Shown here one piece after another: positions 1-64,000 of a stretch of DNA of 64,000 nt. This DNA is from Natronobeatus ordinarius (GTDB taxonomy: Archaea > Halobacteriota > Halobacteria > Halobacteriales > Natrialbaceae): contig NZ_CP101457.1 of assembly GCF_024362485.1 (NCBI RefSeq), forward strand, positions 62,001 through 126,000. The letters run 5' to 3'. The position numbers were made by a program, and so were the translations under genes. Numbering within the stretch: the first letter of the stretch is position 1; every line of letters begins with the position of its first letter. Below the pieces are notes generated by a model. The model had not been told where the DNA came from and made no database searches. It saw only the letters and a program-made list of their open reading frames with translations.

Positions 1-960
1 CTGTTAATGGACGTCTCGAGTGTGAGTTTGAACTCCCCTCGGACAGTCCAACGCCATACGAGCAGTACGTGTTGTCCGACGAGTTCGAGTTCCGAGCGAG
101 CACGCTCCAGTACGACCCAGTGGACGATGAGTTCTACTTCCATATCACCACACGGAGGTACGACTCCGAAGGCGACGGCGGTGAGAACGGAGAGGTTTCG
201 GAAGATTCCGAGCACCAAACAGTCCTCGGTATCGACCTCGGCGTCAACAGTCTCGCCGTCTCATCCACCGGACGCTTCTGGCACGGAGACGACTACGACC
301 ACTGGTGCCGCGAGTTCGAGAAGCGACGTGGAGAGATGCAACAGTGCGGGACACAAGCCGCGCACAACGCCCTGCTTCGACTCGGCAAGCGCGAAGAAGC
401 ATGGCGGAAGCAGTACATCCACACGGTCGCTAACGAAATCGTCTCAGAGGCCGTCGAACACGAGTGCGACGTTATCGTGTTCGAGGACTTGACCGACATT
501 CGAAAGCGGCTACCTCACGCGAAGTGGCACCACTTCTGGGCGTTCCGACGCCTCGTCGAGTACGTCGAGTACAAAGCGCCCGAACAGGGCGTCTCCGTGG
601 AACAAGTCGAGCCGAACTACACGTCCCAACGCTGTTCTCGGACGGACTGCGGGTTCACGCATGAGGACAACCGCCACGGCGAACACTTCGAGTGCCAGAA
701 GTGTGGATACAAGGTCAACGCGGACTACAACGCGGCGAAGAATGTCGGGCTACGGTGCGCCCGTAAGCAGAAACACAGACTCCGTTCCTCGCCCACGTCG
801 GGGAGCGGAGACGCACTAGTAGACGTGCGTCTGAATGGTGGGACGGTGAACGGCGAGAGTCACCAGCCTATTGGCGGTGACTGATTGCCGGGAGTCCACA
901 TCAAAGCCCCACCCTCAAGGACCGAGGCGCGGAGCGCCAAGGGAGTAGGGCGGGGTAGTT
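1..960 (+). mobile_element. IS200/IS605-group (IS1341-type) TnpB element, 3' part
   Basis: Only the right-hand part of the element is in the window: most of tnpB and the structured right end. The right end (906-956) folds as CCCC-A-CCCT pairing with AGGG-C-GGGG around an inner GGCGC-GGA-GCGCC hairpin, as in subterminal structures of this group. No tnpA is visible. The element abuts the 3' end of a decayed minus-strand gene, which reads straight into it, so the insertion removed that gene's last codons. The exact right boundary is an estimate (955-965). Confidence 0.8.
3..884 (+). CDS. tnpB: TnpB RNA-guided endonuclease, 5' end outside window
   Basis: The reading frame is open to the window edge, so the N-terminal recognition part is missing from view. 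RuvC-like catalytic motifs are present in order: GIDLGVNSLAV (first Asp), VIVFEDLTDIR (Glu), and the final Asp in NADYNAAKN. A zinc ribbon lies between them (CSRTDCG, then CQKCG). TnpB is an omega-RNA-guided DNA nuclease that helps IS200/IS605 elements persist. The visible part has all key residues and no frameshift, so the protein may be active. The C-terminal tail after the last catalytic motif is typical of haloarchaeal members. Confidence 0.92.
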   Translation, partial: VNGRLECEFELPSDSPTPYEQYVLSDEFEFRASTLQYDPVDDEFYFHITTRRYDSEGDGGENGEVSEDSEHQTVLGIDLGVNSLAVSSTGRFWHGDDYDHWCREFEKRRGEMQQCGTQAAHNALLRLGKREEAWRKQYIHTVANEIVSEAVEHECDVIVFEDLTDIRKRLPHAKWHHFWAFRRLVEYVEYKAPEQGVSVEQVEPNYTSQRCSRTDCGFTHEDNRHGEHFECQKCGYKVNADYNAAKNVGLRCARKQKHRLRSSPTSGSGDALVDVRLNGGTVNGESHQPIGGD

Positions 961-976
961 TACATACTGCCTCGTC
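886..976 (+). ncRNA. Probable TnpB omega-RNA 3' scaffold and guide
   Basis: By analogy with characterised TnpB systems, the omega-RNA covers the 3' end of tnpB and the right end, and its guide is the sequence just outside the element. The nested hairpins at 906-956 fit the scaffold. The guide would start near 957-961 and read TTTACATACTGCCTCGTCG, which is the 3' part of the neighbouring decayed gene. The 5' limit is not determinable here and probably lies inside tnpB. Confidence 0.5.
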
Positions 977-1528
977 GTCGATAGCGTGAACACGCCTTTG
1001 TCGATCATGTCGCCGACGACGTCTTTGAGGGCCGTGAACTGTCCCTGCAGGTGGCCGTCGCCGACCGGCTCGCCATCGTACCAGCGCACGGTTGCGAGCG
1101 CTCCGTTCCCGACTGTCTCTCCCTGTTTGACTGTCTCCGAGTCGTACTGCAGGCCGAACCACAGCGTCCGATACGCGGTCACCTCGAACGTCGTCGACAC
1201 CACGAAAAACGCCTCGTGATGGAGATAGTCGAGGTGGTCAGCGACGATCTCGTCGAGCGTGAGGCCGGTGGCGCGGGGTTTCGGCTCGACGACCGTCCTC
1301 GGGATCGACCTCTCGAGCGACGAGATCGTCGACCGCATCTGCCTCGAGGCCATCGGGCAGTTCCGCCAGCAGCTGTTTCGCCCACTTGGAGTCGGTGTCT
1401 TCGCCACCGAACGGCGATTCAGCCGAAATTCGGTGCTTGAGCTTGAGGTTTGCTGCGCCCCAATGGCTGTAGTGGAGCGTGTACTGTCCGTCTGTGCGTT
1501 CGTACGCAACGAGTGCGCGATGTCCCAT
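961..1528 (-). pseudogene. Decayed DUF6735-like haloarchaeal gene (frameshift plus IS truncation)
   Basis: From the ATG at 1528 the protein begins MGHRALVAYERTDGQYTLHY and continues to a VDPE motif near 1300. There the sensible reading jumps frame into TVVEPKPRATGLTLDE and on to STTRQYV, where the TnpB element begins. Both halves read as one conserved small accessory protein, which I recall as DUF6735 (function unknown). A one-base insertion in GAGGACGGTCGTCGAG near 1295 would explain the shift. The C-terminus is replaced by element sequence. A conserved leader hairpin (1564-1593) and a GAGGTGA Shine-Dalgarno-like sequence precede the start. Confidence 0.7.
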
Positions 1529-1563
1529 GATTCAATCACCTCACGAGGCGATGCTTGTGCTGT

Positions 1564-1593
1564 GTCACCCCGCACTCCTCCTGGGGGGAGAAC
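1564..1593 (-). promoter_or_regulatory. Conserved leader hairpin, copy 1
   Basis: On the gene strand it reads GTTGTTCTCCCCCCAGGAGG followed by AGTGCGGGG. It belongs to a ten-member family with the pattern GTTTTTCTGC-stem-GARG-GGGTGMGG-stem. It lies 5' of the decayed gene starting at 1528, with a spacing of 49 nt from the GAGTGCGG block to the ATG. Confidence 0.6.
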
Positions 1594-1597
1594 AACG

Positions 1598-1978
1598 CTA
1601 CACGTCGATCGACTCAAAGGAACTGAGATCCGCGTGGAGGACTTCGCCATCGCGGATGACGTACCGCTTTGCGAGGACTGGGAACCGACATTTCGTGAAT
1701 CCGGCTGTCTGGATGTCGAGTTCTTCGGTAGGCTCGAGATAATCGGCGAGTGTTCGGAGGAACTCGTGCGTCACAAGACCACCTTTGTAGTCGGGAAGGC
1801 CGTCTTCACGGGCTTCGTAGACCTCGAAGGCGTCCTATCCCCAGATGATGAGCTCTCCTTCTTCGTCCACTTCCCAATTCAGGGTCCCGAAGCAATGTGC
1901 TTCGCAGAGCTGGCGGACTGCCTGTGCATTCGTTACGATCGCACCGGCCGATGTCGTGGCTGCTTGGAGCGTTGCCAT
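1598..1978 (-). pseudogene. Small accessory protein gene with in-frame TAG
   Basis: From the ATG at 1978 it reads MATLQAATTSAGAIVTNAQA and on to GELIIWG (codon 47). Codon 48 (1835-1837) is TAG. The same frame then continues coherently as DAFEVYEAREDGLPDYKGGL and on to SSFESIDV, stopping with TAG at 1598. Composition and acidic character are the same on both sides, so this looks like one 126-codon gene with a single nonsense change, probably from a TAC or TAT Tyr codon. Function unknown. The leader hairpin is at 2003-2030, with 37 nt spacing. Confidence 0.7.
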
Positions 1979-2002
1979 TGTTAGTCCTCGGGGGTGCTTT
2001 CC

Positions 2003-2030
2003 TACCCCCGCACCCCTTCAGGGGAGTAAC
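2003..2030 (-). promoter_or_regulatory. Conserved leader hairpin, copy 2
   Basis: On the gene strand it reads GTTACTCCCCTGAAGGGGTG followed by CGGGGGTA. The stem is CCCC-TGAA-GGGG. The distance from GGGTGCGG to the ATG at 1978 is 37 nt, the modal value of the family. Confidence 0.65.
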
Positions 2031-2050
2031 AGACGCATCCTGAGACGAAC

Positions 2051-2080
2051 CAGGAAGAACCAGGAAGAACCAGGAAGAAC
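2051..2080. repeat. Three tandem copies of CAGGAAGAAC
   Basis: Three perfect head-to-tail 10 bp units, with a partial unit (GACGAAC) before them, lie directly 3' of the small gene ending at 2083. Purpose unknown; slippage expansion is the simplest explanation. Confidence 0.9.
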
Positions 2081-2082
2081 CG

Positions 2083-2289
2083 CTACTCGAGGATCGTGTA
2101 TCTGGATTCTACCTGAACGCCGTCGTCCTCTGTGGCAGGTGGTCGAGTGAGGTGACTCACCTGCTCCAGGAGCGTCACCGCTGTGTCGATTCGCTCTCGA
2201 TCAGAGGGATCCAATTCATCGATGTCAATATCGCTCAGGTTGCTGAGCGCGCGGTGCAGCCGGTACCCAGGTGTGTTTCGTGGGTCCAT
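2083..2289 (-). CDS. Small acidic accessory protein (68 aa)
   Basis: Begins MDPRNTPGYRLHRALSNLSD and is rich in Asp and Glu, with a heptad-like middle (IDTAVTLLEQVSHL) that could form one long helix. No recognised family. It has a leader hairpin (2294-2323), but the spacing is only 17 nt, shorter than in other members. It is the first gene in a row of three small minus-strand genes, the other two of which are decayed. Confidence 0.6.
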   Translation of the reverse strand: MDPRNTPGYRLHRALSNLSDIDIDELDPSDRERIDTAVTLLEQVSHLTRPPATEDDGVQVESRYTILE

Positions 2290-2293
2290 GTGT

Positions 2294-2323
2294 ACGCCTC
2301 CGCCGACTTCTGGCGCAGAAAAA
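2294..2323 (-). promoter_or_regulatory. Conserved leader hairpin, copy 3
   Basis: On the gene strand it reads GTTTTTCTGCGCCAGAAGTC followed by GGCGGAGGCGTA. The GTTTTTCTGCGCC block is identical to that of copy 9. It is unusually close to its start codon (2289). Confidence 0.65.
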
Positions 2324-2687
2324 CATCGCCGGGTCGTCAGCAGAGCATCTATAGCCTGACGAGGATCACGATTGAGTCACCCAGCACAGATCGATTCGTT
2401 ATCGAAGGAGGATGGATACGTTTCTTTGGTTACAGCGAAGGGGATGAGGCACAGTATGATGGTGCCATTCGTGTTCGGTTAAGAGCGCTAATCGATAGAC
2501 AGAGTCGACTTCGACAGAATCGTCATCCTTCCTGTCCAAAATCGAGTTCTCCGCGTATGGAGCCTCAGAGCAAGCGTTTTCGAACCCTCTGTATTGCCCG
2601 TTGAGGGGAGAAAGGGGCCTAACCGAACACGGATGATGGTGCAATCGAGTCCGCGGATTCAAGGTTTCTCTGCGTGAATCGTCAGCT
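2324..2687. other. Intergenic, no gene recognised
   Basis: No frame on either strand shows haloarchaeal coding character. The long minus-strand frame across 2399-2866 is rich in Ser, His and Arg and overlaps the better gene at 2688. The stretch is slightly AT-richer and probably holds the promoter of the plus-strand pair starting at 2688. Confidence 0.5.
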
Positions 2688-3047
2688 ATGACCGATGATT
2701 CAGAATCCTCCCCATCGTTTCTCTCGTCGCTTCCGAGCCAACCCATTACAGACGGCATCGTGAAGCAGATTGGTGAGAGCGACAACCTAAAAATTCGCGG
2801 AACCATGGGTTTTCCAGGCTCATCCCCCGGCACGATCGAAGCGTTCCTGCTGAATATGGAAGCCAAGACGCACGTAATCGTCTTTGATCCAGGCGCGGAA
2901 CAATGGCGCGTCTACAAATCCTTCAAAACCGAGGGGATGAGCCATCAAGAGATGGTCAATCGCGCGAGCGAACTCGCTAACGAGTGGTTCGCTGAAAGCC
3001 TCTCGGACCGCATCGCGGCCGCAGAAGAGACGGAGCCAGACACATGA
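2688..3047 (+). CDS. Conserved hypothetical protein (119 aa), first gene of a pair
   Basis: Begins MTDDSESSPSFLSSLPSQPI. The middle reads as alternating strands (LKIRGTMGF, THVIVFDPGAEQWRVYKSF) and the C-terminus is a helix (MVNRASELANEWFAESL). No family recognised. Its stop overlaps the next start in an ATGA arrangement, so the two are probably translationally coupled. Confidence 0.65.
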   Translation: MTDDSESSPSFLSSLPSQPITDGIVKQIGESDNLKIRGTMGFPGSSPGTIEAFLLNMEAKTHVIVFDPGAEQWRVYKSFKTEGMSHQEMVNRASELANEWFAESLSDRIAAAEETEPDT

Positions 3048-3538
3048 TCCTCCGCTACTACGCTGATGCGGACATCCGCGAGTGGCACGACCACGCGCTC
3101 CGGCTCTTGCGAACGCTGCACGACGAGCACGGCATCGCAGTCGAGATCGACCGGATCGACGAGCAGCACGGGCCGATCACGGACTTCCCCGGCGACGTAC
3201 GATACCCGACGCCCGAGGAGGTCTACGAACGCGACCTCAAACGCAACCGTGCTCTGAACCAGACTATCGACCAGACACCGTCAGCGGCGTTCAAACGCTA
3301 CGGGAAACTCGACATCGCTGGGAACGTCGCGGTCGTCGATGATGAGGGGACTGTCCAATGGGCCTCGACACTGCCGGGCTATGCTGACGGCTATCGGCCG
3401 GGTGCTGCGTCACAGACCGCGATGAACTTTCTGGAGGATATCGCCACCGCTCCGAGCAACCGTATCTGCGTCGAATGCCTCTCTCTGCTGGATGGCGACG
3501 AAAATTTCTGTCCGAACTGTGGCTACGAATTTCCATAG
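3044..3538 (+). CDS. Zinc-ribbon protein (164 aa)
   Basis: Begins MILRYYADADIREWHDHALR. The first ~115 residues have an alpha/beta pattern (RLLRTLHDEHGIAVEIDRID, then LDIAGNVAVVDDEGTVQWAS) that could be thioredoxin-like, though no CxxC is present there. The C-terminus is a zinc ribbon (CVECLSLLDGDENFCPNCG, about residues 143-161). It overlaps the preceding gene by four bases. Role unknown. Confidence 0.65.
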   Translation: MILRYYADADIREWHDHALRLLRTLHDEHGIAVEIDRIDEQHGPITDFPGDVRYPTPEEVYERDLKRNRALNQTIDQTPSAAFKRYGKLDIAGNVAVVDDEGTVQWASTLPGYADGYRPGAASQTAMNFLEDIATAPSNRICVECLSLLDGDENFCPNCGYEFP

Positions 3539-3664
3539 CGCAGTACGCTATTGGATCGACGACATTCAACGCCGACTGGCTGATGTCACACGTCCTAAGC
3601 ACACGAGAATGGGTAGCCTCTAACAGCTGATTTCACACCGTGAGAGACCTCTCCACCCCACCGA

Positions 3665-3707
3665 ATTAACCAACAATGAACGGCTTTGACACGCCTTGTT
3701 GGTTAAT
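3665..3707. repeat. Inverted repeat ATTAACCAACAA / TTGTTGGTTAAT
   Basis: Perfect 12 bp arms separated by 19 bases. It is one of three near-identical inverted repeats in the window (also 7205-7245 and 27580-27623), all sharing TTAACCAAC as the arm core. This copy lies downstream of the zinc-ribbon gene and upstream of the CcbP-like gene. Confidence 0.85.
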
Positions 3708-3818
3708 CTTGCCCAGCGACTCAGGCCCGGACTTCTGCGGTCACAATCGAGCAAGCTTACGATTGGTCGATGGATGGATCCGGCTGTCCAGCGTATCTTA
3801 CGAACAGAGTGCGTACTG

Positions 3819-4181
3819 ATGGGTATGCCACGAGTCGAGAGAGACGAAGAACGAGACGAACGCATCGAGATGCGGATCATCGTCGATACGTACAGTGCTG
3901 AAGAGCAGGCGATGGGCTGGCACGCGTATCTGGACGACACGATGGACTTTCCCTTCGAAGCACGGTGTGTCATCGAGCGAGCGGAATCGCCCCTGAATGT
4001 GGGCGAAACGGTACGCGTTATCGAAATGTCCCCGACTGAGCCAACGCTCAACCAGATGTTCGTAACGGTGGAGTGGATGGACAGAACACTTGGCGTGCCA
4101 TTAGAGCAATTAGAGGTCGTCGACGCCAGCAGTGACACGGAACAGGCGGTCGCAGACTGGCAGTACTGGCTCGACCGCTGA
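3819..4181 (+). CDS. CcbP-like calcium-binding family protein
   Basis: The body resembles the Calci_bind_CcbP family: AMGWHAYLDDTMDFPFEARC, then a strand block with VGETVRVIEM, a MFVTVEWMDRTLGVPLEQLE core and the terminal DWQYWLDR. CcbP from a cyanobacterium binds calcium; the archaeal role is unknown. The frame is open upstream to 3696, but that part lacks coding character and overlaps the inverted repeat, so I place the start at 3819 (or MPRVE at 3825). The N-terminus is charged (VERDEERDERIEMRI). Confidence 0.75.
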   Translation: MGMPRVERDEERDERIEMRIIVDTYSAEEQAMGWHAYLDDTMDFPFEARCVIERAESPLNVGETVRVIEMSPTEPTLNQMFVTVEWMDRTLGVPLEQLEVVDASSDTEQAVADWQYWLDR

Positions 4182-4305
4182 GAGTCATGCGTCCGTACTC
4201 GAACCACCCTCTCCAGACTCCCCAGAGACGGACAGTGCCACGTCTCACCGACCCCCGGCCAATCCACAGATTGAATCCGTCCGAGTTCATCCATTCTGAT
4301 ATTGA

Positions 4306-5706
4306 ATGCGACTCGAATTCGACGACGGCACGCTCCTGCTCCACGACGCTCCCGACGACACCCCGTATGCGGAGTGGGACGACCGCGTCGACGAGTACCG
4401 CGCCCAGCCGTATCGGTATCGACCTCTCCTCGAATGGGCGGGTGCTTGGACAGATGGAGACGAGCAAACAACGCTTCACGACGGTTTCGCTCACGCTCTC
4501 GAAGACACCGCTCGGGCCTACCCTGTCCTCGATCTCACACCTGCACTCCACATCGAACCGCGTGACTACCAACAGGCCGCGCTCGACGCCTGGATCGAGC
4601 ACGGACGGCGGGGGAGCGTCGTCCTCCCGACGGGAAGCGGGAAGACGTTCCTCGGGCTGCAGGCCATTGCCGACGCTGGCGTCAGTGCGCTGGTCGTCAC
4701 GCCGACAATCGACCTGATGAACCAGTGGCACGCCACGCTCACCAACGCCTTCGCCGACCAGCTCACACAGCCGATCGGCGTCCTCGGTGGCGGCAGCCAC
4801 GACGTCACAGCCATCACGGTCACGACCTACGACAGCGCCTATCGCTACGTCAACGAGTACGGCGATCAGTTCGGCCTGCTCGTCGTCGACGAGGAACACC
4901 ACCTGCCAGCCCCGACCTACCGGCAGATCCCCGAGATGATGATCGCACCGTATCGCCTCGGCCTCACGGCGACCTATGAGCGCCCCGATGGCAAGCACGA
5001 ACTCCTCGAGGATCTCCTTGGGCCGGTCGTCTATCGGGAGCACGTCGACGAACTCGCTGGGGAGTATCTCAGCGAGTACGAGACGATCCACATGTCGGTC
5101 GACCTCACAGCCGACGAGCGAGAGTCGTACGACGAGGAGTACCGGATCTATCGCGACTACGTCGACAGCCACGACTTCGATCTCTGGAAGGAGCGCGGCT
5201 ACGCAGAGTTCCTCAAGCGCACTTCCTACGACCCGCAGGGACGGCGAGCGCTCATCGCCAAGCAGCGTGCCGAGCGACTCGCCCGGACGGCGACGAAGAA
5301 ACTCGACACGCTCGACACTCTAATCAAACGCCATCACGACGACCGCGCCATCATCTTCACTGCGAACAACGACTTCGCCTACGAGATCTCCCAGGAGTTC
5401 ATCGTCCCCTGCATCACCCATCAGACCAAGACCGACGAACGCACCGAGATCCTGGAACGGTTCCGCACGGGCGACTATTCGATGCTCGCGACCTCCCAAG
5501 TTCTCGACGAAGGGATTGACGTCCCGGCGGCGAACGTCGGAATCATCCTCTCGGGAAGCGCCTCGAAACGGCAGTACGCCCAGCGACTCGGGCGAATCCT
5601 CCGGCCTACGGACGACCGCCAGCCAGCACGTCTGTACGAGATTATCGCTGAGGACACGATGGAGACGTACGTCTCTCAACGCCGTCGAGAGGGGGTGAAT
5701 GCGTAG
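4306..5706 (+). CDS. XPB/Rad25-like superfamily 2 DNA helicase
   Basis: 466 aa. After a ~75-residue N-terminal domain come the SF2 motifs: EPRDYQQAAL (Q-like region), LPTGSGKT (Walker A, GSGKT at 110-114), VVDEEHH (195-199, the DEAH-box variant), LGLTATYER (motif III region), LDEGIDVPAANVGII and QRLGRILRP (motif VI). Archaeal XPB unwinds DNA in repair and partners with Bax1. Here its stop codon shares one base with the start of a Bax1-like gene, the classic pairing. Confidence 0.9.
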   Translation: MRLEFDDGTLLLHDAPDDTPYAEWDDRVDEYRAQPYRYRPLLEWAGAWTDGDEQTTLHDGFAHALEDTARAYPVLDLTPALHIEPRDYQQAALDAWIEHGRRGSVVLPTGSGKTFLGLQAIADAGVSALVVTPTIDLMNQWHATLTNAFADQLTQPIGVLGGGSHDVTAITVTTYDSAYRYVNEYGDQFGLLVVDEEHHLPAPTYRQIPEMMIAPYRLGLTATYERPDGKHELLEDLLGPVVYREHVDELAGEYLSEYETIHMSVDLTADERESYDEEYRIYRDYVDSHDFDLWKERGYAEFLKRTSYDPQGRRALIAKQRAERLARTATKKLDTLDTLIKRHHDDRAIIFTANNDFAYEISQEFIVPCITHQTKTDERTEILERFRTGDYSMLATSQVLDEGIDVPAANVGIILSGSASKRQYAQRLGRILRPTDDRQPARLYEIIAEDTMETYVSQRRREGVNA

Positions 5707-7064
5707 TGCTGACCGCAAACTTCGCGCGGTCACGCACGACTGACGAGACGATTACACCGCTGTTCATCGATCCATCTGATGAGCGCTATCGTGAGACGGC
5801 ACGGGAACTCCTCCAACTGTTCGAAGTCCACCTCGACGGGCCGAGGGGCGATCTCGAAGCCGAGATTGACGAGCTGACTGTCGCGGATACCGACTACAAG
5901 ATCGTCCAGGGACTGGCGAAGCTCCTGAAAGACGAGTGCAAGTTCGAAGTCGTCGCGTCGGTCGATCCACGTGAGATTCGTCGGCGACTCTTCGAGAAAG
6001 CCAACGAGCGGTATCCTATTGTTCGCCAGCCGACGCTCGGTGAGGACACACAGAAGCTGGAAGTGTACAGTGGAGTGGCCGACGAACTCGGTATCTCGCT
6101 CGAAGACTGCTATCGTGGGATGTACGCCGACCTCGAGGACAACAAGCGGCTCGTCCGAATCGGCACGCGGACGGCCGACCGATACGAGAGGACCGGTGAT
6201 GCGTCGCCGTCGACGACGAATTTGACCGGCAGCAGTGCCGAGGAATACGAGCACACCGACCTCACCGTCGACTGGCTGCTGACTCGGTACAACCTCGCGC
6301 TCGCTCAGGCAGTCCTCTACGATGCGACTGAGATGCGGATTCGTGTCTGGGACCACTTCGGGACGGTGTTCAGCTACGTGAAGCTGTTCGGGCTGATGCA
6401 TCGCATCTATCCGATCGATGCCGACGGCGACCGCGTTGCGAGTACGGATCAGGCTTCGGGCTACGAGGCCGTGCTGGATGGCCCAGCGTCGCTGTTCTCG
6501 AAATCACAGAAGTACGGGATTCGCATGGCGAACTTCTTGCCAGCGTTACCTCTCTGTGAGCGGTGGGAGATGACCGCCGAGATTCTCATCGACGAAACAA
6601 CCAGCGAGACACGGCAGTTCACACTTGACCAGAGCGAAGGTCTCGATTCGCACTACAGCGGTGGTCAGCGGTTCGATAGTGACGTCGAGCGGACGCTCGC
6701 TCAGAAGTGGGAGCGAGCGAACACTGAGTGGGAACTCGTACGCGAGGACGACGTCTTTGACCTCGGGGCCGAGGTGATGATCCCCGACTTTGCAGTCGAG
6801 CACCCCGATGGACGTCGGGCGATTTTCGAAATTGTCGGCTTCTGGACGCCCGAGTATATAGAGTCAAAGCTAGCGAAGATCCGGCAGGTGGAGGCTGACA
6901 ACTTCATACTGGCTGTCTCAGAGCGACTGGATTGTGCAAATGAGGACTTCGGACGGACGGCCGACCGAGTACTCTGGTTCAAAACCGGCATTCACGTCTA
7001 TGATATGGTCGAATTAGTTGAAACAGTTGCTGCCTCGTCCGATACAACACCTGCTTCTAAGTGA
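5706..7064 (+). CDS. bax1: Bax1-like nuclease partner of XPB (DUF790)
   Basis: 452 aa from a GTG at 5706 overlapping the helicase stop. The N-terminus (LTANFARSRTTDETITPLF) and overall length fit the DUF790/Bax1 family. The C-terminal third has a nuclease-like core: MIPDFAVEHPDGRRAIFEIV, then GFWTPEYIESKLAKI, resembling a PD-(D/E)xK fold (D, E-x-V, K). Bax1 binds XPB and cuts DNA at forks or bubbles. The pair would act as a helicase-nuclease in repair or on incoming DNA. Confidence 0.85.
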   Translation: MLTANFARSRTTDETITPLFIDPSDERYRETARELLQLFEVHLDGPRGDLEAEIDELTVADTDYKIVQGLAKLLKDECKFEVVASVDPREIRRRLFEKANERYPIVRQPTLGEDTQKLEVYSGVADELGISLEDCYRGMYADLEDNKRLVRIGTRTADRYERTGDASPSTTNLTGSSAEEYEHTDLTVDWLLTRYNLALAQAVLYDATEMRIRVWDHFGTVFSYVKLFGLMHRIYPIDADGDRVASTDQASGYEAVLDGPASLFSKSQKYGIRMANFLPALPLCERWEMTAEILIDETTSETRQFTLDQSEGLDSHYSGGQRFDSDVERTLAQKWERANTEWELVREDDVFDLGAEVMIPDFAVEHPDGRRAIFEIVGFWTPEYIESKLAKIRQVEADNFILAVSERLDCANEDFGRTADRVLWFKTGIHVYDMVELVETVAASSDTTPASK

Positions 7065-7204
7065 GAATGCTCGGTGGCTTGGCGTCCCACAGTGCATTCC
7101 ATAGATGCGCTTGCGTGCGAATTTTCACTTGTGACATCAGAAGGACGTGGCTTTCTTCTCGAACTTCCGTAACGAGGGGTGCTTACTGGCAACGGTGGTG
7201 TGTT

Positions 7205-7245
7205 CTTAACCAACGACGCGGGAAAAGACACCAGCGTTGGTTAAG
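7205..7245. repeat. Inverted repeat CTTAACCAACG / CGTTGGTTAAG
   Basis: Perfect 11 bp arms with a 19-base spacer, between the convergent bax1-like gene and the gene ending at 7277. Same arm core as 3665-3707 and 27580-27623. The convergent position would suit a bidirectional terminator, but no T-tract follows either arm. Confidence 0.85.
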
Positions 7246-7276
7246 GAGAAGTTGAAGTCCGATTCGGCCACTGTCG

Positions 7277-8269
7277 TTATGACCGCGACCCGACCTCGGT
7301 GCCGGGTTTGAACTCGGTCAACTCCTCGATGCGCTGTTCGAGTTCGTCGACTTCCTGGCGGAGTTCCTCGGCGTCGGGATCGTCGCTCAGCGCGAGTTGG
7401 TCCTTCAGCCCTTGCAGCCGTGTTTCCTTGCGCTCTGCGTCGACGTCGGCCTTGCGCACATACTCGCTTTCTTCAATCTCGTAGACATCCGTCTCTGGGA
7501 GATCGGTCACGTCTAGGGCTTCGTCGACTTTCTTGCGATCGACGGCCATGATGCGCTCGCGAGGAATCCCTGCCTCTTCGAGTACGCCAATGACCTCGTT
7601 GTCGTCTTTCAGCGAGCGATTGCGGCGACTTGTCCGCTGGACCGACCCGTACTGGCCGTGAACAGGCTGGTCGTGGTGGAGTCGCCCAAGGAGCACCTCA
7701 CGTACGTCCTGGCGGAGGTCGCCGGCGTTTCGCTGGACGTCCGAGAGCAGCGTATAGAGGTTGATGAGCGCCGGCGTCTCACCGTCCTCGAGCGCAGTTG
7801 GGTCGTGGCGTTCGAGCGCGTCGATCAAGAGGAGCATGTCGGCATAGATGGGAAGATTGGGTTCCGTGCGGTCTGCTGCATCGTCTTGGTCATCAGGTGA
7901 CTGACTGGATGCCCCGGTGATGAGCTGGGAGGTCGTCGGCTCATCGGTTTCGGTGAGCGTGCCTGCTCGGTTGTTGATCTCGTAGCGGGGATGGAGACTG
8001 AGCACGGCCGCGTACGGCTCCGCGTCCGGGGGCAGGCGTTGGAGATCGAAGGTGCCGCCAGCGTCGGTAATGCGCTCGGCCAGGGTTTCGAACTGCTCGC
8101 GGTGGAGCGGCTGTGCGTCACCTGAATCGCCGAACTCGATGACGATGCGGTGCTCCTGGATGTCGGTGAGGCGGAATCGCGTTTCCGACAGTGGCGTGAT
8201 GAGTGTCGCATCCGCAGCGAGTGCGTCACACTCGTCAAGGAGCGTTCGCCAGCTTGCGGTAAAGGGCAT
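7277..8269 (-). CDS. Hypothetical protein with C-terminal coiled coil (330 aa)
   Basis: Begins MPFTASWRTLLDECDALAAD. Residues 1-100 look like an alpha/beta domain (FRLTDIQEHRIVIEFGDSG). A low-complexity acidic linker follows near 115-140. The last ~60 residues form a heptad-rich coiled coil (LQGLKDQLALSDD, LRQEVDELEQRIEELTEF). The central part contains RRNRSLKDDNEVIGVLEEAG, possibly a small helical DNA-binding segment. No family recognised. Inverted-repeat sequences lie just outside both ends of the gene. Confidence 0.65.
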   Translation of the reverse strand: MPFTASWRTLLDECDALAADATLITPLSETRFRLTDIQEHRIVIEFGDSGDAQPLHREQFETLAERITDAGGTFDLQRLPPDAEPYAAVLSLHPRYEINNRAGTLTETDEPTTSQLITGASSQSPDDQDDAADRTEPNLPIYADMLLLIDALERHDPTALEDGETPALINLYTLLSDVQRNAGDLRQDVREVLLGRLHHDQPVHGQYGSVQRTSRRNRSLKDDNEVIGVLEEAGIPRERIMAVDRKKVDEALDVTDLPETDVYEIEESEYVRKADVDAERKETRLQGLKDQLALSDDPDAEELRQEVDELEQRIEELTEFKPGTEVGSRS

Positions 8270-8412
8270 AGTAGCTCTTGGTCGTATCGCGGGAAAACTG
8301 CTCGGCCCAGTTCGTGCTTGACACCGGTCTCCTGGAACGCTTCGACTCGCTGCTGGCAGTTACCTAACACCAGCCCAATGCGCAGGTGGCGTTGGTTACT
8401 ATCAGCGCTGGT

Positions 8413-9303
8413 TTATTGATCTGCTTTCGGATCCGGCCCGTATCGGGGTGTTCCGCACCACTGACACTCCCACATGGACTGTCCGGCCCACTCGTCGTCA
8501 GGGACGGCTTCGAATTTCAGGAATCGATGCGCAGTCTCCTCACCGCAGTCCCGACACACGAGATGTTTCCTGTTCGAACTCTCGCGTCGTGGGCTCTCGC
8601 TACTGATTTCCTCGACGGATTGTTGGACCGCAATCGCTGGCACGAGCCAGACATCGTCTGCGTCCGTGAGGAGGGGCGCAAGACGAGTCTCATCACGAAT
8701 CCCACCCCCGGTTTCGTCGTAGAGGAACATCGCGTGCTCACCGTCGTGAGGCGACTGCGTCGTGTCTGTCCATGTCGTCCGCTCCCGCGCCGCCGCGAGC
8801 ACCTGTGCGCCAGTCTCTGATGTGACCCGTACCGCTGGGGGGAGCGAGGGCCACTTGTCGGTCAGCTGTGCGGCGGGCTTTGTATCGAGGTCGTAGATCA
8901 GTTGGCAGTCGTCAACTACTGGATCCCTATCAGCCTTCGTGAGGAGTGTGGCTGCAGCAGCACCTTTCGCGACGGCGGCGTAGAACGTCGACGCTTCGAC
9001 GAGCAGATGGACGACGTGGAGTAGTGTCCACTCAGTATCCGGGGTGCGACTATCGTCGGTGGTTCCATCGAGATGATTCGAGAGGCAGAACCGACACTTG
9101 GTACGGTTCGCAGGAATCGACGCACCGCACGAGGAACACTCGCTTCGCGCTGATCTCGTTCGATCTGGATACGATTCGAGCCTTTCCTTTTGCAGTCCCT
9201 CTCCTTGTTCAGCGTTCCCTCGTCCAGTAAGCTGGTCGTCGGGAACGTGGTTCGCTTCACCAAGGGGTCGTAGTTCTTCAATATCAGAGTAGTGGTCCGT
9301 CAT
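8413..9303 (-). CDS. Double zinc-ribbon protein (296 aa)
   Basis: Two zinc-binding motifs bracket the protein: CSSCGASIPANRTKCRFC near residues 56-73 and CRDCGEETAHRF...CQWCG at the C-terminus. Between them is an alpha/beta region, with AAVAKGAAAATLLTKAD as a small-residue helix and DDCQLIYDLDTKP, VRVTSETGAQVLAAARE as mixed strands. No catalytic motif is obvious. Zn ribbons at both ends suggest nucleic-acid or protein binding. It shares strand with the TA pair upstream, separated by a ~60 bp gap. Confidence 0.65.
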   Translation of the reverse strand: MTDHYSDIEELRPLGEANHVPDDQLTGRGNAEQGEGLQKERLESYPDRTRSARSECSSCGASIPANRTKCRFCLSNHLDGTTDDSRTPDTEWTLLHVVHLLVEASTFYAAVAKGAAAATLLTKADRDPVVDDCQLIYDLDTKPAAQLTDKWPSLPPAVRVTSETGAQVLAAARERTTWTDTTQSPHDGEHAMFLYDETGGGIRDETRLAPLLTDADDVWLVPAIAVQQSVEEISSESPRRESSNRKHLVCRDCGEETAHRFLKFEAVPDDEWAGQSMWECQWCGTPRYGPDPKADQ

Positions 9304-9363
9304 CTCTTGTGGATGACTTCCCTCGTAATGATATTTGAACTCATGCTCCCCTTCATCACGAGA

Positions 9364-9813
9364 TCACTGTGACGACCACAGTGTCTCTATGCGTTGCTCT
9401 ATTGCCGTGAGGACGGTGGAGTATACTTCGAGTGGATGGAGCGACGGGAGTTCGAGGTCGGTAATTTTGATGGCAGACGGTGGCTCGTGGAAGTGCAACC
9501 GGGTGTTGTGCGTGTTTGGGTGCCGGTCCCAGCGACACTCCCAGCGTTCCCCGTTCTCGTGCTCTTCGACGTAGTGGACTGAAAAATCGCCAGTCGTGAA
9601 CCATCGGATGTCGAGACGGGCCGCTGTTGCTGTGTCAGGATATCGTCCAGCGTCGAGCAGTCCACGGAGCAGTCGAGGTTCGTATGAATCCGGATCGAAC
9701 GCAGTCTCGGCGACGAGTGAATCCGACGACAGGTGTCGCTCCAGCAGGCGCAGCGTCTGTCGATCCGGTGGGCCCGTCGAGTGTGAGGCCGGAGCCTCTG
9801 GTGGCTGGCTCAT
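9364..9813 (-). CDS. TumE-like toxin (DUF6516 type)
   Basis: 149 aa. The C-terminal half carries the family pattern: a WECRWDRHPNTHNTRLHFHE strand-loop-strand, then a Pro/Leu-rich segment (LELPSLHPLE) and a terminal helix (VLTAIEQRIETLW). TumE-type proteins are toxins partnered with an HTH antitoxin. The start codon directly follows the stop codon of the HTH gene (TAA then ATG), so translation is coupled. A paralogous pair lies at 57611-58612. Confidence 0.65.
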   Translation of the reverse strand: MSQPPEAPASHSTGPPDRQTLRLLERHLSSDSLVAETAFDPDSYEPRLLRGLLDAGRYPDTATAARLDIRWFTTGDFSVHYVEEHENGERWECRWDRHPNTHNTRLHFHEPPSAIKITDLELPSLHPLEVYSTVLTAIEQRIETLWSSQ

Positions 9814-10341
9814 TTAGGCCGGAATCAAATGCCCGTCGTTCTGGGAGAGCTGGCGAGCAAGTTCGTACAGCCTGATATCCCGAATCACGCCCTGCCACTC
9901 GCTGACTGCGATCATCCGCTCGTGGATGTTTTCGTGATCACCGTGGTCAAACACGTTGACAGTCGTTGGGTCGGTCGTCTCGAACTGTGATTCGTATTCC
10001 GTCCGCTGCGTTTCAAGCGTCTCCACGCGGTCGATGATTGCTTCGATAGAGAGCTCGGTTGCAATCCGACTGGCGTCCTGCCATTCGAGATACCCCTCGT
10101 TTCGTTCGTATGTCGCTGGGCGGCTGTCTCTATCGGCTCGAGCGATACCCATCTCCGCTAAGCGATCGAGGTGCTTTTTCGCGGCGTTTGGAGAGCAGTC
10201 CGCAAGCTCAGCGATCTCGGTGTAGGCAGTCGGAGAGGTAACGCCGAGGACGACGTCGTAGACACGACCAAACGTGTCTGTCCCCGTCTGCCACCGGTGC
10301 TGAGTATCATCGGAGGTGGGGGCCGGATCGAACTCGGTCAT
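9814..10341 (-). CDS. Winged-helix antitoxin/repressor (DUF7342-like), partner of TumE
   Basis: 175 aa. Residues ~20-80 form a winged HTH (AYTEIAELADCSPNAAKKHL, DRLAEMGIARAD). A wing-and-linker region with YERNEGYLEW follows, then a coiled-coil helix (IIDRVETLETQRTEYES) and a helical C-terminus (WQGVIRDIRLYELARQLSQN). This is the likely DNA-binding antitoxin that autoregulates the pair. The start at 10341 is ~29 bp from a TATA-like box, which fits a leaderless transcript. Confidence 0.75.
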   Translation of the reverse strand: MTEFDPAPTSDDTQHRWQTGTDTFGRVYDVVLGVTSPTAYTEIAELADCSPNAAKKHLDRLAEMGIARADRDSRPATYERNEGYLEWQDASRIATELSIEAIIDRVETLETQRTEYESQFETTDPTTVNVFDHGDHENIHERMIAVSEWQGVIRDIRLYELARQLSQNDGHLIPA

Positions 10342-10365
10342 ACGTATCTGTAGGCGCCCACTCTC

Positions 10366-10373
10366 AATATATC
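10366..10373 (-). promoter_or_regulatory. TATA-like box of the TA pair
   Basis: GATATATT on the minus strand is centred ~29 bp upstream of the HTH start codon, the spacing of leaderless haloarchaeal promoters. Confidence 0.5.
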
Positions 10374-10441
10374 TTCGGGTTCTTCAAATATCTGAAAAAG
10401 GATTCTGTGTTGGGTTACTGGAAAGGCAGGGCCAGTCTTGT

Positions 10442-10546
10442 TCAATCACGTAGTATTGCGACTGCCTTTCCGACCTGCCGGACGTGTTCACTCCGCTCCA
10501 GATCTAACTCCTCGGCGAGAAAATCAACTGCCTCTGTGAGCGTCAT
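10442..10546 (-). CDS. Possible 34-residue protein
   Basis: From ATG at 10546 the frame reads MTLTEAVDFLAEELDLERSE and ends AVAILRD. It is acidic with an amphipathic helical pattern and high GC at codon third positions, so it looks coded rather than random. It could be a small protein or the N-terminal remnant of a longer one. It sits downstream of the TFB gene on the same strand. Confidence 0.4.
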   Translation of the reverse strand: MTLTEAVDFLAEELDLERSEHVRQVGKAVAILRD

Positions 10547-10598
10547 GGTTGAGTAACTCCTCTCTCAGAGTACGAAGCTGACGTCCTTAAAAACCGGC

Positions 10599-11528
10599 TC
10601 ACACCGCGTTGAGTTCGTCTCTCCGGGCACGAACTGTCACAGCTGACATCCCTGCAGCATCCGCAACTCTCTGCTGTGTGAGTGAGCTTCCGTATTCCTG
10701 TGCAGCTTTGTAAATGCAGGCCGCCGCGACGCCACTCGGACGACACCCGTTTGAAATAGCAGTTTCTCGATGGTGCTTTGAGAGTGCCACTGCTCGACGC
10801 CGGGTGGCGTCTGAAATGTTAAGTTCCGACGCGAGACGGGGGATGAATTCGCTTGGTCGAACAGGCTGGGTCGGCAGTCCAAGTTCTGTATTCAGCGTCT
10901 TGTACGCATTTGCGACTCTCGATTGTTCGACGCGTGCTGCGTCGACGACGTCGTCGAGTAACCGTGAGTGGCCGTTACATCGACAGGCTCCGTAGATGCT
11001 TGCTGCCGCTATCGCCTCGATTGATCGGCCTCGAAGCAGATCTTCGGTTTGAGCGCTCCGGAACAGTTGACACGCCTGATCCCGAACCGAATCTGAGAGC
11101 TCGAGGACGCTCGCGATTCTTCGGACCTCACCCAGGCCGTGTGCGAGGTTTCGCTCGGCTTTCGACTGGAAGCGACCACGAGTCTGTTCACGCCGCATCC
11201 GGGATAGCTGCTGGCGCTTTCGCCCGGAAAGTTCGTTCCCGTTCGCATCTTTCCACCGACCGATTTCCGTCGACAGCCCTCGGTCGTGACGTGCCGCAGT
11301 CAGTGGAGCGCCCGTCCGCTTTCGCTGGTCCTGATCGTGAGTTCTCCATTCAGGACCGTGGTCGATTCGTTGTTCGTCAATAACGAGTCCACAGTTCTCG
11401 CAGACTGTTTCGACCGAGTTGGTAGTGACCCGGCCATTGCACTCGGGACATGAGTTCGTGCTGGAGTTTGTCTGGACGTCCTCGTCGAAGCCCGTTTCGT
11501 AGATGTCTCTGGTTGCCATTGTTCTCAT
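10599..11528 (-). CDS. tfb: Transcription initiation factor IIB (TFB)
   Basis: 309 aa. The N-terminal zinc ribbon CPECNGRVTTNSVETVCENC is followed by the B-reader/linker region (GPEWRTHDQDQRKRTGAP). Then come two cyclin-like repeats: SIEAIAAASIYGACRCNGHS in the first and RPSGVAAACIYKAAQEYGSS in the second, the latter ending with a recognition-helix region (TQQRVADAAGMSAVTVRARR). TFB recruits RNA polymerase to TBP-bound promoters. Haloarchaea use many TFB paralogues for alternative programmes, so an element-borne copy could redirect transcription. The start at 11528 gives 41 nt to the leader hairpin; MATRD at 11519 is an alternative. Confidence 0.9.
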   Translation of the reverse strand: MRTMATRDIYETGFDEDVQTNSSTNSCPECNGRVTTNSVETVCENCGLVIDEQRIDHGPEWRTHDQDQRKRTGAPLTAARHDRGLSTEIGRWKDANGNELSGRKRQQLSRMRREQTRGRFQSKAERNLAHGLGEVRRIASVLELSDSVRDQACQLFRSAQTEDLLRGRSIEAIAAASIYGACRCNGHSRLLDDVVDAARVEQSRVANAYKTLNTELGLPTQPVRPSEFIPRLASELNISDATRRRAVALSKHHRETAISNGCRPSGVAAACIYKAAQEYGSSLTQQRVADAAGMSAVTVRARRDELNAV

Positions 11529-11552
11529 CGTGTTACGGGGAACCCACCAGTA

Positions 11553-11586
11553 CGGTGAGCCCCTCACCCATTGAGGGGGAGAATAA
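11553..11586 (-). promoter_or_regulatory. Conserved leader hairpin, copy 4 (tfb)
   Basis: On the gene strand it reads GTTTATTCTCCCCCTCAATG followed by GGTGAGGGGCTC. The stem is CCCCTCA / TGAGGGG. The spacing from GGGTGAGG to ATG 11528 is 41 nt. Finding the element before a general transcription factor ties this leader family to regulation of the accessory region. Confidence 0.65.
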
Positions 11587-11686
11587 ACACCAGGTACTGG
11601 CAGATTCCCGTTTACGGTGGTTCTAGGAAGCTGGGTTCGTTGGTCCCCCTATTATATCATCTTCGACTAGCAATTCAGCGGCATCC

Positions 11687-12481
11687 ATGGCAAGCGAGTT
11701 ATCGAAAGCACAGCTCCAGAGAATCTCTGGGGCAGTCGCACCGCATCGTCACACGGAAGTGAACCAGCTGATCGAGTGGTTCGAACTTGAGGAGATGGCT
11801 GAGACGGAGATGGAGCTAGATGGGAGTACATCGGACAAGGTCTACGAGATCCTGAAGACCGTTGATGTCGAGCGGCGACGTGAAATCATCCAATATCTTA
11901 TCAACGAGGAAGCGCCGCTTCGAGTCGACGTTTTGGAACCGCTTGAGGATGCCCTACAGGGTTCAGATCTGGAACTTACGGACGGTGCTGACGGATATGA
12001 ACTGATCAAGGCCGTCTCTGGCCCTGCACAGCAAGCGAAAGCCCAACAGCGATCGTATATCGAGGAGTATGCTCCTCTTCGGGCGGTCGCATTCCTGGAG
12101 CGCGCTCGTAAGGAGCAGGCGCAGGGCCGCAATGCGAATGCGTTGTGGCACGGGCGGAACGCACTGGAAAAGATGACGACTGGAAACTGGCATTACAAGG
12201 AGGGACTGGCCGAATTAGCAAAGCAAAACATCGGCTTGATTGACCGCGAGCAGCATCACAATGACGGGCGGACGTACGATTACGAACTGCTGGCTGCACC
12301 GTACAACTATTGCTCGACGATCGGTGCCCATCCCCAAAACGTCGGATCGGCCAGTGCACTGCAGGCAACGACGGGACTCGTACAGGTCGAACAGGCGATC
12401 CACTTCGTGCTCAAAACGGGCGAGGAAGCGAACGATCGCGGAATCACGCTCACCCGCTGGGATTTCAGTCGATTACCCTGA
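11687..12481 (+). CDS. Hypothetical protein with possible HEPN-like C-terminal domain (264 aa)
   Basis: Begins MASELSKAQLQRISGAVAPH. The N-terminal ~100 residues are helical (LIEWFELEEM, KVYEILKTVDVERRREIIQY). The middle reads RAVAFLERARKEQAQ then GRNANALWHGRNALEKM, a helix pair with an R-x6-H arrangement that resembles HEPN domains, which are often RNases or RNase-like partners in TA and abortive-infection systems. The assignment is tentative. The gene is divergent from tfb and convergent with the next gene. Confidence 0.6.
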   Translation: MASELSKAQLQRISGAVAPHRHTEVNQLIEWFELEEMAETEMELDGSTSDKVYEILKTVDVERRREIIQYLINEEAPLRVDVLEPLEDALQGSDLELTDGADGYELIKAVSGPAQQAKAQQRSYIEEYAPLRAVAFLERARKEQAQGRNANALWHGRNALEKMTTGNWHYKEGLAELAKQNIGLIDREQHHNDGRTYDYELLAAPYNYCSTIGAHPQNVGSASALQATTGLVQVEQAIHFVLKTGEEANDRGITLTRWDFSRLP

Positions 12482-12488
12482 CGTGCAG

Positions 12489-13637
12489 TCACTCTAATTC
12501 GGCTTCTGTCTCAGCTGCCGCATCATTCAGCACCGTGTCCACGAGCGTTCCGTCCTCGACCCGGTGGGCACGGACTTCATAATTCCGGTGGTCTTGCCCG
12601 TACGTAGAGCGGTCCGGTGGCTTCTCTGCGTATCGGTAGCATTCAACGAACGTCGTTCGTGGGTGAATGACGCCCTCTTGGTTGAGCTGCACGACATCGA
12701 CGGTATTCCAGGTTTCCCAGTCGGTCGCTTCGACGAACTGGTTGAGTACGCTTTCCAGATATTCCGTGCTGGCTTCGTAATTGGCCGCCCCGCCGAGTTC
12801 AGCGTCGTAGGTCCCAGTGTGAGCGGCTGGATCTGATAGCCGTGAGGGAACGACTGGCGCGGAAACACCATATTCCTCGAGTGTCGATTCCACCTGCGCT
12901 CGGATGGCAGCGTCGGTATCCGGAGCCAGAATCACCCGATTTATGAGCGCATCCATATCTGCAGAGAGTGTGACGGCTTCGGGGTTGGACGGATCGTATT
13001 CCGATGGGCGTTCCATTCCATCTGTTCGGATTATCGGATTCCCTCCCTGATTCGTGAGAATCCGGAACTCCTGTTCGCTGTCGAACTCTCGATGCTTGAA
13101 AAAGTACAACGAGTAGAACATCCCTGTCGGTGTATGCTCCTCCTCGTAGTCGAGATACCGCACGATGCCCATATAGAGGTCATCGTCAGGGGCGATATGT
13201 TGCTCAAGCTGTCCGAATGTCGTTTCGATCGCGACTCCGTCACGTAGATCAGCATACTGGTCCCAGATCTCGGAGTCTTCATCTGTTCCGAGCCGCCAGC
13301 AATTCGCATAATAGTTCTGCCGAGCCTCCTCGCGGGCTTGCTCAACCCCCTCGGCAAGATCCATCTCCTCCCCGTTGTTCAACATCAGCGACTCAGTCTG
13401 GTTTGACTGGTGTCGTTCACGAATCCGGGCTGGCTGTGAGACTTGACCCTCGCGCGCCTCGTACCCATCGGCTTGGCCAGCTCGGAACCCATTTTCCAGA
13501 GTGTCTGCGAAATATTCCAGCGGCCTGTACCGTCGGATGACCATCCGGTCTGAGGGAACCATCCAATCCGTATGTGTCCCGGCGACTGAGCGCCGCGACG
13601 AGTCGTTTGGCATATGGTTTATGTCACTGTTCCTCAT
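12489..13637 (-). CDS. DUF2971-like protein (382 aa)
   Basis: Begins MRNSDINHMPNDSSRRSVAG. The family-like core is MVIRRYRPLEYFADTLENGF (start of the conserved region), NYYANCWRLGTDEDSEIWDQ and YADLRDGVAIETTFGQLEQH, followed by YFFKHREFDSEQEFRI. DUF2971 proteins are poorly characterised and often sit in phage or defence loci; the Cys-Trp segment and the acidic-Tyr motif are the usual conserved points. The frame stays open to 13718, but the upstream part lacks coding character, hence the start at 13637. The gene is convergent with 11687-12481, with 7 nt between the ends. Confidence 0.65.
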   Translation of the reverse strand: MRNSDINHMPNDSSRRSVAGTHTDWMVPSDRMVIRRYRPLEYFADTLENGFRAGQADGYEAREGQVSQPARIRERHQSNQTESLMLNNGEEMDLAEGVEQAREEARQNYYANCWRLGTDEDSEIWDQYADLRDGVAIETTFGQLEQHIAPDDDLYMGIVRYLDYEEEHTPTGMFYSLYFFKHREFDSEQEFRILTNQGGNPIIRTDGMERPSEYDPSNPEAVTLSADMDALINRVILAPDTDAAIRAQVESTLEEYGVSAPVVPSRLSDPAAHTGTYDAELGGAANYEASTEYLESVLNQFVEATDWETWNTVDVVQLNQEGVIHPRTTFVECYRYAEKPPDRSTYGQDHRNYEVRAHRVEDGTLVDTVLNDAAAETEAELE

Positions 13638-13823
13638 TTGTAGGTGTTCCCCGAGACGCCTAGAATGGGTATTCAGTATACGTCCCAGAGCCCATTCAGG
13701 CCCTAGAGTGGGGAACATAGCGTAAAATGGAGGCGGCCTTTAGAGTGGGTCGTGGATTAAAGATAAATATCCTACTATGGAAGTCTGAATAGTTCACACT
13801 CCGATTTTGGAAGTAGTGCGAAT

Positions 13824-13958
13824 GGTTGTGGCTGCGCGCGCAGCGAAGCGAGCACGGAGCGGAGGGTGGGGTGGCGGGGTCTGGGTCGGTCCGGCACACA
13901 GCAAAAAAGAACGGCCCTTATCCGGCCTATTCTTCCCCCACCGACCGCGCTCTGGGAA
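13824..13958. repeat. Direct repeat R1, remnant of the RPA gene 3' end and its downstream region
   Basis: It shares GGCTGCGCGCGCAGCGAAGC and the following ~115 bp with R2 at 19312-19444, with few mismatches. R2 covers the last codons of the intact RPA gene plus its 3' flank. R1 keeps a degraded match to that gene end on the minus strand (FPERGRWGKN against FPERGRWWE plus stop). The two repeats are in the same orientation and enclose 5.35 kb carrying the STAND NTPase, a small zinc protein and the HNH protein. Confidence 0.9.
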
Positions 13959-14042
13959 CTAGATGTCGGTGTAATGACTACTACTCAAGCAAAGTAAACC
14001 GGTTTCAATCAGCGAAGGCGCTAGACCAGACTCAAAGACCGA

Positions 14043-14050
14043 GTATTAAA
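14043..14050 (+). promoter_or_regulatory. TATA-like box of the STAND NTPase gene
   Basis: GTATTAAA centred ~29 bp before the ATG at 14076, consistent with a leaderless transcript. Confidence 0.5.
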
Positions 14051-14075
14051 CCACTCACCTGCAAAACCATCGAAT

Positions 14076-17000
14076 ATGGTTGACCCGGTCTCTATCAGCG
14101 CCAGTATTATCGCTTCTTCTACAGCGAAACACCTCTATGGGAAAGGCAAGCGGATGCACTTCCTGAATGAAGCTGTAGAAAACGCAGCTTCTCACGTAGC
14201 GGAGAGTCACGAGGGCTTGGACGCTGACGTCTTTATCGCCATTTTCGAGGATGACCATGTTGTTGACCTCGTCGAAGAATTTGATGACGGAGGCGACTTG
14301 ATCACGCCTTCAGATATTGCGGAGTCGTTCAACGAAGACATGCTCGGCGAAGAGGTCGAAGCTACGCCAGAGGACCTCGTGAACGAGTTTCTGAATCAAC
14401 TGGAGGTGGAGATCAGTAAAAACCAGGAACTTGGTCACAAGCTGATCATGGACTATTCGCAGCGAATCCACCAGCACACAGAAGATCTAGAGGAAGGTCA
14501 AACGGAGATACTTCTTGAGATCCAGAGGATAGCGGGCCGACTTCCGACGGGCAAGAAATACAGGGTTTTTCAGCCGATTCCGGAACGATTCCGGGAACGG
14601 CTCAACGGAGAACATCCGCATGACAGGTACGACCTCCCGTTCTTCGGCCGGGAAAATGAACTGGACAAGATCACCGACTTCCCGAACTCCGGGGAAGACG
14701 TGCTCATTCTCGCCGGACGGGCCGGGATCGGGAAGACAAGACTCGTCGTTGAGGGCAGTCTACTATTAGAGGCCGAAAAAACGGACTGGCAGGTATACTG
14801 GACAGATATACACGCCGGAAACATCGATGACGGGCTGGAGGAACTCGAACTGGAGGACGAGCGGAACACTCTACTCTTCGTAGACGATGCCCGGAACGCG
14901 GACCAGATCAAGCGCCTGTTCGACCTCGCAGAACAGTATCAGCCCCATCTCAAACTCATATTTACAGAGAGACCGCATTTCATCTCCTCGCTACAAGATT
15001 ACGGCAACCGATTCAGTGATGTAGAGACGGAGACAGTCGAACTTCAGCCGTTGAACACGGAGGACGTCCACGAAATCTTACGAGAATATTACGGGGTTAC
15101 TCACCCGGCTACACTTGATCAGATCGTTTCGATAAGTGAGGGACTCCCTCTTTTCGCCCATCTCCTTGCGGAGCAGTTCTCCGGTGACGAACATACATCA
15201 GATCCTGTTGCCCAAGATGAATCACTTGAAGCCGTCTTCGAAGACGTTCTTTCCGACATCCAGAAATTGGGGGAGCAACAAGGAGTTGGCAATCCGCAGA
15301 AGCTGGAGACCTACGTCAAGTATCTTTCCGCCATCGGTGAACTGGACACGAACAATGAGGACCTGCTACAGCAGTTCAGAGAAGCTATATCGGTGGACAG
15401 GCCCACCGAGATCGAGCTAAGAGAAATACTAACTGAAAACATCGGACTCGTGGCCGAGCATTCGAACCGTCTAACTGTCCAGCCTGACGCGCTCCAAGAA
15501 TACATTGTCTACAACAGTTTCTTCTCCGACTCCCCACGCGACTACCAAGGCGAAATCTACGACAACTTCAGTGAGTTCACAGGAAAGAATCAGATCAACC
15601 AGCTAGCGATAATTCACCGACGCTACAACTGTAGAGAGGCCCGGAAAACGATTCGAGACGCTCTAAATACGGAGATAGAGAACATAGGCGAATACGGGTT
15701 CGCAAAAAGAGTCAGACTTCTTCGCCGGTTCAAGATTCTGGCGTCAACGCATCCCCATTACGCAATAGAACTCGTCAAAGCCGCACACCGGGAAGAACTA
15801 CCGGAAGACCCGGAAGAAGAACAGCTTTTCCGGAGCTCGATGTATACCGCTTCTCCAGCAGGCGATCTCATTATAGAGTCAACCGACCTGCTTTCCAACG
15901 CCTTACAGGGAGAGCCGGAAGACGCCACGTGGTGGCTGCTCTGGATTGCAGTCAATTATCCGCCTCAGTCACAGCTCCAAACCGGTAGCGCGGATCAAAA
16001 ACTACGGCAGGCACTGCGGCCAGGATTTAATAAATCTCCGGGTGCCCAGCAGAAGATTCTGGGAGTGGTCGGCGAACACTTCCTCTCGGGAGACCTCGAC
16101 GACGAACTCAGACTTGACCTGCTTGACGTCATCGGAGAGGTTTCAAGCACCGAAATACACGATTTCTCTGTCGACCCGATCAACCGTTCCCAGATGCGAT
16201 CCTGGCAGGGGAAAGTCCCTGTTACGGAGCCCTGGCTGGAACTCCGTGAACAAGCAGTCGCCCTTCTCATCGAGATAATCCAGGAAGATCCACACCCGGA
16301 GATACGGAAAACCGCTGCCGAGAAACTCGGGAGTTTCGAGAACTCGCAGGCCCGGTACTACGGCGAACATCAAGAAGTATTCAACCAGGAGGAACTGGCC
16401 CGAGTACTCGAATTCGCCGCTGAATACGTCTCCGAAAACGAGGACTTGCAATGTATCGATGCACTGAGCCGGTTAGCCGAGCGAGATAATGCGGATGAAC
16501 TTGGAATCGAAGAGGAAACCCAGGGACTCCAGGAAGAATTAGAGGACAACGAGCGGTACCAACTTCTTCAGCAAATGCGGCGCGGGGGGCCGAAAAAGAT
16601 GGAGGAATGGGAGGCTGAAATCCGGAGCTTCGCAGAAGGAATCGATGAAGAGGAACTCGAACCAGGCGACTTCAAGGATATTGTCGCAGGAATCCGGGAC
16701 TCCTCATTCAACCGGTTCTTCATGATACTGGCAGATGAGCGCCCGGACTTCGGCGAACAACTTCTCGAAGCAGATGATCCTGATCTCACACCCTGCAAAC
16801 CGCACGTCCTGATGGGGATATGCTCTGCTGACCCTGAGAAGGGAAAGGACTTCGTCAACCAGTATATCGAAAAAGAACGGTTCGGCCTAGCTCCAGCCGG
16901 TCTCCGGTCACTAGCCACAGAAGATCTAGACTACGTACAAGAGAAAATCGAGGAACTACTAGAGAACCAGTCTCCGTACTCTCCGGAACTTATCTCCGGT

Positions 17001-17843
17001 CTAAGTCAAGTTTTGAACGGGTACTGGGAAGACCACCAAGAATGGACAGAATCTGTGCTCAGCACGCTTCTACACGATGCAGAATCACTTGACTCACAGT
17101 CCGTGGAAATGGTGCTGCGTCCCCTCCCGTTACACAATGACGATTCAGAGAACGTAGATGGAGAAATTCTCGAAGAGGTGTTAGACTACACCGAGAAAAG
17201 AGAAAATCTAACCTCGGAACCACACAGCCTCCAACTCGTAATCGCGGAAATCGCTGAGCGAAACCCAGAACAGTTCGTCAACTTCACCCTCCAACGACTG
17301 GAAAACGAATACACCGGCGTCTCACTCCTACCGACACACCTAGATGTAGAAACAGACCGGATGAAAGAAGCGGACAGCTACGACGCCGCAGTAAACGAAG
17401 TCTGCCAACGAATTCTCGACACCGACTACTACACCCCTATGGCGTTTTCAGACCTCACCGCATGCTTTCCCATAGCTGATATTGCTGAACGACTCGTAGC
17501 AAGAATCCCAGATTGCTCTGAGGACCAGTTGCTCCAAGTCATCTGGTATTGCAAGTTCCTCCCCGTAACCGAGAACACAGAGAAAATCTACCGTAAAGTT
17601 GTGACCGAAGGCGTTGACGACATCCGAGATGCAGAATCCGTTTCAAGCGTGATTCATGGAGCTCTATACACAGACGCCCTCGCTACTCGGAGTCTGTCCG
17701 AGGTCAGCAAGAAGGAAGACGAGATAGAGATGCTCCGCGACTGGCAAGAAGACTCTTCACTCCCATCCTCTGTCCGACTGTTCGCCGAAGAAGCCGAAGA
17801 TCACCTCCTAGATAGTGTAGAACGTCAAGAAAAGATGTTTTGA
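14076..17843 (+). CDS. STAND-type P-loop NTPase with long helical-repeat C-terminus, candidate defence protein
   Basis: 1255 aa. Residues 1-170 are a helical N-terminal region with a small hydrophobic helix near the start (SISASIIASSTAKHLYGKGK) and FIAIFEDDHVVDLVEEFDDG. An FFGRENELDKI motif precedes the NTPase, as in many STAND proteins. Walker A is GRAGIGKTR (GKT at 219-221), Walker B is LLFVDD (266-271), and LIFTERPHF is the sensor-like segment. From ~480 to the end are helical repeats of HEAT/TPR-like character (LLIEIIQEDPHPEIRKTAAE). The architecture (N-terminal effector candidate, STAND switch, repeat sensor) fits antiviral or signalling ATPases. The base composition is AT-richer than its neighbours, suggesting separate acquisition. 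The effector type is not recognised. Confidence 0.8.
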   Translation: MVDPVSISASIIASSTAKHLYGKGKRMHFLNEAVENAASHVAESHEGLDADVFIAIFEDDHVVDLVEEFDDGGDLITPSDIAESFNEDMLGEEVEATPEDLVNEFLNQLEVEISKNQELGHKLIMDYSQRIHQHTEDLEEGQTEILLEIQRIAGRLPTGKKYRVFQPIPERFRERLNGEHPHDRYDLPFFGRENELDKITDFPNSGEDVLILAGRAGIGKTRLVVEGSLLLEAEKTDWQVYWTDIHAGNIDDGLEELELEDERNTLLFVDDARNADQIKRLFDLAEQYQPHLKLIFTERPHFISSLQDYGNRFSDVETETVELQPLNTEDVHEILREYYGVTHPATLDQIVSISEGLPLFAHLLAEQFSGDEHTSDPVAQDESLEAVFEDVLSDIQKLGEQQGVGNPQKLETYVKYLSAIGELDTNNEDLLQQFREAISVDRPTEIELREILTENIGLVAEHSNRLTVQPDALQEYIVYNSFFSDSPRDYQGEIYDNFSEFTGKNQINQLAIIHRRYNCREARKTIRDALNTEIENIGEYGFAKRVRLLRRFKILASTHPHYAIELVKAAHREELPEDPEEEQLFRSSMYTASPAGDLIIESTDLLSNALQGEPEDATWWLLWIAVNYPPQSQLQTGSADQKLRQALRPGFNKSPGAQQKILGVVGEHFLSGDLDDELRLDLLDVIGEVSSTEIHDFSVDPINRSQMRSWQGKVPVTEPWLELREQAVALLIEIIQEDPHPEIRKTAAEKLGSFENSQARYYGEHQEVFNQEELARVLEFAAEYVSENEDLQCIDALSRLAERDNADELGIEEETQGLQEELEDNERYQLLQQMRRGGPKKMEEWEAEIRSFAEGIDEEELEPGDFKDIVAGIRDSSFNRFFMILADERPDFGEQLLEADDPDLTPCKPHVLMGICSADPEKGKDFVNQYIEKERFGLAPAGLRSLATEDLDYVQEKIEELLENQSPYSPELISGLSQVLNGYWEDHQEWTESVLSTLLHDAESLDSQSVEMVLRPLPLHNDDSENVDGEILEEVLDYTEKRENLTSEPHSLQLVIAEIAERNPEQFVNFTLQRLENEYTGVSLLPTHLDVETDRMKEADSYDAAVNEVCQRILDTDYYTPMAFSDLTACFPIADIAERLVARIPDCSEDQLLQVIWYCKFLPVTENTEKIYRKVVTEGVDDIRDAESVSSVIHGALYTDALATRSLSEVSKKEDEIEMLRDWQEDSSLPSSVRLFAEEAEDHLLDSVERQEKMF

Positions 17844-17859
17844 GAATAATAACGGTGTC

Positions 17860-18090
17860 TCAGTAACGGTCTGTGCCTTGTTTACCGCACCTGTGCTGCT
17901 GAATTCGTTCCGGCAATCCGACTTTCCCACAGATCGGACACTCCTGTAACGGCGTTGGCGGCAGGTCGTCCCAGACCTCCAATGCGGCCGTCAATTGTGC
18001 CTCGACGGCGGGAGAGGTGGTCGCTCGCTTCGCTTCTTGAAGATGAATTCGGAGTCGCTCACGGGTTGTGAGAGTGGTTTCCTTGGACAT
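17860..18090 (-). CDS. Small zinc-finger protein (76 aa)
   Basis: Begins MSKETTLTTRERLRIHLQEA, a helical N-terminus. The C-terminus carries CPICGKVGLPERIQQHRC, a C2HC-type finger. It is probably a small regulator. The gene is convergent with the STAND gene (16 bp apart) and has the leader hairpin at 18117-18146 with 38 nt spacing. Confidence 0.7.
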   Translation of the reverse strand: MSKETTLTTRERLRIHLQEAKRATTSPAVEAQLTAALEVWDDLPPTPLQECPICGKVGLPERIQQHRCGKQGTDRY

Positions 18091-18116
18091 ACTTCGGTGA
18101 GGACACGCTATCGCTG

Positions 18117-18146
18117 TGCCCTCCGCCCACTCGGAGGGCAGAAAAA
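18117..18146 (-). promoter_or_regulatory. Conserved leader hairpin, copy 5
   Basis: On the gene strand, after GTTTTTC it reads TGCCCTCCG-AGTGGG-CGGAGGGCA, a perfect 9 bp stem with a 6-base loop and the strongest stem of the family. The loop-proximal GGGCGGAG is 38 nt from ATG 18090. Confidence 0.7.
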
Positions 18147-18224
18147 CCCCCCACTCTCTACGGTGATTCCGGGACCATCGACGTTGCCCAGTTGAGCCCT
18201 CTCGAATGTGGATCTAATTTAGTC

Positions 18225-19199
18225 TCAAGGGGACTGGCTCGTATCTGGTCTAAGTGGGGAGACTCGTTCCCACAGGCGATGATGCTGAACACAAACCGTC
18301 ACGAGATTCTCAAGCCGATTGGCCCGCTCGAAGTCCACATCGTCGTCCCTGTCCCCGAATGAACTGAGCGGCTGGATATGGTGAACGTGCAGCCCCTTCC
18401 CGAACGCCTCCCGATGGGCAGTCTGTGACCAGTCACACCCCGGCGTTTGACATACGTAGCTGTCTCGCTCAAGCGCCTTCGCCCGCTGTGCCTTCCAGTT
18501 CGGCCCGTAGTATCGTCGCTCATCCTTTGAGTCCGCTTTCCAGTTGCCGTTGGCAGGGCCTGATGGACGACCAACTGGCTCGTGGCCAGCAGATCGAACT
18601 GCGGCCTGCCAGCCGTCCCATCGATCAAAATAGCACCGACAAGAAAACCGACCGTACTCGTCCATATCAGTCGCTGTTGGGACCTTCCCCAGTACCTCGA
18701 CAAGCGTCCGGATTTCATCGAGGAGAACTTCGTCAGGAATCCCTATCTCGCGATGGGGCTCAAAACCAGCAGCCTGTAATGCGTCGTTCCAACTCCCAAA
18801 CGTGTCCTGAGCCAGGCTCACGGAATATTCTCCCATTTCACGATGCTCGGTCGATGTTGGTGGTCTGCCAAGCTTCTCTCTGACAGCTCTGATATCTTGT
18901 TTGACCTCCGCTGGGGTGATGTCGTATCTGTTATTTGGCATCAGATCGATTGACCGTAATGCATCTCCCCATGAGCCAAATCGCTGTTTCACACAGGCCG
19001 CAGAATAAGACCCTTGTTCATCCATCATGTTAGTGGTCGGTGTCCTTCCAGAAACCTCCGCTAGTCGCTTGATTTCCGCCTGTAACTCTTCACGGCTGAT
19101 TTTGAGCTGATGCGCTCGTTTGTGGCCGCCCTTTGCTCCTGGTGTTTCGAACTCGGCTCCACAAATCTCACACGTATACACTCGTTTCTCTGATTCCAT
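18225..19199 (-). CDS. HNH endonuclease with zinc finger and three homing-endonuclease-associated repeats
   Basis: 324 aa. An N-terminal C2H2-type finger (CEICGAEF...GGHKRAH) is followed by three repeats of the homing-endonuclease-associated type: FGSWGDALRS, FGSWNDALQAAGF and WDGWQAAVRSAGHEPVG, each after a GR/GKxPT motif. The C-terminal HNH nuclease has CQTPGCDW, HVHHIQPLSSFGD, and NRLENLVTVCVQHHRLWE. The repeats probably read DNA and the HNH domain cuts. It may be a homing or restriction-like nuclease in the cassette between R1 and R2. The leader hairpin is at 19228-19256. Confidence 0.85.
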   Translation of the reverse strand: MESEKRVYTCEICGAEFETPGAKGGHKRAHQLKISREELQAEIKRLAEVSGRTPTTNMMDEQGSYSAACVKQRFGSWGDALRSIDLMPNNRYDITPAEVKQDIRAVREKLGRPPTSTEHREMGEYSVSLAQDTFGSWNDALQAAGFEPHREIGIPDEVLLDEIRTLVEVLGKVPTATDMDEYGRFSCRCYFDRWDGWQAAVRSAGHEPVGRPSGPANGNWKADSKDERRYYGPNWKAQRAKALERDSYVCQTPGCDWSQTAHREAFGKGLHVHHIQPLSSFGDRDDDVDFERANRLENLVTVCVQHHRLWERVSPLRPDTSQSP

Positions 19200-19227
19200 C
19201 GAAGATCGGGACGCCGACAGTAGATCA

Positions 19228-19256
19228 GCGCCTCACCGCTCTCGGCGCAGAAAAAT
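19228..19256 (-). promoter_or_regulatory. Conserved leader hairpin, copy 6 (HNH gene)
   Basis: On the gene strand it reads ATTTTTCTGCGCCGAGAGCG followed by GTGAGGCGC, pairing GCGCC with GGCGC. The spacing to ATG 19199 is about 39 nt. Confidence 0.65.
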
Positions 19257-19311
19257 CCCTCTCGTCGTTCATTCGATAAGGGTTTTAGCAGATCCTTGAC
19301 CTGCGGAACAA

Positions 19312-19444
19312 GGTCGTGGCTGCGCGCGCAGCGAAGCGAGCACGGAGCGGAGGGTGGGGAGGTGGGGTCTGGGTCGGTCTGGCACGTAGCAAAAAAGAAG
19401 GCCGTGTACGCTGGCTATTCCCACCACCGTCCGCGCTCAGGGAA
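19312..19444. repeat. Direct repeat R2, overlapping the RPA gene 3' end
   Basis: Partner of R1 (13824-13958). Positions 19415-19444 are the last RPA codons and the rest is 3' flank. R2 contains the intact gene end, so it is likely the source copy and R1 the duplicate or recombination scar. Confidence 0.9.
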
Positions 19445-20311
19445 ATGCAGGGTCGACCACCCAGTGACGGCTAGTGAGACGCGTCCTTCGTACCAGTTCC
19501 GTGCTGCTCCGTGAATGCGCACATGTTCACCTTCCTTGATCCACGGGGCATTCGATTTCTCCCAGACCGTCACCTTAGTTTTCCCACTGTCGTCTTCGAT
19601 AAGCCCCACTTGGGAAATAGCTGAACTCGACGGCTCCCACAGCTGTGTCACAGTACCTTCGATGCTCACTTCTTTCCGATTGACGCCTTCGAGCATCCCG
19701 ATGGGGACCACCTGTCCCGGCGCCGTCTGCAACTCTTCGAAAACCCCGACGACTGCACTCATCAGGTCTTTTCCATCGACGACGGCTTCACCCATTCGCC
19801 GACCAATCGCTGCTCGCGACCAGCCATCCAGCTTCTCTGCCAGCCGCATTGACTGCTTGTTCACCGCCGCCAACTGCTCCTGCGTCAGTTCTGCACGAGG
19901 ATCGTCTCGGTCCGGATCCGCCCACGGGTTCACGCTCGCCGCCCGTTTCTGGAACTCAACACGTCGCTCAGCACTCTGCTTCGCTACGATATCTCGCGTC
20001 CGATTCTCCCGACCGTCTTGCATCCCCATCTCCGCCCTGGCACTGATGCGCTCCAGCTCCGCCTCTCGCGCCCGAATGCGCTCTTCCTGTTCAAGAGTCG
20101 CACCGTAGATCCGCTCTTCACTGGTGTCGACCATCCCGTCCGGGTGGTTCGCATCGACTTTCGCCTGCACCTCCATCTGCACCGTCGCCTGGAATTCCGG
20201 CGTCTCATCGACGACCTCGAAGCCATCTTCATCGACTTCCGCTTCGTCCGCTTTTTCGAATGCCTGTTCATCGACCGAAACTACTTCACTGGTAACGTTC
20301 TTACTTGACAT
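19415..20311 (-). CDS. RPA-like single-stranded DNA-binding protein (298 aa)
   Basis: An acidic N-terminus (MSSKNVTSEVVSVDEQAFEK) leads to a helical middle (ARAEMGMQDGRENRT, LAEKLDGWSRAAIGRRMGEA). A C-terminal OB fold follows: VSIEGTVTQLWEPSSSAISQ, VGLIEDDSGKTKVTVWEKSN, GEHVRIHGAARNWYEGRVSL. The OB fold would bind ssDNA during replication, repair or transfer. Single-OB RPA-like proteins of this size are common on haloarchaeal plasmids. Confidence 0.8.
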   Translation of the reverse strand: MSSKNVTSEVVSVDEQAFEKADEAEVDEDGFEVVDETPEFQATVQMEVQAKVDANHPDGMVDTSEERIYGATLEQEERIRAREAELERISARAEMGMQDGRENRTRDIVAKQSAERRVEFQKRAASVNPWADPDRDDPRAELTQEQLAAVNKQSMRLAEKLDGWSRAAIGRRMGEAVVDGKDLMSAVVGVFEELQTAPGQVVPIGMLEGVNRKEVSIEGTVTQLWEPSSSAISQVGLIEDDSGKTKVTVWEKSNAPWIKEGEHVRIHGAARNWYEGRVSLAVTGWSTLHFPERGRWWE

Positions 20312-20738
20312 TGGATCTCACTGATCCGAAGGCGCTCAGCGCCCGACACCGCGATGCTCCTACATCGCGGTTTTCCGACGACAACGACCGACAGAACCAT
20401 CTGTACGCTCTCGCTCGCGCCTTCGTGAGCGCCCCTTGGGGCGCGAGCGAGAGCGTCTCGGGGAGGCCATCCAACCAGAGCCGCGCGCCGACCCGCCCGG
20501 AGCGAGCGGCCAGCTTTAAGCCGTTTCTCGCGTCCGGCCCGGACTGCGGGTCCGTGTCCAGCGCGACGGTCGTGAGCACGGCGAGTCGTGGCATGACTCG
20601 CCGCGTGGAGCGGCCCAAAGTGCTGGAACGCGAAAGCCCGCGAGGGGCGCAACCGAAAACGCGCTTAATGCTGGCGTCGAGACCAGATTCATTTCAGCCC
20701 GGAACGGCGAGCTTGCTCGCCGCATGCCCGGAATGGTC
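20312..20738. other. GC-rich, hairpin-rich non-coding region
   Basis: Frames here are Arg/Ser/Pro-rich and not coding-like. Several perfect palindromes stand out. One has 16 bp arms, ACGCTCTCGCTCGCGC (20405-20420) and its complement (20441-20456). Another is CGGCGAGTC/GACTCGCCG (about 20579-20603), and a third is CGGCGAGC-TT-GCTCGCCG (about 20706-20723). The region could hold structured RNA or a replication or termination site. It lies directly 5' of the RPA gene. Confidence 0.55.
20405..20456. repeat. Perfect inverted repeat, 16 bp arms
   Basis: ACGCTCTCGCTCGCGC and GCGCGAGCGAGAGCGT flank a 20-base loop. Neither arm is followed by a T-run, so it is not an ordinary terminator. Confidence 0.85.
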
Positions 20739-20965
20739 GGTCGCGAGCGATGCGGAGGGCGGAAGCGGCGAGCGGGGCGTGCCGTAATAAAGAACCTGTT
20801 CAACCGGGTTCGACGCTCAGTGAGACAGCCGATATCCTGGTGGACTCAGAAAGGGCGAGGCTGTCTCGGTCGTCCCCCGACTCCGCAAGCACCGCAGGTA
20901 CGAGGAGCGCAGCGTGGGTCGCGGGATGCCGAGCGGCCGAGGGCTTTCGAGACAGTAACGGCCAT
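20739..20965. repeat. Long imperfect direct repeat, left copy (flanks PIN/HTH pair)
   Basis: It shares blocks with 22197-22490: GCGAGCGAYGCGG, AGCGGYGAGCGGGGCG, GTTCAACCGG, CAGCCGATA, CTCAGAAAGGGC, CTCGGTCGTCCC and the ending GGCCGAGGGCTTTC. GAAAGGGC near the middle and GAGGGCTTTC at the end could pair, so the unit may fold into one large stem. No protein-like reading frame. Confidence 0.75.
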
Positions 20966-21030
20966 CGCTGGCGGGCTGATATCGAATTTTGCTCCGCAGT
21001 GGCCGGTGTGCGGACCTAACGAGGAGCGGC

Positions 21031-21531
21031 CTACTCGAGAAGATCTTCGACGAAGCGGAAGCCGTTCACGTATGTGACTGAATCGCCGTAGCCCTCACTG
21101 GCGAAGACATTTTCAGCCCCTTCTCCAGCGAGGGTATCCGTCGTGTAGATGTAAGCGTGGTCAGCGGTCTCGTCGACGAACGCTTGAGCGGCGACCCCTG
21201 CCAGCGCTGGATCCGCACGTTCGATCTCGTCGGCAGGGCGGTCATCAGCGTTCGCGATGTATCGCTGTACGCCGTCCATCGTCCGGGAGACTAGTGCGTT
21301 CGTGTATCCCAACGGGGCTGCGACTCGGGCCCACCCTTCGTCGATTGCCGTGTCGACCGGCGGTGTCTCGACGTCGGGCGCGTTGACGGTCAGTTCGTCG
21401 TAGACACGTTCCGGGAGGACGAACGTCATGTCGTTCCGGCGTGCAAACGTTCGGACGACCTGATACCGACGGTTCGACGGTTTCCCCATCGCGACGAACA
21501 GACCGGTATCAGCGATATGGATGGCGCTCAC
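21031..21531 (-). CDS. PIN-like ribonuclease toxin (166 aa)
   Basis: The N-terminus MSAIHIADTGLFVAMGKPSN carries the first acidic residue of a PIN fold (IADTG). An acidic residue in LPERVYDEL follows, and later AYIYTTDTLAGEG gives the C-terminal acidic pair. PIN domains are Mg-dependent RNases, usually VapC-type toxins. The gene overlaps the 3' end of the HTH gene upstream by four bases (ATGA), an antitoxin-toxin layout. Confidence 0.75.
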   Translation of the reverse strand: MSAIHIADTGLFVAMGKPSNRRYQVVRTFARRNDMTFVLPERVYDELTVNAPDVETPPVDTAIDEGWARVAAPLGYTNALVSRTMDGVQRYIANADDRPADEIERADPALAGVAAQAFVDETADHAYIYTTDTLAGEGAENVFASEGYGDSVTYVNGFRFVEDLLE

Positions 21532-22130
21532 GCGTTGTCGCCAGCGATGTCCCGGTCGACAACCTCGATATCCGCGACCGACGCGCCCGCCTCCTCGATA
21601 TCGAAGTGCTCGTGGACGACGGGGCGAAGCGCCTGCAGGATGATCTCGGCGGCGAGCGGCGAGATGTCGAGATCACGGGCCATCAGCCGGTGGGTGACCT
21701 CGCCACGTTCCCGGTCGACGGTGTAGGTGAGTGCCGTTGCGAGTCCGGCGATGCCGTGGCGGTCGATGTAGGTATCGATGTCGTCGTCGGTCGTGCGACG
21801 GGCGATGGCGTCGATGAGCGCGGGCGTAATCGTGTACTCGCGAGCGTCATCAGCTGCTGTGACGGTCAGATTGATGTCGCGAGCGACGTACACCCGGGGT
21901 TGCTCGTCGGTGGTCGCCTCGATGACGCCGGCGTCGACCAGCCGGTTCACATAGGTGTAGGCCGTTCCCTGTGCGAGGTCGAGTTCGTTCATGAGTTCCT
22001 GAACGGTTGCTTCCTCCTCTCGGGCGAGATACGCGTACAGCTGGGCGAGCTGTGGCTCCTCGAGGAGGTCCGCGACCGAGAGGAAGTCGCGGATGACGTC
22101 GCCGTCGGTTCGGTTTGAGGTGCGTGACAT
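21528..22130 (-). CDS. HTH antitoxin/regulator partner of the PIN protein
   Basis: 200 aa. Winged HTH at about residues 20-75: AQLYAYLAREEEATVQELMN, then LDLAQGTAYTYVNRLVDAGV. The C-terminal half (ITPALIDAIARRTTDDDIDT, LATALTYTVDRERGEVTH) matches haloarchaeal PIN-associated regulators (DUF7437 type, as I recall). A direct repeat of GTTTACA at 22144-22157 upstream may be its operator. A degraded copy of its 5' end lies at 25222-25301. Confidence 0.75.
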   Translation of the reverse strand: MSRTSNRTDGDVIRDFLSVADLLEEPQLAQLYAYLAREEEATVQELMNELDLAQGTAYTYVNRLVDAGVIEATTDEQPRVYVARDINLTVTAADDAREYTITPALIDAIARRTTDDDIDTYIDRHGIAGLATALTYTVDRERGEVTHRLMARDLDISPLAAEIILQALRPVVHEHFDIEEAGASVADIEVVDRDIAGDNA

Positions 22131-22141
22131 GGGCAATTGAG

Positions 22142-22158
22142 TGTTTACAGTTTACAGC
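22142..22158 (-). promoter_or_regulatory. Possible operator of the PIN/HTH pair
   Basis: TGTTTACAGTTTACAG contains two adjacent copies of GTTTACA just upstream of the HTH start, where an autoregulatory antitoxin would bind. Confidence 0.35.
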
Positions 22159-22196
22159 GAATCAATAAAGAGTGTTGCGGTCAATCTATCTCGACT

Positions 22197-22490
22197 AGGT
22201 GCGAGCGACGCGGCGGGTGGCAGCGGTGAGCGGGGCGGGCCGCAGAGAAACACGGTTCAACCGGACTTGACATGCAGTGACTCAGCCGATAGCCTGGCGG
22301 GCTCAGAAAGGGCAAGGCTGACTCGGTCGTCCCTCGACCCCGTAAACACCGAGTGAAAAGAGGCGCGCAGCGGGAGCAAGCGAGACGGAGTCTCGAGTGG
22401 TCGAGGGATACCGAGCAATGGGAGAGCAAACCTCTTCCGAGCTAACGGGCGGCGTCGCCGCCCGAGAACGGCCGAGGGCTTTCTATCTGT
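22197..22490. repeat. Long imperfect direct repeat, right copy
   Basis: Diverged, longer copy of 20739-20965, in the same orientation. It includes an extra GGGCGGCG-TCG-CCGCCC hairpin (about 22446-22464) before the shared GGCCGAGGGCTTTC end. The two copies enclose the PIN/HTH pair. Confidence 0.75.
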
Positions 22491-22686
22491 TCTCGGCCAC
22501 CGCCTGCAGTCTCGACGTAAGCATTATCCTGCACCGACGCGAAAGTTATCTATGCACCACACACCGCCGGTGCAACAGGTGAACGTGCGGACGATGAGCG
22601 CTTGCTCTGTTCTTTCATAGGTGGTCGCGGCGCCGACGGGTGTATCGCCTTCTCATCGAGCAGCGACGCCGCTTTCACCGATACAA

Positions 22687-23763
22687 ATGCAAACCACCGA
22701 GTACGAACTCCGCGATCGAATCGATCAGCTCAGAAACTACCGTGGCGAGGGCACCGAACTCATCACCGTAGCCGTTCCGCCAGACAAATCACTCCATGCA
22801 GTCCGCGAGCGCATCGATCGCGAATATGCACAGGCTGCGAACATCAAATCTGATCAGACACGAACCCACGTCCAGGATGCTCTTGGACGCATCCGACGCC
22901 TTCTGCAAGCGTACGAAGAAACGCCACAAAGCGGCCTCATCATCTACGCTGGTGTCGTCGACGGTGAGCTGCACGACGCCGTCTTCGACGATCTCGACGT
23001 CCCCGTCGACGTCTCACTGTACCGCTGTGCGGCTGAATTCGAGACCGCCCCCGTCGAGCAGGCGCTCTCCCCGTCAGAGGTGTACGGTCTGGTTGTCCTC
23101 GAACGGGGCCGTGCCGCTCTCGGCCGCCTCGCCGGCAAACGCATCGTTTCCATCCGGACGTTCGAGAGCCAGGTGATGGGGAAATCCCGTGCGGGCGGTC
23201 AGAGTGCGCAGCGTTTCGAACGTGAGCGGGATCGCCAGAAACACGAGTTCTTCGAGAAGGTTGCCGACGCTGCCGAACAGACATTCCTCGACGAGCCTAC
23301 TGTCGATGGCATTCTCCTCGGCGGCACGACGATTACCGTCGACGAGTTCCAGCAGGGTGGCTATCTCCACTACGAGTTGCGGGACCGCATACTGGGCGTG
23401 TATCCGATTGAGTACGCGACTAAACAGGGCCTCTCGCAGCTCGTTGCGCGTTCCGAGGACGTACTGTCTGATGCTGAGCGCCGACGGGAACGAGAGTTTC
23501 TCGATCGGTTCTTCACGGCGCTGGGGCAGCGTGAAGATGTCGCCTACGGAGCTGAGGAAACGCGAACCGCCCTCGACTACGGGGCGGTCGACGTCCTCAT
23601 CGTTTCTGACGCACGACCATCAGCAGAGATTCGTGAATTGGAGGCAGTGACGACCGACCAAGGCGGTGAGTGTCTCGTTGTGTCGACTGACACAGACCGA
23701 GGTGCCCAGTTCGATACTGCATTCGGGGGTCTTGGAGCGCTCCTCCGGTTTCCGATCAACTAA
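22687..23763 (+). CDS. aRF1-like peptide release factor paralogue
   Basis: 358 aa from ATG 22687. It retains the codon-recognition NIKS motif (ANIKSDQTRTHVQDAL, NIKS at 52-55) and the YxCxxxF motif (YRCAAEF, 112-118). It also retains the GGQ peptidyl-tRNA hydrolysis motif (AGGQSAQRF, GGQ at 170-172). The C-domain matches aRF1 (AFGGLGALLRF) but lacks the Cys-rich mini-domain, so it is ~50 residues shorter than housekeeping aRF1. It could end translation at stop codons or rescue stalled ribosomes, for example after cutting by the adjacent PIN RNase. Upstream sequence to 22621 is open but not coding-like. Confidence 0.85.
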   Translation: MQTTEYELRDRIDQLRNYRGEGTELITVAVPPDKSLHAVRERIDREYAQAANIKSDQTRTHVQDALGRIRRLLQAYEETPQSGLIIYAGVVDGELHDAVFDDLDVPVDVSLYRCAAEFETAPVEQALSPSEVYGLVVLERGRAALGRLAGKRIVSIRTFESQVMGKSRAGGQSAQRFERERDRQKHEFFEKVADAAEQTFLDEPTVDGILLGGTTITVDEFQQGGYLHYELRDRILGVYPIEYATKQGLSQLVARSEDVLSDAERRREREFLDRFFTALGQREDVAYGAEETRTALDYGAVDVLIVSDARPSAEIRELEAVTTDQGGECLVVSTDTDRGAQFDTAFGGLGALLRFPIN

Positions 23764-24028
23764 GCCGATTAGCATTGGATTCCATAGCTGTCGTAGCGGC
23801 CCAGTCTACGGGTCTGGAGGCAGTCATCGATCGCGCAGACGCACTCTCAAGCGTGAGGGAAGAGCCGTAGGCGGGGCAGTCCATAGTCGGCGTACGCGTC
23901 GTGCTAGTGTAAGGATGAGGGAGCAACGGGACAGTCTCACATCCGAGTCCACCTCGGTTAGAGGACGAGGACGGACGGGGCCCCAGAGAACGGGAGGCGA
24001 CAGTGAAGATTTCAGAGCACCTCTGGCG

Positions 24029-24226
24029 TCATCGGTCGAGCACCTCGACGTCGGGATTCATCCCGGCTGGACCAGCGACCGCTTTCGCCCGCTCGAGTTC
24101 GCGGAGTTCTCTCTGGGCCTGTCGTTCGAGGGCAACTGTCCGCCATCGGCGTTCGATTCTCCGTTCGTCGTCGATGTCGTCCTCGATCGTGAAGCGCTTG
24201 CCTCGATGATCAATCTGCTCGAGCAT
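24029..24226 (-). CDS. Small charged protein (65 aa), last gene of a three-gene unit
   Basis: Begins MLEQIDHRGKRFTIEDDIDD, then a long Arg/Glu-rich helix (RQAQRELRELERAKAVAG). Its start overlaps the stop of the zinc-finger gene (TGATG), so translation is coupled. Function unknown. Confidence 0.6.
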   Translation of the reverse strand: MLEQIDHRGKRFTIEDDIDDERRIERRWRTVALERQAQRELRELERAKAVAGPAGMNPDVEVLDR

Positions 24227-24381
24227 CAGTACGCATCCTCCTGGGCTGCGTCTCGAGCGTCTGCCTGCAGATGCTCATAGCGGACTTCACAGCTGTCCGA
24301 ACAGAAGCGGCCAGCGTACCCTGCCCGATCGCGGGTGAGTCTCGTACAGGTCGGTAGCCGACACTCGTTATACCTGGTCAT
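24226..24381 (-). CDS. Small zinc-finger protein (51 aa)
   Basis: Begins MTRYNECRLPTCTRLTRDRA and continues FCSDSCEVRYEHL, giving a C-x4-C...C-x3-C zinc site like a treble-clef or MYM-type finger. The ATG at 24381 overlaps the stop of an upstream 25-residue ORF (ATGA). An in-frame start at 24408 exists but would ignore that coupling. Confidence 0.65.
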   Translation of the reverse strand: MTRYNECRLPTCTRLTRDRAGYAGRFCSDSCEVRYEHLQADARDAAQEDAY

Positions 24382-24455
24382 CTGGCAATACCTCGCTTCA
24401 GGGGCCATGTCGTCTCAGCGTCTGGCGACGCTGGTGCTACGTTGTTTGTTCGCAT
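24378..24455 (-). CDS. 25-residue leader ORF
   Basis: MRTNNVAPASPDAETTWPLK then RGIAR and a TGA overlapping the next ATG. Its start is 37 nt from the GGGTGCGG of the leader hairpin at 24479-24508, the modal spacing of the family, which favours it as the first translated ORF of the transcript. It may be a coupling or attenuation leader. Confidence 0.45.
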   Translation of the reverse strand: MRTNNVAPASPDAETTWPLKRGIAR

Positions 24456-24478
24456 GGGTTTCTGCGGTGGCTTCAGTC

Positions 24479-24508
24479 GAACCCCCGCACCCCTCTCGGG
24501 GGCGACAA
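24479..24508 (-). promoter_or_regulatory. Conserved leader hairpin, copy 7
   Basis: On the gene strand it reads GTTTGTCGCCCCCGAGAGGG followed by GTGCGGGGGTTC. CCCC-GAGA-GGGG forms the stem-loop. It is 37 nt from ATG 24455. Confidence 0.65.
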
Positions 24509-24542
24509 ACTATCTCGAGCGGACGACCGGTTTAACCCACAG

Positions 24543-25103
24543 TCACCGGTTGAATGTCCCATCCGGGGCGGGAGTGATCCCAGTTCGTATCTCGAGATCG
24601 ACGCGTCTGAGATGCTTGCAACCACCGGAGGGCTGGCGTTGTTCACAATCCGGACAAGTACACGTCTCCGCCTCGACGTCAACCATGTAGGTGTTCCCAC
24701 TCCCGCTGACGACCTCGTAGGTTGGCCCCACGCTGGCGAAACGAACGTCCATATCCTCGCTCAGCGCGCGACGGGTTCGTGGCTCATCGACAGAGTAGCC
24801 GCCTGCCTCGAGTGCAGTCGGTGGCTGGGTGTTCTCACAAGGGTTGGTGAATTCCTCTCGACGATTGCGTTCTTGGCCGCATTTTCTGCAGCGCCAGTAG
24901 CGTGTGCGGTATTCATAGCCTTCTGTGAGGTCGATCTCATACGGTGATGGCTCAGTTCCGGGAAGCCACTCATCAATAGCTATGAGTTCATGTCCGTTGA
25001 GGTGGGCAACGTCACCTGGATAACTGCGATCCCGATCGCTCGTGACCGTCTGGGATTGGTCGTCTCGATGCGATTCGCTCTGGAGTGACTGATCTGTACT
25101 CAT
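24543..25103 (-). CDS. SWIM zinc-finger protein (186 aa)
   Basis: The C-terminal SWIM motif CTCPDCEQRQPSGGCKHLRR (CxC...CxH) follows a strand-rich segment (GNTYMVDVEAETCTC). An additional CRKCGQERNRREEFTNPC zinc site is near residue 75. SWIM domains bind DNA or proteins in transposases, recombination factors and SWIM-ATPases. The start at 25103 (MSTDQSLQ) gives the standard 36 nt spacing to the leader; a start at 25124 would abut the hairpin. Confidence 0.75.
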   Translation of the reverse strand: MSTDQSLQSESHRDDQSQTVTSDRDRSYPGDVAHLNGHELIAIDEWLPGTEPSPYEIDLTEGYEYRTRYWRCRKCGQERNRREEFTNPCENTQPPTALEAGGYSVDEPRTRRALSEDMDVRFASVGPTYEVVSGSGNTYMVDVEAETCTCPDCEQRQPSGGCKHLRRVDLEIRTGITPAPDGTFNR

Positions 25104-25127
25104 TAGTGATCTCGAGGCACACATGGT

Positions 25128-25155
25128 CGCGCCTCACCCTTCAGGCGCGAAAAAC
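25128..25155 (-). promoter_or_regulatory. Conserved leader hairpin, copy 8 (SWIM gene)
   Basis: On the gene strand it reads GTTTTTCGCGCCTGAAGGGT followed by GAGGCGCGACC. The stem is CGCGCC / GGCGCG. The GGGTGAGG is 36 nt from ATG 25103. Confidence 0.7.
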
Positions 25156-25221
25156 GAGTTCAGGTGGGTGATCGAGAGGGAAAACAAGGGCTGACTGGAA
25201 AGGAGGTCCTTCATTCGAAAG

Positions 25222-25301
25222 TACTCTTCGAGGAGGAATGCGACCGAGAGGAAGTCGCAGATGACGTCTCCGCTGGCTCAGCTTGATGAGTGTGGTATAG
25301 C
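25222..25301 (-). pseudogene. Remnant of the 5' end of a PIN-associated HTH gene
   Basis: About 75 bp match the first codons of the intact gene at 21528-22130 (shared GACGTCATC, CGACTTCCTCTCGGTCGC, CTCCTCGA on the minus strand). The start is ATA instead of ATG and an in-frame stop follows. Only the beginning of the gene remains, so a second PIN/HTH locus was probably lost here. Confidence 0.6.
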
Positions 25302-25342
25302 GCTTCTTGACTACGTTATCATGGAAATCCAGCGATTTGGGG

Positions 25343-25678
25343 CTATTCCGCTGGCACCGCTACGAGGTGTTCCTCGAGGTCGCGCGTCCAGTACGTGGCG
25401 GGCCCACTGGGGCTACAGCAAGCACAAAGCTGTAGCGGCCCCTCGAGATGGCCGAGTTCCACGCGGAACCGGGTGAGCGCTGCGAGCGTGTCAACGACGA
25501 GTCCACACCCGTCGCAAGCGTGGTGATCGCGCTCATCGGGATCGGGTTGCGCCTGAATTGCACAGTCGACACAGATCTGGTGGGTGACCCGCTCTTCTTT
25601 CCCCCAGGTGTGTGCTTCACCAGCGTCAGCACCGGGCAGCGCCTCACAGAAGGCACACCCGGAGAGTGTCTGCTGCAT
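25343..25678 (-). CDS. Cysteine-rich zinc protein (111 aa)
   Basis: Begins MQQTLSGCAFCEALPGADAG. Several CxxC pairs (CAFC, CVDC, CDGC, CACC) suggest two or three zinc sites. Its ATG overlaps the stop of the upstream gene (TGATG), so the two are coupled. Function unknown. Confidence 0.65.
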   Translation of the reverse strand: MQQTLSGCAFCEALPGADAGEAHTWGKEERVTHQICVDCAIQAQPDPDERDHHACDGCGLVVDTLAALTRFRVELGHLEGPLQLCACCSPSGPATYWTRDLEEHLVAVPAE

Positions 25679-25968
25679 CAGGCCGTCTCCTCGCTGGCGT
25701 CGCAAGCGGCTGTCCAGCCTTTGTGGAAGACAGCAAGCTGGGTAATCGATTCGAACGCTTCACTACTGGGTTCGTGGACGAGCACGCGCTTTTCAGCGAT
25801 TGGGATGACGATACCCGCGTCGACGAGCTCATTGACCAAGTTACGGGCCTCCGAATCGTCCATGTCCGCCGTCCCAACGCGGGCGGCGTCTTGATCTTGG
25901 GCGAGGAGTTCGGCCTCGAACTGTTCGTAGTCGGCACTCGTGTCGTCGTTGAGTTCGGGTTTAGACAT
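25678..25968 (-). CDS. Small acidic accessory protein (96 aa)
   Basis: Begins MSKPELNDDTSADYEQFEAE. Contains ARNLVNELVDAGIVIPIAEK, similar in pattern to a small winged helix. The start at 25968 sits 38 nt from the leader element. First gene of a coupled pair with the Cys-rich protein. Confidence 0.6.
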   Translation of the reverse strand: MSKPELNDDTSADYEQFEAELLAQDQDAARVGTADMDDSEARNLVNELVDAGIVIPIAEKRVLVHEPSSEAFESITQLAVFHKGWTAACDASEETA

Positions 25969-25993
25969 GAGAATTCCATCGAGCACGCTAACG

Positions 25994-26022
25994 CGCGCTC
26001 CACGCCTTCTGGCGCAGAAAAA
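25994..26022 (-). promoter_or_regulatory. Conserved leader hairpin, copy 9
   Basis: On the gene strand it reads GTTTTTCTGCGCCAGAAGGC followed by GTGGAGCGCG. The spacing to ATG 25968 is 38 nt. Confidence 0.65.
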
Positions 26023-26243
26023 CAGGCTATCGCGAGTGTCCTGTTCGTCCTACACGATTCATGGCCTGACCGTCGATGACGTCACAAACCAAGCCAGAAC
26101 ACGTCGTGATGGTTGTTTGGTCATAGGGCGTCGTCACTGGATAGTAAAACAGCCGTCGATGAGCATGTCATAGAATCAATTCATATTTCCAGAGTGTCAT
26201 AGAGTGCTTCTCACAGGATTCGAAAACGAACAGTACAGGGCCT

Positions 26244-26504
26244 CTATTGAGTACACTTAGCCGGCACTAAATCCCGCTGCCGGAATGAAACGGGTATCTG
26301 TTCATCCGTCTCTACGTCTCGAAGAGTGTACGAATAGGTATCTATGCCCCGTCCAGTTTCTTTACCGAGGTCATCTGTGAGAATTTCAACAACTTCACAA
26401 ACCACACCGTGATACCGGGAATCAGGATCGTCAGCTCCGATGTAGATCTGCACCCGTTCGCCGACAGAGTACGGCTCGCTTGCTGGTTGTGGGATGTCTT
26501 CCAT
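26244..26504 (-). CDS. Conserved haloarchaeal beta-barrel-like protein (86 aa)
   Basis: Begins MEDIPQPASEPYSVGERVQI and continues YHGVVCEVVEILTDDLGKET, then PVSFRQRDLVPA. A strand-rich, SH3-like pattern (GERVQIYIG, HGVVCEVVEI, SYTLRDVE). I recognise it as a widespread small haloarchaeal protein of unknown function. Monocistronic. Confidence 0.7.
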   Translation of the reverse strand: MEDIPQPASEPYSVGERVQIYIGADDPDSRYHGVVCEVVEILTDDLGKETGRGIDTYSYTLRDVETDEQIPVSFRQRDLVPAKCTQ

Positions 26505-26627
26505 TTATTTGTGATGAGTCGACAAGCTCTATCAGTCCATCGCTACGTTCGCATCCTTCCTGGCCGCTGTGAACGATTTTATGACACGCTAGTCGATAGC
26601 TAACGAGGCGCTAAGAATCCTGTTGAG

Positions 26628-26819
26628 TCACTCGTCTTCAAGCGCTGCGTAGATCTCTGCGTGGCGGCGTCCGTCAAGTTTCCCCATCTCGAGGGCGATC
26701 TCGTGACGTTCGGCGTCGCTCTCGGCCGCCTGATACCGCTCGTACAGTCGGCGGACTTCTTCGTCGACCGTTGCCGAGGAATCGGTGCTGGACGCCATCT
26801 CTGTATTGAACGTACTCAT
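26628..26819 (-). CDS. Small helical protein downstream of doc (63 aa)
   Basis: Begins MSTFNTEMASSTDSSATVDE. One long amphipathic stretch follows (EVRRLYERYQAAESDAERHE, IALEMGKLDGRR). It lies 12 nt after the Doc stop and is probably cotranscribed. It could be an accessory or second antitoxin. Confidence 0.55.
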   Translation of the reverse strand: MSTFNTEMASSTDSSATVDEEVRRLYERYQAAESDAERHEIALEMGKLDGRRHAEIYAALEDE

Positions 26820-26831
26820 TGTGTCCCTTTA

Positions 26832-27230
26832 TCAGTTGCGACGAGCACACGCTCGGAAGTAAATCACTGCGGTTTCAGTGTCGACAGCGGCTTCATCGGT
26901 CGCAAAGCGGTGCAGTAAGGCCCGAATTTCGTCGCCGTAGTCGAACGTGTGTCCGTTCAGCATGTAGAAGACAACCACCGTTCGGAGTGCAGTCCGCTTG
27001 TTCCCGTCGACGAAGGGATGATCTGCAACGAGAAGACGCATCAGATGCACCGCTTTTTCATGCAGTGTCTGTGGAACCTCTCCAAAGTATCCTTCAGAGA
27101 CGTACTGCACTGCAGATTCGATTGCGTCCTCCGATCGAATTCCGGGTTCTGTGGCGTCACCTTCTTCAACGATCTGCTCGTGGAGATCGAGAACGAGCTC
27201 GACCGAAGGATACGCGACGTCGTCAGTCAC
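26832..27230 (-). CDS. doc: Doc/Fic-family toxin (death-on-curing)
   Basis: 132 aa. Carries the Fic/Doc signature HPFVDGNKRTALRTVVVF (HxFxxGNKRTA), with PSVELVLDLHEQIVEEG at the N-terminus as in Doc. Doc proteins phosphorylate EF-Tu in bacteria; the archaeal target is not established. Full length for the family, with the catalytic His, the phosphate-binding GNK and the Arg all present. Downstream of the likely antitoxin gene. Confidence 0.85.
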   Translation of the reverse strand: MTDDVAYPSVELVLDLHEQIVEEGDATEPGIRSEDAIESAVQYVSEGYFGEVPQTLHEKAVHLMRLLVADHPFVDGNKRTALRTVVVFYMLNGHTFDYGDEIRALLHRFATDEAAVDTETAVIYFRACARRN

Positions 27231-27278
27231 ATTCGAGACTCTCGCGCGCTAGCCAATAGTCGTTTCTTCCTTGCAGCG

Positions 27279-27488
27279 TCACTCGCCGTACGTATCTTTC
27301 TTGGCGGTCGGTACTGGCGTGTTGTTGGCGGGCACGTTCGTAGCGTGCTCTTCCTCGCGGGCAGTCGCCCAATCGGCAAGATCACTGTAGACGTCGTCGA
27401 GTGTCCAGTCGTCGCTTGTTTCGACATCGTCACCGCGAAACGCGTCCTTGACCGAGGAAACATCATCTGGAGACTCGCTGTTGGACAT
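27279..27488 (-). CDS. Likely Doc antitoxin (69 aa)
   Basis: Begins MSNSESPDDVSSVKDAFRGD. It is acidic, with a disordered C-terminus (EEEHATNVPANNTPVPTAKK). It is placed directly upstream of doc, where the antitoxin normally sits. The frame extends to 27542, but the ATG at 27488 gives the coding-like part. The family is not certain. Confidence 0.55.
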   Translation of the reverse strand: MSNSESPDDVSSVKDAFRGDDVETSDDWTLDDVYSDLADWATAREEEHATNVPANNTPVPTAKKDTYGE

Positions 27489-27579
27489 ACTCGTTCTTGC
27501 GTGGCTGTCGATGTAGGCCTTGCTTCGAGGAATCGTTCCCACTGTAGTGCAGACTGGAATGCCTCCATCATCAACTAGA

Positions 27580-27623
27580 CTTAACCAACAACAGGCGTGG
27601 TAATTGGGTTCGTGTTGGTTAAG
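27580..27623. repeat. Inverted repeat CTTAACCAACA / TGTTGGTTAAG
   Basis: Perfect 11 bp arms, 22-base spacer. Third copy of the TTAACCAAC/GTTGGTTAA element. It lies between the doc locus promoter and the 3' end of the gene at 27627. Confidence 0.85.
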
Positions 27624-27626
27624 AAT

Positions 27627-28070
27627 CTACTTTTGAACTCGAAGTTCCCGAACTGGTTTCACCTGGAATCTATCTTGAGCGGTGACGACGTCATTCTGAC
27701 CTACCTCATCGACCAGTGACGACCGCTGTGAGAGGCGATTGACCAGCTCGTCGCGAACTGCTTTGCGGCTAACTGTTGCTTCGTGCCAACCGAGTCGTTC
27801 GTCGAGATACCGCTTCTTGAATTCCTCACCGACGTCGTCGACGGCGATGAACTGTGTTCGCTTCACTCCTGCAACACTAGTCGAGACGAACTCCGCACCA
27901 ACTTCTTCGTGGGTGAGTTCGACGAGTGCACACTCGACGAGTGAGACGATGGCAGTCGGACTTCTGGTATGTGGGAGCGTCAGCTCGAGATCTGCCCACG
28001 GTTCTTCGCTCGGTTGTTTAGTTTGCTCACCAGGTGGTCGTGATCGCTGTTGCTCGTGTTCTGAAGACAT
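27627..28070 (-). CDS. Hypothetical accessory protein (147 aa)
   Basis: Begins MSSEHEQQRSRPPGEQTKQP, a disordered polar N-terminus. A folded part follows (IVSLVECALVELTHEEVGAE, GVKRTQFIAVDDVGEEFKKR), ending in strands (VVTAQDRFQVKPVRELRVQ). The start at 28070 is supported by 36 nt spacing to the leader. No family recognised. Confidence 0.6.
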   Translation of the reverse strand: MSSEHEQQRSRPPGEQTKQPSEEPWADLELTLPHTRSPTAIVSLVECALVELTHEEVGAEFVSTSVAGVKRTQFIAVDDVGEEFKKRYLDERLGWHEATVSRKAVRDELVNRLSQRSSLVDEVGQNDVVTAQDRFQVKPVRELRVQK

Positions 28071-28093
28071 GGTTGTTGAGTGGGCGCTCACTG

Positions 28094-28125
28094 CGCCTCC
28101 TCACCCCTCCTGGGGGTGAGAAACC
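28094..28125 (-). promoter_or_regulatory. Conserved leader hairpin, copy 10
   Basis: On the gene strand it reads GGTTTCTCACCCCCAGGAGG followed by GGTGAGGAGGCG. The stem CTCACCCC-CAGG-AGGGGTGAG is nearly perfect. GGGTGAGG is 36 nt from ATG 28070. Confidence 0.65.
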
Positions 28126-28850
28126 CCACCGCGAATCGCGTCACTATCCAATGAGTGACTTCTGATATATTTGCTATAGACGCTCGTCGTCTGACGGCCC
28201 CTTGGCCGGAGAGAGCCAGCGGCATTTGCACTGTTGTACCCTAGCCTTCCTTTGGATAATCCTTGAGGTGCAGAGAGTGACGTAACAGATTTAGATTAGA
28301 CAAGAGAGCCGTCGGGCAGTTCTCAGACGGTAATTATGACCTCGACGAACTCCAAGACACGGCTGTCTGGGATAATTTTGCTTGACGAGGTGGTGAGAGG
28401 CCCGAATTCGAGAGAATTGATCTCAAATCTTGGGCGATACTCGACAACAGCGAATCCCAGCAGTTGACGGTAGTTCGTTGTGACTCGTGGAGAATTCACC
28501 CACTTAGGTAGAAAACAGACGATACAGGGCCTGAAAAGTGCATGACGGGGATTCTGATCTCTTTGAACCGCACCTCCCATAAAATATATAGCAATTATGG
28601 TAGTTTTCTCACGGATGACGAAGCGCGACGACTAATCGACCAGTCTAAAACGATAGCCAGTCTTCCACAGGATCTTCATTCAAGAAGAAACCTTCTCCGT
28701 CAGGAAAAAGCAGGTTCGAGCCAATCCTAGTATCGAAGCCGGCCAGACCTACCATCTACTGAAGCTTTCAATAGAGCCGACGGACTGCTTCAATCTTGGC
28801 CTGTGAAGGGCCCATACGGACTTTTCAGTCGGCCCGTCCAAGGACACGGT
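28126..28850. other. Intergenic boundary region, no convincing gene
   Basis: About 725 bp separate the accessory region from the regulator block. Two frames (28323-28580 minus, 28542-28730 plus) are open but lack acidic haloarchaeal character. AT-rich patches occur (ATATATTTGC near 28164, AAAATATATAGC near 28580). It looks like decayed sequence plus the promoter of the Lrp-like gene. Confidence 0.5.
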
Positions 28851-29348
28851 ATGGACGACGTTCAAATCGACGACGTGGACCGGAGCATCCTGCACCAACT
28901 CCAACTCAACGCCCGCCAGACCGATACGGAGATCGCCGAGAAGGTGGATGTGACCTCCACGACGGTCCGGAATCGCCTCGACAAACTCGAAGATGGGGGC
29001 GTGATTCGGGGCTATCACCCCGAGATCAACTACGAGCGAGCGGGCTACCCCCTCCACGTCATGTTTGTCTGCACGGTCAACCCGAATAAGCTGGAAACAA
29101 TGGCCGAACAGATCCTCGACGTTCGCGGTGTAGTGACCACTCGTGATTTGCTTGGGGGCGAACGGAATGTCCACATCGAGGTCGTCGCCGACACGGTCAG
29201 GGAGATCGAAGAGATCCGCAACGAACTGGCGGATTTGGGCCTGACGATCAACAGTTCTGAGATCATCTCCGAGACACAGGTCCAGTCATGGGACCACTTC
29301 TATCCACGGCCGGCCCCCGACGCGCGCCAGGACGACACCGACGATTGA
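28851..29348 (+). CDS. Lrp/AsnC-family transcription regulator
   Basis: 165 aa from ATG 28851. N-terminal HTH: VDRSILHQLQLNARQTDTEI, then VDVTSTTVRNRLDKLEDGGV. The RAM-like C-terminal domain has YPLHVMFVCTVNPNKL, VRGVVTTRDLLGGERNVHIE and VVADTVREIEEIRNELADLG. Such regulators sense amino acids or other small molecules. The C-terminal tail is acidic. Confidence 0.85.
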   Translation: MDDVQIDDVDRSILHQLQLNARQTDTEIAEKVDVTSTTVRNRLDKLEDGGVIRGYHPEINYERAGYPLHVMFVCTVNPNKLETMAEQILDVRGVVTTRDLLGGERNVHIEVVADTVREIEEIRNELADLGLTINSSEIISETQVQSWDHFYPRPAPDARQDDTDD

Positions 29349-29487
29349 CCGGTCACCGATCAAGGATAGCCGGGGAATTGGTTGAGAATCTCAAATCCAC
29401 TCGTGTTTATAGCTCTCTCGCCCACATTTCTGCTTCAATATATCCACCGATAATTGATTTCGATTGGATTTTTCAATTATAGCAATT

Positions 29488-29501
29488 TTATTATAAAAAG
29501 G
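29488..29501 (+). promoter_or_regulatory. AT-rich TATA region before DUF7344 gene
   Basis: TTTTATTATAAAAAGG lies ~35-40 bp before ATG 29532, within a long AT-rich run unusual for this GC-rich window. Confidence 0.45.
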
Positions 29502-29531
29502 AGTTATTCGTTAGTACGTCCTCGCCACAGT

Positions 29532-29888
29532 ATGGCCCAGTCAACCGAGGCGGTAACCAATACCTTCCGCATTTTGGCAGATCCCGTTCGTCGGTACGTC
29601 CTGTACTACCTCGACGAGCAGGAGACTCCCGTCTCCCTCGACCGCCTCGCCACTCGGGTTGCTGCCTGGCACACCGACAGCGACCCGGGCGCCGTCGACG
29701 ACGCCACCCTCACCGAGATGCGCACAGCCCTGTATCACGTTCACCTGCCCAAATTCTCCGAGGCAGGCTATATCGCGTGGGATACGGACTCCCGCACGAT
29801 TCGGCGGGGACCCAGCTTCGACGAGAACGCGTCGTTATTCCGGTTTGTGGCCGACCACGAAGACGTACTGCCCGCGGGATGGCCGTAA
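29532..29888 (+). CDS. DUF7344-type winged-helix regulator
   Basis: 118 aa. FRILADPVRRYVLYYLDEQE starts the winged helix. Then LDRLATRVAAW, the signature LYHVHLPKFSEAGYIAWDTD and RTIRRGPSFDENASLFRFV. DUF7344 proteins are haloarchaeal HTH regulators. Two more copies are nearby (32307, 36826). Confidence 0.8.
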   Translation: MAQSTEAVTNTFRILADPVRRYVLYYLDEQETPVSLDRLATRVAAWHTDSDPGAVDDATLTEMRTALYHVHLPKFSEAGYIAWDTDSRTIRRGPSFDENASLFRFVADHEDVLPAGWP

Positions 29889-29892
29889 CCCA

Positions 29893-30123
29893 ATGAGCCG
29901 GCGTCTCCACACGTGGCTCTCCCGACTCAGTGGGCGCACACAGGCCGAGACACTGCCCACTCGAGACGACTCCGAAGACGAAGTCACCACGGCCCTGTTT
30001 TCGTGTCCTGTCTGTGAGAGGACGTACATCAGCAAAGCAATGGACGCCTGCTCGAAGTGTGGAGAATCAGTCACCCAAATCCCGTGCGAGCGTGAATTAG
30101 CCCTCTCAACCAGTCGAACATGA
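29893..30123 (+). CDS. Small zinc-ribbon protein (76 aa)
   Basis: Begins MSRRLHTWLSRLSGRTQAET. Zinc ribbon CPVCERTYISKAMDACSKCG in the C-terminal half. It starts 4 nt after the preceding stop and ends 12 nt before the TrmB gene, so it is probably in the same operon. Confidence 0.7.
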   Translation: MSRRLHTWLSRLSGRTQAETLPTRDDSEDEVTTALFSCPVCERTYISKAMDACSKCGESVTQIPCERELALSTSRT

Positions 30124-30135
30124 CAGGACCACCTA

Positions 30136-30954
30136 ATGACCGCTGAGCAACGTATCGCCGAGACGGTGAGTCTGTTGCAGGACCTCGGACTGAAGGAGTA
30201 CGAGGCGCGGTGTCTCGTGACATTGACGCAACTCTCGACGGGGACCGCCAAGGAAATCAGCGAGATCTCCGAGGTCCCTAGGACCCGGGTGTACGACGCC
30301 GTCCGGGTGCTGGAGTCAAAGGGGTTGGTCGCAGTGCAGCACTCGAATCCCCAGCGGTTTCGCGCGGTCAGCATCGAGGAGGCAACCGCGACCTTGCGGC
30401 AGCAGTACGACACGCGGATCGACACCCTCCAGTCACACCTCGAAGCGCTCGATCTCCAACCGGAGGTCGACGACAGCGACCGAATGCAGGAGGTATGGAC
30501 GCTGTCCGGCCACGACGGCATCGAGGCCCGGACACACACGCTGCTGGAGGACGCCGACTCGGAGATCGTCCTGCTGGTCGTCGAGGAGGAACTTCTGACG
30601 GAGGCGTTGTACGAGCGGCTCCACGACGCGGTTGACCGCGGCGTCGACGTGATCATCGGTGGCGAGACGGATGCGATCATCGCCAAGCTCGGTACCGAGC
30701 TTCCATCCGTGAAGGTGTTCGAAACCGAACTGGACTGGCTCTTGGGGCCCGAGACCGACGACGAGGTTGCCATCAGCCGCCTGCTGTTGGTCGACCGCAC
30801 GACGTTGCTGGTCACTTCCTTCTACCCGGACGCCGACCACGACGACTCACACGAGCAGGCGATCTTCGCCAACGGCCTGGAGAACGGTATCGTCGTCCTC
30901 CTGCGCCGGATAATCTCCTCGGGGCTGCTCCCCCTGGCGGACCCGACGAGGTAG
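30136..30954 (+). CDS. TrmB-family transcription regulator
   Basis: 272 aa. N-terminal wHTH of TrmB type: LQDLGLKEYEARCLVTLTQL, then EISEVPRTRVYDAVRVLESK, GLVAVQHSNPQRFRAVSIEE. A coiled coil follows (YDTRIDTLQSHLEALD). The C-terminal domain (EIVLLVVEEELLTEALYERL, DAVDRGVDVIIGGETDAIIA) resembles the PLD-like TrmB effector domain. TrmB proteins commonly sense sugars. Confidence 0.85.
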   Translation: MTAEQRIAETVSLLQDLGLKEYEARCLVTLTQLSTGTAKEISEISEVPRTRVYDAVRVLESKGLVAVQHSNPQRFRAVSIEEATATLRQQYDTRIDTLQSHLEALDLQPEVDDSDRMQEVWTLSGHDGIEARTHTLLEDADSEIVLLVVEEELLTEALYERLHDAVDRGVDVIIGGETDAIIAKLGTELPSVKVFETELDWLLGPETDDEVAISRLLLVDRTTLLVTSFYPDADHDDSHEQAIFANGLENGIVVLLRRIISSGLLPLADPTR

Positions 30955-31082
30955 CCAGGCAGCGGCTCCCAGGCCAGACTGCACGAACAGCGTGCTGACT
31001 ACAGGAAATAGACTAACTATTGGGAGTCCCCCAAGGGCGCAGTAGCGAGCAATCCAAAAGGGTGACGCGCTAGTTATCCAGT

Positions 31083-31733
31083 ATGACAATCGAAGCCTCA
31101 TTCACCGTAAAGCAAGCAGATTTCCCGTTGAGCGCTGTGTTTGAGCAGTTGACGGATGTCACGATCGAGTTAGATCGTATCGTGCCGACGGGCGAAGCGG
31201 TTATCCCGTACTTTTGGATTTCTGCTGATGACACAAATAAACTCACGACAGATCTGAGTGCTGATATCGGGATCGATCAGGTCAAAGTAATCGACCAAGT
31301 GGAGAAACAGATGTTCGTCCGTATCGACTGGAATCTCGCTCACGAGAGCATTCTCACGGCAATCGTAAACACTGATATCACGCTTCTTTCGGGCATCGGC
31401 AAGGGAAAACAGTGGACCTTTGAAGTCCGGGCAAGCGAGCAACAAGACCTCTCCGACTTCCAGACATACTGCCAAGACCACGACATTCCGATCGAGTTGA
31501 CTGAACTACACGCGATTTCCTCGCTCAGGTCCGACCGGGAATACGACCTCACCGATGGGCAACGGGATGCGCTGATAATGGCGTATTCGAACGGATACTT
31601 TGACTCGCCACGAGACGCCACGCAAGACGATCTCGCAGCCGAACTCGGGATTACCCGGCAGGCGGTTTCATCCCGATTACAGCGCGGTATGCGACGCCTC
31701 GTAGCAAGCACTCTCATCACTCCCGAGGAGTAG
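31083..31733 (+). CDS. Bacterio-opsin-activator-type HTH regulator
   Basis: 216 aa. The C-terminal HTH-10 domain reads LTDGQRDALIMAYSNGYFDS, then PRDATQDDLAAELGITRQAV, SSRLQRGMRRLVASTL. The N-terminal ~140 residues are a strand-rich sensing domain without a GAF or PAS signature I can name. Single gene. Confidence 0.85.
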   Translation: MTIEASFTVKQADFPLSAVFEQLTDVTIELDRIVPTGEAVIPYFWISADDTNKLTTDLSADIGIDQVKVIDQVEKQMFVRIDWNLAHESILTAIVNTDITLLSGIGKGKQWTFEVRASEQQDLSDFQTYCQDHDIPIELTELHAISSLRSDREYDLTDGQRDALIMAYSNGYFDSPRDATQDDLAAELGITRQAVSSRLQRGMRRLVASTLITPEE

Positions 31734-31810
31734 ACGCCGACCCTCCGTATAAAAACGTGTTGCGCGAGCAAAATCCAGACTCAACCCCGTAGATAGCCTT
31801 TGTTCGGGTG

Positions 31811-32152
31811 ATGGAACCGTCTCAACCCTTGGCCGCGAACCCGGAGATCGCAGAGTCACTGAGCCCAATTGAATTCGATGTGGAGAGTGAATGTTTCCAA
31901 GCGACGTACGACAGCACCCGCGATGCGACAAGTCTAGCGGTCGTTGCAGTTGTTGCGACCGCCCGTGGGGAAGACCCGCTGGCCTTGACACCGCTTCAGA
32001 CCGTTATTGACACAGAGGCATTTGACAACCTGACGACGGAGTCAGCTACCGGTCTCGGAAACTGTGACAGCATTTCCTTCAGGTATGACGGGTTCGAGAT
32101 CACGGTCACGAGTGAGGGAGTTATCGAGGCAGCCCCTATCGAGAACGCATAA
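31811..32152 (+). CDS. HalOD1 output-domain protein (113 aa)
   Basis: Begins MEPSQPLAANPEIAESLSPI. The domain pattern is ATSLAVVAVVATARGEDPLA, LTPLQTVIDTEAFDNL, then DSISFRYDGFEITVTSEGVI. HalOD1 is a haloarchaeal signal-output domain, here standing alone. Confidence 0.8.
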   Translation: MEPSQPLAANPEIAESLSPIEFDVESECFQATYDSTRDATSLAVVAVVATARGEDPLALTPLQTVIDTEAFDNLTTESATGLGNCDSISFRYDGFEITVTSEGVIEAAPIENA

Positions 32153-32306
32153 TCGATACCGATGCTTCCGTATCGCAGTGTGTGTGCTTGCTGTGAAACC
32201 CTCCGAATGGGCCGGAAACGGACGCCTGATACTGCAGACGTTCCGTATCAGGACACGTACTCGGAGTGTGGGTGCGAGAATTTCGAGAGTAGAGGGACGA
32301 CTGGAG

Positions 32307-32606
32307 ATGAGTGAGCAGGTTGCTTCGAGTCGTGAGGACTTCCAGACAGCGCTACGAAAGCAACAAGAACGAGTGGTAGCTGCCCTCGCAGCAGAGGAGA
32401 TGATAGATGCAACGCCGATTGTTCGGGATGATGAAACTCTCTCCTGCGAGGAGTACGTCACGCTCGTGTATGAACTCCACCACGTCCATCTGCCCGAGTT
32501 ACAGGCTGCGGGGGTGATTGAATTTGATCGACGCGAAGACATAGTGTACCGAGGAGAACGCTTTGACAAGGCCCATCCGAGACTCAAATACGGTCGTGAC
32601 CGGTGA
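32307..32606 (+). CDS. DUF7344-like protein (99 aa), short
   Basis: Begins MSEQVASSREDFQTALRKQQ. It keeps the signature LVYELHHVHLPELQAAGVIE and REDIVYRGERFDKAHPRL but has a shortened or atypical N-terminal HTH. May be a truncated regulator. The frame is open upstream to 32064 without coding character. Confidence 0.65.
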   Translation: MSEQVASSREDFQTALRKQQERVVAALAAEEMIDATPIVRDDETLSCEEYVTLVYELHHVHLPELQAAGVIEFDRREDIVYRGERFDKAHPRLKYGRDR

Positions 32607-32860
32607 GACACTACAGGTCGCAAGTCTCCTACTCGATGGTCCCGGTTCACTAGTAAAATTGAGGGAACGGTAAACACCAGAATAGGTCGATTCACGGGTA
32701 TCGCATCTGACCAGCGTTCGAATGAGTTGACCGTCACTCTGGTCAACCATCTGCATTAATCGAGGGAGCGAACTCAATTGAACTGCATAGTTACTCCGTT
32801 CGGACCGGTATATGCCAGCAAACGAGCCATACCCGTGTTCGGGATAATACCCGTAAGAAT

Positions 32861-33712
32861 ATGGACAGAGATTTCGGTCCGCTCGACGTGACCGTTCGGG
32901 GACCGGGCGAGCCCGAGGTGGTGGTCGTCGCCGGCGTACATGGCGACGAGCGGAGCGGTATCCGCGCGGTGAACCGCCTGCGCGAGGCCGACCTCGACCT
33001 GCAACGAAGCGTTGCGTTCGTCCTCGCCAACCCGGAGGCAATCGAGGCCGGCAAGCGCTACCTCGACTCGGATCTCAACCGGGTCTTTCCCGGCGATCCG
33101 GACGGCGACCGAGAGGAACGGATCGCCGCTCGACTCTGTGAGTTCGTCGAGGGACGCGTGACGCTTTCGTTACACGGAACCGACGCGGAACCGACGCCGT
33201 TCGCGCTGATACACAGCGCCCAGGAGCGTGAGTTCGAACTGGCCTCGCAACTGCCCGTGCCGCACATCGTCGATCACTGGGGGGTAAACGAGGAGACGAT
33301 CACGACGTGTGGGTTCACCGTCGAAATCGAACTCGCCGCAGCAAATACCGATGAGATCGCTGACGCAGCCGAACAGCAGGCACGCTCGTTTCTCGATCGA
33401 GTGGACGCGCTCCCCGGCGACCCACCCGCTGTGGATTCGGCGTACTTCCACATGGACGAGCCCGTTCCGAAGCCCGGCGGCTCTTCCTACGAGGTACACG
33501 TCGAAAACTTCGAACGCGTTCCGGAAGGGGCCGTCTACGCGAGCGTGGACGGACGGGAACTGACTGCCGACGAGGCGTTCTGGCCGATCATGCTGTCCGC
33601 GGAGGGCTCCGAGGACATCTTTGGCTATCGAGGACAGAAAATCGGCGAGTCGCTGGACGACGTCCGGGAGACGTGGATCGGTGCAGAGCGAGATCCGCGG
33701 GATTCCGAGTAG
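32861..33712 (+). CDS. Succinylglutamate desuccinylase/aspartoacylase-family deacylase
   Basis: 283 aa. Zinc-site motifs of the M14-like family: VVVVAGVHGDERSGIRAVNR (HGDE, first His and Glu), DLNRVFPGDPDGDREE (NR-x-FPG), and LSLHGT (third His). A probable catalytic Glu lies in FTVEIELA. It likely hydrolyses an N-acyl amino acid. Substrate unknown. Confidence 0.85.
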   Translation: MDRDFGPLDVTVRGPGEPEVVVVAGVHGDERSGIRAVNRLREADLDLQRSVAFVLANPEAIEAGKRYLDSDLNRVFPGDPDGDREERIAARLCEFVEGRVTLSLHGTDAEPTPFALIHSAQEREFELASQLPVPHIVDHWGVNEETITTCGFTVEIELAAANTDEIADAAEQQARSFLDRVDALPGDPPAVDSAYFHMDEPVPKPGGSSYEVHVENFERVPEGAVYASVDGRELTADEAFWPIMLSAEGSEDIFGYRGQKIGESLDDVRETWIGAERDPRDSE

Positions 33713-33768
33713 TGCCTACACGCTGATCGCACGTCGGGCAAAAAGTGGAACTCGTCGGTGCCAGCGAT

Positions 33769-34167
33769 TCACGCTCGGCTGGCGGTGTGGTCTGCCGCGT
33801 CGGCCTTGCCGTTGGCGTAGGCGTTGTAGGCGGCGAGGGCGGCGACGAGTGCGCCAGTGATCGCCGTCCCCGTTGCGAGTTCGTTGCTCCCCATCTCGAT
33901 GACGTACGGCGAGACGAGCGCCCACAACCCGAGCAGGACGGTCAGCGACGCGACGCCGACGCTCGCCATCCTGTCCTTCGACAGCCGGTAGAAATTGTAG
34001 CCCGCGAGCAGGAAGATCGCCGTCCCGACGAGGGTGTCGTTCCAGTACGCCGCATCGGTTGCCTCGAAGATGAACGGCGACGCGACGAGGTACAGCCCGA
34101 GTAACCCGATGACGGCGCTCACCCACTGCATCGGTCTGTGTTCAGCGTCTGCCTGTTCCGTGCCCAC
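33769..34167 (-). CDS. SPW-repeat membrane protein
   Basis: 132 aa, four predicted membrane helices in two repeats: LGLYLVASPFIFEATDAAYW / DTLVGTAIFLLAGYNFY, and LLGLWALVSPYVIEMGSNEL / TGTAITGALVAALAAYNAY. The N-terminus is uncertain: an ATG at 34211 starts a typical leader (MSETPTDTGTDPGEG) but in another frame, with a G-run (GAGGGGTGGG, 34165-34174) between. Either a GTG start or a frameshift applies. Confidence 0.75.
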   Translation of the reverse strand: MGTEQADAEHRPMQWVSAVIGLLGLYLVASPFIFEATDAAYWNDTLVGTAIFLLAGYNFYRLSKDRMASVGVASLTVLLGLWALVSPYVIEMGSNELATGTAITGALVAALAAYNAYANGKADAADHTASRA

Positions 34168-34211
34168 CCCTCACCGGGGTCCGTTCCGGTGTCGGTTGGT
34201 GTTTCGCTCAT

Positions 34212-34513
34212 GATTTTCTTCGCCGCCGCTACCCGCCATATGTAAAAAACGACGGTGCTTGCACCCGTCGGGGAGATGGTATGCATCTTTTCCTCGCTCG
34301 ATGGTCACCCCATCATCTGTCCTGACCGATCACCGACTCTCGTAGATCGGTTCTCATCTCATGCTACATCGCGCCAGTTCTCGAGGCCGTGGAATCGGGC
34401 TAGCCGCCGGTGTTGAGCACGTCGATCACGGTCTGGCAGTCCAGCGCGTGATCTACGTGATTTACCGGTTGGCCATGGCGGAAACGTCGATGTCGGCTGG
34501 ATAGCTTCCGATC
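34212..34513. other. Intergenic, possible gene remnants
   Basis: No intact gene seen. Short minus-strand frames read like protein ends (DHALDCQTVIDVLNTGG then stop near 34400), suggesting decayed sequence. No clear repeats. Confidence 0.4.
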
Positions 34514-35536
34514 TCAGCCCTGGGAATCCCGTAGGATCAGCGGTCCAATTGCAAGGGTTCGCTTCGCTGCTGTCGCGATCCGCAGGATATACGAGGTCAG
34601 CAGGAAGAACGGAACGAGCGTGATTGTGAAGGTGATCGCGACGACCCAGAGCAGCGTCTCGACCCCGAGGATCACCCCGGTGAACGTCGTCGCATCGGCG
34701 AATGTTATCATCATCCCCGAGACCAGCAGCGCCGGAATCGCGGCGTAGAGGATGTACCGCGAAAGGTTGATCAGTTCCCACTGAAAGTACAGCGTCTTGA
34801 TGTGCTCGCGAGCCGGCCCGAACATCGCGAAGGCCGTACGGAGATCCTCGAGGGCGTCGCGTTGTTCCTCGTCGATGTCGTCCTCGTAGTCGGCCAGCAG
34901 GCGCTCGATTTGGAAGATTTTCCAGGAGTAGTTGTAGTCGATCGAGGCGTGGACGACATCGAACGTGCCGAATTTCGCGCCCTCAAGCTTGTTGCGGACG
35001 GTCTCGGCGTTGCCGGTGATGCTGTCGACGAACTCGTCGATCTCGTCTCTGAGGTCGTCGTTGTCCGTCGACTCCATGGTCTCGTTGAGGGTGTCGGCGC
35101 GCTGCTGTGTCGCATCGATGATCTCACGGATGAACGCCGACGGATCGGCCGGCGCCGGCTTGTCGGTAAGCTCTTTGATGTAATCCCTGAAGTCGAGCGT
35201 CTCGCTCATCCGCGTTCGCTGTTCGCCGAGCGGGCCGTTCTGCTGTGAAATTATCAGCTGACTGATGGTGACGACGAGGATGACACCGGTAATCAGCGCG
35301 CTGATCATCTGCGCGTACAGCGACTCGATAACGCCCCGAGTCTGGAGCAGATCCGAGAGCGTCGGATCGAGGAGGCTCCCGAGCATAAACAGCCCGAAAA
35401 ATGATCCCGCGAGCACGCCGGTGACGAGCTGTCGGTTCGCCCCCATGAGCAGCCAGAGCTTGATTCGACTCTCGTCGGCCCGCTCGCGCATCGTGTCCTG
35501 GGTGCTGACGTCATCCTCGTTCGTGTCGTCACTCAT
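34514..35536 (-). CDS. Integral membrane protein (340 aa) with cytoplasmic helical middle
   Basis: From ATG 35536 (MSDDTNEDDVSTQDTMRERA). Two N-terminal membrane helices (LVTGVLAGSFFGLFMLGSLL; MISALITGVILVVTISQLII) and two C-terminal ones (YILYAAIPALLVSGMMITFA; LLWVVAITFTITLVPFFLLT) flank a ~150-residue helical domain (FIREIIDATQQRADTLNETM). No family name recognised. Its start overlaps the upstream DUF4177-like gene by 8 bases. Confidence 0.7.
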   Translation of the reverse strand: MSDDTNEDDVSTQDTMRERADESRIKLWLLMGANRQLVTGVLAGSFFGLFMLGSLLDPTLSDLLQTRGVIESLYAQMISALITGVILVVTISQLIISQQNGPLGEQRTRMSETLDFRDYIKELTDKPAPADPSAFIREIIDATQQRADTLNETMESTDNDDLRDEIDEFVDSITGNAETVRNKLEGAKFGTFDVVHASIDYNYSWKIFQIERLLADYEDDIDEEQRDALEDLRTAFAMFGPAREHIKTLYFQWELINLSRYILYAAIPALLVSGMMITFADATTFTGVILGVETLLWVVAITFTITLVPFFLLTSYILRIATAAKRTLAIGPLILRDSQG

Positions 35537-35735
35537 CGGCGTCACCACCCGCCTGCCGTTTGAACACGAGGTACTTGGTACCGCCGCCAGTATACTCGAT
35601 CGTATTGACGAACTCCCAGCCCTCTCGCCCGTACTCGTTGAGAAGTTCCTGAGGATCGCTTGCTTCCTCCATCGTCGCCTCGCGGGGTGGCCGGACCGTC
35701 TCGTACTCCCAGACGATCCTCTGGTCCGTTGCCAT
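35529..35735 (-). CDS. DUF4177-like small protein (68 aa)
   Basis: MATDQRIVWEYETVRPPREA, then LLNEYGREGWEFVNTIEYTG and YLVFKRQ. The LN..G..GWE motif is the hallmark of DUF4177. It precedes and overlaps the membrane protein gene, so the two are translated together. Function unknown. Confidence 0.75.
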   Translation of the reverse strand: MATDQRIVWEYETVRPPREATMEEASDPQELLNEYGREGWEFVNTIEYTGGGTKYLVFKRQAGGDADE

Positions 35736-35950
35736 ACTTGTATATCGACGATTCGCTGAAAAAAGGTTCGTGTTGCCATTCCGGATCGACGACTCGAGAG
35801 TCGGTCGACGGTCGCGGGACCAAATCATGCAAAATAAAACAATTGCAGTATCACATACCTCCTGCGTACTGTTCGATGTTCTCCAGTACAGGACATTCAG
35901 AGTACGCTGTCACCACAACTGCTTATGGGGCGAGGAGATGTCTCTCCTCT

Positions 35951-36670
35951 ATGACCGATTCGAATAGTGACGAGTTCGACCCAACAGCACCAGACCAGCG
36001 GGAGATCGGCCGCGAAATGGTCGACGACAGTACGGGGCTCGGTTCGGTGATGGCTCACGCCTATCGCGGAGAGATCGCTCGAGTGGGGACGTGGCGACAG
36101 CGCCTCGACGAGACGACGACGTGGGCGGTGACGCTGATGGCAGCAATCTTGACGTGGGCGTTTTCGAGTCCCGATAACCCACACTATATTTTGCTGATCG
36201 GGATCGTCGTCGTCACCATCTTTCTGGGCATCGAAGCACGGCGGTACCGGGACTACGATGTCTTTCGCTCTCGTGCTCGAGTCATCCAAGAGAACCTGTT
36301 CGCAAACGCCCTCGATCCGTCCCAGGGCACTGAAAGTCACGACTGGCGAGCGGAACTGAGCAGGGACTATCGCAGGCCGACGCTGAAAGTCTCGGTATAC
36401 GAGGCACTCGCAAACCGGCTCCGGCGTGTGTACCTTGCGCTGCTCGGTGTCCTTTTGATCGCGTGGGTCTTCAGGATTACAGCGTTCGCGCCGCGCCAAG
36501 ACTGGCTGACAACCGCTGAAATCGCCCGTATCCCCGGGATTGCTGTGGTTGCCGTTGTGGGTGTGTTCTACGTCGTATTGCTGGGCGTCACCTTCTGGCC
36601 CCACGAGCGCCATGCCAAGGGTGAATTCCGTGAAGGAGACCCGGACGACTGGAAAGAGACAGACCGATAA
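35951..36670 (+). CDS. DUF2270 membrane protein (239 aa)
   Basis: From ATG 35951. MAHAYRGEIARVGTWRQRLD, then TTWAVTLMAAILTWAFS, IGIVVVTIFLGIEARRYRDY, DVFRSRARVIQENLFA. The motif GIEARRYRDYDVFRSRAR is typical of DUF2270. Four membrane helices in two pairs. Function unknown. Confidence 0.8.
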   Translation: MTDSNSDEFDPTAPDQREIGREMVDDSTGLGSVMAHAYRGEIARVGTWRQRLDETTTWAVTLMAAILTWAFSSPDNPHYILLIGIVVVTIFLGIEARRYRDYDVFRSRARVIQENLFANALDPSQGTESHDWRAELSRDYRRPTLKVSVYEALANRLRRVYLALLGVLLIAWVFRITAFAPRQDWLTTAEIARIPGIAVVAVVGVFYVVLLGVTFWPHERHAKGEFREGDPDDWKETDR

Positions 36671-36792
36671 ATCCGTTCCCTGTGTTGTCCGATTCAATCT
36701 CGACAGATCGACTGCCCACTACGCGTGCGTACGGATCGTCCCTTGTTCACTCACTCAGTTAATCAAAACAGCAACTGCTCGTGAAAATGTTG

Positions 36793-36800
36793 TATATTTA
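36793..36800 (+). promoter_or_regulatory. TATA-like box for the third DUF7344 gene
   Basis: TATATTTA centred ~29 bp before ATG 36826, preceded by an A-rich BRE-like stretch (GTGAAAATG), as for leaderless transcripts. Confidence 0.55.
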
Positions 36801-36825
36801 ACAGGGTTGAAGACAAATACATATC

Positions 36826-37206
36826 ATGGGGACCAAAACGATCGATGATGATGAATTATTTGACGCTTTGGCTGACAGCCGTCGACGCCAGTTGTTAGTC
36901 GAGTTGTTAACCCACAACCCGCAACACGTTCCGGAACTCTCTAGAAAGTCACAGGAGATCGCTAAAGCTGACGAGAAGCTCTTCCAACAACACCTGTCCA
37001 GCTCCCGAACGATTCCAGGAGTGGACGAGGGACTCCTTCGGTTGCACTACATTCATCTTCCTAAATTGGCCGACTACGGTTTCATCGAGTGGGACCGAAA
37101 CACCCACGTCGTAACGAAAGGCCCACGGTTCGACGAGATGAGGCCCTTGCTCGAACCATTGATCGACCAACAAAAAGAAGAGACCGTTGTACTCCTTCGT
37201 GAGTGA
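36826..37206 (+). CDS. DUF7344-type winged-helix regulator
   Basis: 126 aa. LFDALADSRRRQLLVELLTH begins the HTH. The signature LRLHYIHLPKLADYGFIEWD and THVVTKGPRFDEMRPLLEPL follow. Last gene of the regulator block, convergent with the transfer operon. Confidence 0.8.
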   Translation: MGTKTIDDDELFDALADSRRRQLLVELLTHNPQHVPELSRKSQEIAKADEKLFQQHLSSSRTIPGVDEGLLRLHYIHLPKLADYGFIEWDRNTHVVTKGPRFDEMRPLLEPLIDQQKEETVVLLRE

Positions 37207-37310
37207 GAGGGTATGGCGTTCAATGTTTCACCTGTACTTCCCATTCTCTACGAGTTCAATAGGCCTGTGACTGGTTCTATAACACGCTATCCAATTGGTT
37301 CCCAGCAGAG

Positions 37311-38822
37311 CTAGAACTCTCCCCCCGTAGATTCAGCCTCATCTAGTTGGCCGTACATCTCATCGGGAAATGGGAGACTTCCCCAGATGGAGTATGGGCA
37401 CTTCTCCTGCCCGATGCAGTACCGCTGCATATCGTCGTTGTCGCAGTTCATCGGAAGCGGGGTGTCGCCTCCGATCGTGTTCGAGAACTCGTAGCGAATC
37501 TGGTAGTCGGTGACCTGTTCATCGTACCATGGCCACCGCGAGAAGACGCTCTTGAGATCCCCGACAATCGTCTCGAGGTCGCTGTCCTGATACTGTGGCA
37601 GCCACATCACCATCCGGGCGAAGTTGTACAGGTCTTTTCGGACTGGTTTCTTCTCGTGGAGGCGTTCGGCCATGTTCGCCATACAGGGGAGTTCAAACAG
37701 GTCTTCGATTGACTCGACGGTGAGTGGCTGGACGCCTCGCGAAGACTCCTGAATCCGATAGTGGTTCGTATTTCCGTGCCGTCGGATAGTGAGGCTTCGG
37801 TGGTCGCGCTGGGATGCAAGGAGATTCCCAAGACTCCGAGGACTAGAGATACGATTACACACGTCCCGCTTCCAGTCCGCTTCCGGATCGTACGCCTCCA
37901 CTGCTTCAAACAGCTCCTTCCCCGAGTGGAACTTCCCCAGTGTGGTGACTTCGTCTGGTGCGTCTCGAATTGCGTCCCGTAGCACACGGATGGTTCGCTC
38001 ACCGGGGTTCCAGTCTCGCCAGATTCGTTCGTGGTGTCCTGTCTCGATGAAGCGGTCGATGCGCTCTGTGATGGCCGATTCATTCGTTGTTAGCCACGTG
38101 AGCTGGTCTCCGGAGAGGTTCTCTTCTTGGACTCGCAGGAGCTTTTTGAACGCGCGTCTGGCGTACTCGCGATACTTCGTATCGAAATCGCCGACTGGTA
38201 CGTAGAGGTGGTTGTTCTTAACGCGAGTGAGCAGTTCCCCAGCCTCTCCTGTCTCAGTGTCGGCGTGAACGAGGCAGTTCCTCGACGCCGCAGCTATCGG
38301 GATTTCGAGGTACAACCCACCACCGAACTCGGGCATTTCTTTGACTCCCGTACAAACACGACCGGGGTGCGGACCATCCTCTCCGGGGGCTTTCGCGTAC
38401 AGCACCTCTGCTATATCCTGTTGGAGACTCCCATCACCGAATTCTCGAAGGAGGGAAGCGAGATTATTGACGTACAACTCTCGAATATCGTAGAGAACCT
38501 GCACCTTTCGCGGTGGGGCGTGCTCGAACTTCGGGTGTGCCTTGACGCAGATCGCGCTCAACGTCGCGAGGACGGCGAGTGTTCCCGGTTCGTCGACGAA
38601 CGGTTCCTCCGCAGCGTTTGTCCTGACGTTTTCTTTGAACGCCGCCGTTCCGAACCGTTCGAGGTCGTTCAGCAGATCTGCTGGTTGATCTTCGCCGTCG
38701 ACGATGTAGCGATTGTAGCCCCGCGTGAACAGCTGGTTGATCCGCGTCGTGCCGTATTCCAGCGGGAGCGCCGCAACGCGATAGGCGGTACGCTCGTCCT
38801 TGACAGGCGTCGACTGAGTCAT
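37311..38822 (-). CDS. PriL-like primase large subunit (503 aa)
   Basis: The C-terminal domain matches the Fe-S domain of archaeal/eukaryotic PriL: FELPCMANMAERLHEKK (first Cys), YDEQVTDYQIRYEF (the T-x-YQ block), then PLPMNCDNDDMQRYC and GQEKCPYS (three more Cys), giving four Cys for a 4Fe-4S cluster. The N-terminal half is helical (TTRINQLFTRGYNRYI). Its start overlaps the PriS-like stop by four bases. It is the last gene of the transfer operon. Confidence 0.8.
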   Translation of the reverse strand: MTQSTPVKDERTAYRVAALPLEYGTTRINQLFTRGYNRYIVDGEDQPADLLNDLERFGTAAFKENVRTNAAEEPFVDEPGTLAVLATLSAICVKAHPKFEHAPPRKVQVLYDIRELYVNNLASLLREFGDGSLQQDIAEVLYAKAPGEDGPHPGRVCTGVKEMPEFGGGLYLEIPIAAASRNCLVHADTETGEAGELLTRVKNNHLYVPVGDFDTKYREYARRAFKKLLRVQEENLSGDQLTWLTTNESAITERIDRFIETGHHERIWRDWNPGERTIRVLRDAIRDAPDEVTTLGKFHSGKELFEAVEAYDPEADWKRDVCNRISSPRSLGNLLASQRDHRSLTIRRHGNTNHYRIQESSRGVQPLTVESIEDLFELPCMANMAERLHEKKPVRKDLYNFARMVMWLPQYQDSDLETIVGDLKSVFSRWPWYDEQVTDYQIRYEFSNTIGGDTPLPMNCDNDDMQRYCIGQEKCPYSIWGSLPFPDEMYGQLDEAESTGGEF

Positions 38823-39703
38823 GACTGGAGCACCTCCGGTGTCGCAGACCGAACGTCGAAGTCCGGGCTCTCGATCGGCGTGACGATACTACAGACGTCA
38901 GCGTGCAACGAGTAGGGTAGCCGGGCGACCCTCCGACGATCGGCGGTAACCACGGGATCGATGGGTATCTCGTAGGTGTCTTGCAGAAGGTCGTTCAGCA
39001 CTTCTCGACTCTTGGCGTCGTACCGATGAGCGGGATCAGTATCGAGGAGATAGACGTGAACGCCCTGGCCGCTGTACACTACCATCGTGTCTTCGGCGTT
39101 GAAGTCGTCCTCGAAGATCTCTCGCACCTCGAAGCCGTACTCGATGGCCCGTTCGATATCCTCGAAAGAATACGGGTAGCCTGCTGGGTCTGCTTCGAGA
39201 ATTCCCGCGGTATCGAGCAGCTCCTCGCTATCCCCCATAGATTCCTCATCCAATATCGCTTGCGCTGCCCGTTTTCGGGCTATCGTTTTCGCGTCGATAT
39301 CGACGAGGAGCACCCACGGCCGTTCCCAGTGATCGAGGGCGTAGTAGACCGCATCAGGACACGGGTCTGGTTTGTCAAGCAAGTTGGGATCTGCGAGCGC
39401 GAAGTCACTCCGATCGAGTGGATCGTTTCGTGCTGGATGGCGGATGAACTCGAGGACGTCGTCGAAGTCGTGGAACGCCGCCGTGATCCGCTCACCTGAG
39501 ACGTTCGTCTGCCACGTATCTCGCCGAATGAAGTCCTTGTCTGGGACTCCATCTTTCCGGACCGGGTGGGGGTCTCGAAACGCAAGCGCGTACTGTTTCG
39601 GCCCCTTGGCTGTGATGAACGACGGGAGTTCGTCACGGTACGAGGGGAACTCTTCGGTGTAGTACCTGTAGATCTCTTCGCGAGTCGCCTGACGCCACGT
39701 CAT
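38819..39703 (-). CDS. PriS-like archaeo-eukaryotic primase catalytic subunit (294 aa)
   Basis: Catalytic motifs in order: PWVLLVDIDAKT (DID at 135-137, metal-binding), MVVYSGQGVHVYLLD (210-221, corresponding to the SGRGxH motif of PriS) and IDPVVTADRRRVARLPYSLH (D-x-R-x-LP-x-SLH). The N-terminal IYRYYTEEFPSYRDELP also fits PriS. It would synthesise RNA or DNA primers with its PriL partner. It overlaps both neighbours by four bases (ATGA), including the coupling-protein gene, so primase and transfer proteins are translated together. Confidence 0.85.
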   Translation of the reverse strand: MTWRQATREEIYRYYTEEFPSYRDELPSFITAKGPKQYALAFRDPHPVRKDGVPDKDFIRRDTWQTNVSGERITAAFHDFDDVLEFIRHPARNDPLDRSDFALADPNLLDKPDPCPDAVYYALDHWERPWVLLVDIDAKTIARKRAAQAILDEESMGDSEELLDTAGILEADPAGYPYSFEDIERAIEYGFEVREIFEDDFNAEDTMVVYSGQGVHVYLLDTDPAHRYDAKSREVLNDLLQDTYEIPIDPVVTADRRRVARLPYSLHADVCSIVTPIESPDFDVRSATPEVLQS

Positions 39704-42700
39704 GAATTGAACTCCTGATCGAGTTTGTTGAAGCTCCGAATCGTCGTCAGCCCAGCTGCATCGAACGATTCAACGGCCTCTCGAATGTCGGAGAACGATC
39801 GGGCTGCACGGCCGCTCACACTGCTTTCGATTCGGTCGGCCTCTGCGAGATGGTCTAATACCTCGACGGCGGTCTCGCGTCTGTTGAACGCCCAGACAAC
39901 GTTTGCGTCCACCCGACTCTGCTTGTCGTAGTCGTCGACCGGAGCGTGTTTGTTATTACTCGCGAGTTCGGCTTCACCGACCCACACGAGTTCTCCGTCA
40001 GCATCGAGACCGGCAACGTCGAACACCGTCTCCTCATCGTACTCGTAGTAAGATTCGACCTTCTCGACATCGTCGCGGGCTTCTAACCACAGTTCGAGCA
40101 GCTTCACACCGACCTTGTGCGGCGTCTTCTCACCGATATCTCCCTGACCAGGGCCGACCTTGAGCTTCTGGCCGAGCAGTTCGCGCCCTGCTGGGAGAAC
40201 GGTATAGTACTTCCGACCGCATGCTCGTCCTTCCTCCAGCAGGTCTTGATCGACGAGCCGTTGCACGTCCAGGTCGTCAAAGTCGTTCTTGAACGCACTC
40301 ATCGAATCCAAGAGTGTGTGGTCCGGGGCGTCACCATTCATCACGTCGAGGATGCGAGTCAGGAATCGGATGTCGTCGTGAGTGAGCCCGCGCTGTCGAA
40401 GCTCGTCATCTGGGACGGTTACACCACCAGCCTGTACTGGCGACTGTAATGGCGACGATCCGTTCTCGTCAACAGCTGTTTCCTCTTTTTCACCGACTAG
40501 TTCTCTCGACGCAGTTGACTCGGAATCTCCAAACAGTAAGTTGGTGGTGCCCGCTTCTTTTTCTCCCTCTTCGTCAGCTGCTGAACCACTGGTTGCCTGT
40601 CCGATGAACGACGACTGCGTCGAGTCCACAGGGCTAGCCGATTCTGCGGATGTCGACAGTACATCGATTGATCTACTTCCCCATCCTTCATTGTCGGCTG
40701 CCTCCGATTCGCCTGGGGCCTCAGCAAGCCCGTACTGGGTCTGTGTTCGCTCCGACAGCCGAGGGAGAGCCACGGTCTCGAAGTGATCCTCTTGTTCGGC
40801 AGAGAGCGGCTCGTCGCTCTCTGGATGGCCGGCTGCTATCGGGAGCGGCTTTACCGAGAACGGGGCTGGACCCGTCTCCCCGAATGACGGGCTCGGGAGT
40901 TGCGCGATCCACTCCCCGCTGGGGAGCGTGTTGATCCGATTTCGGAGGTCAGTCGGGCTCAGGTCTTCGTGGGCCAGCGACTCGGCGAGCGCGCGTTCGA
41001 TGGAGATGTTCCCGATGAGCTTCGTTTTGATATTGTTAAGGACCTCGTCGTAGGCACGCTCGCTTCGATTCCTGACCTGTCCGGGGAACTGCATCACCAG
41101 TCCCATGCTCAGGCCGAACGACCGACCTTGGGGAAGCAGCTGCTCGGAAACGAGTTTCGTCGAGGCGACGGGGGCTGCCTCCTCGATGATGAGGTTGGTG
41201 AGATTCTCGTAGTCTGTCTTCCCATCACGTCGACGAACCCGCACTGCGTCCCAGAGGTTACTCAACAGGAGGAGTGTAATTGCTCGCTGAGCCTCCGGGC
41301 GGAGATCACCCAAGTCGAACAAGATCGTGGCATCTTCGTCGAGGAACTCACAGAAGTCGAATCGGTTGTCGACGTAGTCGCCGTTATCCCCCTGTTCCGG
41401 AACGTGACTGAAGATACGTCGCAGGTGCGCGTCCTCTCTAAGTTTGTCGAGGCGGTTCCCAACGGCGTCCATCGACACCTGGAATTGTCGGTCATCTTTC
41501 TCAAAGTGGCGCGTAAGCGACTCCTCGACATTTTGGTTCTCGGCAGCGACAGGAGGGACTGTCCGCTCGCGTTGCATCTGGAGTGCAGCCGCAAAGAGAT
41601 CATCGAGGCCGAAGGCGTCACTACCGTATTCCTCGTCGAAGAGCGCCTTGATGAGGTAGCTGAGAATCTCGTTGGCGACGAACGCCTGTTCGTACTTTTT
41701 ACGACCCATGACCATCCGCATGATGTCGTGGAAGTGATCGACCTTGTCTTGGATCGCATCTTCGCGCCTCCACCCCGCTTCAAGTGTCGAACGAATATCG
41801 AAGAAAGAGAAAGCAGGGAGGGTTTCGGGAACGCAGAACTGATAGGTGTTGTCCAATCCGTTGAATCGGTCATAGTGACAGCGAAGATAGTTCGCACACA
41901 TTCCATCGCCTTTCGGATCGACGATAATAACCGGCCCACCCGTCCTCTCCCTGAGAGACAGCGCATCATTGATGATTGCTTTCGACTTTCCGCCCCCAGT
42001 TGATGCAAACCTGCCGTAGTGTCTCGTTAAGAGATTTGGCGGAATCCGTACCGGATCTGGTTGGATCGTACTATTTTCATCAAGTGCATATCCGATCGCC
42101 ATCCCTTCACGAAACTGTGCCATCAAATCGGGATTCGGTCGTGGCAGTGGATTGCGACTGCGCTGCTCTGAACGCGCACCTCGAGAGCCCTCAACAGTCA
42201 AATCATCGGCGCTCGGGACAACAACCATGTTTGCGAGTTCGTCCGCATTGAACACGAAATCTGGCCGCTTCTTCCCGCTACCAGCGATCATCTCTCCGTT
42301 GAGAACTCGCTCGAGATGGCGTTGACCTCGTTTGGCTTTCTGCCGATCGAGGAATCCTTTCTCTCGGATACGCCGTCCGTAGAGTTCGTAAAACGGACCG
42401 TCGAGTGGATGGAGTGCTGCCTTCAGCTGCTCGAGTTCTGCGCGGATCTCAACATCGCCGCCAGGAGCCATTGCAACGGCTCGAGCATTGACGGTGAACG
42501 TTCGACGTGGGTGTTTGCCGTCGATTCTCTGAATACGGTTTTTTGTCTCCTGAGACAGCTCTCGATCTGCAGGATCTGCATCGACAGGCTCGAGCCATGA
42601 GCCGATGAGGTCCTCGGCCCAAGTATCGCGTCCCTCTTTGAGGTCCATTTTTCGGATTTCAGCATCATCCCGCCAATCAGGTTTGCGCTGCCAGAGAATC

Positions 42701-43335
42701 TGATAGACAGTTGGTGCGGTCATCTCATGGAGGACCTCAACAACGGCCGAAAGCGGAGGTTGCTCTGATTCATATTCTTCATCGGGTTCGTCGACGACAA
42801 ACGGCGCGATGGTCGTCATCCAGTCTTCTTTGCGGCCAGTTTTACCGAGCCACTCGACCCCCAGTGGTGAGGGCTTCGGGGTTTCGTCTTCTATTTCACC
42901 TTCATCGAAACCTTCCAAATCACTCTCTCCCGTATCAGTTCGAGGATTCTCTCGATTCAACGCTCCCTGTTCCTCAGACTCGAGATCTTCCCTCGCCAAG
43001 TCGGGTTCAGGTGTGAGAACCGCCTCGAGATCGAGTTCCGTTCGCATAACCGTGAACGTGGTCGGGTAAATCGACCGGAGGCGCTTTTCAAGCGTGTTGA
43101 GGTGTTCTTCCTGGTTGACCCCGTAGTAGAACTCTACTGGTGCATCAGGACCTGCAGAGACGGCGAGGAATTCGAACGTTGGTGGAGCTGTGTCCACTCT
43201 GGGCCTCACCCGGTTCCAGAAACTCTCTGCCGCTGGGTTCGACAGTTTATGAAGACTCTCAAGAGCGGCTGGAATATCCGACCGACGGAGTGGTCCCGAC
43301 GTCGGAGTCACTTTCAGATACTCGTTGTTACTCAT
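39700..43335 (-). CDS. VirD4/TraG-like coupling ATPase (1211 aa)
   Basis: From ATG 43335 (MSNNEYLKVTPTSGPLRRSD). Walker A FASTGGGKSKA lies near residue 446, with VIIVDPKGDG just after it. Walker B is NLIIEEAAPV, with FGLSMGLVMQFPGQV after it. These match the TraG/VirD4/HerA type. About 440 N-terminal residues precede the ATPase. The C-terminal ~350 residues include an acidic disordered stretch, a winged-helix-like region (LTHDDIRFLTRILDVMNGD) and a nuclease-like or restriction-like fold (VFDVAGLDADGELVWVGEAE). The long C-terminus is not usual for VirD4. It would bring substrate DNA to the transfer channel. Confidence 0.8.
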   Translation of the reverse strand: MSNNEYLKVTPTSGPLRRSDIPAALESLHKLSNPAAESFWNRVRPRVDTAPPTFEFLAVSAGPDAPVEFYYGVNQEEHLNTLEKRLRSIYPTTFTVMRTELDLEAVLTPEPDLAREDLESEEQGALNRENPRTDTGESDLEGFDEGEIEDETPKPSPLGVEWLGKTGRKEDWMTTIAPFVVDEPDEEYESEQPPLSAVVEVLHEMTAPTVYQILWQRKPDWRDDAEIRKMDLKEGRDTWAEDLIGSWLEPVDADPADRELSQETKNRIQRIDGKHPRRTFTVNARAVAMAPGGDVEIRAELEQLKAALHPLDGPFYELYGRRIREKGFLDRQKAKRGQRHLERVLNGEMIAGSGKKRPDFVFNADELANMVVVPSADDLTVEGSRGARSEQRSRNPLPRPNPDLMAQFREGMAIGYALDENSTIQPDPVRIPPNLLTRHYGRFASTGGGKSKAIINDALSLRERTGGPVIIVDPKGDGMCANYLRCHYDRFNGLDNTYQFCVPETLPAFSFFDIRSTLEAGWRREDAIQDKVDHFHDIMRMVMGRKKYEQAFVANEILSYLIKALFDEEYGSDAFGLDDLFAAALQMQRERTVPPVAAENQNVEESLTRHFEKDDRQFQVSMDAVGNRLDKLREDAHLRRIFSHVPEQGDNGDYVDNRFDFCEFLDEDATILFDLGDLRPEAQRAITLLLLSNLWDAVRVRRRDGKTDYENLTNLIIEEAAPVASTKLVSEQLLPQGRSFGLSMGLVMQFPGQVRNRSERAYDEVLNNIKTKLIGNISIERALAESLAHEDLSPTDLRNRINTLPSGEWIAQLPSPSFGETGPAPFSVKPLPIAAGHPESDEPLSAEQEDHFETVALPRLSERTQTQYGLAEAPGESEAADNEGWGSRSIDVLSTSAESASPVDSTQSSFIGQATSGSAADEEGEKEAGTTNLLFGDSESTASRELVGEKEETAVDENGSSPLQSPVQAGGVTVPDDELRQRGLTHDDIRFLTRILDVMNGDAPDHTLLDSMSAFKNDFDDLDVQRLVDQDLLEEGRACGRKYYTVLPAGRELLGQKLKVGPGQGDIGEKTPHKVGVKLLELWLEARDDVEKVESYYEYDEETVFDVAGLDADGELVWVGEAELASNNKHAPVDDYDKQSRVDANVVWAFNRRETAVEVLDHLAEADRIESSVSGRAARSFSDIREAVESFDAAGLTTIRSFNKLDQEFNS

Positions 43336-45466
43336 GTTTCGATTCACCTCCGTGCTTACCGCCATCAGTCTGTGGTGGAGTTGAGACCTGGCGTGAGGTT
43401 GTTGGATTAGTATTCATAGATCGCTCTGTAGATGTGTCTGCTGAACGGCCTGGCAACTCAGTCTGTGACTGGGCTTTCGGATCGAAGTCGATCACAGCCG
43501 TCTCGTCTTCCATTGCTCGGACTTCGATTCCCCGCCACTCACCGTCGACACCGACGAGTGCTTCCGAATAGCCCGTCCGGTCGTTTCCGGGGACGGCCTC
43601 CTGGACGAAGCGCATCTGTGCCGAGTTGAGGCCGAACTCGTTGGCCCACTCGCGGTCCATCCCGTCGAGATGGTGGAACTGCTTGATCGCACACTGGTCG
43701 ATGATCGCCTCGGACTCTGGATGTTGGAAGAATTCGTCGACGGTCTGGGTGACGAGTCGGATCGAGAGGTTGTGATGGCGGTGGTGACGGAAGACGATCT
43801 CGAGGTATTCGAGACTCGCCGCGTCCTGCATGATGTACCGAGCCTCGTCGATGACGAAGACGACCTCTTTGTCCGTCTCCTTCGCTCGCTCATAGACCAG
43901 TGAGATCAGCAACTGCATGATGAGACTCGTGCTCCCACCGAGACTGCCCTCCTGCTGGGCAAGGTCGAGATAAATCACCTTCTCGTCGCGGATGTCGAAT
44001 TCGGTTTCTCGGCCCAGGTTCTCGTACCGGCCGTCTTCCGCGAACGGGCGAAGCTGATCGATGAGCCACGTTGCGTCTTCGCCGATCTTCGTCGCTTCCT
44101 CATCCGTCCGCACGACGTACTCTTCCGGGGTCTCGACCATCTCCTCGAGGATGTCGAGGACGTCCCGCATCGTCGGGCTCTCGTTGTGATGAGTCGCGAT
44201 ATCGTCGGTAATTCCGTTGCGTGAATAGGCACGCTCGATCGCGGTCTCCAACGTCGTCCGGCGGTCGCCGAGTGTGATTCCCCGAAGCGCAAAATAGTTC
44301 GAGAGGAAGCTCATCACGCTATCGAGCTTTTCGCGATACGGGCTAGCGTCCTTGCCCATTGCCCTCTGAACGCGCTCGGGAGTCGGCTTGATCTCGAGCG
44401 GGTTCAGTCCCATATCCCCACCGATCGTAATTCGCTCACCGCCGAGGGCTTCGGCGACGCCAGCCCAGTTGTTCAATGGCTCAAGGATAATCCCGATACG
44501 GTCCTCGCTTTGCTCAATCGAACGGATGAAGTTCTGCTTCGATCCGAACGATTTGCCAGAACCAGGGTCACCGATCGTGAACATCGCATAGCCGTTCTCT
44601 CGAGCGAACGGGTCGATGACGACCGGACTCTGGTTCTTCCAGTGAACGCCGAACTCGACGCCGCCGTCCTCGAGAATTGTGGCGTTATGTGGCGACGCGA
44701 GCAACGCACCGACCGCACCACCGAGTGCTGTGGCCTCCCGGCCGAACGGGTTGGGGCCGATTGGCGCTGCAGCCTGGATGGCGAGGTCTTGCTTACAGAT
44801 AGCCGTCTTCGGCGAGAGTCCAGCGGGTTGTTCACGAAGCCGGCTCCGAACTGTCCGGACGGCGTCACGAAGCTCGTCACGTGACTCCGATCGAACCGTA
44901 ATGAACATGCCTTGCTCGAACACCCGGCTCCCGTTCTCAACGCTCTTGTACGTCGACAGCGCCTCGTTGGCTCGCTCCTGAAGATAGCTCCCACGGACAG
45001 TACGCTCGAGGTCAGCATCGGCCTGGAGGTCGTCGGCCACTCGCTGGAGTTCGTCTCGAGCCTGCTGCTGACTCTTCGGGGTGATATGGACCGTCAGATC
45101 GAACTCGACGTCCGTGAGCTCGAAGAGTTCGGTCAGATAGCCGTCTTTCGGGTAATCCGGGTAATCGGCGATGTAGAGTGTGGACGTCCACTGATCACCG
45201 ACGCGAGCGGTCCGCGTATCCCACTCGATCGCCGCCGGTGCGACGACGTGTTGATGATGTTCGGCGATGTCGTCGAGGACCTGACCCTCTTCGAGGCCGT
45301 CTTCGACGGTCGCCTCCTCGAGGAGATCCGCGAGTTCGACTTCTTCGACGTCTTCAGCTCGCCAGCGGTCCCATCCCCACTTCACGAGAAGCGTGATCAA
45401 TGCCGTTGCACCGATGTAGAGGGCAATCCCAGCCTGCGTCCCTGGATCGGGGAGTGCGTCGATCAC
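43328..45466 (-). CDS. virB4: VirB4/TraC-like transfer ATPase (712 aa)
   Basis: N-terminal membrane helix (IALYIGATALITLLVKWGWD). Walker A GDPGSGKSFGSKQNFI is near residue 303. Walker B is EVVFVIDEARYIM, followed by FRHHRHHNLSIRLVTQTVDE (typical VirB4 C-terminal motif with Gln). The N-terminal VirB4 domain appears partly here (EFDLTVHITPKSQQQARDEL) and partly in the upstream gene. It powers pilus or channel assembly. It overlaps both neighbours (ATGA upstream, 8 bp downstream). Confidence 0.9.
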   Translation of the reverse strand: MIDALPDPGTQAGIALYIGATALITLLVKWGWDRWRAEDVEEVELADLLEEATVEDGLEEGQVLDDIAEHHQHVVAPAAIEWDTRTARVGDQWTSTLYIADYPDYPKDGYLTELFELTDVEFDLTVHITPKSQQQARDELQRVADDLQADADLERTVRGSYLQERANEALSTYKSVENGSRVFEQGMFITVRSESRDELRDAVRTVRSRLREQPAGLSPKTAICKQDLAIQAAAPIGPNPFGREATALGGAVGALLASPHNATILEDGGVEFGVHWKNQSPVVIDPFARENGYAMFTIGDPGSGKSFGSKQNFIRSIEQSEDRIGIILEPLNNWAGVAEALGGERITIGGDMGLNPLEIKPTPERVQRAMGKDASPYREKLDSVMSFLSNYFALRGITLGDRRTTLETAIERAYSRNGITDDIATHHNESPTMRDVLDILEEMVETPEEYVVRTDEEATKIGEDATWLIDQLRPFAEDGRYENLGRETEFDIRDEKVIYLDLAQQEGSLGGSTSLIMQLLISLVYERAKETDKEVVFVIDEARYIMQDAASLEYLEIVFRHHRHHNLSIRLVTQTVDEFFQHPESEAIIDQCAIKQFHHLDGMDREWANEFGLNSAQMRFVQEAVPGNDRTGYSEALVGVDGEWRGIEVRAMEDETAVIDFDPKAQSQTELPGRSADTSTERSMNTNPTTSRQVSTPPQTDGGKHGGESKHE

Positions 45467-46563
45467 TGATCGACCCTCCGTTGATGATCAATGGTCGGAT
45501 GATCACGAATTGCATCCGCTCCGTCATCGTATTCGTGTTCCTCGCCGTTCCAGAAGTCCAGTGAAAGGACGAATAGTTCGACCGTCGCAAGCCGATGAGC
45601 GGACCATCCTGATGCCTTCTGGATAAACTCCGTCTGGAGACCGTGGCAGCGGTTCTCGAGTTTCTCGAACATGGCCGCCCGGATCTCCGCATCGGTCATG
45701 TCGTTCCGCCGAGTCACGAACGGGTTGAACAGAAAGCCGATGACCGGAAACAGGGTGAGTTTCTCCGCTGGGGACTGTTCGTCCTGGTATCGGTCGTAGA
45801 CCTCGAAGGGGTCGACTTCGACGCCGATGAAATACCGTACCTGTTGGGTCCCCTCGAGGTCTCGCGGACGTTGCTCGCGATACTCCTCGAGTAACTCTTT
45901 GAAGATCGGGTTCTGCTTGACGTCGCTGTCAGTGAGCCGCCCATCGATTCGCTCGATCAGCTTCTCGACTGGGAACGACCGAGTCGTAGCGTGGAATTTG
46001 AGCGTGAAGTCGAGTTCCTTGTTCGCGAACTCCTCGCCGAGTTGCTGAATCTGAGCCCAGTCACCGGACATCGCGAAGTCCATGTTCCCGGGATCGATCT
46101 CGAGGTAGGCTTCCATCGCGCCATCGGAGCGCTCGATTGCACCGGCACCAGGCCACGCTCGCCTGATGTTCGTGAGATCCTGTGTTCGCTCGTCCGGCTT
46201 GAACGGCGTATAGCTCACGAGTCCGCCTTCGGTACTCGCTTCGGTGAACTCAGCCGTGGCCTCCGTGCTGTAGGTGAACCGAGGCCGCTTGCAGTAGTGG
46301 CGGTAGACGTCTCCCAGCCACGTTGACGCCGGGAGATGGTTGGGTGACGCGTAGACGATCGATCCACCAAGGACGACACCGAGTAAGACGAACGGTAAGA
46401 TCGCACCATCGAGTCCCGTGAGGCCACCAAAGAGGAGGCCAGCGATTGGGAAACCGAGGAGCACGTAGACGTCTCCCTCCTCGATATTCAGAATCGGTAT
46501 GCGACTCTCTTCGCCCAGTTCATCCATGATTCGACGGCCAGCTGCATCGTGATCTCGTGTCAT
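45463..46563 (-). CDS. VirB3-like / VirB4 N-terminal-like membrane protein (366 aa)
   Basis: Two N-terminal helices (VYVLLGFPIAGLLFGGLTGL; ILPFVLLGVVLGGSIVYASP) resemble VirB3. The rest (PGNMDFAMSGDWAQIQQLGE, LDFTLKFHATTRSFPVEKLI) resembles a VirB4 N-terminal domain. It starts immediately after the VirB6-like stop. Likely part of the inner-membrane platform. Confidence 0.7.
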   Translation of the reverse strand: MTRDHDAAGRRIMDELGEESRIPILNIEEGDVYVLLGFPIAGLLFGGLTGLDGAILPFVLLGVVLGGSIVYASPNHLPASTWLGDVYRHYCKRPRFTYSTEATAEFTEASTEGGLVSYTPFKPDERTQDLTNIRRAWPGAGAIERSDGAMEAYLEIDPGNMDFAMSGDWAQIQQLGEEFANKELDFTLKFHATTRSFPVEKLIERIDGRLTDSDVKQNPIFKELLEEYREQRPRDLEGTQQVRYFIGVEVDPFEVYDRYQDEQSPAEKLTLFPVIGFLFNPFVTRRNDMTDAEIRAAMFEKLENRCHGLQTEFIQKASGWSAHRLATVELFVLSLDFWNGEEHEYDDGADAIRDHPTIDHQRRVDQ

Positions 46564-47706
46564 TCAGTAATACCCCGGATCGTTCTCGGTGCGACGGTAC
46601 GCCGGGACGCCTTCCTGGCCGTACGCGTCTGTCGCAACGTTATCGTGGTCGGTTCGTCCTCCGCTGCCGCCGCTCGAGTTTCCGGATTGTTGGGATGAGC
46701 CACCGCCTTGGCGCATCTTCGACGCAGCCGTATAGCCAGCAGCCGCTTTCGGTCCCCACGCCGCAGTCGTGGCTGCTGCAGCAGGGCCTGCAACAACACC
46801 GGCCCCAACGACTGCGCCAGCTGTTACTGCGCCCTTGGTCGTCGCTCCGATGATCTTCGTCGTCATCGGGCTGGCATACTTGAACAGCTTCCAGACGATG
46901 AGAATCGAGAGCAATGGCAATGTGACCGCGATGAGGTAGCTCAGGAATGAACTATCCGGAACAAGCGCCGAGTCCGTCCCCTCACTGAACAGGAGTTCAT
47001 ACCCTTTGAACAGCAGCGCCACTGGAATCGGCATGATCGCAAGCGGTACGAACTTCATACAGACCGTGCGGGCGATGTGAGAGACGACGGGAAGATTCCC
47101 ATAGGCCAATGCGATACCGATCGGCATCGCATAGATCAAGATGTACAACAGAATCTCGCGAAGGAAAAACAGCGCCTGCAAGATCCACATGGCGACAGCT
47201 CCAACTCCAGTGAGGAAGAGAGCAAGCGCTGGGTTTGAAACGGTTAAGCGGAGCAATTCAATCATTGTGGCAGTCACTGTCGAAATGTCTGGAATAAGGG
47301 CAATGGTGAAGCCATCGACGAGATAGAGCGCTAACACAGCGACCCAGTACCACGTTACGATCAGGAACGCACCTGTCCAGGCACTACGCTTTGCCTTTCG
47401 CGTCTCGTACGCACTACCGATATTGAAGATCCGGATCGTATGTCTGCCCTGGACACACATCACGAGCAACAACAGGGAGACGAGCATGATCTCCCCCGCA
47501 ACAAGATTGCCGTGGATCTCTTCCCACGGTGTGTTCGACGGCTGACCGAACACGAATGCACCATCCGTCTCCGGTGTTGGCGTGCCGAAAACCTGTGCCG
47601 TGACGGCATCATATCCATCTGCCAATCCCTCCTGAAACCATTCGATGAGTTTGTCAACTGCATCTTCGAACCACTTGATCCCGATATCCGAGAGTGACCA
47701 TGACAT
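46564..47706 (-). CDS. VirB6-like polytopic membrane protein (380 aa)
   Basis: About six membrane helices between residues 70 and 295 (VAGEIMLVSLLLLVMCVQG; FLIVTWYWVAVLALYLVDGF; ALALFLTGVGAVAMWILQAL; ILLYILIYAMPIGIALAYG and two more). An Ala/Gly-rich segment and a Gly/Ser-rich hydrophilic tail follow. The position next to VirB3/VirB4-like genes supports a channel role. Its start overlaps the lipoprotein stop by one base. Confidence 0.7.
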   Translation of the reverse strand: MSWSLSDIGIKWFEDAVDKLIEWFQEGLADGYDAVTAQVFGTPTPETDGAFVFGQPSNTPWEEIHGNLVAGEIMLVSLLLLVMCVQGRHTIRIFNIGSAYETRKAKRSAWTGAFLIVTWYWVAVLALYLVDGFTIALIPDISTVTATMIELLRLTVSNPALALFLTGVGAVAMWILQALFFLREILLYILIYAMPIGIALAYGNLPVVSHIARTVCMKFVPLAIMPIPVALLFKGYELLFSEGTDSALVPDSSFLSYLIAVTLPLLSILIVWKLFKYASPMTTKIIGATTKGAVTAGAVVGAGVVAGPAAAATTAAWGPKAAAGYTAASKMRQGGGSSQQSGNSSGGSGGRTDHDNVATDAYGQEGVPAYRRTENDPGYY

Positions 47707-48542
47707 TACAATGGCCCCTCAATTTCGATCTCACAATCATCAGGACCGGTACCGAGATAGTGGATAACGTAGTCAAGGGAGTGATCTGTAGCATGGCTTG
47801 TAGAGAGGCGGACGGTGAACTGTCCATCCCGTCCGATCGAGTCACACTTCGACCGTGTGCTCGCTGGCGAAAAGGGGAGTGTGTTGCTGTAGATCAGTAC
47901 TGTCTCACCTGCAGGAAGAGCTATTGACTCTGCATCCGCTCCAAAGTCATTCTCTGGATCGTAGATACCACTCTCTCCAGCCTCATCGTAGCTCTCGTGT
48001 GTCGGGAACGGGACATCGCCTTCGAACCGAAGCGCGGTAGCTGCGGTTGGTCCAGTTCCTCGATTCGTCACAGAAAGTATCGCCTCTGCTTCCGTACTGG
48101 AGTCTCTCGCACCCTCGTACATCTCCTCAGGGTAATTCCTGGCCAACCGGAGTTCTGTTAACTCGAGATCCGGTTCGAGCGTAACTGACGTCGTCTCAAC
48201 GGTTTCCTCGTCTGCAAGCCCGATGAGTTCGTATTCGCCAACAGGATAGTTCGTCCCGATCTCGAGCATTGTTCGAGACACCCCCGACTCAATCGTTTGT
48301 TGAGCAAACAACTCACCAGAGGGATCGATGAGATTCAGCTGGTCAACTGCATCCCGTTCGAGTTCAACCACGAGCTCAAGCCCTTCGACCGCGACGCTCT
48401 GGATAATCTCTCCACCGGAGTCTGTTGATGGGGCGTCATCAGAATCACTCAACGCAGAACAACCAGCAAGTCCAGTAGTGATCCCGACGAGTATGCTTCC
48501 GAGAACGGTGCGTCTATCGAGTGGTGTCTGTTGAATTGTCAT
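47706..48542 (-). CDS. Tat-exported lipoprotein (278 aa)
   Basis: Signal LDRRTVLGSILVGITTGLAG followed by Cys: twin-Arg motif and lipobox (LAGC), typical haloarchaeal Tat lipoprotein. The body has beta-sandwich character (VELERDAVDQLNLIDPSGEL, EAEAILSVTNRGTGPTAATA). Its ATG overlaps the upstream stop by four bases. Probably a surface component of the transfer apparatus. Confidence 0.75.
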   Translation of the reverse strand: MTIQQTPLDRRTVLGSILVGITTGLAGCSALSDSDDAPSTDSGGEIIQSVAVEGLELVVELERDAVDQLNLIDPSGELFAQQTIESGVSRTMLEIGTNYPVGEYELIGLADEETVETTSVTLEPDLELTELRLARNYPEEMYEGARDSSTEAEAILSVTNRGTGPTAATALRFEGDVPFPTHESYDEAGESGIYDPENDFGADAESIALPAGETVLIYSNTLPFSPASTRSKCDSIGRDGQFTVRLSTSHATDHSLDYVIHYLGTGPDDCEIEIEGPL

Positions 48543-50236
48543 AACGTATCTCTCATTTTCAAGAAAGAGCCGATCCGCTTCGCTGCGTATAGTGCGACAG
48601 CAAAGGGAATCGCATACCGGATAAGATCGACTAACAGTGTGAACCAGCCCGTTGGAGTGGCCAACGGATGCCACGTTTCTGTGACTGTATCTCCGATATA
48701 GGCTGGATTGTGCGAGCGCCACGAACCGGGATGGTACTCTGCGGTGTAGATGCCCGGCTGGTGAACAGTTATCTCTGCGATGCCAGCTGCGTTCGTCCGC
48801 ACCACCTGATCGCCGATTGTGATATAGCCCTCACGCGAAGCAGCGCCAATCAGTGAGAATCGAGGATCGTCGAACGGACTCTCGAGCATGATCGGCGCCC
48901 TCGTCTCAGCATCACGAAGCTCGATCTGCAACGTCACTGCAGTCGCATTCGATTCGATGATTTCGACAGAGAGGTCACTCTCGCGTATCTCCCGTTCCGA
49001 CCCTCCATCGGGTTCAATGATTTCTGCTGAGACACCGCGAACAATCCCGTCGACCCTGATAGCATCTCGATCGATGCCATCGTACCGGAGAGCAAGACCG
49101 GAAGAACGGGTATAGGACTCGGAGACGACGTCGATGTCGACGTTCTCGTGAATCGAGGGTTCTGGAGACGAACTCTCTGACCCCCAGACCTCGAGAATGT
49201 TGGGACCATCGCGGATGGGTTCTGAACGCGGGCCTAGCTCGGATGGATACGCGTGGACGTATACGGGTAGAGCGTCGGAGTGTGTCGTCTCTTGGCCATC
49301 CCGGCTTGAGTGTATGAGATCGTCCCAGTTGGTGTCTCTAGCCGTGTAGTATCGCCACACACCACGGACGTTCGCCTCACCATCATCCGAAAGCGTGTAT
49401 CCGTGCCACGGCTGGGTCTGATAGATGGCAACACCGCTGTCGCCGTTTGGATACGATGCGTGGTAGATCGACGCCCGCAGATCGTAAACCTCCACATCGA
49501 GGTCCTGAGAGACGGTCACCTGGTCGGTGATGACCTCCGTCTCATTGCCACGATCGCGTTCGACTCGAGCGCTGATATCCGCCTCGAGTGTGAGTGTTGC
49601 CGGGCCACCTCGGTCGAACGCATATTCGAATGTTGGAGTGTGCGTTCCTCCTACGGTATCGACGACGTCGTCATTGTGTAAGAGGCGGACTTCGTCGATT
49701 CCGTGGTTCTGCATGGATGAGTTGCTGTCGAGGCGAACGCGATAATCGACGAATCCACTGAGTTCGCCTTCCGGAGCGATGTAGTGAACCGTCTCGTTCG
49801 CATCGAGATGTGTTCTCGTTGACGGCTGGATCGCGAACGTCGTCGCGTGTGCATCGGCGATGAGGGCCGAGTTCGAGAGTTCTGCATGCGTGGGATAGAT
49901 CGAAGTCTCTGTATCGCCACCCTCGAGTGACTCGTAATCGTATGCCGTCCAGCGTTCAGCTGTATCTGGGGGCTCTTTGAACGTAATATCTGTACAGTTG
50001 CCGAGTTCCTGCATGGCCGTTCGCTGCTCATCGTATCGCTCTTCGTACTCGGCATCACTGAGGCACTCATTCGGAGCTTTCGACCAGAGCGTCGCCGTTT
50101 CGTTGACGTCTAAGTCACTGTCGTCAGTGCCCGGTCGTGGTGGAGAGTCGGCACTCGCGGCAGTCACCCCTGCGAACGCGAGCGTGACGGCAACGAGAGC
50201 GAGCACCGCAACCATGTGAGGACGAATGTGATGCAC
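48539..50236 (-). CDS. Surface protein with signal peptide and C-terminal anchor (565 aa)
   Basis: N-terminal signal (MVAVLALVAVTLAFAGVTAA then SADS). A large strand-rich extracellular part with Ig-like/CARDB character follows (VHYIAPEGELSGFVDYRVRL, GPATLTLEADISARVERDRG). A C-terminal helix (WFTLLVDLIRYAIPFAVALY) and a short cytoplasmic tail (AAKRIGSFLKMRD) end the protein. It may be an adhesin or mating-contact protein. Acidic throughout. Confidence 0.7.
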   Translation of the reverse strand: MHHIRPHMVAVLALVAVTLAFAGVTAASADSPPRPGTDDSDLDVNETATLWSKAPNECLSDAEYEERYDEQRTAMQELGNCTDITFKEPPDTAERWTAYDYESLEGGDTETSIYPTHAELSNSALIADAHATTFAIQPSTRTHLDANETVHYIAPEGELSGFVDYRVRLDSNSSMQNHGIDEVRLLHNDDVVDTVGGTHTPTFEYAFDRGGPATLTLEADISARVERDRGNETEVITDQVTVSQDLDVEVYDLRASIYHASYPNGDSGVAIYQTQPWHGYTLSDDGEANVRGVWRYYTARDTNWDDLIHSSRDGQETTHSDALPVYVHAYPSELGPRSEPIRDGPNILEVWGSESSSPEPSIHENVDIDVVSESYTRSSGLALRYDGIDRDAIRVDGIVRGVSAEIIEPDGGSEREIRESDLSVEIIESNATAVTLQIELRDAETRAPIMLESPFDDPRFSLIGAASREGYITIGDQVVRTNAAGIAEITVHQPGIYTAEYHPGSWRSHNPAYIGDTVTETWHPLATPTGWFTLLVDLIRYAIPFAVALYAAKRIGSFLKMRDTL

Positions 50237-50277
50237 GAGCGGAGTGAATCAGAGACGATCCAGAGTGTAGCGTTGAG

Positions 50278-50688
50278 TTACCACGGGACGAGGTCGACAC
50301 ACTCAGCGAGTGGAAGCCCCATCGCCGATCCAGCAACCGTATACAGCGGTCCGAGGATCACGAGGATAACTGCAGACTTCATCGCCGTCCGCTTGTGCTG
50401 TTTGAGGCTCTTTTTCTGTTCGATGTTCATCGTGAACATCTCGACCAGTGAATCAGCCTGCCAGACCACAACCAGCCCCATTATTCCAAGCGCAGTCGTG
50501 ATTTGGAAGAATCCAGAGATCATGTCTGGCAAGCCTTCAGCGTCACACACGACGCTGTCTTGAGCCAAAACGGGGTCTACAGCGACAAGCGAGAGGATAA
50601 GGAACGAAGCGAATCCGCTACGTACTACTCGCTGTCGAAGGGCATTGGGATTCTGTTGTTCACCAGTAGGAGGATCTCTTATGGTCAT
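50278..50688 (-). CDS. Pilin-like/VirB2-like small membrane protein (136 aa)
   Basis: Signal-like helix FASFLILSLVAVDPVLAQDS with a likely AQ cleavage site. Two membrane helices follow (FFQITTALGIMGLVVVWQAD; AVILVILGPLYTVAGSAMGL) separated by a basic loop (MNIEQKKSLKQHKRTAMK). This resembles VirB2/TrbC-type pilin precursors. First gene of the transfer operon; the IS66 copy lies 256 bp upstream. Confidence 0.65.
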   Translation of the reverse strand: MTIRDPPTGEQQNPNALRQRVVRSGFASFLILSLVAVDPVLAQDSVVCDAEGLPDMISGFFQITTALGIMGLVVVWQADSLVEMFTMNIEQKKSLKQHKRTAMKSAVILVILGPLYTVAGSAMGLPLAECVDLVPW

Positions 50689-50944
50689 TGAAAGCCCTGA
50701 CCTCTACTAGATCTGTATCGAGCCATCTCGCTGTGCGGATTTGCGGGGAAGCCACTGTTCAACGGATTGTATCGACTGCAACCTGTTCGTGAGAATTTTC
50801 GATTTCGGTTCCTCGGATCGCTCATTTATTACCAAACGCTAGCCTGTCGGGATAGGGCATATACCTTCTGTATTTCTTAAATGTTTCTAGAAATAAATTG
50901 TTTTAGAAGACATTCTTCAATTCCTGTGTAAACATACAGTGAGT

Positions 50945-52521
50945 GTAGTTGGATAGCGTGATCAGGACTCACCGGTTAGTGATGCCTCTCATCCTAATCT
51001 GAGTTCTTGCCCACCGAGGATGGACTGGAGCTGTTCAGGTGGATCAAGTCCTCGTCGTTTCCACGTGGCTAACATGGTCGTGATCGTCTCGTGAATCTGG
51101 ACCCCTTCGGCTGAGCGGAGGGTCCGGAACATCTTCCGCAGCACCACTTGCTCGCGCAGAGCGCGCTCTGCGCGATTATTCGTCGAATCGACGTCTGGCT
51201 CTGTCACGAACGTCAGCCAGTGGCCTAACCCGTTCCTGATCTTCTCGATCAGTTTCTGAACCTCCTGTGACTCATACTCCTCCCTGATCAGCCCTTCCAA
51301 GTGTAACGACGCCTCCGCCCGCATCTGCTCGCGGGCGGAGGCAGACGGGTCCTCTTCGTCGAACGCCGTTAAGTCATCGTGGAGATCGTGCAACTCCGCA
51401 GAAAGCCACTCTGCTTCCTCATACCGCTCAGCAACGTACTCTGCCTCCCGTAACAGATGCGCCCAGCATCGCTGGAGTTTCGTGTGGTAGCTCCGGTACG
51501 CCGACCAGCCGTCACAGCTGAGCGTCGAGTCCTCGGCGAATTCCTCGCCGAGGACGTCCTCTAACACCTGGCTTCCACGACTCTCATCAACCCAGAACAG
51601 CACCTCTTCGTCAGTAACAAACGTCCACGCCCAGTGTTGCTCTCCATCAACAGGAAAGCCCGTCTCATCACAATAGACGACGTCACTCTCCCGAACACTG
51701 GCTTTGACGTCTTCATACGCGGGTCGCAGCCGGTCTGCGACCCGCTTGGTCAGGTTGTAGATTGTCCGGTGGGAGATGGGGAGATCGAGCTCCCACTCAA
51801 ACAACTCTGCCTGCTTTCGGTTTGGAAGTCGCTGATGGAACCTTCCAAGGGCGGTTTGGGCCATGATATTTGGCCCAAACCGCCCGGTTTCCGGGCAGTC
51901 AGGATGTTCAGCAACGACCTCGTTTCCACAGGAACAGTGGTGTTTGCCGAGTTCGTACTCGGTGACAGTGGTTGGAATGGGGAGTGGTATATCGATAATC
52001 GTCCGTGAGACGTAGCTGTCCGGGTTAGAGAGTGTCTGCTCACAGTCTGGGCAATATCCCCGATCAACTCGAATAGTCTCCTCTGGTTCCGGAGGCGGTC
52101 GAGTTGTTCCCTCGTGACCTTCGTCACGTCCTGGAGAGGAGTCGCTGGCGGCGTCAGCGTCGCCGCCAGCGTCGTCCCCTTGGTCTTCGTTCTCTTCCTC
52201 GTCGCTGTCATCGTTGCCAGGTGATCCAGCCGCGCCACCCTGCTTACTGGGTGGTGTGTTTGGGTTTTCGTACCACTTGAGGCGTGCTTGCAGATTCTCG
52301 ATCTGCTGTTGCTGTGCTGTGAGTTGACGACGGAGAAGACGGTTCTCGAACTCTTTGACTACGAGCTGCTGGCGGAGATGCGTACTGTCCTCAGCGCGGA
52401 TCGCGGAATCTGTCGATTCCGGCGATCCGCCAATCCCCAGCGACACACTTGATTTACCATTGAGAGACCATTCATGAGACTGCTACGAAATCGGTCTGGC
52501 AGCAAGTCGCTATCCAACTAC
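50945..52521 (-). mobile_element. Complete IS66-family insertion sequence with 8 bp target duplication
   Basis: Terminal inverted repeats GTAGTTGGATAGCG (50945-50958) and CGCTATCCAACTAC (52508-52521) are perfect for 14 bp. The flanks carry the direct repeat CAGTGAGT at 50937-50944 and 52522-52529, as IS66 insertion makes. It holds one transposase gene; no tnpA or tnpB accessory genes. An exact target duplication implies recent insertion. It lies in the upstream region of the transfer operon. Confidence 0.95.
50989..52446 (-). CDS. IS66-family transposase
   Basis: 485 aa. N-terminal coiled coil (LRRQLTAQQQQIENLQARLK), an acidic linker and a zinc finger (CPDCEQTL ... HCSCGNE). The DDE catalytic core is VVYCDETGFPVDGEQHWAWT (first Asp), LSCDGWSAYRSYHTKLQRCW (second Asp) and STNNRAERALREQVVLRKMF (Glu). 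All residues are intact. Confidence 0.95.
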   Translation of the reverse strand: MSLGIGGSPESTDSAIRAEDSTHLRQQLVVKEFENRLLRRQLTAQQQQIENLQARLKWYENPNTPPSKQGGAAGSPGNDDSDEEENEDQGDDAGGDADAASDSSPGRDEGHEGTTRPPPEPEETIRVDRGYCPDCEQTLSNPDSYVSRTIIDIPLPIPTTVTEYELGKHHCSCGNEVVAEHPDCPETGRFGPNIMAQTALGRFHQRLPNRKQAELFEWELDLPISHRTIYNLTKRVADRLRPAYEDVKASVRESDVVYCDETGFPVDGEQHWAWTFVTDEEVLFWVDESRGSQVLEDVLGEEFAEDSTLSCDGWSAYRSYHTKLQRCWAHLLREAEYVAERYEEAEWLSAELHDLHDDLTAFDEEDPSASAREQMRAEASLHLEGLIREEYESQEVQKLIEKIRNGLGHWLTFVTEPDVDSTNNRAERALREQVVLRKMFRTLRSAEGVQIHETITTMLATWKRRGLDPPEQLQSILGGQELRLG

Positions 52522-52745
52522 CAGTGAGTAATGAAAATCATTCTCATATGAAATTTGAGTACAAAATGATGCAACGCACTTCGAAACTCCTGAATGTATA
52601 CGAAGATTGGGCTATCCGAACTGATTCCATCGATCTGGATACTGATGGCCGTGCCCAATATTCGATAGAGGTCCTCAGCGGGCCAGCTTTGATCTCAAAA
52701 CCGCGTTGTCCGAGGGATATGGACTAGCCAGTCAGCTGTAGCCCC

Positions 52746-53258
52746 CTATTCAGAAATATCCTCTTCGTCGAGTTCTTCATTCACAAACTCGATCAGTTTC
52801 TGCAGTCGGTCGTTGAACTCGTCCTCAAACTCAGTGTGGAGCGCGTCATCGTACATCCGAAGAGTTCGTCCCAACCCAATCGCAGCGAGCCAGTCTCGGA
52901 ACTGATTGCTGTTCATGTCGTCGACGGACATACTCAGTGAATCCGTGTTCGATCCAACTGCCCAGAGATGAAGAAGATCAAGATCATTGACCATCGCAAG
53001 ACGAGCGAAATCCGCAAACGCGGCACTTACCTCTCGGGATAACTGCGTGTAGGACACAGAATCATGATCAAGTTCTCGCTCTCCCTTCAGTAGTTCATTG
53101 ACGTATGAGAGCGATCGCAGTGACAGGAATCCATCCCTATCGACCGCCATCGGTGGATCGCTCTCCGATTCCGCAGTCTCGGACAACGCCTGTCCACAGG
53201 ATCCGCAGTAGTGGTGAACCGCCTTGACCTGGCCTCCGCAATTCGGGCAGTACGGCAT
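52746..53258 (-). CDS. Zinc-ribbon protein (170 aa)
   Basis: N-terminal ribbon MPYCPNCGGQVKAVHHYCGS then CG. A helical body follows (SYTQLSREVSAAFADFARLA, FRDWLAAIGLGRTLRMYDDA), ending with a very acidic tail. No family recognised. Divergent from the CoiA-like gene 150 bp away. Confidence 0.65.
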   Translation of the reverse strand: MPYCPNCGGQVKAVHHYCGSCGQALSETAESESDPPMAVDRDGFLSLRSLSYVNELLKGERELDHDSVSYTQLSREVSAAFADFARLAMVNDLDLLHLWAVGSNTDSLSMSVDDMNSNQFRDWLAAIGLGRTLRMYDDALHTEFEDEFNDRLQKLIEFVNEELDEEDISE

Positions 53259-54179
53259 ACTGTGAGGTACGAGTCATAGATACTGAGGCTTTGCTGGTGC
53301 GGGTAGTGTCGTATAGGAGCGAGAAGCATGGTCTGCAGAAGATTGAACCTCGTCGGCGGTGGGTGGAAGACTATATCTGAATCACGAACGAAGTCGTGAT
53401 GTCGGTATAGATGCCCTTCATCGCCCAATCGTCTGTCGAAGAGGGAAGCACTACAGTTCTTCCAGAAGAGGTGGAGGACGGTACTGACGTTGTCTGCCCA
53501 GCCTGTGGAGGCTTGATGCGACCTCGGGGACCATTTGATGATGGACGCGCCCGCCATTTCTACCACGTCACCTCTGGCTCAGGCCCCTCGACGGTCAATT
53601 GCTCCGGAGGAGAGTCGGATCCTCACCGGAAAATGAAATCCCTCGCAGTATCGGCCCTTCGACAACGGTTTGATCAATACATTCGCTGTGAGCCCGAGGG
53701 CACAGTGGAGATTCCAAACACACCGACGCTTGCTAATTCCCGCCGTGCTGATGCCCTCGTTGAATTTGCCTCTGATAACGCAAACGACTACCTAGGACGT
53801 GGGTTGATCATTGAGGTACAATACGCACACGAAGACAAGGACCTCGCCGCGGTCACACACGATTATCTCTCAGCTGGATATAGTGTCTACTGGGCGAGTC
53901 CTGACGATTTTACCAATGATCGATTCCGGATTAAGGAGATGGTCATCGCATTTGATCAACGAGCCGAGAACGCCTTTGCAGCATCGTGGGCAGCCCCTCC
54001 AGATATTGATCCTCCTGAAGAGTATTTAGAGCGGTTCATAAATTCTGAACCCCTCACATACGACGACCCGAATCCAGGCTGTAACCACACCTGGGAATAC
54101 GGTGGGAGTGATCTCCACGACCGGAACTTCTGCAAGCACTGTCGACTCGAGCGCTGGAAAGACACTGTTGTAGATGCCC

Positions 54180-55582
54180 CATTGGTCTTTAGTTAGGCCT
54201 CAGCAGCCGGTTTGATGGCGGTAGCGAGCTGTTCTTGGAGAACCGGCCGTTGTTTGTGGATCTTCTGCGCGTCGGCGATCAGCCGATCAAGCAGTGGCGG
54301 TGGAGAGTACCCGAGGTAGTCACTCAACCGGTAGAGAATGAGCTGGGCGTGCGACCTGAAGGTCGCCGCCCAGCGTTCCGGCGGGAACACGAGCTCATCA
54401 TCTGCGTGTTCGATGACCAGACTGAGCAACTCACGGCTCACAACCAAGGACAACAGCGCCGCGTACAGCAGAATCTCTACGACGTGCTTCTTCGTCGTAT
54501 CGAACTCATCCAGCCTGTACTGCGTCTTCAGCTCCCGAAACAGTAGTTCTACTTCCCACCTACACCGGTAGATCGTCGCTAGATCCTCCGGCAGGAACTC
54601 TTCGCGTGAGAGATTCGTGATGTACAGGTGGTAGTCGTCGGCGTCCTCGTTGCGGACGCCGACGACGCGGAACCGTTTCGTATCGCGTGACTGCGTGCCC
54701 GCGTACTCTCTCCGGTCAAACTCGATCTCAACTTCGACATCGATGTACTTGCGACAGAGATCGTCCACGACGTCGTAAATTTTCTTCCCTTCCAAGGGAA
54801 TGGCGCGGCCGCGCCATTCCCGAAGTTCGTCGGTCACAACCGGGTTAGAGCTGCGTTTCAGTCGACTCACAAAGTAGCCGTCGTTCTCGTCGATCAACGC
54901 GAACCGCCGGTACTTGAAATAGGCTAGATCGAAGATCGCTAGCCGACCTTCGAGCCACGATCCTGTCTCGAACTGCGTGCTGTCGTGTCTTTTCTCATCT
55001 GTGACGCTGAACCGGTCGATCGTCTGCTCAGTGACGTTGTGGAGCAGGTGGAGCCGTGCTCCAGCCTGCTCATCACGGCGACCTTCGTACTCCTCAGAAA
55101 GCAACTCATGGAGCCGGAGAACCGTTCCATCTGCGATTATCACGTCTCTGAATCGGTTGAACTCCTCTGAGACGGTGTGAGGAACAGCGACCTCGTCGAG
55201 CCCGTACTCGACGAGGTCGCGGAGGTACTCTGCGAGAGTCGGCGTCAACCGCTGATAGAAGCCTCCTGCGGACAATGTCTTGTCTGCAGTCGAGTTGTAG
55301 CTTCGTCTGAAGTTGGCGAGCGTTCGGCTTGCGCCACCGGCGAAGCCGAACGCAAATGACCAGACGAGCGGTGGAATCTGCAGCTTCCGATCGCGTTCGA
55401 CCACGCCGACGGCATCGGCGTGGTCTTCGAGCGCTTCAGATGGAAGGAAGTTAGTGAGATGGCGTTCCACTTCCTGTGAGGAGGGGTTAGACTGCACATC
55501 TTCCGCCTCCTCATTCCTTCGAAAAAGCAACTCCGATAAGCCGACGCTATCGTGCGGTTTTGCGCCTAACTAAAGACGGATG
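54180..55582 (-). mobile_element. Complete ISH8-like (IS4 family) element, 11 bp target duplication
   Basis: 1403 bp. The ends read CATTGGTCTTTAGTTAGGC and, on the other strand, CATCCGTCTTTAGTTAGGC: 17 of 19 match. The flanking direct repeat TGTAGATGCCC is at 54169-54179 and 55583-55593. Size and structure fit ISH8-type elements. The perfect duplication and in-frame restorable host gene show a single, probably recent, insertion. Confidence 0.95.
54193..55530 (-). CDS. IS4-family (ISH8-like) transposase
   Basis: 445 aa. DDE triad: DVIIADGTVLRLHEL (Asp), RLAIFDLAYFKYRRF (Asp) and the YREK motif YRCRWEVELLFRELK (Glu). The stop codon lies inside the terminal inverted repeat. Intact. Confidence 0.95.
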   Translation of the reverse strand: MLFRRNEEAEDVQSNPSSQEVERHLTNFLPSEALEDHADAVGVVERDRKLQIPPLVWSFAFGFAGGASRTLANFRRSYNSTADKTLSAGGFYQRLTPTLAEYLRDLVEYGLDEVAVPHTVSEEFNRFRDVIIADGTVLRLHELLSEEYEGRRDEQAGARLHLLHNVTEQTIDRFSVTDEKRHDSTQFETGSWLEGRLAIFDLAYFKYRRFALIDENDGYFVSRLKRSSNPVVTDELREWRGRAIPLEGKKIYDVVDDLCRKYIDVEVEIEFDRREYAGTQSRDTKRFRVVGVRNEDADDYHLYITNLSREEFLPEDLATIYRCRWEVELLFRELKTQYRLDEFDTTKKHVVEILLYAALLSLVVSRELLSLVIEHADDELVFPPERWAATFRSHAQLILYRLSDYLGYSPPPLLDRLIADAQKIHKQRPVLQEQLATAIKPAAEA

Positions 55583-56093
55583 TGTAGATGCCCACATTTA
55601 CGATGAATCAACGATCAAGACGAATACTGATCTTGCCAATAGTGCTGCTCAAGCGGCGTTTGAACAGCGAGAAAAGAGGGAGAAGAACCATCAACACGTC
55701 TGGGAACCGCGAGGCAAGAATCGCTATCGGTGCCGATGTGGCGCCCGTCTCAAAGAGCACAATGGAGAGGAAATCATCTCAAATGATCCCTTCGAGGACT
55801 TCACTGAGATGACGACCACAGATCCACGGTACTGCGACCACATTTGGGAACGCGAAGATGGATGTATGCGCTGTATTTCTTGCGGCCTAGAGGATCCGTT
55901 TTGATCGGTATTCCTATTAGCCCGGTTCTTTGCCGATGTTCTCATCGATGTCTGGTCACCTCTCGTTTGCGCCTACTCGTTATGTAATGGGTCAAACGAA
56001 GACGGTGATCACGGTTCCGAAACCTCCAGCTTTGCTTACACTGACCTACTGGCTGGGGGAGATTACTTGCTTATCCAGATATTCTGTGGAGAT

Positions 56094-57317
56094 ATGCCCT
56101 TTCGCGGTCGTCTTGATGGTCACCCTGTCGTCCCCGCCATCGTCGACGATGGAGAAGCCGTCACGTGTCCTGTGTGCGGTGACACTATGTATCCGCGATC
56201 GGCGCAGGGGAAGGCTCGACACTTCTACCACGTATCGGATGCCGCTGGCCAGCGGTGCTCGAGCGGCGGCGAGTCAGAGGCACACGCGCGAGCGGTCGCA
56301 CGCGTTGAGGTCGCCCTTCACCAGCAGTTCGGAGAAAGCGCCCGCATCGAGACAGAGGTAGACGTCGACGTGTCCGAGGTACCGACACCTGTGACCGAAC
56401 GCCGGGCCGACGCACTCGCGACGTTTATCGATTGGAATCCCTACTTTGGGGAGGGACTCGCCGTTGAGGTGCAGCACAGCCACGAGGACAAGGATGTCCA
56501 GCAGGTGACGCATGACTACTTGGCTGCAGGTTACTCAGTCGTCTGGATACGCGCAGCAACCGTCCTTCTCGATACGTTCGACTACGACACGATTGGTGCC
56601 GAGTTCGAGCGTGACGACGGCTCTGGATATTCTCAGCGGACGAGCAAAGCACACCAATATACGAACTGCCAATCGCTCCTATACAGCGGAGAACACGCGT
56701 GGGAGCGAGTGCCGCCCTATGCTCACCCCCGTGGACAGGATGACCTAATCACGTACGATATCTGTGCCGGCCAGGGTTGTGAGTTGCGCCGGGTCCACAA
56801 ACCCGACGGCAGTTACACCTTCACCGAGAGCGACGAGTACGGTCCGGAGTTCCCCCTGAAAGCGCTCAAGAATGCGATTGTACGTGAATACGACCATGAA
56901 CCGTTCTGGAAATGGGCAGGAAGCCAGTACCATTCCGCACAGGTGGAGAAGCTACTTGCTACACGACCTGAGATAGACCGCTGCTGGGGTCCGAAGGGGT
57001 TTCACGAATGGGGGCGTCGAGAAACGCTCTGGACAAATCACTCCGACCAGCCACTCATCGAACTCCATGAGTGTATGTACTGCCCCATTCGGTTAGTGAC
57101 GAATCACCGAGGGCGTTCAGGGCACAGTACCTTCTGTCTCTACGGTCGGGAACCGGACATCGACTGGGACGACGTGTACTTCCAGGCCAGCCCTCCCGAG
57201 TGTGATCATTATCTCTACGACGAGGATGCGATCGAAGATTACTGCCCTAAGTGTGGTGCGACGATGGAGACTCCCGATACAACGCTCCGCGACCACACGA
57301 GCTGGATTCCTCCGTAA
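56094..57317 (+). CDS. CoiA-like protein, intact paralogue (407 aa)
   Basis: From ATG 56094 (MPFRGRLDGHPVVPAIVDDG). CPVCGDTMYPRSAQGKARHF then YHV, RRADALATFIDWNPYFGEG, LAVEVQHSHEDKDVQQVTHD, YLAAGYSVVW: the same order of motifs as the disrupted gene. The C-terminal half has more zinc sites (ECMYCPIR, DYCPKCG). CoiA is required for competence in Gram-positives and carries a nuclease-like core. Here it may process or protect transferred DNA. Confidence 0.8.
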   Translation: MPFRGRLDGHPVVPAIVDDGEAVTCPVCGDTMYPRSAQGKARHFYHVSDAAGQRCSSGGESEAHARAVARVEVALHQQFGESARIETEVDVDVSEVPTPVTERRADALATFIDWNPYFGEGLAVEVQHSHEDKDVQQVTHDYLAAGYSVVWIRAATVLLDTFDYDTIGAEFERDDGSGYSQRTSKAHQYTNCQSLLYSGEHAWERVPPYAHPRGQDDLITYDICAGQGCELRRVHKPDGSYTFTESDEYGPEFPLKALKNAIVREYDHEPFWKWAGSQYHSAQVEKLLATRPEIDRCWGPKGFHEWGRRETLWTNHSDQPLIELHECMYCPIRLVTNHRGRSGHSTFCLYGREPDIDWDDVYFQASPPECDHYLYDEDAIEDYCPKCGATMETPDTTLRDHTSWIPP

Positions 57318-57329
57318 GCGGGGAACCAG

Positions 57330-57614
57330 TCATTCATCCAAGTTCGGCTCGCCGGCGAGATGCCGGGCATATTCCCGGAAGACGCGTTCGTCGAGGTCCT
57401 CGAAGGTCGGCTCGCGATCGACATCGTCAGGAACGATTCCAATCCAGTCGTCGTCGCCGCGGTCACCGGCGGCCCACTCGGCGAACCGCTCGAGCTCGCG
57501 TGCAGCGTTACGTCGGTAGTTCCCGCCGTCGCCACCGCGGCCTTTTCCCTTGTCCTAGAGGTAGCGCTCGAGGGAACTCTCGAGTGACTGATCGGCCCGT
57601 TCTCGGGGTGTCAT
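57330..57614 (-). pseudogene. Tyrosine-integrase N-terminal remnant with in-frame TAG
   Basis: From ATG 57614 it reads MTPRERADQSLESSLERYL, then TAG (57555-57557, codon 20), then DKGKGRGGDGGNYRRNAARE, and on to EDLDERVFREYARHLAGEPN. This is the SAM-like N-terminal domain of a haloarchaeal XerC/D-type integrase. The TAG probably replaces CAG (Gln). The rest of the integrase is absent. Its ATG overlaps the stop of the TumE-like gene (TGATG). Confidence 0.75.
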
Positions 57615-58069
57615 GGTTCCTCGTTCGCGTACTGGTACGTCGGACGGACGTCCTCGAGTAGCTCTTCGACAATTTCCCAGAGAATCAGGGAGGGAGTCTC
57701 ATGTTCGAATGTGATCCCCCACCGGTCCTCCTTATCGGCGACTGAGTACTGGAAATGCGTCCGTCCCAGATCGGCATGGTCTTCGTCCTGATGCCAGCCA
57801 GCGTGAAAGCCCGTGTTCGGGTCGGTGTAGTTGATACGGAACCAATCGTGTGGCTCCTGTCGATACCACTTGACGGTCAGTTCCGGCGAATCAGGGCCCG
57901 TTGGGGGATCCAGACGGGCCGGATCGAAAGTCGCCCGCAGCTGCTTTGCCTCGATATCGTCTGGAACGTACTCGACGGCCGTGATCTGTGGCACGCGGTC
58001 AAGGACGTCTCGCTTTAGCTGGGCGTAGAGGTTCGCGTTCGGATCACCACCTAGATGCGGGACCGACAT
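57611..58069 (-). CDS. TumE-like toxin paralogue (152 aa)
   Basis: Begins MSVPHLGGDPNANLYAQLKR. The C-terminal half aligns by pattern with the protein at 9364: LTVKWYRQEPHDWFRINYTD, FHAGWHQDEDHADLGRTHFQ, ETPSLILWEIVEELLEDV. It starts 3 nt after the HTH gene. Likely the toxin of the pair. Confidence 0.6.
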   Translation of the reverse strand: MSVPHLGGDPNANLYAQLKRDVLDRVPQITAVEYVPDDIEAKQLRATFDPARLDPPTGPDSPELTVKWYRQEPHDWFRINYTDPNTGFHAGWHQDEDHADLGRTHFQYSVADKEDRWGITFEHETPSLILWEIVEELLEDVRPTYQYANEEP

Positions 58070-58072
58070 CCG

Positions 58073-58612
58073 TTAGCTGCTGGCCTCAGCAAGCTCTGTC
58101 GTCGGAGCGAGAAAGTCCCACTCGCGGATAGCGAAGCCGACAATCTGGATACGCCGTTGAAGATGCTCCCACTCACGGGCAATCTCACGGCGACGGTCTT
58201 CCTCGCCACCGTCAAGGGACTCGTCAGCGAGCGTCCCACGAAGCTGATTCGGTGATTCAACGCCGAATTCATCCTCCCAGTCGCGAATCTGCGTCTTCAT
58301 ATTGGCGAGCCGGTCTGTAAGCTCCTCGACAGTGTGTCCGCTATCTCGGAGGCGCATCGCCTCCTGCATCGCTTGACGGCGGTAATCAGGATAATACGTC
58401 GTGTGAGTACCGCTTTCGTCACGGTGGAGGATGCCGTCGTCGACGAGTCGCTCGAGGACGCGCTTCGTTGGTTCGTGTGACCAGCCCGCTTCGGAGGCGA
58501 TCCAGTTGGCCGTCTGTGGCTCCGACAGCTGTCGAGCAACCATCCGCACGCGGTCTTCACCCGTGGTCTGGCGTTCCATCAGGCCCTCGGAGTTCGATTC
58601 ATCTTCGGTCAT
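58073..58612 (-). CDS. Winged-helix antitoxin/repressor paralogue (DUF7342-like)
   Basis: 179 aa from ATG 58612. HTH: ANWIASEAGWSHEPTKRVLE, RLVDDGILHRDESGTHTTYY. Then the linker PDYRRQAMQEAMRLRDSGHT, a coiled coil and a WEHLQRRIQIVGFAIREWDF C-terminus, the same layout as 9814-10341. Second copy of the HTH/TumE module in the window. Confidence 0.7.
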   Translation of the reverse strand: MTEDESNSEGLMERQTTGEDRVRMVARQLSEPQTANWIASEAGWSHEPTKRVLERLVDDGILHRDESGTHTTYYPDYRRQAMQEAMRLRDSGHTVEELTDRLANMKTQIRDWEDEFGVESPNQLRGTLADESLDGGEEDRRREIAREWEHLQRRIQIVGFAIREWDFLAPTTELAEASS

Positions 58613-58633
58613 ACAACATCGTTCGGGCTTTGT

Positions 58634-58644
58634 CTTAATATAGG
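58634..58644 (-). promoter_or_regulatory. TATA-like box of the second HTH/TumE pair
   Basis: CCTATATTAAG on the minus strand centred ~27 bp before ATG 58612, the same spacing as in the first pair. Confidence 0.5.
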
Positions 58645-58654
58645 TTGAGGTCAT

Positions 58655-58969
58655 TAGTTCTATATCGAATTAACTCTTCGCCATCGGCGCGATCTTAACT
58701 GAGGGGGAAGATGATATAGCGATATGAGATTTATTCCTCAGAGGCACCGGAAATGGGATTTTTGTGTTGTTGTGGTTTTCCAGTCCAGAAAACAACACCA
58801 CACAAAGTATAAGTGAGTTAGGAATAACGGTCTATCCACTGAGAACACCCGACTTAGAATCAGGGGTGCACGCAGCGAGTCGCGTGCCGTAACGCGATTT
58901 CACACGTACAACTGAAAACGCGGACACGACAGCATTCGATTCAGCGACCCGTCAGGACCGCCATCACCC
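58655..58969. other. Intergenic region between TA pair and integrase gene
   Basis: No gene. AT-rich in its first half (ATGATATAGCGATATGAG near 58709) and probably holds divergent promoters. Such a site next to an integrase would be a candidate attachment site, but I see no core repeat within the window to support that. Confidence 0.4.
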
Positions 58970-60250
58970 ATGTCCACAGAAACTACCACCGACTCACCAC
59001 GCTACAGCACGATGGATCTTGAGGGCTGCAAGGCCTTCTACCAAGAGAAAATCGTCCAGGAGATGCGGGCTAATGGACTCGACCCTGACCGCGAGACACC
59101 GACCTACGCGTGGCTCAGTGACCACTATCGGGGCTTCATCGCACATCTCTCCCGGAACTTCGACCTCTCACCCGGGGACTTCTACGCCGAGATCGGGGTT
59201 CCACCATACGACGACGAAGATAACAGCCCCTTCGCGTTCGTCGACGATCAGGATACACGCCAGGCGCTCGAATCCTACCTGCGCGAGCTTCGAGACCGGC
59301 AGGGGCGTGCCGAATCGACGGTTGCGACCCGGCAATCGGTCCTTCGCCGCTACGTTGATACCTACCAGCAGGTGAACGACACCGACGATCTGCTCTCACC
59401 ACTCCAGTCTGAACAGGGAAGTTCCGAGGAGAAAGCCCGTGTCGCGGACACATTCGACGTCCTCCGACAGCTCGACCAGACGCTGAACACGCACGCGTCG
59501 CGACGAAAGTACGTCCAGGAGGTCCGGCAGTTCTACCAGCACCGCGTCGACTTCGGGAAAGCTGACTACGACCCGACGACGCGGCTGGAACGTCGGTTCG
59601 GGTGGGATTCAGCACCCGACTGGGATAATCCTGCCCTCGACGCCGACCAGATTCAATCGCTCTACCAGACCGCCGAGACGCCGGCTGACCGCCTTCTTGT
59701 CGTTGGCGTCTGCGGGTGGGGACTGCGGCCGAGCGAGGTCTGTGCCCTTCATACGCGCCAACTCACGCTCACACCCGCCGAGGACGACCCCGAGGGGCCG
59801 GACCCGTACATCGACTTTGGTGAGGATGACCGCAAAAACGGACCGGGAACGGTCGCGTTGCTGGTCGGCGTCGAGGAACTCGAATCGCGGATCGACGATC
59901 TCCACGACGAGCACGGTGACGACTGGAACGGCTACCTACTGCCATCATCCTCGTCGAAATCCGGTCATATATCAACGGAGACCGCCCGACGGCACTTCCG
60001 TGATCTCGCTGAGGAAGCAGGGATTACTGTCGACGGGACAACGCCGACCCCGAAGATGGGGCGTCGATACTGGTACACGGCGTATGGGGCGGCGGTCAAA
60101 CGGGTGGCTGAGCGGTTCGAGGATATCGCGGAAGAGCAGGGATCGAAATCAGCCGAGGTTGTCCTCGATAACTACCTCTCGAAGCCGGAGCGACGTCGCC
60201 ATCGACGGGATGAAATGCGTGATGACCTAGTTGGGCTCTTCGATTCGTGA
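58970..60250 (+). CDS. Tyrosine recombinase/integrase (426 aa)
   Basis: N-terminal core-binding domain with TRQALESYLRELRDRQGRAE. Catalytic domain: GVCGWGLRPSEVCALHTRQL (first Arg), an ARRHFRDLAEEAGI segment, TPKMGRRYWYTAYGAAVKRV (second Arg box, HxxR-like) and VVLDNYLSKPERRR (Tyr nucleophile). Divergent from classical XerC/D but with the expected order. It could integrate the element or resolve dimers. Confidence 0.8.
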   Translation: MSTETTTDSPRYSTMDLEGCKAFYQEKIVQEMRANGLDPDRETPTYAWLSDHYRGFIAHLSRNFDLSPGDFYAEIGVPPYDDEDNSPFAFVDDQDTRQALESYLRELRDRQGRAESTVATRQSVLRRYVDTYQQVNDTDDLLSPLQSEQGSSEEKARVADTFDVLRQLDQTLNTHASRRKYVQEVRQFYQHRVDFGKADYDPTTRLERRFGWDSAPDWDNPALDADQIQSLYQTAETPADRLLVVGVCGWGLRPSEVCALHTRQLTLTPAEDDPEGPDPYIDFGEDDRKNGPGTVALLVGVEELESRIDDLHDEHGDDWNGYLLPSSSSKSGHISTETARRHFRDLAEEAGITVDGTTPTPKMGRRYWYTAYGAAVKRVAERFEDIAEEQGSKSAEVVLDNYLSKPERRRHRRDEMRDDLVGLFDS

Positions 60251-60337
60251 TACTCTATCGCTCCCTTACTGGATAACAGTCCCCAGCACAGTCAGTGAGA
60301 GAGCCAGCAACAGGGTGGTTCATCGGTCTGTCGAGAG

Positions 60338-60739
60338 TTACTCGTCGGCGATGTCGGAGAGCTGATCCTGGATTTCGTCGGCGTCGGCATCTGAGAGCGC
60401 TTCGAGGCCGAACTGAACAAGGAGGGGGTAAAAATGCCGGTTCTTCTTGAATTCGTTACGACCCGCTTTCCGAAGTTTTAGCTGGGATTCGAGGTACGTG
60501 TCCTCCAAGTCGTCGAGGATACCATCCGGGATGTAGATGGTCCGGCCGTTCCACTCATCTTTAATGTTCGTTTTGTTCGTTTCCTTCGTTTTGTTCGGTG
60601 AACTCGTTTCCTGTGTTACAGTCGATGAACTGGTTTCAGTCGTCTCGGTCACTTCGCTCGTCTTGTTCGTTTCCTCCGCCTCCTCGTCGTCATCGTAGTT
60701 GCCCTCGATACCCGAGGCACTTCCCCAATCATCGCTCAT
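60338..60739 (-). CDS. ParA partner / centromere-binding candidate (133 aa)
   Basis: A Thr/Glu/Asn/Lys-rich disordered N-terminus (TSSPNKTKETNKTNIKDE) leads to a compact C-terminal domain (GRTIYIPDGILDDLEDTYLE, FKKNRHFYPLLVQFGLEALS) like a small DNA-binding or RHH-type partner. The NKTN stretch is encoded by the same TTCGTTTTGTTCG sequence that is repeated upstream of parA. It overlaps parA by four bases. Confidence 0.65.
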   Translation of the reverse strand: MSDDWGSASGIEGNYDDDEEAEETNKTSEVTETTETSSSTVTQETSSPNKTKETNKTNIKDEWNGRTIYIPDGILDDLEDTYLESQLKLRKAGRNEFKKNRHFYPLLVQFGLEALSDADADEIQDQLSDIADE

Positions 60740-61554
60740 GCTTCAACCTCCGTCGGCGGTGTTTTCTCAAAGGTCTCGTCAAGCAGGTCAGCGATGTCGT
60801 TGAATAGCGAGCGGGCATCTTCTACCCGCTTGTTCTCCTTGCTGAAGCCGAAGATTGACACGCCTTCACCAATCGATTGTGAGAGGTCGGTCCGCTTCGG
60901 GATCTCGAAGAGAGGCAACGAGTAGGCAGATTCAATTTCCTCGATCGTTCTCCGGTGTTCGGCGTTCTGCTCGACCCGGTTGCACACGATCGCGAGGCGG
61001 TTGACGTCTCCGTAGGCTGGTTCGAGGGACTGGAGCTGTTTCGCGAAAATCTGGAGACTATTGGCGTTGAGCTTCTCAGGGAGTACTGGGATGATAACGT
61101 TGCCCGTCGCGACGAGAGCATTATCGGTGAGAACATTGAGCGACGGAGGAGTGTCGACGACGATGTAGTCGTAGTCCTTGTCGAGTTCGTCGAGAGTCAT
61201 TCCTAGACGCTCTCGACTCTTGGGCGCTTCGAGCAACGTCTGGATGTTCTTATTGTTAGCGAGCTTCTCACTGGCGGGGAGAATATCGAATTCCTCGTGC
61301 TCGACGGTGATATCGTTCACCGACCCCATCTGATCGAAGTCCAGCACATCAAATAGCGTGGTTCGGTCGGTGTCGTAATACAGATCGCTGTAGCCAAGCG
61401 AGCATGTAAGTCCACCGTGATAGTCGATATCGACGAGGAGTACGTCGTGTCCTCGCGCGGCAAGTGCGCCGCCAGTGTGGATGACGTCCGTTGTTTTCCC
61501 CGCACCACCTTTCTGATTCGCTACGGTGATTCGTGAAGTGTTCGTGTCGCTCAT
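60736..61554 (-). CDS. parA: ParA/Soj-type partition ATPase (272 aa)
   Basis: Deviant Walker A KGGAGKTT (15-22) with the signature Lys. The Walker A' region has DVLLVDIDYHGGLTC, and Walker B is YDYIVVDTPPSLN. PVLPEKLNANSLQIFAKQL is typical of plasmid ParA. It lacks an N-terminal HTH, so it is the short type. The start at 61554 excludes a repeat-coded extension to 61686. With its partner and the upstream repeats it forms a partition locus. Confidence 0.9.
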   Translation of the reverse strand: MSDTNTSRITVANQKGGAGKTTDVIHTGGALAARGHDVLLVDIDYHGGLTCSLGYSDLYYDTDRTTLFDVLDFDQMGSVNDITVEHEEFDILPASEKLANNKNIQTLLEAPKSRERLGMTLDELDKDYDYIVVDTPPSLNVLTDNALVATGNVIIPVLPEKLNANSLQIFAKQLQSLEPAYGDVNRLAIVCNRVEQNAEHRRTIEEIESAYSLPLFEIPKRTDLSQSIGEGVSIFGFSKENKRVEDARSLFNDIADLLDETFEKTPPTEVEA

Positions 61555-61855
61555 ATCGTTCGTGCCTTGTGGTGAGTTCGTTTTGTTCGTTTTGTTCGTT
61601 TCGCTCGTTATCGTCGGTGCGTTCGGTGCGAGTGTTTCGCTCGATGAGAGGAATACCACCCTGTTAAAACCCATCGTTCGTTCCACTCACTGAGCGAAAC
61701 GAGTTCGTTTCTATCAATGCGCTCGTTCCGCTAATTTCGTTCGTTACTCGATTTGAGTCCTCGAACCCGTCTCGGAGCTCACCGAATTCGTTTATTTCAA
61801 TTAGTTCGTTTCGCTCGTTTCGTTCGTTTTTCTCGGTACATTCGTTTTTGGACGA
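61555..61855. repeat. TTCGTTT/GTTCG iteron cluster upstream of parA (candidate centromere)
   Basis: At least ten TTCGTTT- or CTCGTT-type units are scattered here, the densest being GTTCGTTTTGTTCGTTTTGT at 61574-61593 and TTCGTTTCGCTCGTTTCGTT near 61806-61825. Further copies are inside the partner gene (60567-60599). Irregular spacing excludes a CRISPR array. The position suits parS and autoregulation. Confidence 0.7.
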
Positions 61856-62285
61856 CACGGCGGCCCAGATCATCCATGCCATCTCGAGTAGCGATTCCAT
61901 CTGTCGCATCGCACACCACCTTCACGCCCTACGAGACGGGTGGGTAGGCAGCCAACAGGCCCGAAAACGCGGGATACGTCCGGTACGACCTGGCCTCAAC
62001 GGTGTATACCATAGTTCGGTGACTGGCCGTTCGCGTTCACGCGGATCGACGCCGTCTACGTGTGAACCCAGGGCGGCTACCAGGTCGGTCGTGAGACCGA
62101 CGGCTATCCGCTGTTCCTATCTGTACATGAGCAGGACGTCGACGTCTGGGGGGACGTTTTTAAGTCGTTCATCCATAATTAAATCCAGAAATTCGGATTC
62201 CAGCTCACTCACGGAGAGATCCCGGATCCACCGGAGTCAATGAAGCCGTAATCCAGATAAACGATAAACGTAGAAAGATCAATTA
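61856..62285. other. Intergenic with possible decayed ORF
   Basis: No intact gene. On the minus strand a coherent stretch (VSELESEFLDLIMDERLKNV, then DVDVLLMYR) meets TAG at 62117-62119 and continues EQRIAVGLTTDLVAALGSHV in the same frame. It may be a decayed small gene. The evidence is weak because no family is recognised. Confidence 0.35.
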
Positions 62286-62288
62286 GAT

Positions 62289-63998
62289 TCAGTCGTCGGA
62301 AACTGCTTTACCAGGGTTTGATGCGTCTGAATTGATTGGAAAAGGGGCTCCTGCCCCAATGAGAGAGTCAAGCACTTTGCCAATTCGTTTCCCCGCAACG
62401 GGAGGTACCGCATTTCCAATCTGTTTGAACCAGCTCGTAAAGGACCCCAAGAAGATATAGTCATCCGAGAAGGACTGTAACCGTGCCGCCTCGCGAGGAG
62501 TGATACCACGATTTCGCTCCGGATCCGCGCGATCGGGGCTAGGACGTGCGTGTTCGTAATAATCTGGTAGCACGTAGCTATTCGCGTCTTTGGCTAGATG
62601 AGCAACGATCGTCGGGGAAGGCTCTGACCACTCAAGCATACGGTACTTGTCCCCGAAGCGTTTATTTTCAGCAGTACCGACATCATATTCGATATATTCT
62701 GAATACTCACCGTCAGAGTTATACTTCACATCCCATCCGGTATCACCAGGACTCAGAGCCTCATCAAATAAAATCTGATCTTTATCCATCGGATGCTCTC
62801 GAGCCTGATGGTTGAAACAGAGGCTGGTTCCTGAATTGAGACTATGAGTGCGCACGAAGTCACTTCTAGAGCCACGTTCCGTTCTTGGGAGAACTCTCCC
62901 ACCTTCTCCTCGACGAAGACGGGGGAGTCCAGAGAGCCCTTGCTGGATACTTCGTGTTTTTCCCTCTATCGAGAGTTTATTTAGCAGATCATGTGCTGTT
63001 TCACTCTCTGTGAGATCGTCGCGGATCCCCACCAGAAGCACCCGTTCCCTTTTTTGTGGGACGCCAAGTTCCGTCATGTCCTGTAACTTATACTCGACAT
63101 CATACCCCGGTCCCGTTTTACTAAGCAGTTCGAGGTCCTCAAGCACCCAATCAATAACACGGATGCCAGTATCTCCCACCTCGTTGACCATGCCCTCGAC
63201 ATTCTCCATCACGATGGCCTTTGGTCGGAGTTCTTCGACAGCTTTCACGTACTGGGTGTAGAGCGTCGTTCGGTCGTCATCGAGAATGCTGTAGTCCTCG
63301 TCGTCTCCACGACGCGACCGATAGCCCGCTTTGGAGAGCGATTGACACGGCGGGCCACCAACTAGCAAATCAGGGTCACTCACAGCATCCTGGATTCGCG
63401 CCGTAAGGTTGACCTCTCGGATATCCCCGCAGACGACGTTTCGGTGTGGGATTTCGGGGTGGTTCAGGCGATACGTCGCCACAGCGTCCGTATCAATATC
63501 TATCGCCCACCTGATGTCGTAACCCGCTTGGCGCAATCCACACGAAAGGCCACCGGCTCCCGAAAAAAGGTCGACAACGGTTGGCCCATTTCGCTCCATC
63601 TGTTGCTGTCGAAGGCGATGTGTAAGCAGGAATTTGCGGATTTCGCAATCTTCGCTACAGACATCCGTTCCTGCAGTAACTGCGTGCGTAGCAAGTGCCC
63701 GATAGAGGGGGGCGATCAGGCGGTCAGTCAGCTCTTCTTCTAGGGCGTGGCGACGACTCTCAGACGTATGCAGGTCCTTGGGATCGAGCAACCCGAGTGT
63801 ACACAGCAACTCATCGACGCATGGGTCAACCGGCCAGACAGGCTTATCGAAGGCCGTTTGTAAGAGCCACCATCCGTCATCCTGTTCAATTCCGGGGACA
63901 CTCGCGAGGAAGTCTACATAGCTCTGGTACCGCACTCGCGAGAAGTCTCGGAGCGTCACCCCATCCGTGTAGTCGGTCTCTCGAACAGCCACGAGAAG
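62289..63998 (-). CDS. C5 cytosine DNA methyltransferase with HhH-GPD-like N-terminal segment, 5' end outside window
   Basis: C5-MTase motifs: VVDLFSGAGGLSCGL (motif I, ~140-153), GGPPCQSLS (motif IV, catalytic Cys at ~216), VMENVEGMV (motif VI), PQKRERVLLVG (motif VIII region), and FKQIGNAVPP (motif X). The first ~125 visible residues resemble the C-terminal half of an endonuclease III-type glycosylase: VDFLASVPGIEQDDG (HhH), KPVWPVDPCVDELLCTLGLL (catalytic-Asp-like VDxxV) and VCSEDC (partial Cys cluster). The frame is open past the GTG at 63992 to the window edge, so the HhH domain probably begins outside. Residue numbers count from 63992. Confidence 0.85.
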   Translation of the reverse strand, partial: LLVAVRETDYTDGVTLRDFSRVRYQSYVDFLASVPGIEQDDGWWLLQTAFDKPVWPVDPCVDELLCTLGLLDPKDLHTSESRRHALEEELTDRLIAPLYRALATHAVTAGTDVCSEDCEIRKFLLTHRLRQQQMERNGPTVVDLFSGAGGLSCGLRQAGYDIRWAIDIDTDAVATYRLNHPEIPHRNVVCGDIREVNLTARIQDAVSDPDLLVGGPPCQSLSKAGYRSRRGDDEDYSILDDDRTTLYTQYVKAVEELRPKAIVMENVEGMVNEVGDTGIRVIDWVLEDLELLSKTGPGYDVEYKLQDMTELGVPQKRERVLLVGIRDDLTESETAHDLLNKLSIEGKTRSIQQGLSGLPRLRRGEGGRVLPRTERGSRSDFVRTHSLNSGTSLCFNHQAREHPMDKDQILFDEALSPGDTGWDVKYNSDGEYSEYIEYDVGTAENKRFGDKYRMLEWSEPSPTIVAHLAKDANSYVLPDYYEHARPSPDRADPERNRGITPREAARLQSFSDDYIFLGSFTSWFKQIGNAVPPVAGKRIGKVLDSLIGAGAPFPINSDASNPGKAVSDD

Positions 63999-64000
63999 TT

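Follow-up and report, generated by a model that had tools for sequence, protein, structure and literature searches.

The window analysed here is a 64,000 nt stretch of a Natronobeatus ordinarius contig (NZ_CP101457.1, assembly GCF_024362485.1, contig positions 62,001-126,000). It belongs to a 133.6 kb haloarchaeal plasmid contig that carries a transfer region and also encodes a protein with an ArdC N-terminal domain and an OB-fold protein. The ArdC-type gene, which is of the anti-restriction type, adjoins the transfer region with its VirB4/TraG and TrbL_3 genes, an arrangement that fits an establishment regulon. Five related plasmids are typed in PLSDB as MPF_T and non-mobilizable. The window contains ten minus-strand copies of a hairpin, and the sequence of all ten reads as claimed in a preliminary description of this DNA. 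The features are as follows (window coordinates unless stated):

1564..1593, minus strand: hairpin copy 1, precedes a short DUF6735 gene (1238-1528)
2003..2030, minus strand: hairpin copy 2, precedes a short ORF (contig 63835-63978)
2294..2323, minus strand: hairpin copy 3, precedes a 68-aa ORF (2083-2289)
11553..11586, minus strand: hairpin copy 4, precedes a TFB (TFIIB family) gene (10599-11519)
18117..18146, minus strand: hairpin copy 5, precedes a 76-aa ORF (17860-18090) with a putative zinc motif and no Pfam match
19228..19256, minus strand: hairpin copy 6, precedes a gene (18225-19199) with HNH_repeat domains and a sub-threshold HNH match
24479..24508, minus strand: hairpin copy 7, no ORF of 40 aa starts at the nearest ATG
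25128..25155, minus strand: hairpin copy 8, precedes an ORF (24543-25103) that clusters with SWIM-like family 8
25994..26022, minus strand: hairpin copy 9, precedes an ORF of family 12 (within 25678-25986)
28094..28125, minus strand: hairpin copy 10, precedes a 147-aa ORF (27627-28070)
38819..47706, minus strand: transfer region with PriS-like, HerA/DUF87-like, VirB4/TraG-like and TrbL_3 (VirB6-like) genes

The transfer region has the same strand as the hairpins, and no hairpin falls within it among the covariance-model matches listed. A 60-aa ORF begins 68 nt beyond copy 7, and the gene behind this copy has perhaps decayed. The ORF behind copy 8 has no Pfam match of its own at E<=0.01.

A weight matrix trained on the ten copies scores every one of them higher than any other site in the window. 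The weakest copy scores 10.9 bits, the best match elsewhere in the window 10.1, and eight copies score above 25. A covariance model built from 49 copies on several plasmids, with 150 of 633 first-look candidates fully scored, lists exactly the same ten and no further copy in the window. On the whole contig the model gives at least 23 matches at E<=5, with 20 of those listed at E<=0.1. The 23 listed are all on the minus strand and span 20.9-90.1 kb of the contig; the family thus continues to the left of the window, as far as 20.9 kb on the contig. Rfam release 15 at gathering thresholds has no match in the window or in five further loci, and at E<=3 one unrelated snoRNA match appears in window positions 1-30000.

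Stem pairing and loop conservation

The hairpin can pair in two ways. In the outer stem, the 5′ arm pairs with the distal GGNGC arm and encloses the conserved NRAGGGGYG loop, with a loop length of mostly 7-14 nt; in the small GARG-loop (inner) stem, the same arm pairs with the proximal GGGG. We swapped 5′ halves between elements, taking one element from each of 41 gene families, and the longest outer-stem run fell from 5.16 to 3.56 bp (mean z 8.8). Swaps within 17 orthologue families (299 elements) lowered it from 5.05 to 4.73, and none of 300 shuffles reached the observed value. The outer stem therefore covaries both across unrelated genes and within orthologues.

The inner stem has weaker support, which is gone when one copy per gene family is used (z 1.0). 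Within families, 0 of 300 shuffles reach its observed pairing when the mixed family 0 is included and 6 of 300 when it is left out, and pooled swaps give it a slight gain (4.00 vs 3.74, sd 0.06). Column counts in a nearly ungapped MAFFT alignment rank this stem first: it is 69.4% paired (reached in 1 of 500 shuffles, and its covariation score in 0 of 500), whereas the outer stem is 58.2% paired (17 of 500; covariation 10 of 500) and scores higher if slid by one. A three-base-loop variant of the inner stem is less favored than the inner stem itself. We give more weight to the per-sequence swaps because variation in loop length hampers column counts. The preliminary description proposed that the paired stem is under selection; pairing is indeed kept as bases change, but the best covariation lies in the outer stem and not in the GARG-loop stem it had drawn. 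The latter can form, folds well in individual copies and may be an alternative fold; single-sequence folding prefers it in four of the ten window copies by our reading. Folding is moderately better than in mononucleotide shuffles (mean z -1.9). The outer stem thus shows the covariation in homologues expected of a cis-regulatory RNA leader, with column counts less clear.

Stem mismatches are depleted for both A.C (42 vs 87 expected) and G.T (45 vs 68 expected). The somewhat stronger avoidance of A.C is suggestive, at about 1.5 standard errors by our estimate and not significant, and this contrast does not separate RNA from single-stranded DNA. Strong conservation is seen at loop positions 16 and 18-22 and in the T-run. 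The T-run is about equally strong in copies with a divergent upstream gene (4.44 T in 6) and in those close behind a co-directional gene (4.53), and the claim that the hairpin is not a terminator of the downstream genes is supported.

Gene context and spread

The element precedes 41 protein clusters, 17 of them with at least five members, which bears out the proposal that unrelated genes share one element. Linked genes include ArdC-like, TFB, HNH, SWIM-like and others. Only 1 of 161 distinct elements falls within a predicted gene. With the spacing measured between the last position of the model match and the ATG, most window copies lie ~20-25 nt from the gene (exceptions are 1 and 33 nt, and the copy at 24479 is without a clear gene), but the larger gene families range from about 4 to 63 nt; the near-constant distance described earlier is thus a property of the window and not of the element.

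A TATA-like box occurs 45-15 nt before the start codon in 8% of 98 element genes, compared with 42% of 159 sampled chromosomal genes; in the element genes this stretch overlaps the GC-rich hairpin. From the rarity of these boxes, transcription seems to begin at the hairpin or further upstream, a promoter argument that is statistical. A TATA at fixed spacing upstream of the hairpin gave no peak across all copies, and splitting the copies by gene context revealed a difference. An AT-rich box is found in 47% of the 36 elements with a divergent upstream gene (control 22%), at varying distance. It is found in 8% of the 51 of 161 elements that lie less than 60 nt behind a co-directional gene (control stretch 2%), where low AT is expected anyway since the stretch is mostly coding. 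Elements 60-150 nt behind such a gene have no clear excess (37% vs 32%). Copies are found within tight intergenic gaps as well as downstream of likely promoters.

The hairpin family is widespread in Halobacteria and tracks conjugation genes. The covariance-model scan of haloarchaeal genomes suggested in the preliminary description finds at least three listed matches in 82 of 145 sampled Halobacteria genomes and in 1 of 163 sampled genomes from outside Halobacteria in the same phylum. Presence was counted as at least three matches because single matches at E<=0.01 occur in 19 of the 163 non-haloarchaeal genomes. These genome-wide scans used stricter filters and a limited number of first-look candidates, and copy numbers per genome are lower bounds. 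Genomes with TrbL_3 have at least three elements in 60 of 70 cases, those without it in 22 of 75. Across 72 loci (1.51 Mb), a weight matrix gives 456 matches vs 2 in block-shuffled sequence, a density that is biased as 60 of these loci were picked for strong matches; strand is unbiased by this choice, and 450 of the 456 matches lie on the majority strand of their own locus. One strict pattern had no match in IMG/VR. A separate operator-like inverted repeat is also present on these plasmids.

A candidate RNA leader and its alternatives

We consider it reasonably probable, judging from sequence, that the element is an RNA leader or intercistronic hairpin that is read by a shared candidate factor and coordinates plasmid establishment genes. 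Observed parts of this reading are the one-strand copies before genes, the covarying outer stem, the conserved loop and U-run, and the link to conjugation genes. The predicted cis-acting RNA hairpin would be ~30 nt long, with a U-run, a stem of mostly 4-9 bp and the conserved loop NRAGGGGYG. On haloarchaeal conjugative plasmids it would lie ahead of accessory ("establishment") genes, within their 5′ leader or in the spacer between cistrons. It would be present in the transcript, and one putative trans-acting factor, plasmid- or host-encoded, would read U-run and loop on every copy. Many separately promoted genes and operons may be raised or silenced together, plausibly upon entry into a new host. 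The start-codon gap differs between families, which makes an effect of the factor on mRNA processing, stability or elongation more likely than direct occlusion of the ribosome site. Among the earlier options of a shared 5′UTR regulator, a translational switch or an operator, we retain one shared element, probably transcribed, and disfavor the Shine-Dalgarno switch and the double-stranded operator.

The hairpin might instead be a promoter in single-stranded DNA, in which the transferred strand folds in the recipient and polymerase starts there, as happens at N4 early promoters or at Frpo of F. Copies on one strand, in one region and before ArdC-like and other accessory genes would suit this, as would the covarying stem with its conserved purine-rich loop, the plasmid-encoded PriS-like (transfer region) and OB-fold proteins and the 51 of 161 copies that have little intergenic space for an ordinary promoter. 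We regard it as unlikely: archaeal RNA polymerase requires TATA/BRE, which the GC-rich hairpin lacks, promoter-like AT boxes precede the copies whose upstream neighbor is divergent, and no N4-type (phage-type) RNA polymerase was matched among 29 proteins scanned. A shade less likely is the wider claim that DNA-hairpin promoters or initiation sites are at work on the single strand with which an archaeal conjugative element enters its host; if true, such a system would extend beyond bacteria and their phages. We also doubt, to a slightly greater degree, that the element is an intercistronic processing or stabilising hairpin, where an endonuclease would cut the U-run and the hairpin would guard the new 5′ end to give separate mRNAs. 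The U-run immediately 5′ of the stem, the differing start-codon gaps and the occurrence of one element in both settings, between genes and downstream of promoters, are consistent with processing, but processing alone does not need the conserved GGGGYG loop, and we know of no nuclease with such a U-run/hairpin site.

It is improbable that a single regulator binds the element as double-stranded DNA, whether as an operator or as a site close to the promoter. Such a site would explain the inverted-repeat layout near gene starts and has a parallel in the separate operator-like repeat on the same plasmids, but the arms vary in sequence from site to site and still pair, across and within families, matches are oriented with the locus strand, and the element occurs where promoter space is small. 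It is quite improbable that the loop exposes a Shine-Dalgarno or standby site, although GGGGYG resembles part of the haloarchaeal Shine-Dalgarno sequence. Compared with what we take to be the anti-Shine-Dalgarno sequence, the loop has G in 93% and A in 4% of copies where pairing favors A, and C in 19% at a position that calls for U. Complementarity at a fixed short distance from the start codon is not seen, the gap varying between families, and 30 of 103 element genes have their own SD-like word beside the start codon (2, 9 and 13 of 103 in shifted control windows). A structured recombination site that borders gene cassettes, as attC does in integrons, would also give a hairpin before many single genes, on one strand, with conserved stem shape and gene-specific sequence, but the hairpin lies 5′ of the genes with no linked recombinase, and we give this very little credence.

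Published systems offer partial parallels. EGeRS1 and EGeRS2 of pLS20-family conjugative plasmids are repeats upstream of establishment operons including ardC, and are like the hairpin in being repeated before several such operons in one part of a conjugative plasmid (PMC8708921). EGeRS1, present in five copies on pLS20, is bacterial and 400-600 bp long with multiple inverted repeats, whereas the haloarchaeal hairpin is ~30 nt, with at least 23 matches on the plasmid and a covarying stem; the mechanism of EGeRS1 is reported as unknown, with no strong promoter before ardC (PMC8708921). Frpo/ssi of F-like plasmids is also folded DNA on one strand before leading-region anti-defence genes, but its duplex presents -35/-10 boxes, whereas the hairpin is short and GC-rich, with AT-rich boxes rare in or after it (PMC11541004). 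N4 early-promoter hairpins, reminiscent of ours in their small size, conserved loop (ours purine-rich), varying but paired stem and placement before several early genes, leave non-conserved stem bases free so long as they pair (PMC4496689); they need a dedicated virion RNA polymerase, and none is known for the haloarchaeal hairpin. Halovirus HF2 likewise has repeated intergenic sequences in a haloarchaeal mobile element, but these are promoters with TATA boxes, whereas the plasmid hairpin is GC-rich and partly downstream of likely promoters (PMC8707807). We recognised no prior description or close relative in the open-access journal literature covered, and the main text of PMC2864571 (104 RNA candidates) has no word starting with "Halo".

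The hairpin is most likely an RNA, and appears to be an undescribed control element that would switch a set of plasmid genes together. A structured element before so many protein clusters, in more than half of the sampled Halobacteria genomes at three or more listed matches, would amount to a common but overlooked regulatory code. Genes of unknown function behind it (DUF6166, DUF6610, DUF6735 and others) can be proposed as establishment genes. If so, the element would mark out which genes form the establishment regulon of archaeal conjugative plasmids, and may open a way to study how these plasmids gain control of a new host.

Copies on the plasmid and in other genomes

The contig that holds the window (C2, 133,578 bases, of which the window takes up 62001-126000) is part of a haloarchaeal genome. 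The ten hairpins of the preliminary description are present as described, and the matches listed for the window by a covariance model are exactly these ten. Over the whole contig the model lists at least 23 at E<=5, of which 20 reach E<=0.1; all are on the minus strand, between 20.9 and 90.1 kb. None of the matches listed lies in the transfer region:

38819-47706, minus strand: transfer region (PriS-like, HerA/DUF87-like, VirB4/TraG-like and TrbL_3 genes)

The PriS-like (DNA primase small subunit) gene at 38819-39703 adjoins the HerA/DUF87-like gene and is possibly a conjugative primase. Positions 1500-2700, used as a query, have similar DNA in 94 PLSDB plasmid records, none covering 80% of the query; the five examined are haloarchaeal and carry the typing MPF_T, non-mobilizable.

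The chromosome has 15 matches among those listed, mostly weak, with the three best at 3.54-3.63 Mb. Five hairpin matches on the minus strand, three of them at E<0.04, cluster at 3.54 and 3.63 Mb (loci L121 and L136) and may mark an integrated, perhaps decayed, relative of the plasmid. The sole TrbL_3 match in this genome is on the plasmid.

A covariance-model scan of haloarchaeal genomes, proposed in the preliminary description, found the element widely: of 145 Halobacteria sampled, 107 carry at least one match at E<=0.01 and 82 at least three. In the rest of the phylum, 19 of 163 sampled genomes have any match and one has three or more. One strict pattern matched 57 stretches in one genome each of 84,980 species, and we take all 57, from their titles, to be haloarchaeal; the same pattern has zero matches in IMG/VR. 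A matrix search of 72 loci (1.51 Mb; 60 chosen around strong matches, some from plasmids also in PLSDB) gave 456 copies vs 2 in block-shuffled sequence, with 450 on the majority strand of their own locus. Three plasmid segments carry element-like matches, TTTTAGCCCGGAACGGGCGCGGGCGG, on the opposite strand (L012:30949, L014:24330, and L015:24331, + strand each); these may be false or a diverged element type.

At least three elements occur in 60 of 70 genomes with TrbL_3, a VirB6-like conjugation gene, vs 22 of 75 without (Fisher p about 5e-12). A full-length TrbL_3 is on the same contig for 103 of the 150 elements listed, 5 of them more than 200 kb away. The other 98 comprise 91 on the TrbL_3 strand and seven opposite, the latter on three contigs (G065 526-kb, 4/7; G138 1.3-Mb, 2/2; G003 C2, 1/5). 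Of these 98, 66 are downstream of TrbL_3 in linear coordinates and 32 are upstream, on contigs many of which may be circular.

Genes behind the elements and a second motif

The genes behind 435 elements form 41 protein clusters, 16 of them singletons; the largest (74 members) looks mixed. Pfam names on this plasmid are ArdC N-terminal domain, DUF6166, DUF6610, DUF6735, TFIIB, and homing-associated HNH_repeat; SWIM is matched below threshold. The downstream genes are unrelated, as first proposed. On the three annotated related segments whose cargo includes genes for mercury reductase and a P-type ATPase, these genes have no element directly upstream. The DUF6735 gene (1238-1528) is probably truncated on this plasmid: its product of 96 amino acids matches profile positions 1-72 of 204, whereas 220 amino acids is the length of 30 of 37 family members.

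There is a second plasmid-specific motif, an inverted repeat:

Nine sites on plasmid contig C2 (e.g., window 3666, 7206, 27581), also in related loci: TTAACCAAC-N23/24-GTTGGTTAA

Element-bearing loci (1.486 Mb) contain 292 half-sites vs 0 in 280 kb of the source chromosome. Half-sites are intergenic in 285/290 cases and paired in 265/289 (two mismatches allowed in the partner), and 122 of 135 exact pairs have a spacer of 23 or 24. For 77 of 432 hairpins there is a half-site no more than 130 nt upstream. The repeat looks like the operator of a plasmid-wide regulator.

Pairing in the outer stem

The gene-strand consensus of 162 distinct elements is a T-run (positions 0-5), a 5′ arm, the loop N-R-A-G-G-G-G-Y-G, and a 3′ arm. 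Examples of outer-stem arm pairs are:

GCGCCGG/CCGGCGC
ACGCCGTC/GACGGCGT
TGCCCTCC/GGAGGGCA

When halves are swapped between elements, outer-stem pairing falls most at one register (z 7.3; at most 2.6 at others). Pooled tests are inflated by kinship among elements, so we also give one-per-family and within-family tests. The outer stem has a mean z of 8.8 with one element per family, and none of 300 shuffles within orthologue families reaches the observed pairing. The earlier claim that stems keep pairing while bases change is supported for this stem. The inner small-loop stem has some support from column counts and pooled swaps, and z 1.0 with one element per family.

Promoter context and possible mode of action

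One of 161 distinct elements is inside a predicted gene (calls outside annotated plasmids are from a purpose-made codon-bias caller). In some gene families the hairpin stands at a near-constant distance from the start codon (5 nt in 26/28 members of family 6, 21 nt in 13/13 of family 11, mostly 43-46 nt in family 3). Family 1 is mostly at 52-63 nt, and in families 4, 5, 7, and 8 the distance differs by at least six nt. An AT-rich box lies upstream of 47% of 36 elements with a divergent upstream gene (control 22%) and 8% of 51 with a co-directional gene less than 60 nt upstream (control 2%); in-between classes have 37% (control 32%) at 60-150 nt and 38% (control 18%) beyond. T-run strength is equal in the close co-directional and divergent classes. 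The stretch from 45 to 15 nt upstream of the start codon, which overlaps the hairpin, has a TATA-like box in 8% of 98 element genes vs 42% of 159 sampled chromosomal genes, where the box peaks at -30. On this evidence, transcription most likely starts at the hairpin or upstream of it; alternatively, the start site is the hairpin itself.

The boldest rival is that the element is a single-stranded-DNA promoter. Such hairpins exist, as the N4 early promoters (PMC4496689) and Frpo (PMC11541004) show, and on pLS20 plasmids establishment operons are preceded by repeated control sequences whose mechanism is reported as unknown (PMC8708921). Here the hairpin is without an archaeal promoter box, which counts against this reading, and we consider it unlikely. 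We lean instead, with some reserve, towards an element that would act within RNA, all copies being read by one common factor. Pointing this way are the structure under selection, the gene-matched orientation, the occurrence of copies both downstream of likely promoters and in gaps between genes, and the differing start-codon distances.

What the first reader, a model, noticed from the sequence alone, without database searches (positions are those of the whole stretch)
22687..23763. Element-borne aRF1 paralogue with intact NIKS, YxCxxxF and GGQ but no C-terminal zinc mini-domain
Haloarchaea need one aRF1. A second copy with both functional ends conserved but NIKSD in place of NIKSK and a missing Cys-rich mini-domain suggests a specialised termination or rescue factor. 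It is next to a PIN RNase toxin module and in a region with two genes carrying in-frame TAG codons.
Basis: partly seen in the sequence, partly recalled or inferred. Interest (0 to 1): 0.65.

Follow-up and report, generated by a model that had tools for sequence, protein, structure and literature searches.

The report
Plasmid-borne second archaeal release factor
A plasmid of a salt-loving archaeon carries a second, intact-looking copy of the protein that ends protein synthesis at stop codons; it belongs to a separate branch of shorter release factors that has spread between distant haloarchaea on plasmids and that, in relatives, appears to have replaced the cell's own copy.

Summary
The ORF at 22687-23763 (+) is real: 358 aa, with GTE, NIKS, YxCxxxF and GGQ intact, NIKSD for NIKSK, and no zinc mini-domain. 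The host has an ordinary 419-aa chromosomal aRF1; the window lies on a 133.6-kb plasmid. In the tree the protein is not an ordinary aRF1 orthologue: it sits in a clade of short haloarchaeal aRF1 paralogues (100/100 support), sister to housekeeping haloarchaeal aRF1. The plasmid subclade is 90-95% identical across at least ten genera, more similar than housekeeping aRF1s, under purifying selection (dN/dS about 0.13): a functional, horizontally spread gene. Two early-branching short members are the only intact aRF1 in their genomes; in one, the canonical copy has lost its GGQ domain. Most likely it is a stop-codon-dependent class-1 release factor carried as accessory plasmid cargo. Chromosomal sister paralogues have lost NIKS, some also GGQ, giving a graded series from termination factor to likely rescue or regulatory factor. 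The biological benefit is untested.

The parts
22687..23763 (+). short aRF1 paralogue CDS, 358 aa (N domain about 1-131, M domain with GGQ 170-172, C domain about 263-358 without zinc mini-domain)
   Evidence: the frame is also open to a GTG at 22621, 380 aa
22484..22686 (+). conserved non-coding leader specific to the aRF1 cassette; its last 120 bp are almost invariant across plasmids
   Evidence: alignment; junction
22469..22483 (+). cassette junction CGGCCGAGGGCTTTC in front of the aRF1 leader
20934..20948 (+). second copy of the same junction, in front of the PIN/HTH cassette
21031..21531 (-).
   Evidence: 20986-22426 is 96.9% identical to a Natronorubrum bangense plasmid segment
21528..22136 (-). 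winged-helix regulator with DUF7437 (202 aa), overlaps the PIN gene; same cassette
20312..20948 (.). conserved non-coding stretch upstream of the OB-fold gene, ending exactly at the cassette junction
19415..20311 (-). OB-fold nucleic-acid-binding plasmid gene (298 aa), usual neighbour; annotated elsewhere as replication factor A or DNA-binding protein

Best explanation
The gene encodes a working class-1 translation release factor of the archaeal/eukaryotic type. Its N domain reads stop codons in the ribosomal A site (GTx, the E55-equivalent, NIKS and YxCxxxF). The host's aEF1-alpha probably delivers it through the M and C domains. Its GGQ loop then hydrolyses the peptidyl-tRNA bond. It is carried as single-gene accessory cargo at a hot spot next to an OB-fold gene on haloarchaeal megaplasmids, in addition to the host's own aRF1. 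Its most likely benefit is a reserve or substitute termination capacity when the host factor is limiting, inhibited or poorly matched to the plasmid's needs. Shown here: sequence integrity, separate ancestry, purifying selection, horizontal spread, and that early-branching relatives are the only intact aRF1 of their genomes. Inferred: catalysis, use of aEF1-alpha, stop-codon range and the benefit.
For: All decoding and catalytic motifs are invariant in the 10 plasmid-clade rows: GTE, E46, NIKSD, R59, YRCAAEF, GKSRAGGQSAQRFER; the GILRY site reads ALLRF in nine of ten. dN/dS is about 0.13, lowest in the M (GGQ) domain at 0.09. Short-clade members are the only intact aRF1 in two genomes: G131 (98% complete, 342 bits) and G257 (96% complete). 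In G257 the canonical locus beside argS has DIES for NIKS, no YxC and a deleted M domain. Plasmid-clade proteins are 91.6-95% identical between hosts whose families' housekeeping aRF1s are 77-88% identical. All 11 plasmid-clade genomes also have an intact housekeeping aRF1. Stop-codon use near the gene is ordinary, with no TAG depletion: 17 of 63 on one plasmid.
Against: No biochemical data. NIKS+1 is D instead of K/R; the human equivalent R65 lies near h34 and strongly affects ribosome binding (PMC3950680), so affinity or codon range may differ. The two sole-RF relatives keep NIKSK and are 38-44% identical to the query, so sufficiency is not shown for the NIKSD branch. Both are single draft genomes. 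The structure prediction was poor (mean pLDDT 58.5) and gives no support.
Confidence: 0.6

Rival explanations
1. Rescue factor: it enters stalled or non-stop ribosomes, for example after mRNA or tRNA cleavage by PIN or other toxins, and releases the peptide without a stop codon.
For: Paralogous RF-PHs were often recruited to rescue in conflicts (PMC6514570). The sister chromosomal group B keeps GGQ but has lost NIKS and YxC, as expected for rescue. Toxin modules often lie close: PIN in the window, VapC in Haladaptatus, MazF/PemK in Haloferax mediterranei, a nucleotidyltransferase plus DUF86 pair in Halobellus.
Against: All stop-reading residues are kept and invariant in this clade. The toxin neighbours are unrelated to each other, and the PIN module occurs alone on another plasmid.
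Confidence: 0.2
2. Codon-biased release factor: NIKSD and the lost mini-domain shift specificity to a subset of stop codons, which benefits plasmid genes.
For: [quoted passage not shown]
Against: The residues that discriminate stop codons are unchanged, and stop usage is not skewed: TGA 28, TAA 18, TAG 17 on plasmid plAArc-T1-2-S.
Confidence: 0.1
3. Redundant hitchhiker with dosage-neutral effect, spread only by plasmid linkage.
For: It sits in a hot spot with exchangeable cargo, and frameshifted copies exist in Haladaptatus pallidirubidus and HArc-gm2.
Against: Purifying selection (dN/dS about 0.13) and an almost invariant leader across many genera.
Confidence: 0.1

Closest known systems
Archaeal aRF1 (TIGR03676), e.g. 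PDB 4AF1 (best match) and Aeropyrum pernix 3AGK/3VMF
   Same: Three-domain architecture, NIKS, YxCxxxF and GGQ; like A. pernix aRF1 (373 aa) it lacks the C-domain insert (PMC3521657 mentions a C-terminal deletion in A. pernix)
   Different: A paralogue outside the housekeeping haloarchaeal clade (40.5% identical to the host's own aRF1), NIKSD, plasmid-borne and accessory
Giant-virus class-I RF (Mimivirus R726, PMC3521657)
   Same: An eRF1/aRF1-type RF carried by a genetic parasite, with NIKS, YxCxxxF, GGQ and a C-domain deletion, besides the host factor
   Different: No internal stop or frameshift regulation here; an archaeal plasmid, not a virus; the short clade is sister to haloarchaeal aRF1, whereas the viral RFs form their own branch (PMC3521657)
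Vms1-like RFs (VLRF1) and baeRF families (PMC6514570)
   Same: Extra aeRF1-superfamily paralogues beside the main factor; match to acVLRF1 in the M domain
   Different: Classical GGQ loop rather than GGxSQ, all three domains kept, NIKS kept
Pelota/Dom34
   Same: Related M and C domains (70.8 bits, below cut-off)
   Different: Pelota lacks GGQ and has a different N domain; the host's pelota-like gene is separate (G000:C1:4021607)

Membership tests
Class-1 release factor aRF1/eRF1 | Curated profile TIGR03676 above cut-off | tested here: met
   328.8 against 234.7 bits
Class-1 release factor aRF1/eRF1 | Stop-reading motifs GTx, NIKS, YxCxxxF | tested here: met
   Invariant in the plasmid clade
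Class-1 release factor aRF1/eRF1 | Catalytic GGQ | tested here: met
   Residues 170-172
Class-1 release factor aRF1/eRF1 | Stop-codon-dependent peptide release | not testable with these tools
   Needs biochemistry
Housekeeping haloarchaeal aRF1 orthologue | Clusters with chromosomal haloarchaeal aRF1 | tested here: not met
   Tree; AU p 7.6e-7
Housekeeping haloarchaeal aRF1 orthologue | Zinc mini-domain in the C domain, as in the host's own aRF1 | tested here: not met
   Absent. It is also absent in sole aRF1s of other archaea, so it does not define aRF1 in general
Vms1-like VLRF1 | GGxSQ or GxuQ catalytic loop (PMC6514570) | tested here: not met
   Loop is GKSRAGGQSAQRF
Vms1-like VLRF1 | Curated acVLRF1 profile (NCBIfam) above cut-off | tested here: not met
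   65.8 against 125 bits
Pelota/Dom34 | Curated pelota profile above cut-off, no GGQ | tested here: not met
   70.8 against 177.65 bits, GGQ present
baeRF | Pfam baeRF family as best match | tested here: not met
   baeRF_family10 59.5 bits against eRF1_2 103 bits

The most novel reading that the evidence does not exclude
A mobile counter-conflict release factor: a plasmid carries a class-1 RF whose small-subunit-head contacts (NIKS+1 and mini-domain, both near h33/h34 in eRF1) are altered, so that termination continues when a defence system, toxin or rival element disables host aRF1 or its binding site. The same short-aRF1 lineage has more than once replaced or supplemented the essential factor.
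Probability: 0.15. Interest if true: 0.8.

Novelty: new variant of a known kind. Interest (0 to 1): 0.55.

Why it matters
Class-1 release factors are essential and normally single in archaea, so an intact one spreading as plasmid cargo is unusual. The short clade lays out, within one order, a natural series: sole RF with NIKSK and GGQ, accessory RF with NIKSD and GGQ, NIKS lost with GGQ kept, and both lost. That makes testable how termination factors turn into rescue or regulatory factors. G257 looks like a natural replacement of an essential translation factor by a paralogue.

Tried and rejected
PIN-aRF1 functional module: rejected, because the other aRF1 plasmids compared lack PIN at that place, and the PIN/HTH segment sits alone at the same hot spot in Natronorubrum bangense. 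TAG recoding: scans for TAG-joined coding frames gave only frames antisense to real genes, such as one opposite parA, or two neighbouring ORFs; stop usage is ordinary. Suppressor tRNA: no tRNA in the window; the rest of the genome was not scanned. Viral origin: no hit in 50,697 phage records or IMG/VR. Rfam: nothing significant. Structure prediction of aRF1 and the OB protein: low confidence, not used. Early stops in Haladaptatus pallidirubidus copies looked like recoding but are frameshifts, so pseudogenes. PADLOC gave no defence match for the aRF1 or PIN protein.

Full report
Observation. The ORF at 22687-23763 (+) is exactly as described: 358 aa, all three eRF1 Pfam domains, TIGR03676 aRF1 at 328.8 bits. 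NIKS, YRCAAEF and GGQ are present, NIKS is followed by D, and the Cys-rich insert of the host's 419-aa aRF1 is absent. The window is part of a 133,578-bp contig, G000:C2, next to a 4.08-Mb chromosome. That contig is taken as a plasmid because its nearest relatives are complete plasmids and it carries a plasmid replication and transfer block. The chromosome carries a normal aRF1 (555.7 bits) and a weaker pelota-like match.

Distribution. In the plasmid collection nine plasmids hold 90-95% identical proteins, in Natrialbaceae AArc-T1-2, Halomicrobium, Haloferax (two), Natrinema, Haloprofundus, Halobellus, Halostella and Salinibaculum. Genome contigs add Halegenticoccus, Halorubrum and Halobellus captivus at 91-92%, HArc-gm2 at 81%, and a 51-61% group in Haladaptatus. 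Among 391 genomes of the order, 11 carry the plasmid clade, and roughly 50 carry more distant, mostly chromosomal short paralogues at 39-50% identity. No phage or IMG/VR record matched. The plasmid protein is more conserved between families (91.6-95%) than housekeeping aRF1 (77-88%), a sign of recent transfer. All 11 plasmid-clade genomes have an intact full-length aRF1.

Phylogeny. An IQ-TREE LG+C20 tree of 78 rows puts all short haloarchaeal aRF1s in one clade (100/100) beside housekeeping haloarchaeal aRF1. Holding the window clade with housekeeping aRF1 is rejected (p-AU 7.6e-7), as is holding L139 with it (1.8e-6). Inside the clade the order is L139 (genome G131), L091 (G257), L084, then the Haladaptatus-like group, the plasmid clade, and chromosomal group B with the GGQ-less members inside it. 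The relation between the plasmid clade and the Haladaptatus group is weakly supported (81/55). L139, L091 and L084 have long branches, so their exact placement is less sure.

Graded motif loss. Housekeeping: NIKSK, YHC, GGQ. L139 and L091: NIKSK, YxC, GGQ, no mini-domain. Plasmid and Haladaptatus groups: NIKSD, YRC, GGQ. Group B: QLDEQ or similar, cysteine of YxC lost, GGQ kept. Group C: NIKS and GGQ both lost. The plasmid clade is thus on the side that still reads stop codons.

Evidence that short aRF1s can be complete release factors. In G131 (98% complete) the only aRF1 is the short one. In G257 the canonical locus, syntenic with sister genomes next to argS, encodes a 288-aa remnant: DIES instead of NIKS, YRRDTTF, no M domain. 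The short aRF1 is the only GGQ protein found there. Other archaeal families have sole aRF1s of about 365-390 aa in which the profile positions of the mini-domain are skipped, and A. pernix aRF1 is 373 aa. PMC4081094 states that the mini-domain is not conserved in archaeal aRF1s. Its loss therefore does not show specialisation. The K-to-D change after NIKS may matter: the eRF1 equivalent R65 lies near h34 and influences ribosome binding, and the mini-domain also contacts h33/h34 (PMC3950680).

Selection. dN/dS among 13 plasmid-clade genes is 0.128 overall, 0.09 for the M domain, 0.13 for N and 0.18 for C.

Genomic context. The usual neighbour is a divergent OB-fold gene found on 195 plasmids, most without aRF1. 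Its non-coding upstream stretch ends at GAGCGGCCGAGGGCTTTC or a close variant in every OB plasmid examined, after which the content changes: aRF1 leader and gene, HTH-PIN, or other genes. The window has two junction copies, 20934-20948 and 22469-22483, in front of a PIN/HTH cassette and the aRF1 cassette. The PIN/HTH segment is 96.9% identical over 1441 bp to the N. bangense plasmid, which has no aRF1 there. The adjacency is therefore a tandem of independent cargo. The aRF1 cassette is a single gene with a strongly conserved leader. In Halegenticoccus (L050) the aRF1 cassette begins at the same junction without the OB stretch in front of it, and in Halobellus ramosii the OB gene lies about 7 kb away.

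TAG claim. Two scans for TAG-joined coding frames found none on a coding strand. Stop usage on an aRF1 plasmid is TGA 28, TAA 18, TAG 17.

Mechanism. Most likely a normal class-1 RF cycle: aEF1-alpha-assisted A-site entry, stop-codon reading by the N domain, GGQ-mediated hydrolysis. This follows from established aRF1 biology and is not shown here. The benefit to plasmid or host is inferred: extra or host-independent termination. Rescue, codon bias and neutral hitchhiking are the rivals. Searches of the paper library found no paper on haloarchaeal or plasmid aRF1 paralogues; NCBI already annotates the plasmid copies as prf1.

Noticed in passing
L158 2228-3094 (-) (G257:C15) and L159 3333-4595 (+) (G257:C14): Canonical aRF1 degenerated (M domain deleted, NIKS to DIES) while a short aRF1 is intact: apparent replacement of an essential translation factor in one draft genome.
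   Followed up: partly
window 20312-20948 and 22469-22483; L064-L067, L167-L173: Plasmid cargo hot spot upstream of an OB-fold gene with a sharp junction GAGCGGCCGAGGGCTTTC followed by different genes, including (as a variant) on Halobacterium pNRC100. The recombination mechanism is unknown.
   Followed up: partly
window 20743-20894 and 22201-22351: Imperfect direct repeats (82-86%) of the OB-upstream non-coding stretch, traces of cassette assembly.
   Followed up: partly
L039-L042, L049, next to the group B RF: The chromosomal NIKS-less paralogue is often followed by a small gene starting MCATFSDDDVGKPV or similar (PRC-barrel-like by eye), a possible partner.
   Followed up: no
L061-L063 about 9989-11062; L060 about 10001-11105: Frameshifted short aRF1 pseudogenes: three copies in Haladaptatus pallidirubidus and one in HArc-gm2.
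   Followed up: yes
window 10599-11567 (-): The plasmid also carries its own transcription factor B, so it encodes both an initiation factor for transcription and a termination factor for translation.
   Followed up: no
window 14076-17843 (+): Large STAND NTPase with HEAT repeats (1255 aa), possible defence protein.
   Followed up: no
window 37311-45466 (-): Primase-associated protein, PriS-like primase, HerA-like ATPase and VirB4-like ATPase: conserved replication and conjugation-like block of haloarchaeal plasmids.
   Followed up: partly
window 26832-27230 (-): Fic/Doc-family toxin gene near the cassette.
   Followed up: no
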